From: Auricularia sp. M13
Taxonomy: Eukaryota; Basidiomycota; Agaricomycetes; Auriculariales; Auriculariaceae
Direction: 5' to 3'
Length of the DNA: 64,000 nucleotides
NCBI GenBank assembly: GCA_037042915.1
Contig: CM073200.1
Coordinates: 3,282,832 to 3,346,831 of the forward strand
Made by a program: the position numbers and the translations under genes. Positions 1-64,000 of this stretch are shown one piece after another. Position 1 is the first letter of the stretch, and the number at the start of each line of letters is the position of its first letter. The notes under the pieces are model-generated. The model was not told the DNA's origin. It saw only the letters and a list, made by a program, of their open reading frames with translations, and ran no database searches.

Positions 1-105
1 TTGCAGGGCGCTGAGCTGCGCGTCTCGGCTGACGACGGCCACTTGTCTGTCGCTATGCATAGGGCCGGCGAAATCCTCGACACCTTAAAAGATCTGCTTT
101 CTTGA
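1..105 (+). CDS. alpha/beta hydrolase, C-terminal end only
   Basis: The window opens inside a gene. The first frame reads 34 residues and then a TGA at 103-105. It contains ELRVSADDGHLSV, which lines up with ELHVSDDEAHASL and ELHVADNEAHASL in the two complete hydrolases downstream, so the His here should be the catalytic histidine. It ends in DTLKDLLS, like EVLQKFLD and EVLKGFLA in the others. This makes it the third, upstream member of a same-strand tandem family. The rest of the gene lies outside the window, so its intactness cannot be judged. Confidence 0.8.
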   Translation: MQGAELRVSADDGHLSVAMHRAGEILDTLKDLLS

Positions 106-523
106 GCTGGCGGCTGCGAAAATTCGCTGTGCTCGTAAAACGGCCTCCTGGGGGATTAGATTTTTCACTATCGGGCAGCTTGCCGGCTTGGTGTTCAATG
201 CAAATCAATACAGAGGTTCCTCGCTTGCGCGGGCTCCTGCTCCCTTGTGCACAGTAAAATTACGCGGGCAGACATGACTTTCCCGGGCATTCTTGGCCTT
301 CCCGCGAATGGTTGCCTGGACACGTTACGCTGAGCCGCCGACGCGACACCTGGCGGCGCGTTCTTTGCATACGATTATTACGAACAACGTTGCTGCGATT
401 CTGGCGGCGTCGTCCAACCACCGCCCGTCAAGCTGCGGCTTGTGCGAGCAACTGCGGCCAGCTTTGAGACTGCTTACGTGGGCAGGAGGATCATGATCAG
501 TATCAAGTCAAATTTGTGCTGCG
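106..523. other. intergenic, hydrolase promoter region
   Basis: This 418-bp gap separates two tandem hydrolase genes and should hold the terminator of the first and the promoter of the second. I see no convincing gene. A short open frame at 293-496 has no recognisable motif. Confidence 0.5.
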
Positions 524-1504
524 ATGCAGATCAATCTGGAATCGCATACAAATATGGACGCGTTGCAATGGAGCAACATCATTGAACAACAGCTCGCCTC
601 CCTCGCCATGACATCTCAGCCAGACACCGACGATGCACGTGTATTCCAGCTCCCCGATGGCCGCACGCTCTCGTACGCCATCTACGGCTCGCCGTCACCC
701 ACGGCGCCGACGATATTCTACCTACACGGCTTCCCGTCGTCGCACGCCGAGGGGCGCATGTTCCATCGTGCAGGGCTCGCGCGTGGCATTCGCATTATCG
801 CACCCGACCGGCCAGGCACGGGGCAGTCGACGCACCAACCCGACCGCCGCCTGGTGGACTGGCCCGCCGACCTCCTTTCGCTCGCAGACCATGTGGCAGC
901 ACAGACGTTTGCGATCATCGGCGTCTCCGGCGGCGCGCCGTACACGCTGGCCTGCGCCCGCGTCCTGCCCCACGAGCGCCTGCGCGGTGCCGCGCTCGTC
1001 TGCGGCCTGTACCCTACCGCGCTCGGCCTAGCGGGCATGGCGATGGAGGGGCGCGGGCTGCTGTGGATTGCGCCGCTGCCCGGCGCGACGTGGCTGCTGA
1101 GCCGCCTCTTCAACTCCGTGCTCACCGACACCGCGCAGCTCGAATCCGCGATGAAGCGCCGGCCAGCGCCGGACCGCGCAGTCTTCGAGAGCAACGAGGA
1201 CAACTTCAGGGACAACATGATCGCTGGCTCGCTTGGTGCCACGCCTGACGGCGCAGCACTGGAGGCGCATATCCTCGGCAGCGCGTGGGGTTTCGAGCTC
1301 GAGGACATTAGTCTTGGCCACAAGCGCATCCTGATGTGGCATGGCGCGCTCGACGAAAACGTCCCGGTTGCCATGGCCCACAAAGCGGCGGCCCTGTTGG
1401 GCGACGCTGCTGAGCTGCATGTCTCGGACGACGAGGCGCACGCGTCGCTTATCGTGCACAAGGCCGACGAAGTGTTGGAGGTGTTGCAGAAGTTCCTTGA
1501 TTGA
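524..1504 (+). CDS. alpha/beta hydrolase fold protein
   Basis: This is an uninterrupted 326-residue reading frame. It carries the alpha/beta hydrolase landmarks: an oxyanion-hole HG in FYLHGFPSS near residue 68, the nucleophile elbow GVSGG with Ser135, the acid Asp277 in WHGALDENVP, and the base His306 in DEAHASL. The substrate cannot be predicted; the fold covers esterases, lipases and epoxide hydrolases. A second in-frame ATG at 608-610 (MTSQPDTDD) matches the start of the downstream paralogue (MADTDD) and may be the true start, since the first 28 residues have no counterpart there. No signal peptide is evident, so a cytosolic enzyme is likely. It is the middle copy of a tandem array of three. 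Confidence 0.85.
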   Translation: MQINLESHTNMDALQWSNIIEQQLASLAMTSQPDTDDARVFQLPDGRTLSYAIYGSPSPTAPTIFYLHGFPSSHAEGRMFHRAGLARGIRIIAPDRPGTGQSTHQPDRRLVDWPADLLSLADHVAAQTFAIIGVSGGAPYTLACARVLPHERLRGAALVCGLYPTALGLAGMAMEGRGLLWIAPLPGATWLLSRLFNSVLTDTAQLESAMKRRPAPDRAVFESNEDNFRDNMIAGSLGATPDGAALEAHILGSAWGFELEDISLGHKRILMWHGALDENVPVAMAHKAAALLGDAAELHVSDDEAHASLIVHKADEVLEVLQKFLD

Positions 1505-1987
1505 AGGTCTCTTTGCTTGTTGATTCCCATATGTACCCTGTTATCCTAGGAGATACTGGAAGTCTCGATCCCGTTCATATTCTGTCTTCTACATGGTTAA
1601 TTCTGCGCGCGAGGGCTCAAGAAATACAGTACTTACCTGACGGTACGAGCAGGGCGGCCCAAATAGCAGCTGTTATGTAAAGCGCAAAGTCGTCGCCACA
1701 TTCAATGGGGAATCTCGTGAGATGAAGTCAAGATGAAGTCAGAAAGCAAACGCCGGCCATGGTTAATGCAGCGTTCCTCGGCAATCGCAAAGGTCGACAG
1801 AGCTGCAGTCTAGCAGCAGTCGTGTGGCAGCAAGTCAATGAATTTTGTCTGAATACCCGTATCACGTCACGGTTGGTCCCCCTTGTCAAGACGGATGAGA
1901 ATGGATCCTGGGCATCGTGAAGCTTTTCGCATTCAAATACTGTTTCCTGTCCTGCCTTGCTGATGCCCAGACCTTGACTCCCCCGCC
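1505..1987. other. intergenic between tandem hydrolases
   Basis: This 483-bp spacer is richer in A/T than the genes around it and should contain the 3' end of one hydrolase gene and the promoter of the next. A minus-strand open frame here (1728-2213) overlaps the next gene and looks like a shadow. Nothing else is recognisable. Confidence 0.5.
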
Positions 1988-2887
1988 ATGGCGGACACGG
2001 ACGACGTACGCACCCTCGAGCTCGCAGACGGTCGCACGCTCTCGTACGCCATCTACGGCTCTCCGTCGCCCACTGCGCCGACGGTGTTTTACCTGCACGG
2101 CTTCCCGTCGTCACATGCTGAGGCGCGCCAGTACCATGCTGCAGGACTCGCGCGAGGCGTGCGCATCGTTGCGCCCGACAGACCGGGCTTCGGGGCGTCG
2201 ACGCACCAAGCAAACCGGCGCCTGCTGGACTGGCCTGCGGACTTGCTGGCGCTGGCTGATCACGTGGGCGCGCCGACGTTCGCCATCATGGGCATCTCGG
2301 GCGGCACGCCGTTCACGCTGGCCTGCGTGCACGCCCTGCCTCGCGAGCGGTTGCGCGGCGCCGCGCTCGTCGCCGGCCTGTACCCCGCCTCGCTGGGCCT
2401 GGCGGGTATGCTGACGGAGGTGCGCGCGCTGCTGTGGATTGCGCCGTTGCCCGGTGCGACGTGGCTGCTGCGCCGCATCTTCAGCGCCGCCCTGGAGCGC
2501 ATGCGTGCTAACCCCGGCCAGCTCGACGACATGATGAAGAAGCGACTCGCGCCGGATCGCGCGCTGTTCGAGAGCAACGAGAACAACTTCAGGGTGGACA
2601 TGCTCGCCAGCTCGCTCGGCGCCACGGCCGAAGGCGCAGCATGGGAGGCGCGTATTCTCGGCAGCCCATGGGAATTCCAGCTCGAAGGGCTCACCCTCGG
2701 CGACAAGCGCATCGTCATGTGGCACGGCGCGCTCGACGGAAACGTCCCGCTGGCCATGGCCCAGAAGGCCGCTGCCCTTCTGGGCACAGCTGCGGAGCTG
2801 CACGTAGCGGACAACGAGGCGCATGCATCGCTTATTGTGCACAAGGCTGACGAGGTGGTGGAGGTGCTGAAGGGATTCCTTGCCTGA
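1988..2887 (+). CDS. alpha/beta hydrolase fold protein, tandem paralogue
   Basis: This intronless 299-residue frame starts at ATGGCGGACACGG and closely resembles its upstream neighbour over its whole length. The same active-site set is present: FYLHGFPSS, GISGG with Ser104, WHGALDGNVP with Asp250, and NEAHASL with His279. The motif spacing is identical to the neighbour, which points to a recent tandem duplication. All expected catalytic residues are present, so it is probably functional. The natural substrate is unknown. Start choice is secure because the preceding sequence holds no upstream in-frame ATG with homology. Confidence 0.87.
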   Translation: MADTDDVRTLELADGRTLSYAIYGSPSPTAPTVFYLHGFPSSHAEARQYHAAGLARGVRIVAPDRPGFGASTHQANRRLLDWPADLLALADHVGAPTFAIMGISGGTPFTLACVHALPRERLRGAALVAGLYPASLGLAGMLTEVRALLWIAPLPGATWLLRRIFSAALERMRANPGQLDDMMKKRLAPDRALFESNENNFRVDMLASSLGATAEGAAWEARILGSPWEFQLEGLTLGDKRIVMWHGALDGNVPLAMAQKAAALLGTAAELHVADNEAHASLIVHKADEVVEVLKGFLA

Positions 2888-4096
2888 GCTGAAGGAAACA
2901 AAGTCCAGTTTCTTTTTCGCGGTGCAAGTTGGCTAAGCCACGCCGCGGAGAACAGAGCGCAAAAACAAGAAGTTCTTCCAGCTCCGCTCTCGCTTCTTAC
3001 TCTCCTCCCCCAGAAGCTCGCAGAAGCAAGTCTCGTAACGGGTCATGCCTCTTCTACTCTGCCAGATACACCTTGGAGTCAGGGATGTGCCTTATTTAAG
3101 GCCTTCGCCGGCAATTGCACAATCGGTGCCAGGATATCCCGGCGGTCAGTGTCATTGAGCTTAACAGGATGCGCGCCAAGGTCGACGTTCTCAAGGCCTA
3201 TTTCTTGTCGGCGAAGAAGGATTGGAGCAGAATGAAGGACCGCGTCATCGAACACGTCGTCTGGGCGCCTCCCTGCAGCCCCTGCAAGACGTCGCTGAAG
3301 ACCAAAGCCCGCGGTCACAGTTCCGAATGTGCTCAGCTTCGCTGCGCGCTGGGCTCGAGTCCCTGAATTGAAGGCGTCTTACTCTTGTGCTCATTTTCTG
3401 CAGCCCAGGACCGGAAGTCTTGCCCGCCAACAATTTACTTCAAGACAATACGCCACAGGATTTCATCTATCTGCCCGAAGAGGAGAGCGCTTGGAATCGA
3501 GGCATCCTTACCGAAGAACAGATGCGCACACCCAACGCAATGTCGCAAAGGGACTGCACCCAGCGCGCGATCAAATGCCGACGGCTCGACGCTCGCCACT
3601 ATCTAGCAGATATTCGTATCTGCTCGTTTCGCAAACCCTGCGTTGTAGACGAGGATGCTTGGATGTGTGAATGCCACAGTCAGATTCTTTGTACTGACTG
3701 TTCCCTCGTCAAATGAAGCTTGAAGCTCGAAGTTAGGTTCGACGCTGAGTAGGCCACGTTCAGCGTTCATGCAATGTTCTAAATTTCCGAGGAGCCAGGA
3801 ACAAGCATAACTGTTGCCACTGTCGAAGGCGGGACACGCAATTTTGCGAGCTGCAGGAAACAGGCTGGCAAAGGGTCTCAAGTCCGACTCGTACTCGACC
3901 AAAAAAAAATCGAACAGGAAACTTCAGCCGGAAAAGGTTCAAGTTTTCAACCAGGCGAACGCGACCCAAGTACACAGCAAGGAAATTGGATTCGGAAAGC
4001 AATCAAGTAAGAATACACAGTACATGCCGACAAAAAAAGCAACGTCAGAGTCATACGGGGCAGCGCCGACGAGGGCGACGAGGACCGAGGCAGAAT
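2888..4096. other. intergenic, one doubtful small ORF
   Basis: About 1.2 kb lies between the last hydrolase and the stop of the histone gene. A frame ending at 3714-3716 reads as a Cys-rich tail (CECHSQILCTDC) after an acidic stretch and follows a possible splice acceptor (TTTTCTGCAG) near 3403. I could not find a matching first exon, so it is not called as a gene. No other gene or repeat is visible. Confidence 0.35.
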
Positions 4097-4827
<731 letters not shown>

Positions 4828-5350
4828 TCGCCGCATCGGCTATCCCCGGTGCTGTCCTGTTTGGGCACAGTTTGGCCGCTGCTGACACCATTCGCGAGTT
4901 GCCGGTAGATGGCGACACGGTTGCACGTGACCTTGCGCGTTCCAACCCCGCCGCTTTGATTTCGCACGCGCAGCGCCTTGACGTTGCTGGGCGCCGCTAG
5001 ACACGTCCTGCTCCAAGCCAACCTAGGTATAGCATACAGGATAAGCCGGCCGAATAGTAGCCCAGCCAGCGAGCACGTCGCCATTGCCAGTCCTTCCGCA
5101 CTGCGCAGGGCCATTGAGCAGAGTGCCGCGACTGCAGCCGTCCGGCGTTGAGTGCCGGCTTTGGGGCGCAGCGCGCGCTTGAGTCGCGCTTTGGCCGTCG
5201 TTCGCAGTCCGTCTGAGCCGGCGAACACGAGGCTGCAACGAGGAGCCGCACAAGCCCTGAGCCCGCTCCGCGCAGCCACAGCAGCTGCAGGGCTCCATCG
5301 CAGTTGGTGTCCCGCCGCCACTCCTGCCCCCGTCCCACTCCAGTGCCGCC
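4828..5350. other. divergent intergenic region
   Basis: This stretch separates the start of H2A (minus) from the start of the M50B-like protease gene (plus). Long minus-strand open frames here are GC-driven shadows without motifs. It probably contains both promoters. Confidence 0.45.
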
Positions 5351-6695
5351 ATGGCCAACAAGGCGCTCGAGCCTACAAAAGAGCAGGTCCGTCGCCGTCG
5401 CCCAGCCCGTGCCCGGCGCAGATGGAGCTGAGCCAGCTTGTCTTTCGCAAGGTCGTCGAGCTCTATGTCGTGCGTGGCCCCGCGCTATTCCCATGCATGC
5501 CCCTCGCTGACGCCTCTGCCCAGATCGTAGTCTTCACCATCGTCATCTTCGGCCTTTGGGTCCTTCCGCTCTTCCGCGTCCTCATAAACGTGCGCCGGGC
5601 GTACAGTATCCAGCCTACCGCTGACTCCTTTGCAGCCATTAAAGGCACGTTCAGCCCACATGCGCCGGACTGCGCTCGTAACGCCCGCTACTCTTGCAGC
5701 TCTTCACCATCGGCTGGCACGAACTATGTCACGTGATGGCGGTCAGCAGCGTCCTCGTTCTGCCTCTGCGCGAACGGCGCTGACACCCGATGGCAGGCGA
5801 TCATGTCGGGCGGCACAGTGCTGTCTATAACGATTGACCCTAACCTCGGTGCGTGCGTTGGCCAGTCATCGTCTCCACTGACTCATACGGTCGGTCAATT
5901 TGCAGGCGGATGGTATGCTCGTCCACACTCCTGCTTCTTGTGCGACCGCTGAACGGCCGCAGCACGCGCGTAATGGACGGCAACCCGACGGTCATCCTCA
6001 CGGCAGGCTACGTCGGCTCGACGCTGCTCGGCGGGCTCTTCGTGCTGGCCAGCTGGACGATCCTCGGCTCGAAGATCGTGAGCTTCATCATCGGCTTCGG
6101 GCTCATCGCGCCCGTCGTGCTCGTGCGCGACCTCTTCACGCTCATCTGCATCGCCTTCTACGAGGCGCTCCTCATCGGCTTCTGGTTCGTCGAGCACGGG
6201 TCAGTAGTTGCTAACTTTCCTCTCTCCTCTACGAAAGTTCGACGTTGCTCAGCTCCAACAGACAGGCGCTCAGGTGGTACGTCCTGTTCATGGGCGTCAT
6301 GAAGTGGGTACCCTTTCCCTTCGCCCTCCCTTGATGTCCCGCTCATCGACTGCAGTGTACTATACGTCGTATGGGACGTCGCGGACGACAAGTTCTTCAA
6401 GAAACAAAACACGAGCGACGCGACGCAGTTCGAGATTCTGTTCGTATCCACCCTTGCCCGCTTCTCAGCCGAGTGCTCATCTCGATTCCCGTCTAGCTTT
6501 CCCGACCTGCCAACGCATTTGGCAGCGTGGTTCTGGATCGCGTTCGAACTCGGCGTCTTCATCGCGTTCATCCTGGCAGGCCTCGCCACGTTCAAGCAGA
6601 CGAACGGCCAGCTCGAAGCACAAGCCTGTACGTCCCACCGACCGCACACATTTCTCTTCACTGACACCACGCCAGCACATTTCTTGCCAACATAG
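5351..6695 (+). CDS. M50B-like membrane metalloprotease
   Basis: The product fits the fungal peptidase M50B-like family of multi-pass membrane zinc proteases. An early hydrophobic helix (IVVFTIVIFGLWVLPLF) is followed by PLK, then LFTIGWHELCH with the HExxH zinc motif, then SITIDPNLGGCTRV, which matches the DP..GGCT motif of the family. Four or more hydrophobic segments follow (VILTAGYVGSTLLGGLFVL, FIIGFGLIAPVVLV, WFWIAFELGVFIAFIL). The frame needs about nine short introns, including ones around a 9-nt exon (5636-5644) and a 7-nt exon (5906-5912). The start GCCGCCATGGCC has a strong context; the ATG at 5422 is an alternative start because the first intron would be only 35 bp. The physiological substrate is unknown. 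Confidence 0.72.
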
Positions 6696-7163
6696 CATCG
6701 GGCGTGCCGTATTCCTTGCTCCGTGTATTTTTTTGGTCTCGCATTGACGAGCTGAACGTTTCCCTGGACGTCCCACCCACTCACACTCACACACATGACA
6801 TGTCCCCGCCACGCAATCTGTAGTACATATATCTCCCACGCACGCACGCCACTACCACACGCCCGAATGTAGACTTCTAACAGTATTCAAATATTCGCCT
6901 CGTCTCGGCTCGTCTAATAGGCCGGTGCGCCGCCGCCGCCGCCCATGAATCCAAATGACGCGAATGCGCTCTGGAGGAAGGAGTTGGTTTGAGAGACATA
7001 TATGACGTGTGAAGGTTGCGCGCAGCGGGGAGTACGTGTTTCGTCATTGCGTGGATGGGTACGGATTCGGATGGTCGACACAGCGATATGTAAAGCGATA
7101 GGATACGTCGAGGACATGTAGGTGCGTGAGGACAGAACATGGACTGCGCATGAGTCAACGCGT
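6696..7163. other. convergent 3' region
   Basis: This gap lies between two genes that point toward each other (the M50B-like protease and FIS1). A minus-strand frame ending at 6917 reads a Gly-rich tail (MGGGGGAPAY) after a plausible splice acceptor and could be the last exon of a very small gene. No start could be fixed, so it is not called. Confidence 0.35.
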
Positions 7164-7923
7164 TCACTTGCGCGACCGGCGAACGAGACTCGCTATCTGG
7201 AGAAAATGGCCCAGCACATTAGCAATAATAGCAGTGGAAGAGTGCAAAGGGCATACTGCGACGGCTCCCACGGCGGCCACACCGCCCAGCAAGGCCATCC
7301 CGATGTAGCTCTCTGCACGATCCCGCCGAAAGAAAGAAAAAAGTCAGCAGAGCAGCCCCGGCACACGCAGCACACGCACCGCGCATATCAGCACGCTCGA
7401 TAAGCTGCGCAAGGCTCTGCGCCTGGAGGTTGTTGGGCTCCTTCTCGAGCAGGAGCGCTGCCGGTCCACGCGACGTCAGACAAGCCCGACACGGGCGCGC
7501 ACCGCAGACACGCACCGTTAAAGTCGCGGGCCTCGCGGTAGTTTTTCATCTTGTAGTGGCCGAGGGCGAGGTAGTACAGGCACTCTCGTCTGCGCGTGGG
7601 CTCGTTGCGGAAAATGTCTGTGCGGGCCGTCAGCGCCACATGGCCGACGAGCAGCGCCAGGCCGCACCAGAGAGCAGCTTGACGCCCTCGACGTTGTCCC
7701 GGTGCTGCGGGCTCTTGACGAGGCCCCAGGCGTAGTTGAACCGGGTCTGCACCGTCACATGGTTCTGCCCGAGCTCCTTCTCGTACTGCAGCCTCAGCAC
7801 CTGCGCCAGCCAGCTCAGCCCTGTCCTCGCCCGCACAAAGGGCAACGGCCATACCTCCAGCTCGTCGTACGACAGCGAGATCTCGGCCTCAGCAGCGTAT
7901 GGCAGGTCTGTCGCTTTCGGCAT
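7164..7923 (-). CDS. FIS1: mitochondrial fission protein Fis1
   Basis: Fis1 is a tail-anchored outer mitochondrial (and peroxisomal) membrane protein that recruits the fission machinery. The minus strand gives [23 protein letters not shown], then a TPR-like core with [39 protein letters not shown] and [15 protein letters not shown]. It ends in a hydrophobic tail anchor ([17 protein letters not shown]) and a basic tip (SLVRRSRK). Six exons are joined by short introns, the last ending TTTTCTCCAG and having a TGCTAAT branch site. The length of about 155 residues is normal for the family. It converges on the M50B-like gene. Confidence 0.92.
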
Positions 7924-8143
7924 GGCGGTAAGAGAGCAAAACGTCGTAATGACGAAAAGCGCCCGCCGTCGGCACGTTCTCCCGTCTGAACGCGCAGCCC
8001 GCCGCCGATCGACCGGCCAGCTTGAGATGATACCAGTGTATTCGAGCAAGTGCCTACAGTTCGTGTCTATCGTCAAGGGCTACATGCGAGGGAAGGAACC
8101 AGAACGGAAACCATGCGTTGTAGTGTACAATTGCTTCATTCAT

Positions 8144-11100
8144 TCAAACGCCTGCACTTCTTGCAAAAAGTCAAGTAGCGTGCTCATACTCCACGCCTGC
8201 GTGGGGCACGAGTCCGGACAGAACGACCCGTTTCGGTTCGTCAACTCAGGCAGCCCTGCCCACTTGTCCGTCTGGATGTGTGCTCGCGGCCTCAACAGCA
8301 TCGTATGCAGGTAATGCAAAGTTTCCTTCGCGTCCTGAAAGCGCGTCAGAAAAACATGGAGTCTCGCAGCGCAACACTCGACTTACATCCTTGCCCTTGC
8401 CGATCTTGGTGTCAAAGTGCAAGTACGCGCGCAGGAAGTAGCCCAGCGGCCACCCCCACTCTGGGCCCTGGTGGTAGTTCCATCCCTTGGCGACGCTGGC
8501 GTCGTGCGAGTCGTTCGAGTTGTCGTAGTCGCCGCGGTACTGCAGGTCCGTCGGGTCGAGCGTCTTCATGCCCATTGGTCCGCGCAGCACTTCATCCGCG
8601 ATCTTCAGCGCACCCAGCGCGTGAGCGGGGTCGAAGAGCTCGGGCGCCACGGTCATCGCGATGGGAAAGTTGGGCCGCAGCTGGTAGTCGGACCATTCGC
8701 GCCCGGCGCCAGAGCCGAAGACATCCTTGTAAATGCCTCGACGGTTGACCAATTTCGTGTCGAGGATGTACAAGTGGTCGTCTGCAGCGTCTATAGAAAT
8801 GGTTAGCCGCTGAAAATAGCCTCACAAGCCATGACGCACTCAATGGGACGTAGTAGCACTTCTCGAATGAGCTCTGGAGCAGGTCGCTCCATTGCTGGTA
8901 AGTGACAAGGCGGCGCTCGCCATCGACTGCCAGCAACTAGTCAACGGATTTGCAAGGACAGAAACCAAAGACGTACTCTCAGCCTGGACACCCTGGAACG
9001 GAAACTTGCCATGTTTCGACAAGCCCGCAAGCCATCGCAGAGTGCTCTTCAACAAGCCCGTGATCTCAACCGGCGCGCCATCGCGAGGCGTTCCAGGGAC
9101 GCCCTTATTCCCCGCCTTGACAGACTCGCCCATCTTGTCCATCCACGTCCCGCAATTATGCGCATTTCCGCCATGGATGATACCCGTCGTCCAGTCGACA
9201 TGGATATTGATGTTGAACCCCTCGTCCTTCATCTGCATGTCGAGGTTGGGCCCCGCGTTGTGCTCGCGGAACGAGATGCCGTCCGCATGCCGCTGCAGAA
9301 TTTCCTGGATGATCTCCGCGATAGAGCTTGAGTCGGAGTACGCGCGCGCGTCGTCCCAAGGCACCCATGTATCGTCCTTGGGGAAGCGGCGCTTCACGGT
9401 CTCGGACAGCAGCCCGATGCCGTTCGGCGCCATGTTGACGTAGTCCTGTATATTCTGCAGCATCCACCATGGCGAGTCGCGCGAGTTGTAGCGGGGTGTG
9501 CGGCATGAGTCCAGCAGATTCGGAATGAGGCCGTGCTTGACGACGGACGAGAACGCAAGGATGTGGCGCTTGGCCGCCTCAAACTGGCCAGTAGTAAGGA
9601 AGAGTCCACGCAAAGAGATGAACACGTCGCGGCCCCAGGTGCGCGCCCAGCTGTTGGCGAAATGCGGGAGCCCGGCAGCGAGACACGGCGTAGGCTTGGC
9701 TGGGTCGAGCGAGGCTGACTTGACGAGGCCGTGCATCTGCAGCGAGGTCAACGCCAGCGCCTGCGTGAAGTCGTGCCCGGAGAGCACAAATTCTGAGCAC
9801 AGCTCAAACGTGGCGCGACGAGCAGCCTTATACGCCTCGAAGATGACTAACGCAAAGAATTTCGGTCTCAGGAACGACGGAGCGGTCTCCTTGACTTTGT
9901 CGAACCGCTCCTTGAACCACGCTGCCGGTGCTGCAAGGCGAGGGAAGGTATCGACTTGCCTGCATGAACGTCAGCTTAAGATCAAAGACATGCTCGCGGA
10001 CCTACTTCTGCAACCTGGCATGAACATAATCCATCGCCCACATGCCATCGCGAAGATGGCCACAAAGCGGATGCCCGAGGTCGTTGTACTTCATAATATG
10101 ACGCAGCGGGTGCATCCATCCCTCCAAACCACAATACACGAGCAGTCCCATCCCTGGAACATCGTACGCGCCAAACTCGCCGGCAGTCGCATCGCGTTCC
10201 TCGCCATCGCAGCGGTACAGAAGCACATTCAGATCGACGAGGTCGAGCTCCCGAAGCACCTCGTCCGCGCCACTGCTGCACAGCGCCTCGAGCGACGAGT
10301 CGACGCCCTCCATGTGCGTAGCAAAGACCGCGACGCTGCCTGGCGGGAAGTACTCGGGGAGCGCAATCTCAGAGTACGGTCCACTCCCGTCCGAGCCCTC
10401 GGACGCTACAATGCGGTCGAGGTCCTTGATGGTGCTCGGCAACCCACGAATGATCTTCGTGTCGATAGGCATCTCATACGACGGGATCTCAATGGATGCG
10501 GCCAAGATACATTCGGCTTTCGTACGCGCAAGACGGACGGGCTTGACTGTTTCAGCATGGTCAGCACTGAATCAATAAGCACACGAAAGCAACATACGCC
10601 AGCCGCGGTCCTTCGAACCCTTCGTTCCGGGGAACGCAGTGTGCGCAATAACGAGGTAGCCCTTCTGTGTAACAGGCTGGATGCGATGCATGACGATATA
10701 CTGCGCGCAGACAAGCCGTCAGCGATGTGCTCCAATACCAGACTAAACGAAGACCCACGTCGCCCTCCTGGTGCACATGCCCCTCACTGAACCCGCCCGT
10801 AACCATCTCAGCATGCAGGTGATTCAGAACCCGCTTGACCTTCGCGATTCCGCGATACTCCTCGTTCCCCGCCGTCTCGTACTTCCTGTTGTCCCCAACA
10901 AGGTCGAGCAACTTGGGATACAAGTCGTCGAAGCCCTTGACGGACCCGATGGCGCAGAATGAGAACGTCACGAGCGCGCCGGTGGACAGCGCATCCTCGG
11001 CAGTACGCTTATGCAGCGGCGATTCGTTGTCGTGCGTGAGGTCGTAGAGAAGCGCGTGCGGCATGCTGCCTTGCAGTGGGGTAATTAAACATGGGCGAGG

Positions 11101-13527
11101 AGCACCCTTCAGACCGGGAAGCGGCGGGAGTTCGCCTGGACTCGTCAAGCAGGCCGCATCCATAGAGCCTGTGCATGGTCAGTAATTGTGGGGACACATA
11201 CCAAATGAAGGGCTTACCGATAGGCTTGTTGACGCCATGTCTGTACAGCAGTCTCGACAACTCCTTCGGGTCCCACCCGTTGTAGCTCTCGCGGATAAGA
11301 CTATTGATGCCCAACCGGCTCACGAAGTGCACGTCCATCTCCTCACTGCCCGTGAACAGCTCGGCGCACACATACAGATTGGGGTTGACGACGCGCGCAG
11401 CGTCAAGGAGCGCGATGCCGACATGCAGCGGCGTCGAGTGGCAGTTGTCGATGCGGAACCCGTCGAACGTGCCCGCGAGCTCGCATACGTACTCCGTCAT
11501 GTACTTCCAGAGCCAGGGGTTGTCCTCCGGCCCCGCGCCATAGCGCAGCTTCACGCAATCTCCCCAAGCGATGACCTCGCGCCGCAGGTACGACTTGGAC
11601 GGTGGCATCGCGAAGTTGACAAGCGGGTCCGCATCCCAGATCCAGCCGTTGTTGGCCACGGCCAGCGCGAGCGGGTCGTGCTTCTCCGTGCGCGCGTTGC
11701 GCGGGATGCGCGTGAAGTAGTGGTCGACGAGCGGGAGCCTTGCGTTCAGCGTGAGCAACTGCAATGAGAAAATTGGGCAACGACTGACTTCTCGGTGATC
11801 TCGCCCCACTTGGGGCCGTGGTCCGCAAGACGCGTGTACTCGAGGCGCCCCTTGATCTGCTTGAATGCGATTTGCGTGTCCTCCGTCCACTCTTCGTATA
11901 GCGGGACGTTGATCACATCCACAACGCGCACCCATGCATCCGCGAGCGCCTCGACGTCAGAGATGTCTACGAACGCCTCTTTGACGAGCGACGCAGCGAC
12001 CTTGGGATCGACTGTTCGGGAGTACCGGTGGCCGAAGGTGTCCAAGCCCTGGATGAGTTTCTCGGTCCTGAGAATATTGGCGAGTTCGACGACAGTGCGT
12101 CCCTGCACGTCGGGCCCTGACCAGGGAGGGACTTGGCCGGACGATAAAACAGAGCTGACGGCTGCGCGCTGCTTTCCGACGTCGAGGACATAGTATTGCC
12201 ACATGTTGAGCGCGTCGACGTCTTGCTTCAGGCCGGCGATGAGGGCATCCACGTCGGCCTGGCTTGTGACGCGCACGGGCAAGCCACGGGCTCCGACATC
12301 CTTAGAGAATTCGAGAATGGCAGTGTCGAGTTCGTAGGCAGGCATAAGATGCGGGGTGTTGAACGGGCTATAGCCTAGAGTGCGCTGTGAGCCAATGCAT
12401 AGATGGAGCATCGAATCACTGACCGGCTTCGGGGTGGTCTTGCAGCCACTCGCTGTTGTTCGCGGTATGGTTGAGCACGACATCGGTGAGGCTGAGAAGA
12501 CCATGGTCGTCGCGCGCGACGCGCAACATTTCCTTGACCTTGTCCCTGCCGTCCTTTGCGCTCCCCTTCCAGCCCTCTTCGAACAGCGCGGCGTCGTAGG
12601 CCATCTGATCGGCAATACTGTATGGGCTCTTGCTCTCACCGCGCTGCTGCAGCGGCGTAAAGTGGAGCATGTTGTACCCTCGCTGCTGGGCCTCGAGGAG
12701 ATGCGGCTTCCATTCGCTCAGCGGGCCCATCCATTTGGACACGACGGTGAGGATGACGAGTCCGTCGAGGGAGATGTGCGAGGGCGTCTTGTTGAGCTCT
12801 CCGCCGCCTTGCGAAGCCGAGAGCGGCACGTGGGTGGGCGACAGGACAGGCGCGCGGCCTTTAACTGTGAGGATGGGGTCGATGTTGAAGTATCCCTCGC
12901 GGCCCTTGACGCGCTTTCCGACGGGACCGTCGTCGTATTCGATCCAGTAGACAAAGGCGCCTGCGTGGGAGATGGGAAGGTCGATCTGGACGGGCTTGGA
13001 GAACGTCGCCGGAAGCCTGACCGGGAGCCCGGGTTATGACAGACAGACAGACAGAGGCAGGCCGCTTACTTTCGCTCGACGAACTTGGAGCGCTCGAACT
13101 TGCCGCCGTCGAGGGGGAAGTTGGTCTTGAGGACGCCGTTTCTAGTGGCCGGGGTGCCCGACTGGAGCGTGACGCGGAGCACATAGGGCCGGTATGGCGG
13201 CGGAAGGCGAATATACTGCACAGGGGCGGGTCAGGCGGGGCACGACGCGCGCGATAGGGGCAGACAGCAGCATACCGCCCTGTCCTTGTTGGGGCCGCCG
13301 TCGGGGTCGAGCTCGAGCTCGTAGACGCGGACGGGCTGGTCGCCCTCCGCCGGCGCCGACGAGAAGAAGTCGATGGCCTCGTCGGCGGGCGTCTTGGGCG
13401 TCTTGAGGCCCGAGGGGTGCTCGACGCCGGGGTCGACGGTGCTGGGGGGGATCTGGATGGACGATGGCTTGTGGGCGCCGTTGAGGGCGTGCTTGGCGGT
13501 GGCGGCGACCTTGTCCTTGACTCCCAT
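8144..13527 (-). CDS. GDB1: glycogen debranching enzyme
   Basis: This is a large two-activity enzyme: a 4-alpha-glucanotransferase that moves maltosyl and maltotriosyl stubs, and an amylo-alpha-1,6-glucosidase that removes the branch glucose. The start at 13527 reads [17 protein letters not shown]. The transferase half (GH13-like) shows [13 protein letters not shown] with its Asp near 11,448 and [14 protein letters not shown] with its Glu near 11,361. The C-terminal glucosidase half (GH133) shows [18 protein letters not shown] near 9,630, [17 protein letters not shown] near 9,080 and [17 protein letters not shown] near 8,430. The last exon ends [12 protein letters not shown] with the stop at 8146-8144. 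At roughly 1,550 residues over many exons the size fits the family. It acts in cytosolic glycogen breakdown and shares a 164-bp promoter interval with PAT1. Confidence 0.95.
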
Positions 13528-13691
13528 GGTCGACGCGGACGGTGGGCAAGAGGAGGAGGAAGGAAGATGGAGGGATTTGCCGAGACGCGTCGAGAATTCA
13601 TGCTCTCGCGGACGTCGACGTCATTTTCCTAGACGCGCGCGGGTCCTGATCGCGCCCTCGGCCGGCCCCGGCAGTGCGACCGACTCCCACC
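13528..13691. promoter_or_regulatory. bidirectional promoter of GDB1 and PAT1
   Basis: Only 164 bp separate the two start codons, which point away from each other, so both promoters must lie here or within the 5' UTRs. I recognise no specific binding site. Whether the genes are co-regulated cannot be told from sequence. Confidence 0.6.
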
Positions 13692-16661
13692 ATGGCCTTC
13701 TTTGGCCTCAGTTCGTCGCTCGAGGAAGAGCGCAACAAGGCAAGCTCCCCAGAGCGGTCACGGGACCCCCAATACTCAGTATAATCTTTAGTTTTACCAG
13801 AAAGGCGCGTTAGAAGAGGACGTCGAGGTATACACCTGGGGCGAGGCTGGATACGACGGCCTCGGCGACGCGCTCCAGGAGGGCAACGACGAGCTCAACG
13901 ACGAGACATTTGGCGGCTCAGAGCCCGTCGGTGCGCCAATTGTTGCCAAGGTGTCCTGTGCTCGCTGTCTGATGCAGCGCAGGCAAGGACTTTGACTTTT
14001 CGGGCCAGACCCAGCAGTTCGCGCCCAGCGAGCTTCAACACCACCACCACCAGCAACACCAGAAGAAGGCAGCGCCCCAAGCGCCAGGCAAGCCGATCTG
14101 ACTCTGCGCCGTCGCGACGCAATGCTTACAGCAGCCAGCCGAACAACATGCGCCCGCCCCGAGCGACCCCAGATGGGACGATCGCAACGCGCTCAACGCT
14201 ATGCTCTCGCGCGTAGGAGGCTCAAACAGACACGCCCAAACGGAGCGCCCCCCGCCCATCCATCGCGCCCAGAGCTCCCATTCGTCGGCAAGCCATCACC
14301 AGGCACTCCAGGCCCACGTTCCCGCGGAGGACATCCAGGCCGAACTGCTCGCACTATCCATGCGCGCTCGCCAGCAGGAGCGCAGCCAGCGCAATACCCC
14401 ACGCCCGCCGATGACGATGGAGGAGGTCGAGGAGCAGCTGCTCCGCGAGCAGCTCCTACGCCGTGAGCAGGAACAACAGCAACTACTCTTGCTCCAGCAG
14501 CAGCAACAAGCCGAACAGGAGCTTCTTCTCCGCCAGCAGGAAATGTTCATCCAGCAGCAGCGTCTGCAGCAGCAGCAACAGCAGATGCAGATCCTGCAAC
14601 AGCAACAACTCGAATACGCTGCACGCCACGGCGTCGGGCACGCGCACTCGCAGTCGCACTCGCGCACCTTCTCCGAGCAGGCGCTCATTCAACAGCAGAT
14701 GCAGGAGCGCCTGCACATGCTGCGCAACGATACCCAGCGCCAGCAGGCCCAGATCGCGCTGCAGCAGCACCCCGAGTTCCTAGCCCTGGACGAACAGCAG
14801 CGCGCCGCCATACTCAACGAGGCCCAGCGCAAGATCATGCAGACCGAGCAGCTCGAGGAAAAGCGCCGCCGCCGCGTCATCAAGATGCAGCGCATGTCCA
14901 AGTACAACGACCTCATGACCCAGTCCGACAAGGACTTCATCACCCGCATCCAAGTCTCTCAACTCGTCACCGAGGACCCCTACGTCGAAGACTACTACGC
15001 TCAGGTCTACAGCAGCCATCTGCGCCAAAACGGCGGCGAGGAGCGGATTCTGAAGCTGGGTTCTGGGGGCGTCGGGCTGGGCATGCCGGGCACGCGTGCG
15101 GGAAGGAGGGAGAACGCTATGCAGCGGATGCAGCAGCAAGTCGAGAGGATCGTCAAGCACGCTCAGCAGAGGGACAAGGAGAAGGCGACAAACGCTCTAC
15201 ACTACCTTCAGGGTGCTTTGGGCAAGACCGCGGGCCGCAGTTACAAGGCTGCACCGAGACAGCTTCTGCAAGTCGATAACGCAGCGAACGGCTCGTCATC
15301 ACCCAAGAAGGCCGCCGGTCACATCTCGAAGGAGGATGCAGGGGATGCGGCAAAGAACCCTGCAGTTCTGAACGCTTTCAACGAGCAGGTATGAAGCGTA
15401 TCGTAGCGGATGATGTGGAAGGTTGATTGTTTCTTCAGACAACGGTGCAAGATACACCACTGAAGCCATTGGACCGCCACCAACTCCTCATCTACATTGA
15501 AAACCTCATCACCAAGTTCTTGGACGTCGACTTGTTGCGCCGTCGCATCCAAGCAGATGGGTCACCAGAACTGTGGGTTGCTGCTCCCGTGTGGATGAAA
15601 GCAAATTTATAGGTTTTGTAGCATTGCCGAGGCCGAAGAACTCGTTGAGAAGATCTACCGTGACCTTAATATCATGGTTCCTCTGGAGGCTAGGTGACTA
15701 AATGGTCTTCTCAATTCTGCATGATTGACTTACCGCTCTCACAGCGAGCCGCATCCCTTCATCGTTCTTCTCGGGCCCGCCAAAGGGAAACGCATCTTCC
15801 CGCGGCTGCACGGCACATTCAACAACGGCCAGCTGACGAACGTCATCACGCTTCTCCTCGCAACCTTCTACCAGCTCGACGTCGTCCAGAACGCGCATCT
15901 ACTCGACACGCTCGACGACTCGCCGCAGAAGGCCGAGACGGAGCGCCAGACACAGATATTCCAGGAATGCGTCATACAGACTATCGGCCGCGTGCTCGCC
16001 ACCGCGCCGCTTGGGATGGTCGCTGGGTTACTGAGGGTGCTTGTTTCGAGGAATGTGGCATATGTGGCGATGTCGAAGGTACGGTTCTTTGAGTTTGTAT
16101 GCCCGAGTTGCCTTGCTGACCCACTTGAACGCGCAGCCCGGTCTGTCTTTGATTACTGAGCTGCTGAACCGCGCGCATGTCATACTGCAATCGAGTGGGC
16201 CTACCTCGCCCGACGCGCCTTCGCCCGATGAATTGCAGTCATGGTCCGTAGGCCTCTTGCTATAGGCGATCTCTTCATTGACTTATCCGTCTTGTTTTTG
16301 CAGGACGATGGTCTACAACGAGCTCTTCCACGCGCTCCTCGACCATCTCTACACCATATTCCCCTCCGTACGCATTGTCGCGAATGCCTCGACGAACCCA
16401 GCGTACTTCAGCCGGCCGCCGCACGTGCCCGAGTTCGTAGACCAGCACGTGTGGCACTTCGTCGCGCTGCTCGCGGCGCACGGTAACGCCGCCGAGCACC
16501 ACTCCACGATTATTGTGCGCATCCGCGACAAGGTGCTCGAGAACATCAAGGCCATTCAGAATCGCTGGGTCGCGTCGGAGGAGGAGCTGCTGCTCAAGAA
16601 GACCGACATCAACTTGCTGCTCAACGTCATTGGGCTCGATGCGTCGCAGATACAGGTGTAG
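13692..16661 (+). CDS. PAT1: PAT1 mRNA decapping activator
   Basis: Pat1 is a cytoplasmic P-body scaffold that links deadenylated mRNA, the Lsm1-7 ring and the decapping enzyme. The N-terminus (MAFFGLSSSLEEERNK, then VYTWGEAGYDGLGDALQEG and ELNDETFGG) is the conserved Pat1 N-motif. A long Gln-rich region follows at about 14,440-14,800, then YNDLMTQSDKDFITRIQVSQL, which is the conserved middle motif. The C-terminal helical domain runs from about 15,440 (HQLLIYIENLITKFLDVDLL, IFPRLHGTFNNGQL, YNELFHALLDHLYTIFPS) to the stop at 16659-16661. Two early introns appear to use GC donors (AACAAG|GCAAGC and CGCCAG|GCAAGC). Total length is about 850 residues. Confidence 0.93.
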
Positions 16662-16971
16662 CCCGGCACGAGTTGTGTGAACGCGTGAGCGTTGACGGAA
16701 AGGGCGGATAGAATTGCAGGCCCATCGATAGCTCGTGTACCGGTTGTAAAATGCTTTGGGTGGACTCGACAGCGCTAATATTTATGCTACAGCAAATCCA
16801 GAATCATGGCCCGAGAGGAGGTTACACGCATTGGCTTGTGGAACTTGACGCCGCTTGACGCGTGACGTGCCGTTCATCCTCCAGTCATTGCATACGAAAT
16901 GATGCGGCGATCCACATCCAATGCCTATGAAATACAGTCTTACAGACAGTACGAGCGCCTTCCCTGGGGAG
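16662..16971. other. intergenic
   Basis: This 310-bp gap between PAT1 and the first esterase gene should contain the PAT1 3' UTR and the esterase promoter. No other feature is visible. Confidence 0.5.
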
Positions 16972-18656
16972 ATGTTCACTGCACCGTCTCAGGCGTTGTT
17001 GCTGGGTCTCGTCGCTCCGGCGCTCGCCCTCAGCCCGGCTCGGCGGTGTGCGAAACTCGCGCAGACGCATATCCAGCACGCACACTCGATTGACGCGGTC
17101 TACCTACGCGCCAATGAGAGCTACCGCATTCCCGCCGTGTGCGGCATGGGTCTCGCGGACGACCTGCTCGCGCAGACCAGCGTCAACGTCTGCGTAGTCA
17201 ACATCGTGTACAACACCTCGCAGAGCAGCGCGACGCGCATCGAGACTTGGCTGCCGGACCCCGACGCGTGGTACGGCCGCATCCTCGGCACGGGCGGCGG
17301 CGGCCTGGGCGGCTGTATCGACTACGACGACCTCAGATGGGGCCCCTCGCTGCACTTTGCGACATTCGGCCACGACGGCGGCCACGATGGCCCCTCCGGC
17401 GCGGCGTTCGCCCAGTCGGACGAGATCGTCAAGGACTACGCCTACCGCGGCCTGCACGTCGCCGCCCAGACGTCCAAGCTGCTCGTGCGCGCGTACTACG
17501 GCCGCCCGCAGGACAAAACGTATTATGTCGGCTGCTCGAACGGCGGCCGGCAGGGCCTGCGCATCGCCCAGGACTACCCCGCCGACTTCGACGGCTTGCT
17601 CGCCGGCGCTCCCGCATTCAACTTTATCAACCTGCTCGCCCAAAGCAACATTGCCAACCTGGCCGCGCACAAGCTGGCCGATTCGGACTGGACGCTTGTG
17701 AAGAACGAGATCCTCAGGCAATGCGACGGACTGGATGGTCTACACGACAACATACCCCGATGCTTGCCAATTCTTGCCGGAGGTCTTGCTCTGCGAAGGC
17801 GAAAAGCGGAACGACTGCCTGTCACTGGAGCAGGTGGAGGCCGTCCGCACGATCCACTCCCTTCTCTACGGCGAGCATGGCGAGTTCCTCGCTCCTCGCC
17901 TCGATCCTGGAGCCGTGGTCGACGAGATGTTTTGGCCTATCATCTTCGGCCCATCCTATTATCAGTTCGGACAGGTCAGCATGCAAGCCAGCTCGATGAT
18001 TTCTTTATCCTAGCATTTCAGCGTCTGATAACCGCTCCAGGAATGGTGGCAATACGTCGTCTATAACGACAGCACTTGGGAACCCAGCGCTAACTTCGGG
18101 CTCAAAGAGATCGCCGATGCGCACAAACGAGATGTGCAACTTCCCGTCAGCTCGTTTAACCCAGACCTGTCCGCTTTCCGCAAGCGCGGTGGCAAACTGC
18201 TTACCTACCACGGCGGTAGAGACATCGTCAGTCCCTGCCTTATTATTCTTCTCGTTGTCATCATCTCATATTGCCGTACAGCTCATCCCGCGAGGCACGT
18301 CGCTATGGTACTATCAGCTTGTGCAGCACAAGTTGTCGCTCCCGCCCAGCAAGATGGACGAGTTCTACCGGCTCTTCCTCGTACCCGGCATGAATCACTG
18401 TTACATGGGTGTCGGTGCATGGCAGATTGGTCAGATTAGCTTCGGCGCCTGGTCCAACTCGTCCGACTCGAACGCGTTGCTGGCTCTCGTGGATTGGGTT
18501 GAAAAGGGCGAGGCTCCCGAGACGATCCGCGGGTCCACGGACGGCTCAAGTAACTCCACGACCCCAGGCCCAAAGACGAGGCTCCATTGCAAGTATCCTG
18601 CGACGAGCTTGTGGAAGCCCGATGTGCAGGACTGGGTGTGCGTAGACACGCCATAG
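16972..18656 (+). pseudogene. tannase/feruloyl esterase-like gene with a frame change
   Basis: Tannase-family enzymes are secreted Ser hydrolases that cleave gallate or ferulate esters of plant phenolics. The frame from ATG 16972 starts with a signal peptide (ALLLGLVAPALALS) and carries the nucleophile motif VGCSNGGRQG, a HGGRD acid motif and MNHC, the Cys-Ser / Asp-His-Cys arrangement of the family. The coding frame shifts near 17,740-17,760: compared with the paralogue, 10 bases stand where it has 18, between GLHD and DACQFLPEV, and no intron fits. Downstream the protein continues normally through two introns to VCVDTP. It may be a young pseudogene, an assembly error or an unusual splice. 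I call the homology firmly and the functionality not. Confidence 0.7.
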
Positions 18657-19116
18657 TCCGGCCTTGCCATTCCTTCAAAAAGGTGATGACCCAGCGTCAT
18701 ACACCACGCTCATAATACGAAGTGTCTCCCGTGCTTTGTATCAACGTTCTGCCCGATGCGTTTGCACTTCATCGGCCTTGTTGGAGTCCGACTCGTCACT
18801 CAACGTAACGTTTAAGGATAGTGTGATAGAATGTCCCCACGCACACGCGTTGCGCACAACATGGGACGTCGACATGCCGCTAGCAAGTGCTATAGCGAGA
18901 GCAATTGTGCAGGCTTGTGATCGCTCTGTCCGACCCCGCACAGAGCGGAGGGGCTCGCGGGAAATCCCAGCGATCCTTCGTCCTCCTGACCTTTGCCCAT
19001 CGTTGCGGCACGTCGGCGTCGGGCATCATGATTACTATCAAACTGAATGGTCATAAATGGGCCGCTGTTGCCCTGCGTTGTGTTCGCTCAGGCTCGTCAC
19101 GCACTTTCTGGCAGGG
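18657..19116. other. intergenic between tandem esterases
   Basis: This 460-bp spacer between the two tannase-like genes has no recognisable gene and presumably holds the promoter of the second copy. Confidence 0.5.
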
Positions 19117-20844
19117 ATGTTCAGCCCGCCGTCGTCGCTCGTTTTGTTCGGTTTGCTCGCTCCGGCGCTCGCGCTGACTCCCGTCCAACGATGCGCGAAC
19201 CTGGCGCAGACTCGTATCCAGCATGTCCATTCGCTCGACACGCGATACCTCCGCGCCAACGAGACCTACCGCATTCCCGCGTCGTGCGGAACCCCAGACC
19301 TCCTTGCTCAGGCTCCCATCAACGTTTGCGTTGTCAACGTCATATACAACACATCCCGAGCCAGCGCAACCCGTATAGAAGTATGGCTACCTGACCCCGA
19401 GACGTGGTATGGTCGTGTCCTGGGTACTGGTGGTAGCGGTGTCGGTGGATGTGCGTCCTTGAACGTGATCCTGTCTTGTCATTGAACTAATAAGGCTCTC
19501 AGGCGTCGATTATGACAACATGAAGTGGGGTTCTACTCTGCACTTTGCCGCTTTCGGTCACGACGGCGGGCACGACGGCGCGACGGGCGAGGCATTCATC
19601 AAGTCTGACGAGATCGTTGCCGACTACGCCTACCGCGGGCTCCACGTCGCCGCTCAGACCTCAAAACTGCTGGTGCGCGCGTATTACGGCCGCCCACAAG
19701 ACAAAACGTACTACGTCGGCTGCTCGAACGGCGGCCGGCAAGGCCTGCGCAACGCGCAGGACTACCCCGACGACTTTGACGGTATACTCGCAGGCGCCCC
19801 CGCCGTTAACTTCATCCCCGTTCTGGGGCAGATGGGCAGGACTAATATCGCCGGGCGCAAGCTGGACGATGCCGCCTGGGCGCTCGTGAAGAGTGAACTT
19901 GTCAGGCAGTGCGACGGTTTGGACGGGTTGCGCGACGGCGCGATCAGCGAGCCTAATGCTTGCCAATTCCTGCCCGAAGTTCTGCTCTGTGAGGGGGAGA
20001 AGCGCGACGACTGTCTGTCGGTGGAACAGGTCGAGGCTGTCCGCACGATCCACTCGCCGCTCTACGGGGAGCACGGCGAGCTGCTCTCGCCTCGGCTCGA
20101 TCCTGGCGCTGTGCGTTCTGAGCAATTCTTCGCTCTTGCCTTCGATCCAAACTTCAATCCACTTTCTCTGGTGGGGGACTTGCTCGTTATTATACTTGTC
20201 CTCTTCAGTGTCTCACTGCTTTTGCAGGACTGGTGGCGATACGTGGTCTACCGAAACGCCACATGGCAACCCAGCCCGAACTTCGGGCTTCGAGAAATTG
20301 CCGATGCTGAGAAGCGGGACGCCAAAGTGCAGGTCAGCTCATGGAACCCAGACATTTCAGCTTTCCGCAAGCGCGGTAGGAAATTGCTCGTGTGGCACGG
20401 CAATCAGGATCTAGTCCGTGGAGTTCCATCCGTTTACTGTCCTACACTTACGCCGCCATTCAGCTCATCCCTTCCAACACCGCGATATGGTACTACCAGC
20501 GTGTTGCTCGGAGATTATCCCTCCCTGTCTCCAAGATGGATGACTTTTATCGTCTCTTCGTTATTCCAGGCATGGACCACTGTGGCGCCGGGCCTGGGGC
20601 TTGGAGATTTGGGCAGATGTCCTATGCCGAATGGTCCAACTCGTCTGACTCCAATGCGCTATTGGCACTGGTAGATTGGGTTGAGAAAGGCAAGGCACCT
20701 GCGACGCTTCGTGGGCTGACAGGCGCATTCCCCGTTGACCCAGCAGATCCGACAATCCAGACGAGCAGGCTTCACTGCAGCTACCCGACCAGAAGCGTGT
20801 GGAAACCGGAGGCCCAAGACTGGGACTGTGTAGACTTTCCATAA
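19117..20844 (+). CDS. tannase/feruloyl esterase family protein
   Basis: This is an intact second copy of the secreted tannase-like esterase, about 520 residues in four exons. It begins MFSPPSSLVLFGLLAPALALT, a clear signal peptide, so the enzyme should be exported. It then shows NMKWGSTLHFAAFGHDGGHD, the nucleophile motif VGCSNGGRQG, the acid in VWHGNQD and the base in PGMDHC, with the paired cysteines next to Ser and His. Introns lie at about 19,454-19,501, 20,170-20,228 and 20,412-20,460, each with clear acceptors. It ends DWDCVDFP. It probably acts on plant-wall phenolic esters, but gallate and ferulate specificities cannot be separated by eye. It is a tandem duplicate of the gene at 16,972. 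Confidence 0.85.
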
Positions 20845-21104
20845 GTATGGTAGCTATTTGGTTGTTCATTGAGTACATGGTTACCGGCAGGACTGCAGGA
20901 TTTTGATGATTTGGGCAGGAAAAGAGTAATCGCTCAAGTGCTAGCAACAGCTTGCATGGGTCACAAAATACAAGCAGGCAAGATGTCTTGAAATCCAAAG
21001 AGGAAAGCACGAGCAACTTGATGAACTATGGAAAGGAGTGTTATGGTTTCCAGAATCCAAGGAGATCTCACTGAATGCATGCTCTGCTTTGTGTCATGGT
21101 GACT

Positions 21105-21699
21105 GCTATATCAGTATCACAGATTATTGAGAAGAGAGCAACTTGGAGAACAACTACGAGGAGCGCAGAGGCCGCTCGTGCCTGTATTTATAGCTAGCCA
21201 ATAAGAATATTCTACAGGATTCGGTATCTATGACACAAGTATCCTACGAGTATCCTATGAGTATCCTACGGAACTAGCGGGATCCCAGAGGTATCCCAAA
21301 TGTTCTTACACGGTCCGTCAGCGCTGAGTAATCACACTCCAACACTCCCCCTCGACGACGTGACCATCAAGTTGATCTCATGCCCAAATTGGACACAAGA
21401 GACTCGAAGCGCGAGCAGGGCAGTGCCTTCGTGAGAAGGTCTGCCAGATTGTCCTCAGATGCACAGTGCGTTACCACGATGGCTCCATCGGAGACCATCT
21501 GCCGTATATAGTGGTAATGCACATCTATGTGCTTGCTGCGTGCATGCGAGACCTGCGTGTTTGCCGAGGCAATTGCGCTTTGATTATCCGTGAGCAGAGT
21601 TGTGGGACTCTGTTGCGCAATGCCGAGCTCGGAGAGTAGAGCGTGCAGCCACATGATCTCAGATGCAGCACCGCTCGCCGCCATGTATTCGGCTTCCAC
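21105..21699 (-). mobile_element. Ty1/copia remnant (RNase H end plus 3' LTR)
   Basis: The minus strand holds the last part of a copia polyprotein, the RNase H segment with VEAEYMAASGAASEIMWL and DNLADLLTKALP, followed by a purine-rich tract and an LTR that starts TGTTGGAGTG at 21344 and carries a TATAAATA box near 21,190. The far LTR edge is uncertain, placed at about 21,105. The element is broken; its other end is cut off at 21,699 by the gypsy LTR. It is older than the elements that interrupt it. Confidence 0.75.
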
Positions 21700-21997
21700 T
21701 GTTACGCCCATGCATCCAGTTTGCCTCCGTTTGCCTCCGATCTGATACCCGCTTTATTTCCGCTCCGTAATCCGTGATCTCTGATTGTATATCCGTTCCG
21801 CTCTCCGTGATCTCCGCCTGATCCGATTTCCGCTTCTATCTTGTTCTATCTCACTCTCTCCCTCCATCTCGTTCTCTCTCATTCTACGCCACGTCAGTCC
21901 CACGTAGGCACTACGTCACTTCCGCAGCACACTTGCGTCATAGGAATATTCTAGATCCTGTTCCGACTGATGTGTCTCTGTTCTGCTCTCTATCCCG

Positions 21998-22197
21998 TAT
22001 CGGAATTCATGCAGTGCAGCCACGTGCTAGCCACTGACGCTTTCCGATCGGTCCGTCTTGTAGCTCTGTATGTACGTTCTCACAGTGCATGTTCCTCATG
22101 TATTTCCGATATCACGATTGCTATGTACATGCGTGAGTGCCTCGAGGCACTCACGTTCGTTGCCCTCTTACTCCCTCCGTCCCTGCGAGACGCGAGA
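21998..22197 (+). repeat. 5' LTR of the copia element
   Basis: The 200-bp LTR begins TATCGGAATTC and ends GACGCGAGA, not the usual TG...CA, with edges fixed by the target duplication and by comparison with its partner. Confidence 0.93.
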
Positions 22198-22318
22198 GGT
22201 TATGAGCCCCGGGCTCTAACACGTCGACGTCGCCAATCGCCTAACATCGCACCCTACCCACTTGCTATACGGCCGCTGAAACGAAACGAATACGCACGCA
22301 CGCACGCACAGACCCACG

Positions 22319-25300
22319 ATGGGATTAGACCGCGTCACCGTCCCTCATCTCGAGGAGAACGGACAAAACCTCATCTCATGGAAATCAGACATACTCGACC
22401 TCGCTGCTGAGAAACATGACGACGTCCCCAAGTACATCACCGGCGATCTCGATGTTGCAAACGATACCGCCGGGCACGACGCGATGGCCAGACGCATCAT
22501 GCGCCTCCGCATGGGACCAACAAATAAATCGATTGTGCGTCACACCACGACCGCTTTCGAGATGATGCGTGTCCTTGAGGACACGTACAAGCCGACGGGA
22601 ATTATCTCCCAAGTCGCGCTGCGGCAGCAGCTCTCGGACCTTCGGGCCGAGGAAGATGCCGATCTCGAGAAGCATTGCGCTTTGGCGCTGGACTTGCGCT
22701 CGAAGCTGGCAGACGCCAACGCTCCCATTCCCGATGAACAATTCTGCAAGACATTGCTCATGTCCTTGCCACCGAGCTACCAGCCGTTTGCTTCCACATT
22801 CAAGCCCGAGCAGTTTCTCCCGAAGACTGTGCAGACTGTCGAGCAGGTCCCGCAGACCATCAACTTCTCCGGCGTTACCGGTCTCACTGCCACCATCGGA
22901 ACCCCGACCGCTACTGGGACTGGCCCTGCTCCCGCTGCGACGACCACATCGTCCTCGATTACCATCAACGTCGCTCAGGTTGTTGAGAAGAAGGCACCAG
23001 CCGATGTGACCCCGAACTCGCTCGTTCGACTCATCAACGAGGAGCATCGCTCGCGGCGCGCCAAGAACGGCACTGCCGCCCCTCAGGCACTGCTCGCAGC
23101 CGCTGCACAGCCGCTGCCGCATGCCCTGCATCTCTTGCAGCCCGGCGCCGCCTTACCGGACGAGTACGTCTGGCGCGCAGTGATCGAGTGCTACAATTGT
23201 GGCGACATCGGTCATTTCTCGCGCGATTGCTGGAAGCCGCGCACACAGGCTAGCTTACGAGCCGATGCCGCTGCTGGGCACCAACGTGGCGGGACGCCGC
23301 CAAACCGAGGAGGTTTCTCGTCGCGAGGACGCGGAGGTTGTCCGTCTCGTTCACAGCCTGCTCGTGCCATCCGGTACAACGGTCACGTCTACACGCTCGA
23401 CGCTGTGGTGGAGGAGCAGAGCTCCGAGCCTGCTGGCCCCGAGATTATTGACGACGTGCCGCAGGATATGCAGCCTCAGGTCAACGCTGCGATTGAGGAA
23501 CTCGCAGCATTGAACTTCGGACACGTCTGGATGCTGCACGACTCGATCTCCATGCCCGATCTCATCACCGATGATACGCCGGCCAACGTGACGGCAGCCG
23601 CGGCGACGCTGGGCCAGGCATTCCCCGAGCTGTCGGCACCGTCAGGCTCGATGGCGCCCTCTCCGTTGAATCCGCTTGCGACTCCGTTCGTCCCGACTGG
23701 CGCTTACAGCGTGCTCATTGCCAACACGGAGAGCAACTTGCTTGACGTGGAAGCGCATTCCGTTCACGAGCCGGGAGACCCGATCGCGCCACCGCACAGT
23801 CATGCGACCATGATGGCTATGTCGCCGGACGTGTTCTTCTACGACAGCGGCGCAAACATCAACGTTGCGAACAATCGGGACGTCTTTGAGACGTACATCC
23901 CGACACCAAACGCTTTTGTTAGAGGAGTCGGCGCTCAGCAAATCCCCAAACTCGGCGTTGGAACTGTCGTCGTCGTCGCACTTGGGGTCGGACCCAGCGG
24001 CGAGAAGCGCACTCGTCACATCAGGCTGACCAATGGCGCGCACATCCCTAGCGCTCCGGCGAACCTCATTTCTGTCTCACGGCTCACGCTCGGAGGACGC
24101 ATCGTTGTGTTTGGACGGCACGGCGCACACGTCATCGACCAGAAGACGGGGGAGAAGATCATGACAGGTCGCCGCGAGGGGGAGCTGTACCGTGCCAACC
24201 TAGTCGCGCAACCGTCAACGGTTCTTTTCACTTGTAATCTACAGCAGCTTCACGAAATCCACAGCCACGCCAACTTCGACTATTTGCGTCGCATGGTCCG
24301 CGAGAAGCGCATAACCGGGATTCACGTCACAGACCTCGACAACAAGCAGCAGTTTTGCAGCGCGTGCATACGTGCAAAGCATACCGTGCGCCCGTTCCCA
24401 TCCTCATCGCAACGTGACGAATCGCGCATGCATATTGGCGAGATAGTACACGCCGACGTTTTCGGCCGCGCACCACACAAGGCGATCGGCGGGGAGGAAT
24501 ACTTCACTCACTTTGTTGACCGACGCACCCGCTATTCGCTCGTATACGGTGGAAAGACAAAGGGCGACCAGCTAGAGCACATCAAGTGGCTTCAAGCGTG
24601 GCTGATGACTCAGTTTGGCGTACGTCTCAAATGCTTACAGATGGACGAAGGTCTCGAGTTTGTCAACGACACGATACGGAAATACTGCGCTGAGCAGGGT
24701 ATTCGCCTGCAGATCACTGCGCCGTACTCTTCGTCATCAAATGCGATCGTCGAGAGGGCGCATCTGACAGTGCTCAACATGGCGAGGGCGATGATGTTTG
24801 CATGCGATGCTCCAAGATTTCTCTGGTTCGAAGCGGTGCTATATGCCGCCTACATCAAGAATCGTCTCCCAACGCGAGCACTTGGTTACTCGTCGCCGTA
24901 CGAAGCAGCATGGGGTCATGTACCCAGCCTTGGTCACCTGCGAAAGTTCGGCTTGCCGATGTGGGTACAACGTCCCGACGAAGTTCGCACCAAGCTCGAC
25001 GAAAGATCGGTACGGCATATATTCACTGGATTCACCGAGGAGTCCCGCGCATATCGATACTACAGAGTCGGCGCAAGGCGCATACTCATGTCAAGAAGCG
25101 TCGTTTTCGAAGACAACCAGCCCGCAGGCCACGAAGCGGCCCGCGTGCCAGTTGAGGGGGAGAATGCGGATCTGGAGCAAAAGGAGGACCCGTCCCCACC
25201 GCGGCAAATGCAGCGAGCTCAGGACGTCGATGAACAACCGAGAACGACTCCTTGGAGACCGAGTTCGCCTTCTGGTGCATCGGAGGACTTGAACATGCCG

Positions 25301-27268
25301 GCCGTTCCCGCTGTGGCACAACCGCCGCTGCAGCCACCGCCGCCGCCAGCACTGCAAGCAGCGCCGCCGCCGCCACCAGTACCAGCTCCTCCGGCACAGG
25401 CTGCACCTCCCGATCATGGACAGGCACCAAATCCAGGGCCTCTGCTGCCACAACATAACGCATCGCCGGTACGACCACGAGCAGAGGGAGCTAAACGCAG
25501 TTCCCGACTTGCGTCGCTTGCACGGCCTGACTATCAGCTCATCGCAAACCCGGATTCGCGTGCTGCAAAAGCAAGGCAACGAGCACGCGAGGCTGCGCAA
25601 GCTGAAGCAGACGCTGAGGCAGGCCCCGCCGACTCAGACAGTGAACTCAGCGAGCTCACGCCTGAGCCTGGTGATGTCGACGTTCTTGACTTCGTGTTTA
25701 CCGCACAGGCTCTGGACGACGAACCCACAACATTCGTTGAAGCAATGCGCCGTCCAGATGCTGACAAATGGCGCGCTGCTATCGACGCGGAGATGGCACA
25801 GCATCGTCGCTTCCAAACTTTCCGTCGGACGAAACTACCACGCGAACGTCGAGCAATAAGCTGCAAATGGGTCTTTAAAATCAAGAGAAACGACCGCGGA
25901 GAAATCGTCAAATACAAGGCTCGACTAGTTGCACGTGGTTTCAGCCAGCAGGCCGGCGTGGACTACTTCGAGACTTTCTCACCGGTTGTCAGACTCGAGA
26001 CTCTACGCACCATGCTCGCCATTGCGACGGAACTGTGTCTCAACGTTCAGGTTGTCGACGTAGTCGGTGCCTATCTCAACGGGACGCTAAAAGAAGACAT
26101 TTACATGGAGCAGCCACCTGGTCTCCACGATGGATCCGACGACGTCTACAAGCTTTTGCGATCAATTTATGGCTTGAAGCAATCAGCTCTTGTCTGGAAC
26201 GCAACCCTGGACGCGGTGTTCATCGCTATGGGATTTACGCGGCTGATCAGCGACCGGTGCGTCTACATGCGCAGATCAGGCTTGAAGCTCTGGATCGTAG
26301 CTGTTCATGTGGACGACATGACGCTACTTGCCTCGTCTGCTGCTGACAACGAGGATCTCAAACGCGAGATCTCGAAGCGTTTTGAGATTGTCGATCTCGG
26401 CGACATCACTCAGGTCGTCGGACTCGAGGTCAAACACAGCCGCGATCTCACAACGACGACTATCACCCAGTCCCAGTATATCGACAAGATGCTGGCACGC
26501 TTCGGAATGTCGAGCTGTAACGTTGCTCCAACACCGGCCGATCCCAACGTCACTCTCAGCAAATCTGAGGGGGAGCCCGACGATACACGCCGCGAAGAGT
26601 ACAGACAGCTCATCGGCTCCCTGCATTACGCGGCACGCGGCGCACGTCCTGATATTCAACTGCGCACGTCGCAGTTGAGCCAGTATCTCGAGAATCCAAG
26701 TACGACACACATGACTGCGGCTATGCGGGTTCTCCGGTACCTCAAAGGGACACGGGAACTTGGCATCACGTATTCGCGCTCGAACGGCATTCCGTCACTC
26801 GAATCGTACGCTGATTCTGACTGGGCTCAGAATATCGACGATCGTAAATCAATGTCGGGCCAGGTGTTCAAGCTCGCGAACGGTCCCGTCTCCTGGGCAT
26901 CACGCAAACAACGCACAGTGGCGAAGTCATCCATGGAAGCAGAGTATATTGCAGTGAGTAGTGCGTCGTCAGAGCTCCTCTGGCTGCGTATGCTACTGCG
27001 AGAGCTCGGTTTCCCGTCACCGGGACCCTCGACGATGCATATCGACAATATGAGCGCGATCAGTGCAGCACAAGCACATTGCAGCGATTCAAAGGCAAAG
27101 CACATCGACATTGCGTATCATTTTATTCGAGACCACATTGCACTCGGCGACATCGAGCTCAAGCATATCGCTTCGGCAGACAACTTGGCGGATTTCTTCA
27201 CTAAAGCGCTTCCACGCGCTAAGTTTGAAGAACTACGTTCTCGTATTGGGCTAGCATGGCGCGGCTGA
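22319..27268 (+). CDS. copia gag-pol polyprotein
   Basis: A single 1,649-residue frame covers the whole polyprotein. In order it shows a gag domain, a zinc knuckle (CYNCGDIGHFSRDC), an aspartic protease site (FYDSGAN), an integrase His/Cys zinc site ending CSACIRAKHT and its catalytic core (HADVFG, MDEGLEFVND), a Pro-rich linker, reverse transcriptase with VDVVGAYLNGTLKEDIYMEQ and VHVDDM, and RNase H with YADSDWA and SSMEAEYIAV. As in other copia elements, gag and pol share one frame. It is treated here as a fossil element part. Confidence 0.93.
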   Translation: MGLDRVTVPHLEENGQNLISWKSDILDLAAEKHDDVPKYITGDLDVANDTAGHDAMARRIMRLRMGPTNKSIVRHTTTAFEMMRVLEDTYKPTGIISQVALRQQLSDLRAEEDADLEKHCALALDLRSKLADANAPIPDEQFCKTLLMSLPPSYQPFASTFKPEQFLPKTVQTVEQVPQTINFSGVTGLTATIGTPTATGTGPAPAATTTSSSITINVAQVVEKKAPADVTPNSLVRLINEEHRSRRAKNGTAAPQALLAAAAQPLPHALHLLQPGAALPDEYVWRAVIECYNCGDIGHFSRDCWKPRTQASLRADAAAGHQRGGTPPNRGGFSSRGRGGCPSRSQPARAIRYNGHVYTLDAVVEEQSSEPAGPEIIDDVPQDMQPQVNAAIEELAALNFGHVWMLHDSISMPDLITDDTPANVTAAAATLGQAFPELSAPSGSMAPSPLNPLATPFVPTGAYSVLIANTESNLLDVEAHSVHEPGDPIAPPHSHATMMAMSPDVFFYDSGANINVANNRDVFETYIPTPNAFVRGVGAQQIPKLGVGTVVVVALGVGPSGEKRTRHIRLTNGAHIPSAPANLISVSRLTLGGRIVVFGRHGAHVIDQKTGEKIMTGRREGELYRANLVAQPSTVLFTCNLQQLHEIHSHANFDYLRRMVREKRITGIHVTDLDNKQQFCSACIRAKHTVRPFPSSSQRDESRMHIGEIVHADVFGRAPHKAIGGEEYFTHFVDRRTRYSLVYGGKTKGDQLEHIKWLQAWLMTQFGVRLKCLQMDEGLEFVNDTIRKYCAEQGIRLQITAPYSSSSNAIVERAHLTVLNMARAMMFACDAPRFLWFEAVLYAAYIKNRLPTRALGYSSPYEAAWGHVPSLGHLRKFGLPMWVQRPDEVRTKLDERSVRHIFTGFTEESRAYRYYRVGARRILMSRSVVFEDNQPAGHEAARVPVEGENADLEQKEDPSPPRQMQRAQDVDEQPRTTPWRPSSPSGASEDLNMPAVPAVAQPPLQPPPPPALQAAPPPPPVPAPPAQAAPPDHGQAPNPGPLLPQHNASPVRPRAEGAKRSSRLASLARPDYQLIANPDSRAAKARQRAREAAQAEADAEAGPADSDSELSELTPEPGDVDVLDFVFTAQALDDEPTTFVEAMRRPDADKWRAAIDAEMAQHRRFQTFRRTKLPRERRAISCKWVFKIKRNDRGEIVKYKARLVARGFSQQAGVDYFETFSPVVRLETLRTMLAIATELCLNVQVVDVVGAYLNGTLKEDIYMEQPPGLHDGSDDVYKLLRSIYGLKQSALVWNATLDAVFIAMGFTRLISDRCVYMRRSGLKLWIVAVHVDDMTLLASSAADNEDLKREISKRFEIVDLGDITQVVGLEVKHSRDLTTTTITQSQYIDKMLARFGMSSCNVAPTPADPNVTLSKSEGEPDDTRREEYRQLIGSLHYAARGARPDIQLRTSQLSQYLENPSTTHMTAAMRVLRYLKGTRELGITYSRSNGIPSLESYADSDWAQNIDDRKSMSGQVFKLANGPVSWASRKQRTVAKSSMEAEYIAVSSASSELLWLRMLLRELGFPSPGPSTMHIDNMSAISAAQAHCSDSKAKHIDIAYHFIRDHIALGDIELKHIASADNLADFFTKALPRAKFEELRSRIGLAWRG

Positions 27269-27275
27269 GGGGGAG

Positions 27276-27475
27276 TATCGGAATTCATGCAGTGCAGCCA
27301 CGTGCTAGCCACTGACGCTTTCCGATCGGTCCGTCTTGTAGCTCTGTATGTACGTTCTCACAGTGCACGTTCCTCATGTATTTCCGATATCACGATTGCT
27401 ATGTACATGCGTGAGTGCCTCGAGGCACTCACGTTCGTTGCCCTCTTACTCCCTCCGTCCCTGCGAGACGCGAGA
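27276..27475 (+). repeat. 3' LTR of the copia element
   Basis: This 200-bp LTR matches the 5' LTR except for one C/T difference in the part reading CACAGTGCACGTTC. It follows the polypurine tract directly and is followed by the second TCCCG copy. Confidence 0.93.
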
Positions 27476-27787
27476 TCCCGCTCGAGTATAAATAGCTCCC
27501 GTCCACTTGTACCGTACCTCAGTTTCGAAATCAAACTCGATCCTCTCACTTCCGCAATCCCCTCTACTCGCTCTCGTCCTCAAGTCCCAACCCGATTGAC
27601 GGACTCCGCTATCGGAGCTCACTTGCTCCGCTTGCTGAGTTCCGCCCGTTCTCCGACTTCCGCCCTGACCTTACACTCGTGTGTGCCGGTGTGTTCAATA
27701 GCGCACTGTGGTCCGCCGTGTCCGCCTTTTAGTTCTGACGCGGGCTCTGCGGATCTCCCCTTGATCCGAGAGGGCACGATCGTAACA

Positions 27788-28252
27788 GTATTTCGAAACT
27801 CGAGCACTCTCGAGTTGTATGGCCAGTGGCACCCGACGTCAAATCCGAAACAACGCTCAATCACTTGCGCAACCGGTCAACTCGCCTGACCGCCTCATCC
27901 GCGAAGCCAATCGCACACGCCGACAGCAACCAGCTGTTCCGACAACTCCGTCAACATCCACACTCTCCACCCTAACCCCACTTTCGACAATGTCGCTTTT
28001 CGGATCAGCATCCATTCACCCGGACGACTTCGACGACCTCGGCAACCCCGTAGGGTCCGAGAACCCCGGGCCGGGATCAGGGACTGCACCTCCGAGCTCG
28101 CAGACCCCAACCCCGTCACTGCCGCGCGCACCGCCGCCGTTGCAGGAAAACCTCGGACCATGGTTCATTGAACTGCCGCCGTCCCGAGACTCGTCCGCAA
28201 CCTCCGTAGCGTCGGTCCCACACCCAGGGGCATGTTGCGGCTTTCAAGGGTA
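27788..28252 (+). mobile_element. Ty3/gypsy leader and partial gag
   Basis: After the gypsy LTR comes a short leader and a frame from about 27,819 that reads as the basic, Pro/Ser-rich start of a gag protein (MASGTRRQIRNNAQSL). The homologous stretch ends where the large composite transposon begins. It is a broken fossil with most of the element absent. Confidence 0.55.
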
Positions 28253-28495
28253 GGAAGCTCCTCCCAACTCCGGATTCCTGACTCCCAACTCCCAACTTTC
28301 CATTTCCTCTCCCCATCTGTATATACATTTTCTACCCTACACTATCTACTTATCCAGCTCCCAACTCCCAGCTCCCAACTCCGGACTCCGGACTCCCACC
28401 TTCGCCGCTCGCATCCCGAGCGCAAGTCCAACTCCAACTCCAAACTCTGCTCCCAACTCCCAGCTCCCAACTCCGGACTCCCACCTCCCGCCGCC
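28253..28495. repeat. left terminal inverted repeat and subterminal repeats
   Basis: An 18-bp terminal motif is followed by many short degenerate copies of AACTCCCAACTCC and ACTCCGGACTCC to about 28,495. Similar repeats occur on the opposite strand at 52,650-52,874. Subterminal repeat clusters of this sort are often transposase-binding sites, which is inference here. Confidence 0.65.
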
Positions 28496-29236
28496 AGACA
28501 CAACAGTGACCTTCTCGATGAAGCACTGCAGTGCAACCACGTGCATCGTGTAGCGTAATTTAGGAAGAGCGCGAGCGCAAGGACTTTGGTGGTGTCGGAC
28601 GCGTTTCCTATCTGAACTCCAAGAAATGATGATGTACTCATTAACAGCGCAGAGGACGGAAATCGTGCATGGCGACGGCGGAGAGGCGTGGCAGGTCGAT
28701 TCTGGCGACGGCGAACGGAGTGCGCAGGTCGGTAGCGACGAGCAGTGCAGTACAGCGTACGGGGCGCCGCTGTACACCTCTGGCGAGAATTCCTGCGGAG
28801 CTTGCAAGGGCAGGGCGTACGCGTGGGCTAGCATGTGCTCGCCCGAGGTGCAGCACGCGGAGGTCGCTAGCGAGCACGGACACAACGGATGTCAATGTTG
28901 TGCGGTCACACTGCAGGCGCGGGATGAGACACACCATTCCAGCTTCGGGTCGTCTACAGTCTAGTCTTGGCCGCCGCAGTTTCGCTGGTGGGTTTGGCCC
29001 TGGCTGGGAAATGGCGGGAGGTCACTGTGTTGGCGATCGTCTGCAATTTGCTTCTCTTCGTTGCGCACCGGCTTCGAATGTAATAGATGATGTCTGTCAA
29101 GCGCTCAATAAGAGAGTACTTATAACAGACTGGAAAGAGCGCGTACAATGTTGGATAGAATACTTTTTCTGTTAAGATTACCCTCACGGGGATCAACACC
29201 TAGAGCGCCTTGTCAGTCACAAGACAGCGTGAAGCA
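28496..29236. other. region inside the left end of the composite element
   Basis: About 740 bp lies between the left repeats and the transposase stop. Open frames on both strands (for example 28,669-29,175 plus and 28,641-28,937 minus) lack motifs and compete with each other, so none is called. Confidence 0.4.
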
Positions 29237-32224
29237 TCACCGAAACCATACGAACTTATGTGCATTCTGTGACTTGGACGAGTTCCGGTACTGGGATAGA
29301 GCAGACCTGCCGGTCTTGGCTGCTGCAGCTGGCGCGAGGTCCTGCTCTTGCTGGCGGAGACGATGCCTGTTCCAGATCGCGAGGAACGAATGCGCCAACT
29401 CGATCGCGTGGCGCTGCGACATGTAGCTCATGACCTTTCGTATTCTAGCGATTCCCGCATTGCCGCACTCGCCTGCGCTGGAGTTGACGCGAGCGAGAAG
29501 CTGTCGCCATGGTTCATAGCCGTTGATCAAGCAGGCTGGCGAGCATCGTGTGTGATCTTGGCCGTGGAACTTGTCGATGATGAAGAGCGTGTCGCCGAAA
29601 TAGACCGGCTCTCTCGTCATGCAATACGGGGCAGGGCGCATGCGAAATCGTAGACCACGATTTTGGGCGCCTTGCGCCAGTAGCAAAATAGAGCGGAGAA
29701 AACGTCGTTCCGTCCTTCGCCCGCCGGGATAACGTGAAAGCCAAGGCAGACACTATGCCTGCACCACGCTACCATGAGCCCGCCCGTGAGGCCCTTCTTG
29801 CCGTACTCCTGGTAAAACTTGTTGCAGCCGACGTTCACTCCCTCGTCGGTGACGACTCCGCGCTCCTGCTTGCCGTCTTTCTCCATGTGCGGGTATGCGG
29901 GGCGATTACAAACGCGATGCTTGCCGTAAAAGCAGCCAGTCTGTGCGCGGACGTGATAAGCACAAGAAACACATGGAGGTAGCGAGTCCGACTTACCTCG
30001 CGCCAGTCTTCTTCGTTCGATTCGTTCAGCAGCGCGTCGTCCGGGTTATGCTCGGACAGCTGGGACCGGACGGTCGTCGCTCGATCCAGGACGAAGGCAG
30101 CGAGGCCTCGCAGCTCCTGGCTGATGCACCCGCGTATACGAAGTTTGAGTTGCGCCACGAGTGCGAACGCCGGGACAATCGGGAGCAGCGGTTCGACCGC
30201 GTTCTTGTCGCCCTCAGTCGCGATCTGCTCCAGGTGCGGCCATGCAGCCGCGGGCGCGGGTGGAGTACGGACTCGTACGCCAAGACCTGCTAGCAGTTCC
30301 AAGACGAGCCGTCCGTCGTCCTTGCCAAAGGGATGCTGTCCCGACACGACATGAACAGCGAAAATGAGGGCGAGGTCTTTGTTGACTTTGCAGAGCCGCT
30401 CGAACAACACATTCGTGTCAGGCAGCTGTCCTCCCCGACCCTTGCCTGCGGTGGCTCGTCGACCAGAATCCTTGGAGTTCTTGGCCGGGATTGCGAGATC
30501 GTCGTCCTTGCCGTCCACGTCTGCGTCGCTACCCTTTTTCCTGCCCTTCTCGTCGCGGCCGAGGAGGCGACGAACCGCGTCTTGGGCTTGTTTCCGAAGC
30601 TCTCGATCTTCGACGACGGAGGTAGGGCGCGAAGGCGGCCGCACATTGGGCCGCGTTGGCGCGTTATCCGACACCATGGTGGGCGGACGCAAGGTCGACG
30701 TAAGGGAGCCCTTGGCAAAGCCGGCGGTCACGCCGTCGAAGATGATGACCTCGGGTTCATCACCACAGAGCGAGCACTTGAAGCTATCTGGCATGTGCTG
30801 CTGACGGCAGAACGCATAGTAGGCGGTTCGAAAGGTGGTGTCGCCGACGAAGTTGTAAGGCGAGTGCTTCTCGTACACATGGCGAACGGTTTTGCAGTAG
30901 GCGGTCAGCGGGGTCTCGGACATGCTCATGCGGCTCTGAAACGACTCGAACAGCTCGTGGGAGTAGATGCTCTCGTTATTCATATTGAACAGGCCGTATT
31001 CGCGGAGATCTGGGCCGCACTTGAGACGGCAAGAGCTGCATGCCCGGACTTCGATGCGACAGGGCGTTGCTCTCTTTCGCCGTACACAATACATGAGACC
31101 GTTTCCACGGTCGAGCTGCTTCTCGGCTCGCCACCGCAGCGACAGCGAGGATGTTCGCCCAAGGTGAATGATTCGGGTAATTTCACCCCGACGGGCGACG
31201 AGTCGACCTTATCCGTCTTGAGCCGGGCCCACACTGGTGGCCCAAATGGTAGATGCGAGACGCTGCGCTCGTCTTGCAAGTCTTTCCGACTCTGGGCTTC
31301 GACTTTGGCGTTGCGTCAGTATCTGAACATCTGCGTTTAGGGCGACTGAGAACTGACCTCGTTCTTGGTCTCGTTGCGCCTTTTCTGCACGGGCGGCCAG
31401 AGCCTCGGCGCGGCCGTCCGCATCGTTATCCGAATCCGCTCTCTCGCCAAAGAAGATCCGCAGAGCCTTCGAGTCCTTCACGGCTTTGATGTGCGCGCAC
31501 TCGCTGGATCTTGTGTGCTGCGCGCACGCCCAAGTTCCGTTCGAGACGAACGCCCGTAATGCGAGACGATTTCGGGAGAGTGCCCGTGTGCATGGGCCAG
31601 GAACAGATGGGTTGCCGGGACGGCGTCGGTCGCCTCCCTGCGATGGAACAGAACGGCGGGAAAGTTATCTACGAGAGCGTTAATCTGTGAACACGCCGTC
31701 CAGCGCTAAGGCCCACCTTGGATCGTGATGGGCTGGAGTTTAGGAGGGTCCTTGGAGCTGAGGACCATCGCGTGAACGCAAGCTGAGGACTTCTTATAAT
31801 CTGGGCAGCTGCAGTGATAGGAAATGCGCTCCTCCTCGTCCAGCTCTCGTCGGATAACGGCCCAGGGGATCAAGCCGCCCACAGGCGTCAGGTTCTCACT
31901 GTCGAGATCACATAGCTCGGCGACCCAGGTTTTCGAATCGATTTGATGGAACGCAAGGTGCTTGCCCAGTGCAACGCGGTAGCGCGCATACACGGTGTCT
32001 GGCGCGACGTCGGATGGCCGTAGCTTCTTTCGTTTTGGAGCACAAGGCAGGACGTTCGTAATCTGCCGTTTCCGCTTTGGCTTGGGCTCTGGGCCAAAGA
32101 TGACGGGGGTGGGGGCTTCAGACGAGGGCTGTGGGAGCTCATGGAGATCCTTGCGCGAGAGAGTTTTCTTGCCCTTCCCACGGCACCTTGGCAATGGCTT
32201 GGGGAGCGGGGAGTAGACCGACAT
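29237..32224 (-). CDS. KDZ-family transposase
   Basis: This is a multi-exon minus-strand gene of roughly 900 residues. Its N-terminal exon (32,224 to about 31,715) contains a SWIM zinc finger, YHCSCPDYKKSSACVHAMVL, with Cys138, Cys140, Cys149 and His151. A second Cys/His cluster (CAQHTRSSECAHI) follows near 31,500. The large exon carries FKCSLCGDEPEVIIFDGVT, where the Asp near 30,736 should be the first catalytic residue. VVYDFACALP near 29,650 holds the second, followed by YCMTREPVYF, IIDKFHGQDH and the C-terminal YMSQRHAIELAHSFLAIWNR. These match the Kyakuja-Dileera-Zisupton RNase H-fold transposases. The reading frame changes by one base at about 29,628-29,632, inside the conserved core, so the enzyme may be inactive or the base miscalled. 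Confidence 0.82.
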
Positions 32225-33123
32225 AGTGGCACGGAATCCCTATAGACAAAGCCGGTTTCCATGCTTCAGTATATATGGCTCGACAATTCGAGTTGCAAAG
32301 CCGACTGACCTCCACTAAGGTATGTAAGGTTCTGTGCCAGCCAGCCAGGTCGCAGATAGAGAGTCTCACCGAGCCCCTCAAATCAGAAGGACGAGGAGAG
32401 GGCGCGCAGACGCCTAGTTTATGCTCAGGTCAATACCTGCGTCCTCTCAAAATCGCACCAGACTGACCTGCCTCGACACGAAATCTGATGGGGTATGTCC
32501 CAGCGGACGTCTGGACGAGCGTCTGGGGATAGAAGTGCGAGTAGACGGCGGTGAAATATTCAATTTGACAGTCCAGTCAGTACTTGCGTCCTGGCGACTC
32601 GCATGAACACGACCCACCGCGGGAAAGATCCAGTATATATTCGAAGTTGGTCGGGTTCGTCCCAGAGCAGCAGTCGCGGCCGAGAAAAATAGTGAGAGAG
32701 CGTGGGCGCAGTGTAGCAAGTCGATATGGGTAGCAATAAATGACCACATCGCACTACACAGGGACACCCTCGGATTCGAGGGCGCGTGCTGTGGTCGTGC
32801 TCTCGCTCGCTTGCACCTTACTCACGAGAGTCGTGAGTACGGGCAGCGGGGCGAGGTGGGCTGGGTGTCGGCGCTGGGCGGGTGGCTTGGGGCGAGGAGA
32901 CAAAGTCCGTTTGGACTCCGCCGGCCGGACGCATCGCACCTTGGCTGACCGTGCGCTCGCCCACAATTCTGTGGGCGACCTGCAGCCCTGGCATGGTGCG
33001 ATCTCGGCCGCACCACAGACTGTGCAATATGGCAAAAGGTTTACGAATCCGTAAATCTGCGCCAGCGCCGTATGCGTCGGCCGGGCAATTGCATATGGGC
33101 GCGTCCTCGCGTACCTGGAGATC
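32225..33123. other. divergent promoter interval in the composite element
   Basis: About 900 bp separates the transposase start (minus) from the next plus-strand coding frame. It holds two TATATATA-like stretches (about 32,270 and 32,635) that suit divergent promoters. A weak open frame from 32,740 could be 5' sequence of the next gene. Nothing else is recognisable. Confidence 0.4.
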
Positions 33124-34158
33124 GTGCTTCGCACACTCCCTGTTGCCGCGCAAATCGATCACTGCACGTCGCGTACAACTCCGTACGGGGGCGCTGCACA
33201 TTGGGAGCACCACCGACCCGACATTATTCAGCTCGGACGCCATTTTGCAGGCCGCGATCCAATCGTCGTGCGGCGCACTTGGCCCATGCCCGTTATTTCG
33301 GCGACCTCGCTAACGCCCTCGACTCCGTGGGCGTTTGCCCGGGTGCGCATCTACGAAGTCGTCGATGCGCGGGCGCCGGGTAACTGTGCATGTGGTCCAA
33401 TCGGTCAGCGTCGCTCGAGTTCGTGCTTGGCCCATTTACACTGCTCTGGCAATTTCGCTAACGGGTTCGATTGCAGTTCGAACGGTCCAGGTCCTACGAC
33501 GTCTGACGCCACACGCGAGCCCGTGCAGCGTCATGGCATATATGCGGCAGTCGACTTCGCGCGCACAAGTCTTCGACGCGCCTGCTCTGCTCCCTGCTCG
33601 CTCCCTGTCCGCGCAATGCTACGACAGACTCGACTCGTCGCGAGGCGTCCTCTACCTCCCCAAATCCGGTGCCCCGTTGCTCAATGCGACAGGACCTGCG
33701 ACTGGTACATCTACGACGGACAAGACCCTCTGCTGCACGATGCGGCCATCGCCCAGGTAAGCGCGATCACAATTATTCCAGGATGTGTCGAGTTGATACG
33801 CTCCACAGTGCGATTCGCACGGGCTTGTGGCGTATCGCATCGGTTTCAAGGCTTCGACCATGGTAACGATCATGCCGTTTGCCCTCACGCGGCGGAGGAG
33901 AAGGTCGCGGAGGAGCAGTGCAAGGAAAGCAAGTCGCACCCCGCGGGTAACACGCCGTGCTTGCGCTGCAGCGCGCGTGGACGCAATACCCTGTGCACCT
34001 TGGCGCTCTGCAAGTTCTGTTGTACGCGGACCAAGCATGAAGGACGCCATATCTCTTGTGGCGTTCAACAACACGACGACGAGAAGGACGGGGAGCTAGC
34101 CTCCGTCCAAGCACTGCAGCGCCCCGTAGCTGAGCTCGCTGTCTTGAGCAGGGATTGA
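33124..34158 (+). CDS. cargo protein with Cys-rich C-terminus, function unknown
   Basis: A plus-strand frame stays open for 344 codons to a stop at 34,156-34,158; a proper ATG start was not fixed, and the 5' part may contain an intron. The C-terminal part is clearly protein-like: VAQCDRTCDWYIYDGQD, then a Cys cluster PCLRCSARGRNTLC followed by LCKFCC and HISCG. That pattern of about nine Cys/His suggests zinc binding. A possible intron (GTAAGCGCG...CTCCACAG, 33,758-33,811) lies in frame, so two protein forms are conceivable. It sits between the transposase and the coiled-coil gene inside the composite element. I do not recognise the family by name. Confidence 0.5.
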   Translation: MLRTLPVAAQIDHCTSRTTPYGGAAHWEHHRPDIIQLGRHFAGRDPIVVRRTWPMPVISATSLTPSTPWAFARVRIYEVVDARAPGNCACGPIGQRRSSSCLAHLHCSGNFANGFDCSSNGPGPTTSDATREPVQRHGIYAAVDFARTSLRRACSAPCSLPVRAMLRQTRLVARRPLPPQIRCPVAQCDRTCDWYIYDGQDPLLHDAAIAQVSAITIIPGCVELIRSTVRFARACGVSHRFQGFDHGNDHAVCPHAAEEKVAEEQCKESKSHPAGNTPCLRCSARGRNTLCTLALCKFCCTRTKHEGRHISCGVQQHDDEKDGELASVQALQRPVAELAVLSRD

Positions 34159-34398
34159 ATATAATATCTTTGTTTCCCTGCACGCGCCCTCGTCCGATCC
34201 GTTTTATACATTGCTCGCTCCAGAAAGGTCAGCCTCGAGTCCAACGGCCGTGTCGAAGCAGTCAAACTGATTGACATTAAGGCGTGTGATGTTCTCAGAG
34301 ACAGGTTGCAGTCGTGCTCGTCGCGAAGACGTGAGCAGCGAATCTATGCTGCATTTCCCGCCGTTATTGACTAAATACATCTCCAGCAGTCGGTCAGC

Positions 34399-35765
34399 TC
34401 ACAACCCGGCCATCTTCGCCCTGTACTCCTCCACTATCTTCTCCGCCGCCGCCGCCTGCTCCTGCGCTTGTTGAGCCATCTTGCGAGTCGCCTCCAACTC
34501 GGCCTGCAGGGCCCTCGTCTGCTCCTGGGACTTGGTCTGGTCGTGCTGTAGGCGAGAGATGATCGTGTCAACCTCGCGTGCCCTCTTGGTTCGAAGCTCG
34601 CCCAACTCCTCGAGGAACAGGTCGCGCATTTTCTGAGGAAGGTCCGGCTTCTCGTTCTCGATACTGTCCGAGTGCCAGGTCCACAGCGCCTCGTGGCCGT
34701 TCTTCTGCGCAAACGCGATAAACGCCCATGACGGGCACCAATCGACGAGCTTCTCCATCTGCGCGTTGGACTGGTCAGCCTCAATGGGAATCGTGCAAGA
34801 CCGAACCGAACTTACCGCCGCGAATGAAGCTGACAGCTGGGGCTTCACGTTGTGCGACGCGTCGCCGCGGCCTCCATTCCGGGCTGCATTCTTTATCCAC
34901 TCCTCGCAGACTCTGGCCGCACGGTTCTTGTACTTCGAGGTGAAGCCGCCTGTGATCTTACCGCCTGCCCCATTGCCCTTCCACCCGTGATCGACTGGTA
35001 ACTTGCCCGTCGAGATTGTGTCGAGATCGACGAGTCCCTTCTTCTTGAGCCGGTCGACCTCGGCGGTCATCTCGATCTCGCACCTTGCTTCGTCTCCGCC
35101 ATGCGCGATGTACACGCGGTGAAGCCGATGCGCGAGTTCGTTCATAGAGAGCAGCTTGGGTGGCGTTGGTGGCACGGGCTGCTCGAACGACTTCGGCGGC
35201 GCGGGCGGCGCTGGCGGTGCGGGCTGCTCGAACGACTTAGGTGGTGAGAGGGACAGCGAGAGTGACTCGCGCGGCGCGGGCGACGGCGACCTGGTCTTGT
35301 TCGACGCGGATGACGTGGGCGCATCGGGTTGGGGGGGGTCGTCCACATCCATGTCGTCGAGTTCCTCGCTGGGAGACTTGCGCGACTCGGGCGAGCTGTC
35401 GGCGTCCATATCGTCATTGTTCTGCCGGCGGCGAGCGAGGGCCTTCGCCTTGGACGTGATTTTGGCTTTAAGCTGCTGCTTCTTGGCCACGACGACTTCG
35501 TCGTCGTTCCGTTTGGTCTGGGTCGTCAATGAGCCTCATCTAATCCAGCGGAAGATAGTCGATGCACTGGGCAGCCGTTGGAGCCGTGGCGGGCGACAGG
35601 ATGTCCTTTGGCCACGGTGCATCTCTTGCAGATGCTCTTGATCGCTTCCTCGACGCGCTGCTGCTTTCCCCGCGTTGCGCCACTGCGAGTCTTGCCAGGA
35701 GTTGGGTTGTCGACAGCGCGTGCGCGCGTCTTCGGCGGGGTGTTGCGTGTTTGGCCGCGAACCAT
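34399..35765 (-). CDS. cargo coiled-coil protein, function unknown
   Basis: The ATG at 35,765 (MVRGQTRNTPPKTRARA) opens a basic N-terminus with a small Cys/His cluster (SICKRCTVAKGHP, GSNGCP). A 50-bp intron (GTGCATCG...GACCCAG) joins it in frame to TKRNDDEVVVAKKQQLKAK. A Pro/Ser-rich linker with repeated PPKSFEQP follows, then a conserved-looking middle (LAHRLHRVYIAHGGDEARC, VDWCPSWAFIAFAQKNGHEALW). The last 90 residues are a long Glu/Gln-rich coiled coil ending EEYRAKMAGL. A second 45-bp intron (GTAAGTTCGG...GACCAG) lies at about 34,770. The basic start and coiled coil suggest a DNA-associated structural partner, but no function can be assigned. Confidence 0.65.
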
Positions 35766-36149
35766 TGTGCTGGAGGTGGAACGAGTCTAAGGGGGAGTTT
35801 GGAGTTGGGACCTTTCAACAAATATCATCGTGCCAACCACATTCGGTCGTGACGGTCAGCACAGTCGTCAGGGGTATATTCCGAATGTTTTCGCCGGGAC
35901 TCGAGCCACCGACGCTCAAGTTATCGTCGGGCTCCACCGACCATGATTCCCACGGCCGGTGGAGTTCTAAGCGAGATCCTGGTCGTCATAGAAGTCAAGA
36001 CATTCATCCCGCCTCTTGGGGCTCGTGTTTCCGATAGCTTTGGCTGAAGATTCCCGGCAAGCTGCTCGAGTAGAAAAGTCCAGCCATCGGATGACCATGG
36101 GCTCCCATCTCCCAACTCCCAACGTCACTCACAACTCCCGACGTCAAGC
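35766..36149. promoter_or_regulatory. internal divergent promoter with element-type repeats
   Basis: The two flanking cargo genes start at 35,765 (minus) and 36,150 (plus). Close to each start lies a copy of the short motif that marks the outer ends of the composite element: GGAGTTTGGAGTTGGGA at about 35,795-35,811 and CTCCCAACTCCCAAC at about 36,110. A shared regulator or transposase binding is a reasonable inference. Confidence 0.5.
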
Positions 36150-36662
36150 ATGTCGTCTCCCGCTGTCTCCTCGCCCCGCTCGTACCGCCCGCTTTGTTCT
36201 GCTCTCAAGCAATACGTTTCGATCGTCGTCGGCACCTGCCCAGCCCCGAGTCGCGTGCATTGCACGGACCCCGCGTGCCCCGCCCAGAGGCTTGACCACC
36301 CCCACACCTTCGTCAAAAAAGGCGTGAACGAGCCCAAAAAATGGTTCATCGTGAGTTATTCGTGTTCATTCCTTTTTTTTCTGTTGGCGGCGCAAGCTGA
36401 ACGGCTTCTAGTGTTGGATTTGTGGTCGTCCATGCGCCTCGTACAACACCGAGAGCGAAGAATTTCATTCGTGGGTCAGCAAGAAGAAGCTGAGGGACGA
36501 GCTGAAGGAGGCGGGGGAGAACATGCCGCGGACTGTGCCGTCGCCCTCGGGCGCAGGCTCTGGATCTGGCTCCAGTCAGCGAAGCGGCGGGCCGCCATAC
36601 ACCCAGCGTTTCCCGGCAGCGTCCTCCTCCAGCGCTGGGGGGTCTTCTCGCAGGACCTCGGC

Positions 36663-39035
36663 CACCCCAGGCAATCTGTTTGTGACCCCTCAGGCCTCTA
36701 AGCGAGACCACTGATGGCTGACCCAAGGGGTCACACCAAACAATGTCCCTTTGCACAGCCACCCCTAGCGGTCACCTCCAGCAGCACTGGCCAATGCATT
36801 ACTGCGCTGAAAGCGATCTGGCGTGTTCCCAGCGTGTTCAGATGGTCCACTGGTATTGCCCCATCACAAATATCTTCTAGAAACAGCTCCATGGGTGCCT
36901 CTGAGCATGCTGCTCACTGGCAGCTGCAGCAGCAAATGCAGCTGCAGCAGCAGCGATGCTGCTCGTCGTTCTGGTTGCGCGCAGCAGTCTAGAATGTAAT
37001 TTAGCGATGTAATACACTATTCCTTGCAGAGAGCGGCTGCCACATTGAGCTACACATGGAGTGAATTGTTTTCGCGGTCGCCGCGAAAATCAGCACAGCC
37101 ACAGTGTCGCATCACAGCCAGCAGCATTGAATGCAGCACAGCGGTAATGCGAGCAGCCTAGGGCACTAGTTGTGCATTAAGGAGGCCTACATGTGTTATC
37201 CCATCTCTATAGTGCAAGGAAAAGTGTCTACTGAGCTGTCCCTTACAGGCTGTTGGCTGTTGGTAGCAGCAGCAATGGCGCAGTAGCACCAGCAGCGGCA
37301 GAGGGTGTTCTGGTCGCGCACCATGTTGGAAAACACAATTCTCCATTGCTAGACACTATTCCACATCAGGTGGACATGCTATACTATGCAGTATGTCGAT
37401 GGCATTGATTTAGCGGCGACCGCGAAATCTGCACAGCCACATCTCGCGGTCACCGCCAGCAGCGGCAAGCACTGCGTTGCAGCACTGCAAATGGTCTGGC
37501 ACACCTGTAGCAAGCTTGGGGTGTCTCCCGCCATGATACAAGCTCATCGCATTGTACATAACAGTGTTCTTAGCACTGATGGATAGGACTGCTCGCTGTC
37601 GACGGCAGCAGCGACAGTGCAGCAGCACTGGCAAACCTCAAATGGTGTACTGATCGCGCGCTAGGCTCAGGAACACATCTTCTCATTGCTAGACAGTATC
37701 CCTTGCGATTCCAAAGTGCTGTGCTGTACTGTACGTCAATGATGTCGATTTCGCGGTCGCCGCGAAACCTGCACAGCCACAGGTTCGCGGTCACCGCCAG
37801 CAGCAGTGAGCACTATGTAGCCGCACTGCAAGCGATCTGGCGCATTGGCAGCAGGCTTGGGGTGTCTTCTAGTATTGTAAAAACTAAAAAGCTAATAGAA
37901 AGCAGTGTTCTCAACATTGTTAGACAGGCTGCTCACTGCCTGCAGCAGTGGCAAGGGTGCAGTGACAGTAGCAACGCTCGCTGTTGTTCCGACTGTGCAG
38001 TATGCTTGGGAATGCAATTCTGCACCGCCAGACACTGTCTTGAGCAAGGGAGAGTGTCCTGGGCGAGCTAAACACCAAGAGTGTCGATTTATCGGTCGCC
38101 GCGAAAACTGCACAGCCACATTCCCGCAGTTGCCTGCAGCAGCATGAACACCTCGTTGGAGCATCGGGAATGTTGCAATGCATGGCCAGTAGGTTTTTAC
38201 AGTCTAAAAAGGACATCCCCTGCGAAAGAATTGAGTTGAATGACCTTCTGGATGTCCCTGAGTGTGGTGCTCACTGTCTGCCAACAGTAGCACCACTTCT
38301 GGCAGCAGCGACGAGTGCAGACACTGCAATAACACTCTATTGTAATCATCTGTGACCCTTGAAACCTTCCCCTGCACAAAGGGCTCCTAGGGCAAGTCCC
38401 TGAGCATGTTGCAGGCTCAAGGGCCAGTTTATCGGCCGCCGCGAGATTCTGCACAGCCACTGATCTCCATCGATCAATCCGGACTTAAGGCCGCTTTTGC
38501 CCTAACCTAAGTGCATTTTGGGCATGGGAATTTCGAGGAAATAAGACTGGATTATGATGCATTACATTAGGACAGTCTCAATGGTGCAATTCCAGGTGCC
38601 TGGAGTGCCTGGAAGGTGTGCAGTGAGCCAAATATACCTCCAGAATGCGAGCATAATAGCACCTCGGTCCTGGCTCTAATTCATTGGGTGTGATAGTAAA
38701 ATCCACTTGGTTTTATGTCTAGATCATACTCCTAAAAGCCCTTACAAATGTATTCAGAACTGGGAGCTGGGTGCAAGTGCACATTTCCTGATGGGGCAAG
38801 CATTTGCACCCAGCTCTGGAAACATCTCCAATGCGCGTGGGACTTTGTAATTACGTTTTATGAGTATATTTAGGCATATTCCGACCATGTGCCTGGTGAG
38901 GTATGACGATGGAAGCATCCCAGAAGCGAAGCAACTGGAGCTCAGGGTAGCATAAACTCCCATGAATTCCCCACTATCCCTCGCATTCTAGCTCGGAATT
39001 TCAATGCAGACCACCTCAGGGGTACTCTGTGCATG
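36663..39035 (+). repeat. left foldback arm, tandem units of about 340 bp
   Basis: The landmark GCACAGCCAC recurs near 36,756, 37,093, 37,430, 37,770, 38,110 and 38,451, a spacing of about 340 bp. All but the outermost are preceded by a palindrome-like motif, clearest as TTTCGCGGTCGCCGCGAAA near 37,070 and 37,748. Between landmarks the units share GCAGCACTG, TCTGGCGC and GCTTGGGGTGTC blocks with considerable drift. The innermost 570 bp are a separate unique sequence. Several short open frames here are without motifs and are not genes. Confidence 0.85.
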
Positions 39036-39181
39036 TATACCAGTCAAAATCACGCCGGAAAACTCCGAACTGGAAGGTCAAGTAGGTTGTCTCTGCAATC
39101 TTAGTGAACATTCAGCAAACATGAGTGAACATGTATCTTTTGGTGGAATCAAGTTTAATCCACCATAAAACTGTTGGAAAT

Positions 39182-41553
39182 CATGCATAGAGTACCACTG
39201 AGGTGGTCTGCATTGAAATTCCGAGCTGGAATGCGAGGGATAGTGGGGAATTCATGGGAGTTTATGCTACCCTGAGCTCCAGTTGCTTCGCTTCTGGCAT
39301 GCTTCCATTGTTATATCCCACCAGGCACATGCACGGAATATGCTTCAATACACTCATAAAATGTAATCCCAAAGTCCCACGCGCATTGGAGATGTTTCCA
39401 GAGCTGGGTGCAAATGCTTGCCCCATCAGGAAATATACACTTGCACCCAGCTCCCAGTTCTTAATGCATTTGTAACGGCTTTCAGGAGTACGATCTAGAC
39501 GTAAAACCAAGTGGTTTGCACTATCACACCCAATGGATTGGACCAAGGACTGAGGTGCTATTGTGCTCGCATTCTGGAGGTATATTTGGCTCACTGCACA
39601 CCTTCCAGGCACTCCAGGCACCTGGAATTGGGCCATTGAGTCTGTCCTAATGTAATGAATCATAATACAGTCTTATTTCCTCGAAATTCCCATGCCCCAA
39701 ATGCACTTAGGTTAGGGCAAAAGCGGCCTTAAGTCCGGATTGATCGATGGAGATCAGTGGCTGTGCAGAATCTCGCGGCGGCCGATAAACTGGCCCTTGA
39801 GCCTGCAACATGCTCAGAGACTTGCCCCAGGAGCCCTTTGTGCAGGGGAAGGTTTCAAGGGTCACAAATGATTACAATAGAGTGTTATTGCAGTGTCTGC
39901 GCTCGTCGCTGCTGCCAGAAGTGGTGCTACTGTTGGCAGACAGTGAGCACCACACTCAGGGACATCCAGAAGGTCATTCAACTCAATTCTTTCGCAGGGG
40001 ATGTCCTTTTTAGACTGTAAAAACCTACTGGCCATGCATTGCAACATTCCCGATGCTCCAACGAGGTGTTCATGCTGCTGCAGGCAACTGCGGGAATGTG
40101 GCTGTGCAGTTTTCGCGGCGACCGATAAATCGACACTCTTGGTGTTTAGCTCGCCCAGGACACTCTCCCTTGCTCAAGACAGTGTCTGGCGGTGCAGAAT
40201 TGCATTCCCAAGCATACTGCACAGTCGGAACAACAGCGAGCGTTGCTACTGTCACTGCACCCTTGCCACTGCTGCAGGCAGTGAGCAGCCTGTCTAACAA
40301 TGTTGAGAACACTGCTTTCTATTAGCTTTTTAGTTTTTACAATACTAGAAGACACCCCAAGCCTGCTGCCAATGCGCCAGATCGCTTGCAGTGCCACTAC
40401 ATAGTGCTCACTGCTGCTGGCAGTGACCGCAAACTGTGGCTGTGCAGGTTTCGCGGCGACCGCTAAATCGATGTCATTGGCGTACAGCACATTCCAACAC
40501 CTTGGAATAGCAAGGGATAATGTCTGGCAATGGGGAAATGTGTGTCCGAGCCTGGCGCATGATCAGTACACCATTTGAGGTTTGCCAGTGCTGCTGCACC
40601 GTTGCCGCTGCCGTCGACAGCGAGCAGTCCTATCCATCAGTGCTAAGAACACTGTTATGTACAATGCGATGAGCTTGTATCATGGCGGGAGACACCCCAA
40701 GCTTGCTACAGGTGTGCCAGACCATTTGCAGTGCTGCAACGCAGTGCTTGCCGCTGCTGGCGGTGACCGCGAGATGTGGCTGTGCAGATTTCGCGGTCGC
40801 CGCTAAATCAATGCCATCGACATACTGCATAGTATAGCATGTCCCCCTGATGTGGAATAGTGTCTAGCAATGGAGAATTGTGTTTTCCAACATGGTGCGC
40901 GACCAGAACACCCTCTGCCGCTGCTGGTGCTACTGCGCCATTGCTGCTGCTACCAACAGCCAACAGCCTGTAAGGGACAGCTCAGTAGACACTTTTCCTT
41001 GCACTATAGAGATGGGATAACACATGTAGGCCTCCTTAATGCACAACTAGTGCCCTAGGCTGCTCGCATTACCGCTGTGCTGCATTCAATGCTGCTGGCT
41101 GTGATGCGACACTGTGGCTGTGCTGATTTTCGCGGCGACCGCGAAAACAATTCACTCCATGTGTAGCTCAATGTGGCAGCCGCTCTCTGCAAGGAATAGT
41201 GTATTACATCGCTAAATTACATTCTAGACTGCTGCGCGCAACCAGAACGACGAGCAGCATCGCTGCTGCTGCAGCTGCATTTGCTGCTGCAGCTGCCAGT
41301 GAGCAGCATGCTCAGAGGCACCCATGGAGCTGTTTCTAGAAGATATTTGTGATGGGGCAATACCAGTGGACCATCTGAACACGCTGGGAACACGCCAGAT
41401 CGCTTTCAGCGCAGTAATGCATTGGCCAGTGCTGCTGGAGGTGACCGAGAGGGGTGGCTGTGCAAAGGGACATTGTTTGGTGTGACCCCTTGGGTCAGCC
41501 ATCAGTGGTCTCGCTTAGAGGCCTGAGGGGTCACAAACAGATTGCCTGGGGTG
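39182..41553 (-). repeat. right foldback arm
   Basis: This is the reverse complement of the left arm: paired positions add up to about 78,216. Identity is a mosaic, near-perfect over some outer stretches and about 93% by eye over inner stretches such as 39,450-39,620 against 38,600-38,770. The spacer between the arms (39,036-39,181) is AT-rich and has no coding capacity. Confidence 0.85.
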
Positions 41554-41729
41554 ACCTCGGCACGCGTGACCCGTGGCAATGCCAGTGAGCAAAACAACGA
41601 CGATGACGATGACGACGACGGTGGTGACGACGACGTTGGTCACTCCGCGAGCAGCCCCACGGCGAGGCTCGCCAGGCGCACCCCGCGGGAGCTTCTCCTC
41701 GAGGGCCTGGTACGTGGTTCGACTTAGGG

Positions 41730-42213
41730 AGAACCTGACACTGCCCCCTGGTTCCAGGAGGATTCCAGGTGGAATTCCGGTGGAAAACCTGCTCCAGACA
41801 AAATATTTTCTAAGGGGTGAAAAATTATGTTAGACATCACAAATAAGGTTCAGAGATGCACAGCCGCCTCAGGAAACATGAAAACGTTCTAGTAACCTAA
41901 CCTAACCTAACCTAACCTAACCCCTAACCTAACCTAACCTAACCTAACTCCTAACCTAACCTAACCTAACCTAACCTAACCTAACACTTAATCACAGTTT
42001 TTGATGAATTTCCACATTGTTTCCAGTGGAATTCCACCGGAATTCGGCCATTCTGGCCCATCCGATCCAACGGTCCAGTGGAATTCCACCCAAATTCCAC
42101 CTGAGGGGTATACCATCAAAATATGATGGATTTGACATTCTAACACTTTTTTTGCATAGTTGCATTTTTCCACCTGGAATCCACCTGGAATTGGGGGGCA
42201 CAGTCACTTACAG
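41730..42213. mobile_element. MITE-like element inside a cargo-gene intron
   Basis: This 484-bp element is flanked by GACTTAGGG on both sides (41,721-41,729 and 42,214-42,222), an 8-9 bp duplication. Its ends are imperfect inverted repeats sharing TGCCCCC and TTCCAGGTGGATTCCAGGTGG-like blocks. It holds no coding frame. Removing it leaves a normal 49-bp intron, so the insertion lengthened the intron to 542 bp. Confidence 0.75.
41896..41985 (+). repeat. (CCTAA)n pentamer array
   Basis: About 17 copies of CCTAA (TTAGG on the other strand) run here with two small interruptions, inside the MITE. It resembles the insect-type telomere repeat, but fungi normally use TTAGGG, so it is treated as an internal satellite of the MITE, not a telomere. 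Confidence 0.85.
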
Positions 42214-42704
42214 GACTTAGGGCGATCCCATCTCTGCTGACACGCGCTTAGGACGGCACCATCACGCCGTTTATGATCATGACCACGGCGGTCATGGATT
42301 ACGACGACGTGCCCCGTATCATTCATCTCCTCCTGCAACTCTCGGCGTCGGTCCCAGGTCGTCAGTTACAACTCGAAGTCTTCGACCACGGCGTGAACGA
42401 CTGGATCGTATTCGACAGGCGTGCCTGGTACTACATCGAAACGCGGCTCCAAGTTCGTGGTCGACTTACCAATGCCCCGCAACCAGCGGAGGCGCCTGTT
42501 CCCGCTGCCAATACGCGGAAGCGCCGCGGCCCAACAACTGGAGGAGGAGAGAGCAAAAAGCAAAAGCAGGCTTAGAACATGAAATTAGATACACATCGTC
42601 CATACCCAATCCAAAATGTGTTCCGAGCGCCGTCATACATGCACTATCTAGTCGTGATCATTTCCCGAAGTCCTTGTAAGTTGGGTGTGAAGGAGAAATC
42701 TATT

Positions 42705-44412
42705 CTACTCGACTGACTGAGTCGAAGACACCCAGACCGCAGACAAAGGAAGAGGGCCGATAGCTACGTCTTCAAGCACGTCGCGGTGCATAAAATGCGC
42801 GACCGCGACCCTCTGGCCGTCTTTGTGCGTCACGGCGTGGGGCAGAATGCCGCCTCGTAGGAACACCAGTGTTCCCGGCCGATATTCGATTTCCAGGTCC
42901 AGCACACGCATCACGCCCGACTTGTAGCAACCAACGGTTGCGACTGGCGTCCAGGCCATTTTCATATCCTTGGTGTCCGTGTGCAACGGCGTTTCGCGGT
43001 TATAGATCAGCGAACGACCGTGAAAGAAAGTGGGGTCGATGGCACTGAGCGCCGCATATGCGGGAAATTTCTCCCCAAGGCGCTGCTTTGCGGCGGTAAA
43101 CACAGCGTACTGCGGGGGGTCCACCAGCTGGAACAGATGGTCGAGCCGTTTGCTCATGACCCGAAGTTGCTTCAGCAAGCGCATGGTCGCGTTGAAAGTC
43201 TTTATTTTGTTGAGAATGTCGCGCGACGGTCCCGCGGGGCCACTCTGGATGAGGATTTAGCGTTGTTAGACAGAACTGAAGCAGCTACGCACATGGCGGC
43301 CCACCGCGCGCCATACGGTGACGAGCTGAAAGACCCCGTGTACCTCGCTCTTGACATGGCGTCTGGTATAACTTCTCGCGGTGTCGCGAGCGTTTTTATC
43401 CGCGGCTTTCTTGATGTTCACCTCGACCTCGCGCCCGAAATCGATGAGGAGCTTGTAGAATATTTTCTGACGCGGCGGTAAGCTTGGCAACCAAATTCTG
43501 TGCCCTTCTCACCCTCGCGTTGCCTCGCAGCCATCTCGGAAAGACGATGACGGCAGGGACGCCTTTCTCGTCGACCGCCATCCTTGGTTGTTGACCCTTC
43601 CATTTCGTCTTGGGCATTTTATCGAAGTTTGGCAGGGGCCGGACGATTCGCTTCTGATCTGCGGAGAGGTGCGATTTGAAGTCAAGACCCTTCACCACGT
43701 CTGAGAGGGTGAGAAACGTCGCGAGACTGCAGGAACGAGGTGCGTACGAATGTTCCGCTTTGCGTTTTCCCATGACCTTGTGTTGATTCTGTACCACTTG
43801 CGCCAGAATTCCTGCGTTGGGCTAGGAATCGCACGGTCAGCGCGCGAGAGCAACGTGAGAATCGCTCACTTTCGCTTTCGCTTGCGCGACTTCTTCCGTT
43901 GCGGACCTTTGCTGTCGATTTCTGCTTGGCCGACACGAGTGTTGGCGGGACAGGATGCAGGACGAGGTTCCTGTTCTTTAGATGCGCGGCTTGTGATAGA
44001 ATTAGTGATATGTATGCACAAGCTAACGATGGAGCATACGTGCGCAGAGGTGTAGGCCCGGGCTCGTCGATCTCAAACGGCACCGGGACTTCACCCTCAT
44101 CGTCTGACCACTCGGACACATCGCTATCTTTGCCGACGTCGTCGTTGTCGTCGTCACCGTCGATGGCAGACATCGTCTCCTCTGTGCCATCGGCAGAGAG
44201 ACCGAACATTTCCCGCACAATTTCGTTCGTGAGCGCTTCTCCTCTGACAGCCTCCAGGACCTGTTCGAAGCTAACTGCCATAGCGGATTCTTCGTCGTAG
44301 GCAGCTATGACTCTGTGAGAACGATTTTCGCGCACGACGAGAACCGTGACCCACCAATATCGAGATCTGCGGTCAACTGCGACAGTTCCTCAAGCTCCAT
44401 TGGCATCGACAT
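42705..44412 (-). CDS. TET/JBP-family 2-oxoglutarate/Fe(II) dioxygenase
   Basis: TET/JBP enzymes oxidise 5-methylcytosine (or thymine) in DNA using Fe(II) and 2-oxoglutarate, and act in the nucleus. The ATG at 44,412 reads MSMPMELEELSQLTADLDI, then a 44-bp intron, then MAVSFEQVLEAVRGEALTN, an acidic stretch and a basic region (QPRMAVDEKGVPAVIVFPRW). The catalytic part ends the gene: FFHGRSLIYNRETPLHTD gives the iron-binding His and Asp, EYRPGTLVFLRGGILPHAV the second iron His, and QRVAVAHF the Arg that binds 2-oxoglutarate. The order H-x-D...H...R is complete. About five introns join the parts. Basidiomycetes carry expanded families of such genes, often beside KDZ transposons, as here. It looks intact. 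Confidence 0.82.
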
Positions 44413-45466
44413 GGTGAGTTGATTCAAAACCGAGCGGGAATCGCAACCTTAGAGCACTTGAAGCTTTCCCGGCCGCCTCGAGGACAAACGCGTGCGAGGA
44501 CTCGCCGTGAGGCAAAGTGGCGCCAGGTGCGTGCGGCTGGCGATTAGCAATCTGTCCGAATCGGGATAAGCTTGGCGTCAGGGCTCGCTCCGGATCAGAT
44601 AAGCCGTGAGCGTGTTGCAAGGCTGCGGAGGTTGAAACCCGCTTCCCGGGTTGACCCAGTGGTCGCACACCGCCCAAGTACCTGTGCCAGCGCAGCGCAG
44701 GCACGGTACTTGGGCTCGTGCATGCAGCCTTGCTGACTGCGCAGCGCTGGTCACGCGCGCGTGCCGGTTCCGCGAACACGCGGCCAACCCCAACCATGCA
44801 CTTGACACCTGTCCCCCCTGTTTTTTTGTGAAATATTTCGGTCGGAATAGCCTCCTGACCACATCCCGTAGTAGATAGACGCGTAAATCGCGCAAAAGAA
44901 GTGCAGCAACGCCGCGCGATACCCACGTGTACCGGAGCGCGAACCACACGAGTCACATCACGTGACCGTGTCCCGGAACGGACATCTCACCCATCCGGTG
45001 TCCGAATCTCACTGAGAAACCTCGTGAGAAATGAGAATGGACCATGCTGGCCATGTGAGTCCTTGTGGGACGGAAATGGGACAAAATCGACCAGCTCATT
45101 GTTCATCACACCCGGCTCACAACGACTTGTCACACAGATTGACATGGACTGAGAAACCACATGAGGGCTGAGGCATTAAGTCACCGTTGTGAGATGAACT
45201 GTCATGGAGCTCCAAACCCGGTGAACGTCGCGTTTGTGAGGTAAACGGTGCGTCGGGCGGCCGCGATTGCACCACCCCATCGACACTGAAGGAGGTGAAG
45301 GTCGTCTTATGACGCCGTCCTGATAAGCTGAGCTGTATGGACGTGTGGCTATAAATTCTCATCATTAAAGGACTCTCCATCCCTCAAACAGCCGTTCCGG
45401 TCGCGTTTCCGTCTGCCCTCTCCATACACTCCTCTCCTCTCTCAGCGCCCCGCGTTCAGTCTACGC
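44413..45466. other. upstream region of the TET/JBP gene
   Basis: About 1.05 kb separates the TET/JBP start (minus) from a small plus-strand gene. It contains a strong hairpin at 44,672-44,715 and a stretch of loosely repeated GTGAGAAA/CTCACAA words at about 45,000-45,240. Open frames on both strands lack motifs. Confidence 0.4.
44672..44715. repeat. hairpin, 16-bp stem and 11-base loop
   Basis: GCCCAAGTACCTGTGCC (44,672-44,688) pairs with GGCACGGTACTTGGGC (44,700-44,715) with one bulged base, around the loop AGCGCAGCGCA. It lies 260 bp upstream of the TET/JBP start codon and could be a regulator site or a small fossil insertion. Confidence 0.75.
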
Positions 45467-45884
45467 ATGGAGATATCCGTGAGGTGGCTGCGCGCCCCTG
45501 CTTTTGTCGACTCGGTATGTCGATGATTCAAGTGCGAGCAAACGATATCCTGACTTGCGTGTTGTCTAGCTGCTCGCGAGCCCCTCTCCCGCCGAAACCG
45601 ATTCGGTGTATCGCCTTTATAGGCAGTATTGTGAGGACATTATTCGGAACGATCTCCAACTGTGGGCGCGCATCGTCGCCGCGCAGCTGCCCGCGACGGC
45701 GCGGCTCCTCGACTCCGTCGGTCGTCGATGGCCTGTACTCCCGGAGAACGCGCGGCGCTACGCGGAGCAACTCCTCCGCCAGGTCCAGCTGGACTATACC
45801 TTCAATCTCCCCCTCGTCGTCGACGCGGAGGACTACGAGGTCGTCGAGCGCGCGGATGGAGGGGCCGAGCAGGAGCCTAAGTAG
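45467..45884 (+). CDS. small cargo protein of 120 residues, function unknown
   Basis: Exon 1 (45,467-45,514) reads MEISVRWLRAPAFVDS. A 55-bp intron GTATGT...TTGTCTAG with a CTGAC branch site leads in phase 0 to exon 2 (45,570-45,884), which reads LLASPSPAETDSVYRLYRQ and ends ERADGGAEQEPK. The product is probably all-helical and acidic at its end, with no zinc site or membrane helix. Clean splice signals and an in-frame join support a real gene. I recognise no family. It lies between the TET/JBP gene and the large unknown cargo block. Confidence 0.65.
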
Positions 45885-46374
45885 GGATCGCCGTTGTAAT
45901 GTCTCCAACTTTGTCTCACTGCCCGTATTTTTTCTTGAACTCGATTTTGCCATGAATTTGATTTTTTTCACGCTGATACTTTGAGAGGATTCGCACCGCA
46001 AAAGAGTGAGACGAAAGAAATGAATTATTCAGGCGCTGTCGAGCGGAGTTGACAGGAAACTAATATCGGGCGGCTAAGGCCGGCGGCTCCCCAGCTCTCT
46101 CTTACTTCGTGGCACGACTCCGTGACCACCGAAGGCAGACACCGCAGAGAAGTCCGGGCAAGAATCCTTGCCTGCGATATCTGTGTGTGCATAAGCTCTG
46201 CGAGGGGCTCCGCGAGTCAGCGAGACTACCTGACCGCAACTCTGCGGACAGGCGACCGCTCGCGCCAGGAGAAGGGCTGCCAGCTGAGCGCCACAGCACG
46301 GCCCTGCCATTGGCCAGTGGATTTTCTACTGCGGCAAGTGAGCCAGGAATTTACGCAACCACAGAATCGAAGAC

Positions 46375-47434
46375 ATGGACATCGACGACGGCGATCGCAT
46401 GGACTCGAGTGGTCCCCGTAGGGAACCGTGAGTATCTGATGGTAGCACCTTGCACTCATATTCATAAAACATCGTCTAGGACGGAACTCGATGGCCGGGG
46501 TCTGCCACAGGATGGCGACGGTGGACTTGGGAGCTGGAGTGGAGCACGGCAACGTGCCCCGCAGTATGTATATTCTTCGCACCGACAGATCGTAGCACTG
46601 ATCTGTCGCGGTGCGCAGGGACCCCAGCGGTCGAAATCTTGGCTCTTCGAGCTTGAACGCGCCCGTGCGAGCCGAAAACAGGCTGCCGCCACTGAGGTGT
46701 GTAACTCGGCCGTTTCGTCGTCCAAAGGCCGTTTTAACTTGCAACGTAGTACCATCACGCAGCCCCTGGCAGAGGCATCTCGATGAAACGCCTGCATGGC
46801 GGGCGAGTTGGGCGGGCTCTTCCCACAAGGGTTCCTTTCGGGGATGCAGTACTGGTGTGCATGGCCAAACGTCACCAGGCCTCGATATCTCGTCCGCTGC
46901 AATCGCAGCGTCGTCCCCGAAATTCCGGGCGAGGGTCTTCAAACGCGTTGCATCGACGGCCGCCATGGTCTTAACGAGGGCGCCCACCTTCCTCAGTTCT
47001 ACGACGCCAACCAGACTCACACCCCTTACACGCCCCTCCTCACCGCACCATGGAATCTCGTGCCGTTTCACACCGACCGACCGTGGTACAATCTCGAGCA
47101 GGAGGACCCGTCTGGCGACTTGGGCTGGTTCCAGTTGAAGCGCATCTACGTGAGACCGGTTGGGGCCAATATCTACATGCTCAACAGCGAAGTTCGTCAC
47201 GGAGTCCGCGTAAACGTCGACCAGGAGCTGCAAGCATGGGCTGACATGCCGTTGGACTATGAGGACTGGAAGAATCGTGAAATCAAGAAGTCCCTGTCCA
47301 ATGTAGCACGTACCCCCGGGCAAATCATGAACTCGCTTCTCGCTCTGACCGATATCTTACTCAATCACTGTTTGGGCGACTGGGAACTGACTCAAGCCTT
47401 CGCCGACTGGCAGGGCTGTCTGAACGAGCTTTGA
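46375..47434 (+). CDS. unknown cargo coding block, part A
   Basis: The best-supported segment is 46,796-47,434, a 212-residue frame reading GLFPQGFLSGMQYWCAWPN, PWNLVPFHTDRPWYNLEQED and LGWFQLKRIYVRPVGANIYM. It is rich in Trp, Tyr and Pro and looks like a folded globular protein. An upstream start at 46,375 (MDIDDGDRMDSSGPRREP) with a normal intron (GTGAGTATC...CGTCTAG) may be the true N-terminus, but I could not join it to the main frame. The stop at 47,432 is only three bases before the next open block, so parts A, B and C may be one long multi-exon gene. No known family was recognised. Confidence 0.5.
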
Positions 47435-47437
47435 GGC

Positions 47438-48490
47438 ATGAGAGCAGAAGCTAAGCTAGGAAGGACCAGCATCAGGACCAGCGGTTACGGCGCACTCTTT
47501 CCGCGGACAGGACTCGGTGAAAGCGTCTACTATAGCGAGCTTCAGGAGCTGGAAGGTCGTCTGCACGTCCGAACTCACGAACGGCATGCTCTCAACTGCC
47601 GAGGAGTCTTTACCCGCGACGTGGCTGTCGCAAATGGCTATGCTAGCGTCGATGTCGCCACCTGGTACATCGAGCCATTCGACCCGACGGTGTTCGAGAA
47701 CCTGCGAAACCTCCAGCGGCAGGGCGTGCTCAAGCGGGCAACATACTTCAAATACGGTACCGAGCGCTGTGGGTACATGCGCGCCGTCGAGAAGCGCTTC
47801 CACGAAGTCCCGCTGCCCGCGTTCGATGCTCTGGCTTTTGCCCAATCGGGTCGGCCTACGCCAAGTCCGTCCTGGAGGGTGGTGGCGGGACCAGCCAAGT
47901 ACCATCGAACGCCGAACAACAGATTGCGCCGTTGGACGATGGTGCCATGTCTCCCCCTCCCCCGTCACAGTCTCGCCGCTGCTGTCGCACGCGCCGCTGC
48001 CGTCTGTTTCGCAACCCCATCCGGCGACCATTGCTGCGACGCAACGGGATCCTCGGCTCCGTTTGCCCGCTAAACCGGTGACCTCGCAAGACGCTGCAAC
48101 ACCGGTGCCCGCGCCAGCAGATGCAGCTCCGAACGCCTTGGACCTCGTCGACATGAATGTGGTCGTTGACGAGCCCGTGGCGTCGACAAGCACGTCTCGC
48201 ACGGCGGTCGGCGAGGCTGTTGCGACTGCAAGCACCACGCCCATGGCGGTCGACGAGCCTGTGGCATCGTCGAGTACCAGCACGTCGCACATGGCGGTCG
48301 ATGAGCCCGTGGCATCGGCGAGCACGTCGCGCACGCCAATCGGCAGGCCAGGTGCGGTTGCCAGTAGTGACAATGGCGGAAGGAAGAGGAAAGGTAAGCT
48401 TCATATGCAGCTATGCGCTCACGTCCTGAACTTGATGATCAGACCGCAATTACAGCCAAGCAGCTTCAGACCGGAAGCGCCGCAAGAAAG
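47438..48490 (+). CDS. unknown cargo coding block, part B with repeat linker
   Basis: From ATG 47,438 the frame reads through GYGALFPRTGLGESVYYSEL, VFTRDVAVANGYASVDVATW and ATYFKYGTERCGYMRAVEKR to about 47,880. After a probable intron another frame (about 47,975-48,390) reads PVTSQDAATPVPAPADAAP and then four imperfect copies of a VDEPVASxST unit, a disordered linker, ending in basic GGRKRKGK. An intron with a GTAAGC donor at about 48,393 follows. The first part looks globular and conserved in style with part A. It may belong to the same gene as parts A and C. No function can be assigned. Confidence 0.45.
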
Positions 48491-48539
48491 ACAAGGGCGA
48501 GAGTAAGCTTGCGCTCTCATCTTCGCCAAAGCAGCGATA

Positions 48540-50835
48540 CTGATATTGGTCGATGACCCAGAAGCCAACGACGATGCTCCGGGACAGGAACCTCGACATC
48601 GGAGAGTCGCCCAGCACCTGATGCGAGACAAGGGCATCGTGGTCAAGACGAAAAATGTCGAGCTGGGCGATGTCGTGGTTACCCGGTTCCACACCACTGA
48701 ACGTCCGCCATGGTTCCCAGACACGTTCAGACGCGCGGAGAATATCGTGGGCCGTGTGGATCTGACTCGCGAACGCCAGTTGCGTCTCACCCAAGCGATG
48801 GAATACCCGGTGCCCAAGGCGATTCTCGAGCAAGGCCGGCAGCACAAGATGCCGCTCATTTCGTACTTCGTGAACTCGTGGTACCAAGCCAGGCAGAGTC
48901 GGGATTCGGATAATCCTGAGGAGGCAGCAAAACCCAGACAATCAGTAACGCGTGCGATGATCGTCTGGTTGACGTTGCGCAACTACTACCTTTGTCGGCT
49001 TGCTGTTTCCGCCGTGTCCGACGTGCCTGGGCTAACTGGCCCGGAATGGCGCAACGTCTTGAAGCTCTGTGTACCCAGAAAAGATTTGAGGAGGACGATC
49101 GACTACATCGGACTCGATGTAGTTATGGAACAGCCGGCGCCGCGCATCATCTCGCCGCCCGAGGAAAACGACGAAGAGCCATTGGATGAAGTCACAGGTG
49201 ACTCCCACACCGCCACTCGATTGTCTGCAGCACAACCCGATACTCCGTCCTCCTCATCGGTACCGGCATCGTCTTCTCGCCGGTCGCCGCCACCGCCGCC
49301 GTCATCGTCCCAAGCTGCCCCGTCCGATGCTGCGTCGTCCCGAGCATCGCACCCACAGCCAGCCGCACCGCCGGTGTCGCAGACGTCGTATGCTGTTCCG
49401 GCACCACCTCCGTCAACTCGCTCGACATCTCATTCATCGCGTTCACACGCAACACTGCCCACGCATCCATCGTCGTCGTCCAGGGCATCAAGCTCGTCCC
49501 GTACCGCGACACCGCCGGTTGAACCGCAAACGCTGCCCATCCGTCGCGCTCGACAAGCCTTCCAGGGCTCGGATGACGACTTCACAGACTCGGATGATGA
49601 AGACGCGCCCGAGGCCCGCCGATTCCAAAACCCACCACAGTGTCCGAAATTCAGGACCCATTGGTGCGGAATATGTTCGACGTCGCTAGCGAAGGCGAGG
49701 CTCCTGCCCGTTCATCGAACCAGCGAGCAAGTGCGGAGCCGAGGGACTGGTATTTCAAGCCCGGGTCAAATAACCCACGGGCCAAAAAAGAATGGAGTTA
49801 CTTCTATTGGGACAATGAGGCCTTTATCGCCACCACGCCGAAAGGCCGGACTTGGGACGAGACAGAGGGACTTGCTGAATGGTGGGATTATGAGCACAGG
49901 AGAATCCTCTTCCTCCCGGTGACGACATCGGGGCTTGATGGCGAGCATTTCCTGAAGACTAACCTGCCATACACGGATATTCAAGGCAAGGCGGTCTTTA
50001 ATGCGCGCAATGGCAGACCCTCGCGTCGTATCTGGCGGGAGGATTATGAAGGGTATGTCTGCACGCCGTGTTTTCTGCCAGCGGCTTACGGTGTATCTAC
50101 AGCGTGTATGAACGGGCCGGCGTTGCTCGGCCGCTGCAAAAGAAGAGCACTTCCAAGGTTGTTGTGCTGCCTGGTGCTGCAGCGATGCCTCCTCCACCAC
50201 CCCCTCGCCCGCCGACGCCGCCTGCACGCTGCCTGCAAGGTCCGTTTGGCAGCATGCGCGAGTACATCACCGTACTCGGCCCGCCCATGTTCCAAGACAT
50301 CGAGCTACCATGCGTCCCAAGCTTGGACGATGTCGACGATGCTGAGGATAAGATCGTCTGGCCATCAGTTCCCTGGCGCCGCTATGTTCTCTGGGAGCTG
50401 GCTGAGCTCGAGTTCCGGCATGAACTGTTGTGGCTGGATCTCGCCATCCGACAGTCGCATCCCGACCACGAGCCACTGCAGTCTCCCGAGGCTTCAGAAC
50501 GTAACCGGCAGTGTCAAGCCTGCTGGGGTGGCGCGGACTTTACCCCTGCAGCAGACGAGGACGGCAACTGGCTCTGCAGTGATGACCCGGTGCGCAGACT
50601 ACGGGCGTTACACACGTTTGCGTCCTTCATGAAGGCTTGGCCGCGCGCCGCGACGTATCTGAAACCATGGAATGCTCACAAGGACCGCCAGAGTTTCGTC
50701 GCGAGCATGGACGTGTCGTCTTCGCACTTCTATGAGCTCGAGAGTAGCGTCTGGCATTGCTACGCACAGACCTTCTATGACTACCGTCACAAATTGCTGA
50801 CTTTCCCCTATCTCAAGCCGAAACTGCCATTCTGA
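48540..50835 (+). CDS. unknown cargo coding block, part C
   Basis: A frame from about 48,546 reads VDDPEANDDAPGQEPRHRRV, PPWFPDTFRRAENIVGRVDL and LKLCVPRKDLRRTIDYIGLD, then a long Ser/Pro-rich disordered stretch (about 49,200-49,560). A second frame from about 49,640 reads KKEWSYFYWDNEAFIATTPK and EWWDYEHRRILFLPVTTSG. The last frame, from about 50,080 to the stop at 50,833, holds a poly-Pro run, RYVLWELAELEFRHELLWLD, a Cys pair (RQCQACWGG) and ends YLKPKLPF. The Trp/Tyr-rich WSYFYWDNEAF block repeats the style of part A. This is probably the 3' end of a very large cargo gene whose biochemical role is unknown. Confidence 0.5.
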
Positions 50836-52317
50836 TTTACATAGTATGTATATGGATATCGTCTGGATGTGTTACTTGTATAATATAGATGTAGCTCAGC
50901 ATATAATTCAACACGTTTTCGCAGCATCCGTCGACGCCGTGCGACATCGCGTGAATCAATCCACGGTTTATTTTCCATCATCAAAGTGAGTACTATCGAC
51001 AGAAATTGCAAAGGTTCTAATATGCATCATTTTGTAGGAATCATGCAATGGCGACGGTGTCCACGGCCTGCTCGACTGCCCTGGCCAGGCATCGTCCCGG
51101 GCATGGTGCTCGGTGGTGGCGTGGCAGGACGGCGGACTTGAGTCCTCCTTCCAAGCATCGGCGCGTGTTTTCTTTTGACCCTACACAAACGAGCACTCAC
51201 GCGCCGCAGCCAGGCTGTCACCAAAAATGCTCAACCCGCAGCGGAATATACACGGTACGTGTTTTTATTATTGTTCTGGCATTGTCTTTGGGTAGCCCTC
51301 TCGTGGCACCGCGAGCGCGACCGCTGTAGATGGCGTGTACTCGTCATGTTCGCGCTCGAGCACGCCGCGCTCTTATTTCCCTTCACCACCACCGAGTCGG
51401 CGCCACGGGCGCGACTATGCCGCTGGACACGTTCATTGCTTCGGAGTTGAGAAGTGTCGGCGCTGAGAGCACGACAGAGCTGGCGCCGGTCAGTACTCGC
51501 CCTTCTCGCGCCGAGGCTTTTGCCCGGGCGCTGCTTCTTCTTTTTACCCACACGCGCACGGCGCCAGCGCGATGAGCACGACTCCGTGCTCGTCACCGGC
51601 GCCGGCACCGTTTCCCAGACGTCCTACAGCGAGCCAGCGCCGGCGTCGCGAGACTCCGGTGTTGGCCTGTTTGTCCCGACCGCGTGCTCCCCGTCTCCCA
51701 CCCCACACGCTGCTCGCCCCCGCCCAGCCCGCATACACACCCATGAATACCTCAGAGCAAATCCCGGTGCTTCCTGCACCAAATTACACACAAAGTACGT
51801 CTTTATGCGTTGATTATGTTATTCGACCGCAACACCGTCGGCCTGGCCTGCTTCTCCCACCCCCACACGGCGCCGCGCGGCGAGCACGACTCCGTGCTCG
51901 ACGTCACCGGCGCCGTTGCGCTCTTTGTTTTCTGCGCTCGGGCACTTGCCCCAGCGCGTCCTCTGCCCGCCTCTCATCGCGCTCGGGCAAGTGCCCCAGC
52001 TCGTCCTCGTCCTTCCACCCCCGCCTTTCTTCCACCCCGCCTTTCTTCGCGCTCGGGCAAGTGCCCGGGCGCGTGCTCGTCTTGACCCGCCGCCGCCGCT
52101 GACTGCAAGCTCTTTCTCGCGCTGCTGACGCCGCCGACACTTTCTCGCGCTCGGGCTTCTGCAACGGCGTCGGCGCTGCGAGCACGCTTCCGTGATCTGC
52201 CTGCTTGTTGTGGCCCCGGGCTTTTGCCCGAGTCTGTCCCATTCTCCCACCGTCCTATTGTTCGCCTTGCTACCTAGCATTTCTGACTATCGGGCTTCAG
52301 ATTGCCTTGCCGATCGG
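50836..52317. other. GC-rich hairpin-repeat region
   Basis: The first 200 bp are AT-rich 3' sequence. From about 51,340 to 52,230 the DNA is GC-rich and carries repeated short palindromes: GGGCACTTGCCC or its complement at about 51,940, 51,985 and 52,060, a relative GGGCTTTTGCCC near 52,218, and GAGCACGACTCCGTGCTC twice (about 51,573 and 51,880). Long open frames here on both strands arise from GC skew and are not called as genes. Confidence 0.5.
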
Positions 52318-52586
52318 ATGGATGTGTTCTATGCCTACCTCTCCACCTTGCCGCTCCCAGGTGAGTCCTTGGTCATTTGCCCTTGTCATTCTGTCTCTGA
52401 CTTTGCCTCATTTCAGCCATAAGTTTTGAGGAGCATTTTGCTCGTTTCCAAGCCGATTTTGCGTCCCCAGAACCTGTGCATGCGGTCAAGGTCCATCGTC
52501 CGCTGTGGAAGTTGGACAAGGCCACCGCGCTTCTCAAGGCTAAAAATGTTGCTTACAAGGAGCTTCTAGCTGGCCAAAAAGTCTGA
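52318..52586 (+). CDS. small cargo protein of 70 residues, function unknown
   Basis: Exon 1 (52,318-52,360) reads MDVFYAYLSTLPLP. A 56-bp intron GTGAGTCC...CATTTCAG joins in phase 1 to exon 2, which reads ISFEEHFARFQADFASPEPV and ends AKNVAYKELLAGQKV with TGA at 52,584. The protein is helical with a basic C-terminal half. The intron signals are excellent and the frame is preserved, so it is probably real in spite of its size. It is the last gene before the right terminal repeat. Confidence 0.6.
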
Positions 52587-52874
52587 TGGAATTTTACTTT
52601 TTCTGAACCTTCATGTAACCCATGAGGAACACTATTTTCAATTAGATTGGAAGTCGGGAGTTGGGAGTCCGGAGTCCGGAGTCCTAATCTCAAATTTCCC
52701 AATGTGGCCGTTAATAAAGAACCAGGGGAGTCCGGGGTTGGGAGTTGGGAGTCTGGAGTTGATATATCTACTATACAAAATATTTCAGTCTTCATAAAGA
52801 CATAATAAATAAGATTATAATATCATTAATAAATAAGACAAGGAGAGAGGAGTTGGGAGTCGGGAGGAGCTTCC
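52587..52874. repeat. right terminal inverted repeat and subterminal repeats
   Basis: GGGAGTTGGGAGTCCGGAGTC-type copies lie at about 52,650-52,685, 52,726-52,760 and 52,849-52,866, with an AT-rich spacer between. The edge ends GGAGTCGGGAGGAGCTTCC at 52,874, the inverted partner of the left end at 28,253. The next eight bases do not repeat those at the left edge. Confidence 0.65.
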
Positions 52875-53038
52875 GGACTGTAAGAGGTGTAACATATCCG
52901 GTTCGGGCGACCGGCAGCGCACCCAGACATCCCGTCTGAGCGCGCGCGCGCAGTTCGAGCGCGCAGAGAAGCCCGTACCGTAGTACGGGCTGGTAGCGCG
53001 TTGGTGCGCGCTGGGGAGTTTCCGATAAGGTGGATCGG
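52875..53038. other. junction region between composite element and hAT remnant
   Basis: This 164-bp GC-rich stretch contains a near-palindrome around CCCGTACCGTAGTACGGG (52,971-52,988). It belongs to neither neighbour clearly. Confidence 0.4.
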
Positions 53039-55575
53039 GTCAGGACGTACCTTTGTAGCACCGGCCTTTGCAGCCTTGTCATCTGTCTTGCTGGAGTCTT
53101 CGTAGGAGGCCTTGAATTCGGCGGTCACCATATCTTCTGCAGTCTTGATCCAGTCTGCTTGCCAGCCCGCCCGTCGGAAATATTCGAGCTTATGGCGCGG
53201 ATGGAGAACTGTTCGAAGCATCAGAGCTGCGATAAAGATACGCAAGGGCTGCGCCAACGCACTCATGGCAATTCGATACGTATCGGACATGTCGGTGAGG
53301 CTGTAGTATCGGTTCAGCGTCTGTGCTGCGATTTCAAGGGCGGCGCGGATGTGTGGGTTGAATGACGAGTCCGAAGCGTTCTCCGAGAATATGTGGTCGA
53401 TGTGATCCATGGCAGGGATGACCATGGCTAGCGTCGGCGCATCCGTACGTGAGAAGTATAGTGTCGCGTCCTTCAAAACCTGCGAAGAAGATGACAATGA
53501 GCAGAGAACCCGGATAACGGCAAAGCGTGCACCTTGAGGACCTTGCTCAGCTGAGCCATCGTATCCCAGTCCGATTCCTTCAGCTCGTAGGTGCGAAGCC
53601 CGAGGTCACGATTGCTTGTTATAGCATCAATGACCTTTCGATAATCCAGCGCGAACTTCAACATATCGTATGTCGAATTCCACCGCGTCTTCACATTGCG
53701 TGGCATGATACGGTCGCTGATGTGGTGGCTGGCACACAGTCGGTGCCATTCGGGCAGCAGCTTGGTCGTAGAGAAGAGGACCTTATGCGCAATCTTTCGA
53801 AGCTGCGCATGGTCTGTGAGCAACGTGCACAGCGGAGTGGCGGGGTTTCGTACTTTCAAAATCGCCATTCGGATAGGGCGAACCTCATCTTCGTGGACCT
53901 TCAACTCGACGTCCGACATCTGCTCCAGCTCATCGACCCAGCCGTCCATGTCGTCGTCACCCTCACTGCCCGTCTTAGCTTCTAGGCGCTCTTGTGCAGC
54001 TTCTTCTTCCTCGTCTATGGCTGCCGCAAGCTCCTGCAGGTCTTTATCATCGTAGTCTTCCTCCGTACCGTCCGATTTCTTGTTCTTCTTGGGTGGTTCG
54101 AACTGACGAAGCAGGGACTTTGCTACCAGTGCAACGATGTGCGCAAAGCAACGGACGCGGCCAGGATCAAAGGACGCTACAAGGTTGCTTAACACGTCAA
54201 TCATCGTGTCATTGGCGGAGGCGTTGTCGCAGGCACATCCCAACATCTAGCCCAGGCCGAGTGAGTAATATGTGCTTAGCCAGCTGTTTTGAACTACCTT
54301 GCCGCTGATTCCGAACTCGTTGAGCATCTCAGAGAATGCAACCGCAAGGTTATGGCCACTGTGAGACTGTGACCGTCATAAATTGCTCGCCCATGCAATG
54401 GTATCTTTGTGCTCACCTTTGGAAGCTCAATGGCATCAAGGAGCATGCTGAAGGGTTCGTCTTTATACTCAAAATGCACCGTCACGGCCATGAAGGGCTT
54501 ATGATTTGGCGACGTCCAACAGTCAGTCGCAAAGTTCAATTGGCCGTCGTAGTTCTGAAAGCCGCGTAAGTTTGCCAGTCCAATATAGAGGGTGAATACT
54601 AACCTTGAGCATTGTAGCAATGCGGCGGCGAACATTCACAAAGACTTTGCGCACATCCCGGGAAACCGTAGCAACTGAAGGTATGTAATGTGTTGGTCGG
54701 CCGGTCTTCATCAGACTGTTGAAGCCGCGGTCCTTTACGATGCTGAACGGCCGCCCGCTTTCAGCGACCCAGCGCACGATCTCGGCACTATGAGTCTACT
54801 CAGTAGATGTACACACTGGGCGGAAGTTTACGTACCGAATCTGTGTCTTTGTATGTGTCCGATGTGAGTAGGTGATCTTGCCCTTGCCTGTCCGCTCGAA
54901 GACGGCCGTAATTGTCCCGTCTTTCGGTCCGTTGCCCAACTTGCTGATAAGCTCGTCTCGTGCAGTTTCGGCGGTCTTGAGCTAATCGGCTGCCTCGACA
55001 GCTTCATTGCCCCAACATTTCTTGGCGTGGCAGCGCATGTTGCTCGTTGACCCGCGGTCTTTGCTGTCAAGGAACCGCTTGACCTTGTGCTTGCAGCCCT
55101 TGACTGCGCATCGGAAGAGGTGGTAGCGCCGACCACCTTCGTAGCAAATCTCTGGGATGGGATGGAAGAATGCATAGATCGGTGCGTTCCATGTTTTCTG
55201 CAGACGCTCTTTTGCGGAATTAGTAGACCACCAGGACTAATGATGTTGCGTACCAAGCTCGTCTCCGGACGCTTCTTCAGGTTTGTCCTGTGCATTACTG
55301 TTGCGGCTGGCACTGGCCTGCTCGTCTTCGTCTTCTACCTCTTCACAGGACACGCTTCCGTTACGGGTTGACACGACAGGAGATGAGCCGCGTGATCCAG
55401 ATAGACTTGCGGTGTGAGCGACTGTGTTGGGCTTGTCGGTGCTTTGTGACTTCCTTGCCAATTTTGTACTCTTGTTTGGTTGAGCTGAGGATGCTGGTGC
55501 CTTGCGTTTGAGTCCAGCGCCAGCGGGTTGAGCAGTGCTGCTGCTTGCTTTCTTGGTCGTCCCACTGTCCCGCAT
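53039..55575 (-). pseudogene. hAT transposase, truncated
   Basis: The minus strand holds a hAT-family DNA transposase. After a Ser/Lys-rich start (MRDSGTTKKASSS at 55,575) comes a BED-like zinc finger (FRCAVKGCKHKVKRFL then MRCHAKKC), then NFATDCWTSPNHKPFMAVTV with the first catalytic Asp, GCACDNASANDTMIDVL with the second, an acidic insert and MPRNVKTRWNSTYDMLKFAL. The frame then runs through FFRRAGWQADWI and fades at about 53,040. The third catalytic residue region and the C-terminal hAT dimerisation domain are absent, and a TAG lies in frame at 54,984-54,982 after the zinc finger. The gene is therefore dead. Several short introns join the surviving parts. Confidence 0.75.
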
Positions 55576-55679
55576 GAGACAGAAGCGGGTGGATGGAAGA
55601 GATCCGGAAGCTAATTAGAGTTGCTTCCTTTAGGCTTGCAGTCTGATCATCTTCCCGTTGATGGATTGACGGGTTGAGT

Positions 55680-55793
55680 ACCCTTGGGTGTGCGGGTCAT
55701 GGGTTGCAACTTTGCAACCCTTACCCTTACCCTTACCCGCAAGGGTTGGGTAAGTTACCCTTGGAGGGTTACCCAACCCTTGCAAAACCCTAG
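55680..55793. repeat. TTACCC-rich hairpin tract
   Basis: The tract reads AACCCTTACCCTTACCCTTA, then an inverted AAGGGTTGGGTAA, then TTACCCTTGGAGGGTTACCC, so it can fold on itself several times. It ends exactly where the gypsy reverse-transcriptase homology begins at 55,794 and lies just upstream of the hAT transposase. It is probably the terminal region of the hAT element. The unit TTACCC differs from the fungal telomere CCCTAA. Confidence 0.5.
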
Positions 55794-58700
55794 AGAGTGC
55801 CAGCGTCGCGGATGGTAACACTGTTGAGACGCTGAAGGTCGTGCACAATCCGCAGCGAAGTGCCATCCTTTTTGACCACACAAAACCAGCCCGATCGGTA
55901 GGCTGAGTTCGAGGGTTCATATACACCTGCGGCGATCTTTTCTTTCAGCAGCTCAATCAGCCGTGTGCGTACCGCGTGTGGGACAGGAATATTTCTGTCT
56001 GCCCACGGTTCATGCGGCACAACGGGATAACGGATTGGCGGAAAGTACAATTCTTTGAAGCGGCGGCGTTCCGTCTCTGTCCACGCGAAGACAGCCTGGT
56101 GGTGCTCGATGAGAAACTCGAATAACCTGATCTCCTCGGGCCAGAGGAAATCGTCATGTCCGAGGTTGAAACCGTCCATCCGCTCGCGCGTGAGATGCTC
56201 AGTAGTTGGCTCCCATGGTGGTGGTAACACCGGCAGCTCAGGCAATGAGTCCATGCAATCCGCGGGTCGATGTCGTTCAATGCGGTACTCTTGAGGCAAT
56301 TGCTCCTGCAACGGCCGCACCTTCTTGGCAACGGGCTTGTACTTTTTCTTCGGGCGGCCAGTCTCAGGCTTGGGACCATGAGGAAAGCGTCGAGCACCAT
56401 TTTCCGCGTATTCGATCGCGATCTCTGCGTACGCACTCGCGGCATGCGTATCCGCGAAGTCGTCGACGGGCCGCACAAAGAACAAGTAATCGTCACCTTC
56501 AACAGGGAGACGACCTCAGTCTCGTGTTCTGGAACATCAGGCCAGTCAAGCGGCCGCTCCTGAGGCGGACCGTAGTAGACCGAGTAGAATAAAGCGGATG
56601 TCGGTGCAGCAGGACCGGTGGGCGAGTGAACACAGTCAAGAGGCTGGGATTGCAGAGCGGATGGGCAAGCAAGAGACGGCAGAGGCGCGGAAGGACCAGC
56701 AAGAGGAAGCAACGGCGCGGATGGGCCATAGAACACAGCAGACGGCATAGCAGGGCAGTTCCGAGTGGAGCGCAGCATAGAGTGGCTGCAAATCGTATCC
56801 GGGGTAGTTGAGAATTGTTGTCGGGTTGTCGGGGTGTGCTCCGTGTGTGCGGAGACGGCGCGGTACTCGTACTGAGAGAAGTCGGGTTTAGATTGCATAC
56901 CAGGTCGACGATCTGTAAAACTATTTAGTAAACAAAGGCGCGAGAGAGAAGAGCGGTCAAGGAAGAGCTCTGGGAGGGAGACATAAGGTAGAGTAAGGAG
57001 AACGGGGACGAGCAGGAGCGGGGAATGATATTCAACGGGCAGCAGAAAGTAGCAGAGACAGGCCGAGATTCCGAGGCAGACGGCAAGCGCGAATTGGAAC
57101 AAGTCAGGGAATGCATGGTATGTGGAACGAGCGGAAACGGAGAGGTTTTGGGCGGGAAGGCGAGACGGCGCGGTATCGGGGTATGCAGCAAGCCTAGCAA
57201 GTCGTCCTTCCCGAATCAAAAATCCTGAGCTTGCTCAGCGCGGCGCAAGCGTGTTTTGGTTGGAATGCGAGCAGCGCGGTTCGAGTCGGGTCATGGAGGG
57301 TGATGATCGACATGCCATCGTCTCGGTGCTCTTCGCACGCCTGTGCCAGCGAGAGGAACGGTCGGCCTAGCAATAGCGAGAAAGGCGCGTCTTCGACGAC
57401 ATGCGCCTGCAAATAGAAGGTCAAGCCTGCAACCTTGACTTCCAGGTTCGCGCAGAGCCCAAGCGTGCGCGCGGTTGTGTTGTTTGCAGCCTCGAGCGAC
57501 ATACGGCGCGAAATGTCAATTGGCTTGCCCAGGTCCTCCCAGAGTTGACGGCTGATGATGACGAGCATGGCGCCGCTATCGACGACGCCCTCGACCGTAT
57601 ATTTGCCAATATCGCAGTCCAAGTAGCGCAGCGGCAGTGCGTGCTCAGCTGCGATTAGATCCCGCGAGAGTGCCACGTCGGAGGTGGCACGGTAGTTGAA
57701 AATCTCCGCGCCAGACACCGGATCGAGCTCCGCTCCGGTGCCTGCAAATCCCACCGTCACCCGTTTCGTTGCGGCCTGGTCTTTCCAGTACCTGCGTAGG
57801 CTGGGGCTAATCACAAGCAGCTCTTTGACGGTCATAACGACTTTTGACTTGAGGATTCGGTCGTGAATAATTTTGGTGAGTCCGTCATTCTCGAGTTGGG
57901 ACTGCAGTCTGAACTGTGGGCGCCCTGCAACGGCAGGCACTCCCGGTACTGGAGCACGCGGAATCGGCGCAGCTAGAGGTGCGTCTTCATCTCGCACTTC
58001 CTCAATCGTAGCTGATGGGTGAATGGCTGGTTTTGCGCTGGGCGCGGGTGCCGGAGTCGGTGCCCGCGGCATCTTGTCAACAATATCCTTCTCAAGGTGC
58101 GGCGGCTTGTCCCTATTGGTCTGAACCACTTTTCCTAGGTTGCCAGACACTGGACCTTTGCTACGGAGGCCGTATTGCTTGCGCTCGCCTGACGTAACTG
58201 CGTACGCAACCCCGTCAAGGCCCGCGTGGCGCTGATCGATTGCCGTCAGCGTCTGGCTCATGACGGCGTACCACGCGTCCTCGGCGTCCTTTGTCTCAAA
58301 TTGCGGTGCTTGTACCGTTGCGGCATCGAAATATGACTCCCCAATTTCGACCAGCATGGCCGAGGCGGCAGGCTTTGCGGATTTCTTCAAGAAGTCGGGG
58401 TTCTGCTTGTGGAACTCGTCGATGCGATCCTTGAGCTTGACCCCCGGCCCGCCTCTGATCGTCTCGCCACTTGGGTAGAAATTTTTACCACGCTCGTTAC
58501 GGATGCAGCGCCCTGCTTCGAGATCGGCCTTGAGAGCTGGACAGTCGCGCATGCTATGCGCGCCACTGTCGTAGTAGCAACCGTCCATCGAGTACGTAGC
58601 TGCTGTATTCGTAGCGCCTCCAGACGACTGACCCTGCATGCCAGAATGATTCTGCGGAGCAGGAGGTGCCTGACAGCGTGCGAGCTCATCCTTGATCTGA

Positions 58701-59254
58701 GCGAGCAACACGAGCATGGCGTCTTCTTTCTTGATCGACGATTCCTGGACTGGCGCCGCGGGCGAAGTCGCAATTGATGCTTTGTCAAGGCGGTTATTCT
58801 TGATAATCGTCTAAGACTCGCCAAAGATCTCGTCAATGGTGAACTGATCGGTGTGCTTGTCCTTATCCTTCATCATGAGCTTCAACTCCAAGCGCTGACC
58901 GAGATTGCGAGAGAGAATGAGATAGTAATCGCGCTGACTATCCTCAGCGGTAATGCGTCCATTCTTGACCAGTTTGCTGCTGTGCCGGCGGAACTCGCGC
59001 GTGAATTCCGCCAGTTGATCCTCGGTTGTGACGGTGCGTGCGGCGCATCCTTCGACGAACTTGGCGTACTCATCCTTGGTGTACTCTTTTGGCGCTACAG
59101 CATTGGGATAGTCTTTAAGGAGTCGAGTTTTGAACTTGTCCCACGAGGTAGTCGCCGCATGGGTCACGAGAAAACCGTGCGCGGGGTCTGGGCGCAGCAG
59201 TAATCCTGCCCTAGAAGACTGTTCAGACATCCTAGAATGATTGTTGAGGGTCAT
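55794..59254 (-). mobile_element. Ty3/gypsy fragment: gag, protease, start of RT
   Basis: The minus strand carries, from 59,254 downward, a gag domain (FKTRLLKDYPNAV), an aspartic protease with VEGVVDSGAMLVIISRQLW near 57,580, and the beginning of reverse transcriptase (GVYEPSNSAYRSGWFCVVKK) that ends at 55,794 against the TTACCC tract. Catalytic RT, RNase H, integrase and recognisable LTRs are missing. The element is broken, with several breaks, and probably old. Its loss of 3' parts coincides with the hAT-side junction. Confidence 0.75.
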
Positions 59255-59353
59255 TCCAGTAGCTTACACCTACCCGCACATGTCTGTGTGCACAAACCTA
59301 TCAAACCTTAAAAACTGGCCAAGATATTGTCAAATTACTGGTTTCAAGTTCCG

Positions 59354-59609
59354 CGCGCATGTTGCGCACGTTGCGCACGGACTGCGCACGGATTTTTCAC
59401 ACTGCGCACGAAAGTTGAAATCATGCGCACGGATTGTAAATCTGTGCGCACGGATGAAGGACGACTGCGCACGGATTGTCATTTTGTGCGCACGACATTT
59501 TGGACCCTGCGCACGGATGTTAGAATCATGCGCACGGACATGGTAGACATGCGCACGGACATGCTGACACTGCGCACGGATTTTGTGTGTTGCGCACGGA
59601 TTCTGTATA
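59354..59609. repeat. array 1 of a 21-bp-spaced motif, TGCGCACGGA
   Basis: A conserved 10-mer TGCGCACGGA (with variants such as TGCGCACGAA) recurs about 11 times at a regular 20-21 bp, separated by 10-11 bp that differ from copy to copy. Because 21 is divisible by three, all frames give seven-residue repeats (LRTDxxx or RAHxxxI), which are a by-product. No gene is called. Confidence 0.9.
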
Positions 59610-60539
59610 AAGCACAACTGCATTATTTTTTTCACATTGGCACATCTAGGCGACTTGATTGAACTCATTGAAGTTCATTAACAAACACCAACAATTTCCA
59701 TAAGTCTTGTTGCAATTGACTGCTCAAGTACAGTTTGTTAATACACTACAGAATGTAGTAAACACAGGTAGAAGTGCCCACAAAATGGATGTCTATGACT
59801 GGATTTGAACTGAGGGTGTTTTGAATCCGTTAAGAACATGTACATGTTAACCACTAGTCCAAACTACAGAAAATACATCCTGGTAACTTGAGAATATAGT
59901 GTGGGCGTGCAAGTCCCTCTGTGAGATGGCATGATGAGGATGAGGTTGGAACCCATCTAATCAACAAGAAGATCTGAAGGGATGGGATGGTGGTGTGATG
60001 CAGGAGAGTGAGCACCTCTGTGGTACAGAGGTGGTGGAGCAGACACAGCATGGCTTGTTCCAGGTCCACTCCACGGCCCAAAACACGTGTCTCGTCTCTC
60101 CTTGACCCAGACAATTCATTTGAGATTTTTTGACCAAACTGGGATCAGGGCTTAGAATCTATTAGTAGATGAGTGAATCATGGTTACTCAGGCTGCAAAG
60201 GATATTACTCCTGAATTCATGAACCAAAATAACATAAGTTCTAACCTTAGCAAGCTTAATCTAACCTAACATAACATAACTGTATGAGGGTAACATCTTT
60301 TGAGTTATGAGTACCTACTCAGAGCCTCTTCAGGAAATCAGCTTAGAACACAAACCGACATGCTGGCTGAATATTTCTGATCCTGTACTAACGTGGAAGT
60401 GAAATTTCGAACAAATCAAGTAGCACAGTAGTTTATCTAAAAAAGTTGATACTAGAGATGTGCACCTCTATCAATGCACACAGTGCCATAAATACATCTA
60501 TGATATACATCTTCAAAAGATTTTTGATGTTTTTCACAC
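59610..60539. other. AT-rich block between the two arrays
   Basis: About 930 bp, clearly more AT-rich than the genome around it, separates the two arrays. It contains a tRNA-like SINE head and CTAACCTAACATAAC words near 60,260. No coding frame with motifs is present. Confidence 0.45.
59790..59880 (-). repeat. tRNA-derived SINE-like sequence
   Basis: On the minus strand GGACTAGTGGTTAACATG resembles a tRNA D-arm/A-box and CAGTTCAAATCCAG a T-arm/B-box, about 45 bp apart. The acceptor stem is poor, so this is not a working tRNA gene but fits the head of a SINE. Its 3' extent is unclear. Confidence 0.4.
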
Positions 60540-60810
60540 TGCGCACGGATTTTGTAATTTGCGCATGGATTGTGAAAACTGCGCACGGATATCAGGAGCC
60601 TGCGCACGGATTGTGAAAATTGCGCACGAAAGCACATTTCATGCACACGGACGACCAGGACCCTGCGCACAGATTTCAAAAAGTGCGCACGGACATTTGG
60701 ACCCTGCGCACAAAAGTTAAACTCATGCGCACGAAAGTTCTAACCCTGCGCACGGAAGTTCTGCGCACGGATATTCTTGCGCACGGATGCGCACGGACCC
60801 TGCGCACGGT
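60540..60810. repeat. array 2 of the 21-bp-spaced motif
   Basis: About 15 further copies of TGCGCACGGA or close variants follow the same 20-22 bp spacing, tightening to 10-16 bp in the last 40 bp. The array starts with the same words as array 1 (TTTTCACACTGCGCACG), so the two arrays are related. Confidence 0.9.
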
Positions 60811-60815
60811 TTTCT

Positions 60816-61331
60816 AGGGGTCCGCTTGATGGCTCTGTGTGCGACTCTCTGGGATAGGCCACGTATGGCTATGCCTGCCCTGTCAAATGCTGCAAACTCC
60901 AGGAGGTCGATGTCATGTATTGGTCCCAGTTCGGCTGCGATAGTTGCTGTTTTGCGCGCATCCTGGATGTCGGGCCAGCTTGTGGCTCTTTTCTTGTTCA
61001 CAAAGGTGAACGTCGTTTCGGCGCTGCGTGCCCGTAAGGTGCAGGTTACTGCGCGTAGGGCGTCTGCTTCCTTGGGCATATCCAGCCATCCTCTGGCCTC
61101 GTGGTATGGTAGACGTGTTGTCATCATGGTGACCAGCTGTTTACATGTTGTGATTATGTGCAGTGGTTGGTTTTGTGGTGCTTGCTTGCAAGCTGCTACC
61201 ACTGCTACTGGTACACTTCTGATGTAGCTGTGTGTTGCACCCGGGCAAAAGCCTGCCGGGTCCATGGCCTCCTGGTCAGGGAAAATGATGGAAAATCCAC
61301 CTTGGCCTGATTCTATGTCAGCCATATGCAT
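60816..61331 (-). pseudogene. decayed RNase H-like domain of a retroelement
   Basis: The minus-strand frame beginning MHMADIESGQGGFSIIFPDQ follows the layout of the RNase H domains found in basidiomycete retroelements: a GG-x-F-x-I-F-P-D strand, GATHSYIRSVPVAVVAACKQ where R-A-E-L-x-A would be expected, and LHIITTCKQLV where TDSQYV would be expected. All the expected acidic active-site positions are changed. It is therefore probably a dead fragment. A domesticated non-catalytic domain is a weaker alternative. Confidence 0.45.
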
Positions 61332-61336
61332 GGCGA

Positions 61337-62402
61337 GAGAGAGAGAGAGAGAAATTCTTGAATTTTAGACAGCGTAAGCAGGCTACAAATACAGAGCCAA
61401 GACGCTGTGGTCTGTACAAAGTACATTCCAATGGGTCAACATGGGGCAAGCAATGGGGGGTCGTAACAGGGGTGTAGAGGGATCTAGTGCAAACTGGTGT
61501 GGATTCTGGGTGTAGCAAAGTTGTGAGCGCAGTTCCATAGGGGTATGGGGGCATAGGGGCATAGAATAAATAAAAATATACAAACATACCATAACTTCAT
61601 GCACCTCATCAGCACATGAAGTCACCAGCTCGCTAATAAGCAAGCAGATGTTAGCAAGTAGGCAGCTGCATGTGGCCCTTTAGGGCCACTATGAGTGTAT
61701 TTTTTGAGACACACAAGAAAAGTATCTTAGAGACTGATAGAGGGTAGAGGGTAGAGTCTGGATGGGTGGGGCTGTAGCCTACAGACAAAGGCGCACCGCA
61801 ACATGGTCAAAGCCATGTGGAGCCACGGCGCAGCTCATGGTCCTCCCAACCCTAAGGGTCCTGCGGCGGTGGCTCACCAGTTTTGGTGAACGCACCTGAC
61901 GAGTGGATGAATTTGGCCAAGGCAGAGATGCCCTTGCGCGTACTGAGTAGCGCATGCGTCCCAAGCAAGTCAGGCTTGAAGGAGGCAAAGTGGTGATAGT
62001 GCTCGTCATTGCGCTCGCAATCTCTAAGGATGTGATCGCGTGTCTGCAAGTGGTGTCCACAAGGGCAAGTCACATCTTCAGTGGGAACATGGCGCTGATA
62101 GTACTCACCCATGAACGCATGTCCAAGGCGGCACTGCATGACCAGTCCATAAAGACGGCGAGGCAGCTCACCAAAGTGAGGTGGAGGGCGCCTCTTGGGT
62201 GGCCCATAGGCTGCCCTGGCATACAAACCCCGAGGAGATGACTCTGCCCACTCCTCTATCCAAGTCTCCATGACACGCTCCTTGGCGCGTCTTTTGAGGT
62301 GGGACACAGTGGCCCATGAGGGACCTTTCATGCGAGCTGCCTCCTTGGCTAACTCATCTGCACGCTCATTGCCCTTTATGCCAATATGGCTGGGGATGCC
62401 CT
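61337..62402 (-). mobile_element. LINE 3' fragment (RNase H end, zinc knuckle, 3' UTR)
   Basis: The minus strand gives the C-terminal end of a non-LTR retrotransposon ORF2: SHIGIKGNERADELAKEAAR (end of RNase H), LYGLVMQCRLGHAFMGEYY and the zinc knuckle CPCGHHLQTRDHILRDC, stopping near 61,852. About 500 bp of 3' UTR follow, ending in a (TC)n tract on that strand at 61,332-61,353, a common type of LINE tail. The 5' parts (endonuclease and RT) are absent, as in 5'-truncated LINE copies. Confidence 0.72.
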
Positions 62403-64000
62403 GGGCGCAATTCCGGCTCGTTCAACGGGCATTGGTATCGATGACCGGCTGGGGGCGTCAGGAAAGGTGGATGGGCTCGTCCTCGAGCAGGGCGCCGCAT
62501 ATCGAGCCACTAGCTCACCTGCTGCGCCCAAAACCGTCGAAACGAGTTCGGCCTCACCAGAACAGGCTGAGGGAGCATCCAGATTGCAGGGCCTCGTTCC
62601 CACCGCTTCTGGACGCGCTCCTCGAGTTGCTGCACATGGCAGCGACTCAGATCGCGCCCCCTCGGTCAGAAATGACTGGGGTGTCGACTCAGCTCCTGGA
62701 GAGCCTCAATCGGCGCATAACTGGGGCAGTTCTGCCCCAGGTGAACCACCGGCAACCAAGTTGTCTTCTGCTGCAACAAAGTTGCCCTATGCTCGCCCTA
62801 GCACCTCAATCCCCCATGGGGAGACTATGTCAGTCTGTGGTGAAGAGGACATGCAGTCTGTGCACTCAGTTCAGGACTGGAGGGCACAGAATGTGCCAGC
62901 CAACTTGGGCTGTCTGCCAGACGGCACACCACTTGAGGAGGCAGTCAATGACATCAGGTCTGACCTGCAGCACCTCATTGCACGTGCCACTGCAGTCAAT
63001 GCGGCTGTCTGGAACCAGGAAGACCAGTACTGGCGCTGAGCAGACCTGTGGACAGCAGAGCGTGTGACTGAGCTTGCCAGAGTCATGTGCTCTTCGGCAG
63101 CTGCAGGAGAAGCAGAGCAACACTTTGGGTACTTGTCCTGCCCACAGCCCACACTCCTTGACACCCTTGTCTCGGATATGGCCGAGGTCAAGCGCAACAT
63201 TGCCTTCCTCACTGCCCAACAGGCCTCTGCGCCTTCAAGTGCCCAACAGCAGCAGCCTGCAGCAGCAGCAGCTCCTACAGCCGCTCCTGCAAAGGCAAGC
63301 GCACCTGGCCGTTCCTATGCGTCACATGCTGCTCAGCCAGCTGCCAAAGGCACTGTGGTGCCTGCCCGTCCCAGTGCGGTGCCGAAGCCACCTCCTACCA
63401 ATGGTCGTGCGCGCCACCACCCAGGTCGTCTCATCCTGAGCGTCCGTGCCACCCCTGAGCTGACTGCTCATGTGCGCAACAATGCGAGCCGCTTGCGCGC
63501 CGCAGTGAACACTGCGCTTGCTCCTCACAAGAGCAAGTCGCCTGCCAAGCTCCCACTTCGTGTCACAAGTGTGGACACCACCGCCTCTGGCAACATTGTG
63601 GTGGTTGCAGCAGATGGACTGACTTCAGCAGATCTGGTTGAACATGGAGATGCAATTGCGTCTGCCATCGTGCCAGACTCTGGCTCATTCATCAAGGCGT
63701 CTCGCGATGAGCCTTGGCACCAGGTGCTAGTCAATGGTGTCTCGACTCGAGTTCATGACATTGAGGGACTGCCCACTGGGCAAGACCTCCTCTCAGACAT
63801 TGTTGAGTTCAACACTCACAAGTTTGACTGGGCCACCATGCCACGCTGGCTGGGAAGTGCAGCAGACCTTGCTGGCAAGAGCTCAGGCTCTGTCATTTTG
63901 GCATTCCTGAGTGAGGCAGATGCTCGCTTTGCAGTTGAGCATGCAGTCAGTGTCTTTGGACGCCTCTGCTCAGTTCGCTACTTTGAGGACATGCCTCGTC
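62403..64000 (+). mobile_element. LINE ORF1 (gag-like), runs off the window
   Basis: The plus-strand frame reads PEQAEGASRLQGL, EEAVNDIRSDLQHLIARATA and, after a TGA at 63,037-63,039, continues in the same frame through VSDMAEVKRNIAFLTAQQ, an Ala/Gln/Pro linker and RLILSVRATPELTAHVRN, LPLRVTSVDTTASGNIVVVA and SGSVILAFLSEADARFAVEH. This is the arrangement of ORF1 proteins of fungal LINEs: a disordered start, a coiled coil, then a nucleic-acid-binding domain. The zinc knuckles expected next lie beyond base 64,000. The internal TGA means this copy is probably inactive, unless translation starts after it. Confidence 0.7.

Follow-up and report, generated by a model that had tools for sequence, protein, structure and literature searches.

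The locus described here may bear on the reason for which transposons retain a TET gene. The window analysed, a stretch of DNA of 64 kb in all, contains an interval of 24,622 bp (28253..52874, no strand assigned) that was proposed in an earlier note to be a KDZ transposon carrying a TET/JBP gene and cargo. The locus raises the question of whether this interval is one transposable unit and, if so, of what kind. On balance, we favour reading it as a single large DNA transposon of the KDZ type, approximately 19.2 kb long before later insertions, which carries a TET/JBP dioxygenase along with several accessory genes specific to the element, since the ends, the inward-pointing subterminal repeats, the CxC4 transposase and the TET gene share one bracket.

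Inverted ends and subterminal repeats

The interval is bounded by imperfect inverted ends of 19 bp, alike at 18 of 19 positions, with GGAAGCTCCTCCCAACTCC at the left (28253..28271, + strand) and GGAAGCTCCTCCCGACTCC at the right (52856..52874, − strand). The 18-bp inverted ends claimed previously are thus a matched pair, although their actual form is 19 bp with a 13-bp exact match. The end core GGAAGCTCC has two occurrences in the 64 kb, only at the two ends, and the 13-bp exact inverted match was reproduced by none of 500 dinucleotide shuffles of two 100-bp end stretches that had been chosen around the reported ends.

Subterminal repeat arrays lie on the inner side of the inverted core only and point inward. 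The left array (28258..28500, +) contains nine exact 11-mer words, with 17 of 18 near-matches on the + strand, and the right array (52646..52870, −) contains five, with 10 of 12 near-matches on the − strand. The window has 15 exact copies of the CTCCCAACTCC/CTCCGGACTCC words, and all of them fall at the left end (nine), the right end (five) or an internal divergent promoter (one), as had been claimed. When up to two mismatches were allowed, 38 of the 74 matches were located away from the ends and promoter (20 inside the element and 18 outside), so only the strong repeat matches are confined to these sites.

No target-site duplication was found at 28253/52874, though the inverted repeats have hardly diverged. 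Around the ends, no symmetric repeat of at least 5 bp with at most one mismatch was present at 55 offsets, and no exact repeat of at least 6 bp was present in a 42 x 44 grid. A wide search returned 16 exact 7-mers in 128,000 offset pairs against approximately 8 expected (an estimate assuming uniform composition). A separate search gave one exact 8-mer, CGCGCGCA, which is of low complexity and away from the end cores. The wide and symmetric candidates were rejected, as none pairs the two ends. Insertion into the right-hand hAT-like gene was likewise rejected, the missing C-terminal part of that gene having no Pfam match in 27480-28302.

Transposase

The transposase gene (29240..32224, − strand) encodes a CxC4 domain (PF18717), matched with E 5.2e-24 in the six-frame Pfam search and 3.1e-25 in the search of pieces, and opens with a weak SWIM-like finger. 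Pfam describes CxC4 as 'associated with KDZ transposases', and the gene therefore carries a KDZ-associated cysteine cluster. The Pfam KDZ catalytic (RNase H-fold) domain had no match in six frames of the interval or in the pieces; candidate catalytic-like motifs were picked out by eye. The earlier identification of a KDZ transposase is accordingly kept for the CxC4 domain, unconfirmed for the catalytic domain and corrected for the frame, which is broken.

At least one frame break, near 31.07 kb, was indicated by the CxC4 profile matches: one frame matches profile positions 8-43, and a different frame, on touching DNA, matches from position 41 or 42 to 130. The 8-43 match is weak, with E 0.023 and 15 bits where the cut-off is 26.9. 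A possible second break near 29.63 kb comes from motif reading only. A frameshift-allowing coding-statistics model called no break in the transposase. In the host-side control region 1-21900 it called two shifts when the penalty was laxer and one when it was stricter, so assembly errors are possible.

TET/JBP dioxygenase

The TET/JBP dioxygenase gene (42705..44412, − strand) was modelled as 478 aa in six exons, with the metal and cosubstrate residues kept. That the interval contains such a gene is borne out by a Tet_JBP match (PF12851, E 2.5e-11) on the last exon and by alignment with the nearest solved relative, CcTet of Coprinopsis cinerea (PDB 7vpn and 7w5p; E 1.3e-10). The HxD, distal His and Arg of the HxD-kind 2OG-Fe enzymes are present according to the PF12851 match and the CcTet alignment, and the stacking Phe is also aligned; the aligned part leaves out Arg205.

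Within an ungapped stretch of this alignment, Gly331 and Asp337 of CcTet are replaced by Asp and Thr, so that the combination characterizing a 5mC/6mA pocket of the CcTet kind, with Asp at 337 and either Gly or Ser at 331, is absent. Because an Asp/Thr pair at these positions is reported for CMD1 (Asp350/Thr354), a 5mC-selective pocket is predicted for the TET of the element. According to the sections of PMC11040006 consulted, CcTet loses its oxidation of 5mC when Thr is substituted for Asp337 with no other change. The Thr at 337 in the element is accompanied by Asp at 331, as in CMD1.

Searches for relatives of the transposase part or the TET in viral_contigs, which find close relatives only, gave no match, and an Rfam search gave 0 matches at gathering scores.

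Accessory genes and nested insertions

Gene A (34399..35765, − strand; 419 aa in three modelled exons, no family) and gene B (36150..42575, + strand) diverge from a common promoter region (35766..36149, no strand). This region holds six near-matches to the end repeats, a number reached by none of 1000 shuffles. The repeats lie 12-48 bp ahead of the modelled ATGs, and each is on the strand that encodes the gene downstream of it. Gene B is interrupted by a foldback element of 4891 bp (36663..41553, no strand), whose arms are 96.7% alike around a 132-bp centre and which has an 8-bp duplication, ACCTCGGC. It is interrupted also by a MITE-like element of 484 bp (41730..42213, no strand) with an internal TAACC array and a 9-bp duplication, GACTTAGGG. 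Across both empty sites gene B reads through as one four-exon gene of approximately 285 aa, which indicates that the nested insertions came later. They account for about 5.4 kb of the interval (4.9 kb for the foldback element and 0.5 kb for the MITE), and without them and their duplications the element would measure approximately 19,230 bp. The 24.6-kb KDZ/TET unit first described is upheld in its inverted ends, CxC4 domain and TET gene, and its length is corrected.

The remaining gene models, all on the + strand, are C (45467..45884; 120 aa, weak), D/E (46796..50835; orphan, with several frame changes, representing one or two decayed genes) and F (52318..52586; weak, the end of a possible orphan gene). 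Models A to E had no family match above the curated cut-off, and the structures predicted for part of gene A and for the D/E C-terminal exon were not usable (mean pLDDT 52.7 and 36.7). At least five unrecognised genes, as counted previously, is a plausible but soft figure, since it counts gene models (A, B, C, D/E, F), of which B is interrupted and D/E shifts frame. Iyer is said to have noted in 2014 that accessory genes occur in KDZ/TET elements. The reading frames of the TET gene and gene A appear intact in the gene models, but autonomous movement of the present copy has probably been lost, in view of the broken transposase frame and the interruption of gene B.

Alternative readings of the interval

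A KDZ element may be present while 28253 and 52874 are not its paired ends, the true termini lying elsewhere or the interval being a chimera that arose when two copies recombined or through a deletion at one side. In favour of this, the searches described above found no duplication at or near the ends, whereas KDZ insertions are published with duplications of 7-8 bp (Kojima 2025, PMC12730594) or, in Cryptococcus, 4-8 bp (PMC12810828) in the portions of these papers that we consulted. It is nonetheless unlikely, as no other site has the inverted core and the arrays flank only its inner side. The orientation of the arrays along the interval (+, −, +, −) would also suit two related elements side by side, one at approximately 28.25-35.81 kb with the transposase and gene A, the other at 36.10-52.87 kb with gene B, TET and D/E, each with + repeats at its left and − repeats at its right and with the TET in the transposase-less unit. 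We regard this as improbable, given that the GGAAGCTCC core is absent at 35.8 and 36.1 kb and that the internal repeats have a promoter-like placing before genes A and B.

The size of the interval and the several genes besides the transposase could suggest a Starship-like vehicle moving host cargo genes; the earlier note had drawn a comparison in concept with Starships. This is very improbable: when the interval was searched in six frames, CxC4 and Tet_JBP were the only families to reach their curated Pfam cut-off, and the matches at E<=0.1 included no tyrosine recombinase family, which already contradicts membership of the Starships, described in excerpts of PMC12134995 as tyrosine-recombinase elements of Pezizomycotina. 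With no host-type cargo recognised, and with the transposase and one accessory gene broken, the Starship comparison is unsupported. A single KDZ-type element remains the preferred reading. Against it stand the lack of a target-site duplication beside hardly diverged inverted repeats, the missing Pfam match to the KDZ catalytic domain, ends unlike those of TET-carrying Kyakuja, the array orientation that suits two neighbouring elements, its observation as one copy and the lack of relatives in viral_contigs. The earlier observation is confirmed in part and its interpretation partly supported.

Proposed mechanism

In a single element, the transposase would bind the CTCCCAA/CTCCGGA arrays that adjoin the short inverted ends and move the whole unit by cut and paste. 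The TET may oxidise 5-methylcytosine on the element, allowing its genes to escape silencing, and the repeats in the A/B promoter may place genes A and B under the control of the transposase or an accessory protein. A broader proposal, which we consider unlikely as a whole, would place the element in a KDZ lineage of its own, nearly 20 kb long, where a single repeat motif acts as both transposase-binding end array and promoter switch of two accessory genes, coupling mobility and expression, and where the TET has been retuned from a CcTet-like 5mC/6mA to a 5mC-selective (TET2/CMD1-like) pocket for self de-silencing. If true, the element would supply defined ends, a motif common to ends and promoter, and a TET with two altered substrate-selecting residues, and would reduce the choice between 5mC and 6mA as transposon TET substrate to a two-residue test. 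As stated in the part of PMC12730594 consulted, transposon TET function has not been experimentally validated.

Comparison with known systems

The Starships (PMC12134995, in part) resemble the element as large fungal elements with several genes, but here no tyrosine recombinase was found, no cargo was recognised and the ends are inverted repeats. Cryptococcus KDZ1-3 share a KDZ transposase with a cysteine cluster and inverted ends; in the sections of PMC12810828 consulted they are 9.2-11 kb long, with 139-241 bp inverted repeats, CxC1 and 4-8 bp duplications, whereas the present element has approximately 19.2 kb, 19-bp ends, CxC4, a TET gene and no duplication found.

The likeness in gene content, a KDZ-type transposase with an HxD-kind TET/JBP related to CcTet, is to the TET-carrying Kyakuja/Zisupton elements of Agaricomycetes (Kojima 2025, PMC12730594, seen in part), which also confirms the earlier statement that such elements are known in this class. 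Kyakuja elements have CA..TG termini and a 7-bp duplication with no inverted repeats, in contrast to the 19-bp inverted ends not starting with CA, the arrays and the lack of a detected duplication here; no CA..TG pair with a 7-bp duplication was found among starts in 27481-29250 and ends in 52590-53599. Inverted repeats are present, as in Zisupton, but the 8-bp duplication of Zisupton was not found at the ends. Kyakuja TETs keep Asp337 with Gly or Ser at 331, and CcTet has Gly331 and Asp337 (PMC11040006, in part), whereas the element has the CMD1-type Asp and Thr; the consulted text of PMC12730594 gives no TET residues for Zisupton. TET-carrying KDZ transposons are thus already published, and the present element is a large, divergent variant seen here as one copy.

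Element ends and subterminal repeats

The interval 28253-52874 (24,622 bp) is probably a large TET+ transposon of the KDZ type, in a copy that is likely non-autonomous. Its inverted ends, GGAAGCTCCTCCC(A/G)ACTCC at 28253-28271 on the plus strand and at 52856-52874 on the minus strand, were identical at 18 of 19 positions, and the core GGAAGCTCC occurred twice in the 64 kb, solely at these two places, which bears out the matching ends of the earlier note. For two 100-bp end stretches, picked around the already reported ends, the 13-bp exact inverted match was equalled in 0 of 500 dinucleotide shuffles; for 600-bp stretches, chosen likewise, the longest observed match was 21 bp and 13 bp was reached in 1 of 500.

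A repeat array in a 7-bp register adjoins each inverted end. Two 11-mer words, counted over the window with up to two mismatches, gave 74 near-matches: 18 at the left end, 12 at the right, 6 in the divergent promoter of gene models A and B (~35766-36149), 20 elsewhere inside the element and 18 outside it, the three regions of the count having been delimited after the repeats were known. The proposed restriction of the repeats to the edges and one promoter held for exact words (15/15; nine at the left end, five at the right and one in the A/B promoter) and failed for near-matches, 38 of 74 lying elsewhere. The arrays point inward, with 17/18 on the plus strand at the left and 10/12 on the minus strand at the right. 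Such arrays near the ends of DNA transposons likely bind transposase, so those observed here are likely transposase-binding sites.

The six A/B promoter near-matches each lie 12-48 bp upstream of a modelled ATG (gene A, 35765, minus strand; gene B, 36150, plus strand), on the coding strand of the downstream gene. Shuffles of this promoter gave a mean of 0.37 and a maximum of 4, six being reached in 0/1000. The tested stretches upstream of the TET and transposase starts held no near-matches. This promoter sharing repeats with the element ends is a testable oddity of the element.

The 7-9 bp target-site duplication sought as support was not found. There was no repeat of at least 5 bp with up to one mismatch at symmetric offsets of -40 to +14 from the ends, no exact repeat of at least 6 bp in a 42 x 44 offset grid, and, among starts 27481-29250 and ends 52590-53599, no CA..TG termini flanked by a 7-bp duplication. 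A wider scan of 128,000 offset pairs gave 16 exact 7-mers, against an estimated ~8 expected at uniform composition, none of which pairs the ends. With the inverted repeats so little diverged, the missing duplication counts against simple insertion with exactly 28253 and 52874 as ends, and poses a problem for this reading of the element.

Transposase and accessory gene models

Pfam's CxC4 cluster, described there as "associated with KDZ transposases", was matched by minus-strand transposase pieces at 29240-32224 (E 5.2e-24 and 3.1e-25), and a weak SWIM finger match stayed under its cut-off (E 0.04). The Pfam KDZ domain was matched in none of the six frames and by no transposase piece. CxC4 profile positions 8-43 match one frame weakly (E 0.023) and positions 41 or 42 to 130 another; because the DNA of these pieces abuts with no space for an intron, the frame breaks near 31.07 kb. 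Another break would lie near 29.63 kb, on a reading of catalytic-like motifs on either side that we take to be those of the KDZ family. Decay and assembly error both fit, and either may account for the breaks; a frame-shift model called neither, and called one or two shifts in a host-side control region. The KDZ transposase initially described is thus supported by its CxC4 cluster, with its KDZ domain unmatched and its frame broken.

Gene A (34399-35765, minus strand) gave no family and no PDB relative at the limits used. None of the searched accessory models reached a curated family cut-off, F being covered by six-frame scans only. At least five unrecognised genes had been proposed; the searched models indeed lack a family, while C, D/E and F are weaker than gene A and D/E shifts frame. 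We infer that the accessory models are element-specific accessory genes. Extra genes, among them one for a divergent HMG protein, are reportedly frequent in KDZ/TET elements (Iyer et al. 2014).

Nested insertions and surroundings

The 24,622 bp include two nested insertions in gene B, a foldback element at 36663-41553 (4891 bp; 8-bp duplication ACCTCGGC, or 9 bp when the end is shifted one base) and a MITE-like element at 41730-42213 (484 bp; 9-bp duplication GACTTAGGG). With both insertions and their duplications taken out (4899 + 493 bp), ~19,230 bp remain of the 24.6 kb first reported. Joining the flanks of both gives gene B a single 4-exon reading of ~285 aa, which is lost when the MITE is kept in place. 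The foldback element is a 4.9-kb near-perfect palindrome (2303/2381 aligned arm columns identical; 132-bp centre) with arm repeats ~340 bp apart, small TTTCGCGG-CCGCGAAA palindromes in the arms and ends CACCCCAGGC; no protein family matched within it. The MITE-like element carries a telomere-like TAACC array, and its duplication includes CTTAGGG.

A Copia-type LTR retrotransposon at 21997-27475 is probably recent, given its uninterrupted 1649-aa ORF and 201-nt end repeats reported 100% alike (exact run of 93 nt in a separate comparison). Ahead of the right end, at 51506-52169, stand five copies of a 25-mer that is rich in GC and in part palindromic (TCGCGCTCGGGCAAGTGCCCGGGCG type). Just beyond that end lies a weak hAT-like transposase fragment (53473-54612, minus strand; Hermes E 0.07) with no Pfam match, followed by a Gypsy-like gag/aspartyl-protease reading frame (57194-58717, minus strand) and, at 59403-60788, a TGCGCACGGA-type minisatellite with a period of ~20-21 bp that forms several arrays. 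At 554-2887 and 16972-20543, host-type gene models resembling each other stand in two tandem pairs, presumably alpha/beta-hydrolase-like and tannase-like; in one of them a frame shift is modelled at 17.7 kb. The style of the genes and the types of element suggest a basidiomycete host, probably a mushroom-type fungus.

TET/JBP gene and comparison with known systems

The TET/JBP gene looks intact, in line with the complete gene proposed: the model (44412-42705, minus strand; 6 exons, 478 aa) has no frame break and its last exon matches Pfam Tet_JBP (E 2.5e-11). Its only solved relatives at E<=0.001 were CcTet of Coprinopsis cinerea (7vpn, 7w5p; 1.3e-10) and 8jkk (2.1e-10). The CcTet alignment, which excludes the Arg205 position, retains the HxD, distal His, Arg and Phe (counted as CcTet Phe391), and an ungapped stretch places Asp at the Gly331 position and Thr at the Asp337 position.

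According to PMC11040006, conventional Tets hold 5mC through residue 331, an Asn or Asp (TET2 Asn1387, NgTet1 Asp234, CMD1 Asp350) that blocks 6mA, and through Thr or Ser as residue 337 (Thr1393, Ser238 and Thr354, respectively; CcTet numbering). CcTet, with Gly and Asp in place of the element's Asp and Thr, accepts both 5mC and 6mA in that study, and changing its Asp337 to Thr abolishes 5mC activity. Because the Asp/Thr pair matches the residues of conventional Tets, the element's TET should be 5mC-selective, judging from two aligned residues. CMD1, which has the same pair (Asp350/Thr354), turns 5mC into a glyceryl adduct (PMC12730594), so the prediction extends to the base selected and not to its product. 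The same paper describes Kyakuja TETs with conserved Asp337 and Gly or Ser at 331, in contrast to Thr and Asp here. The Asp/Thr pocket would be a further testable oddity.

TET genes are placed in 11 transposon lineages, with AG-type ones in Kyakuja and Zisupton, by PMC12730594. Among the openly licensed PMC papers listed, none dealt with subterminal repeats of KDZ elements or with a cargo-carrying KDZ element, and the element's family may already be in Repbase. Cryptococcus KDZ1-3, as described in PMC12810828, are smaller than the present element (9.2-11 kb), with much longer inverted repeats (139-241 bp) and duplications of 4-8 bp. KDZ-type TET+ transposons are already known, and the present element would be a variant with a shared-repeat promoter and an Asp/Thr pocket.
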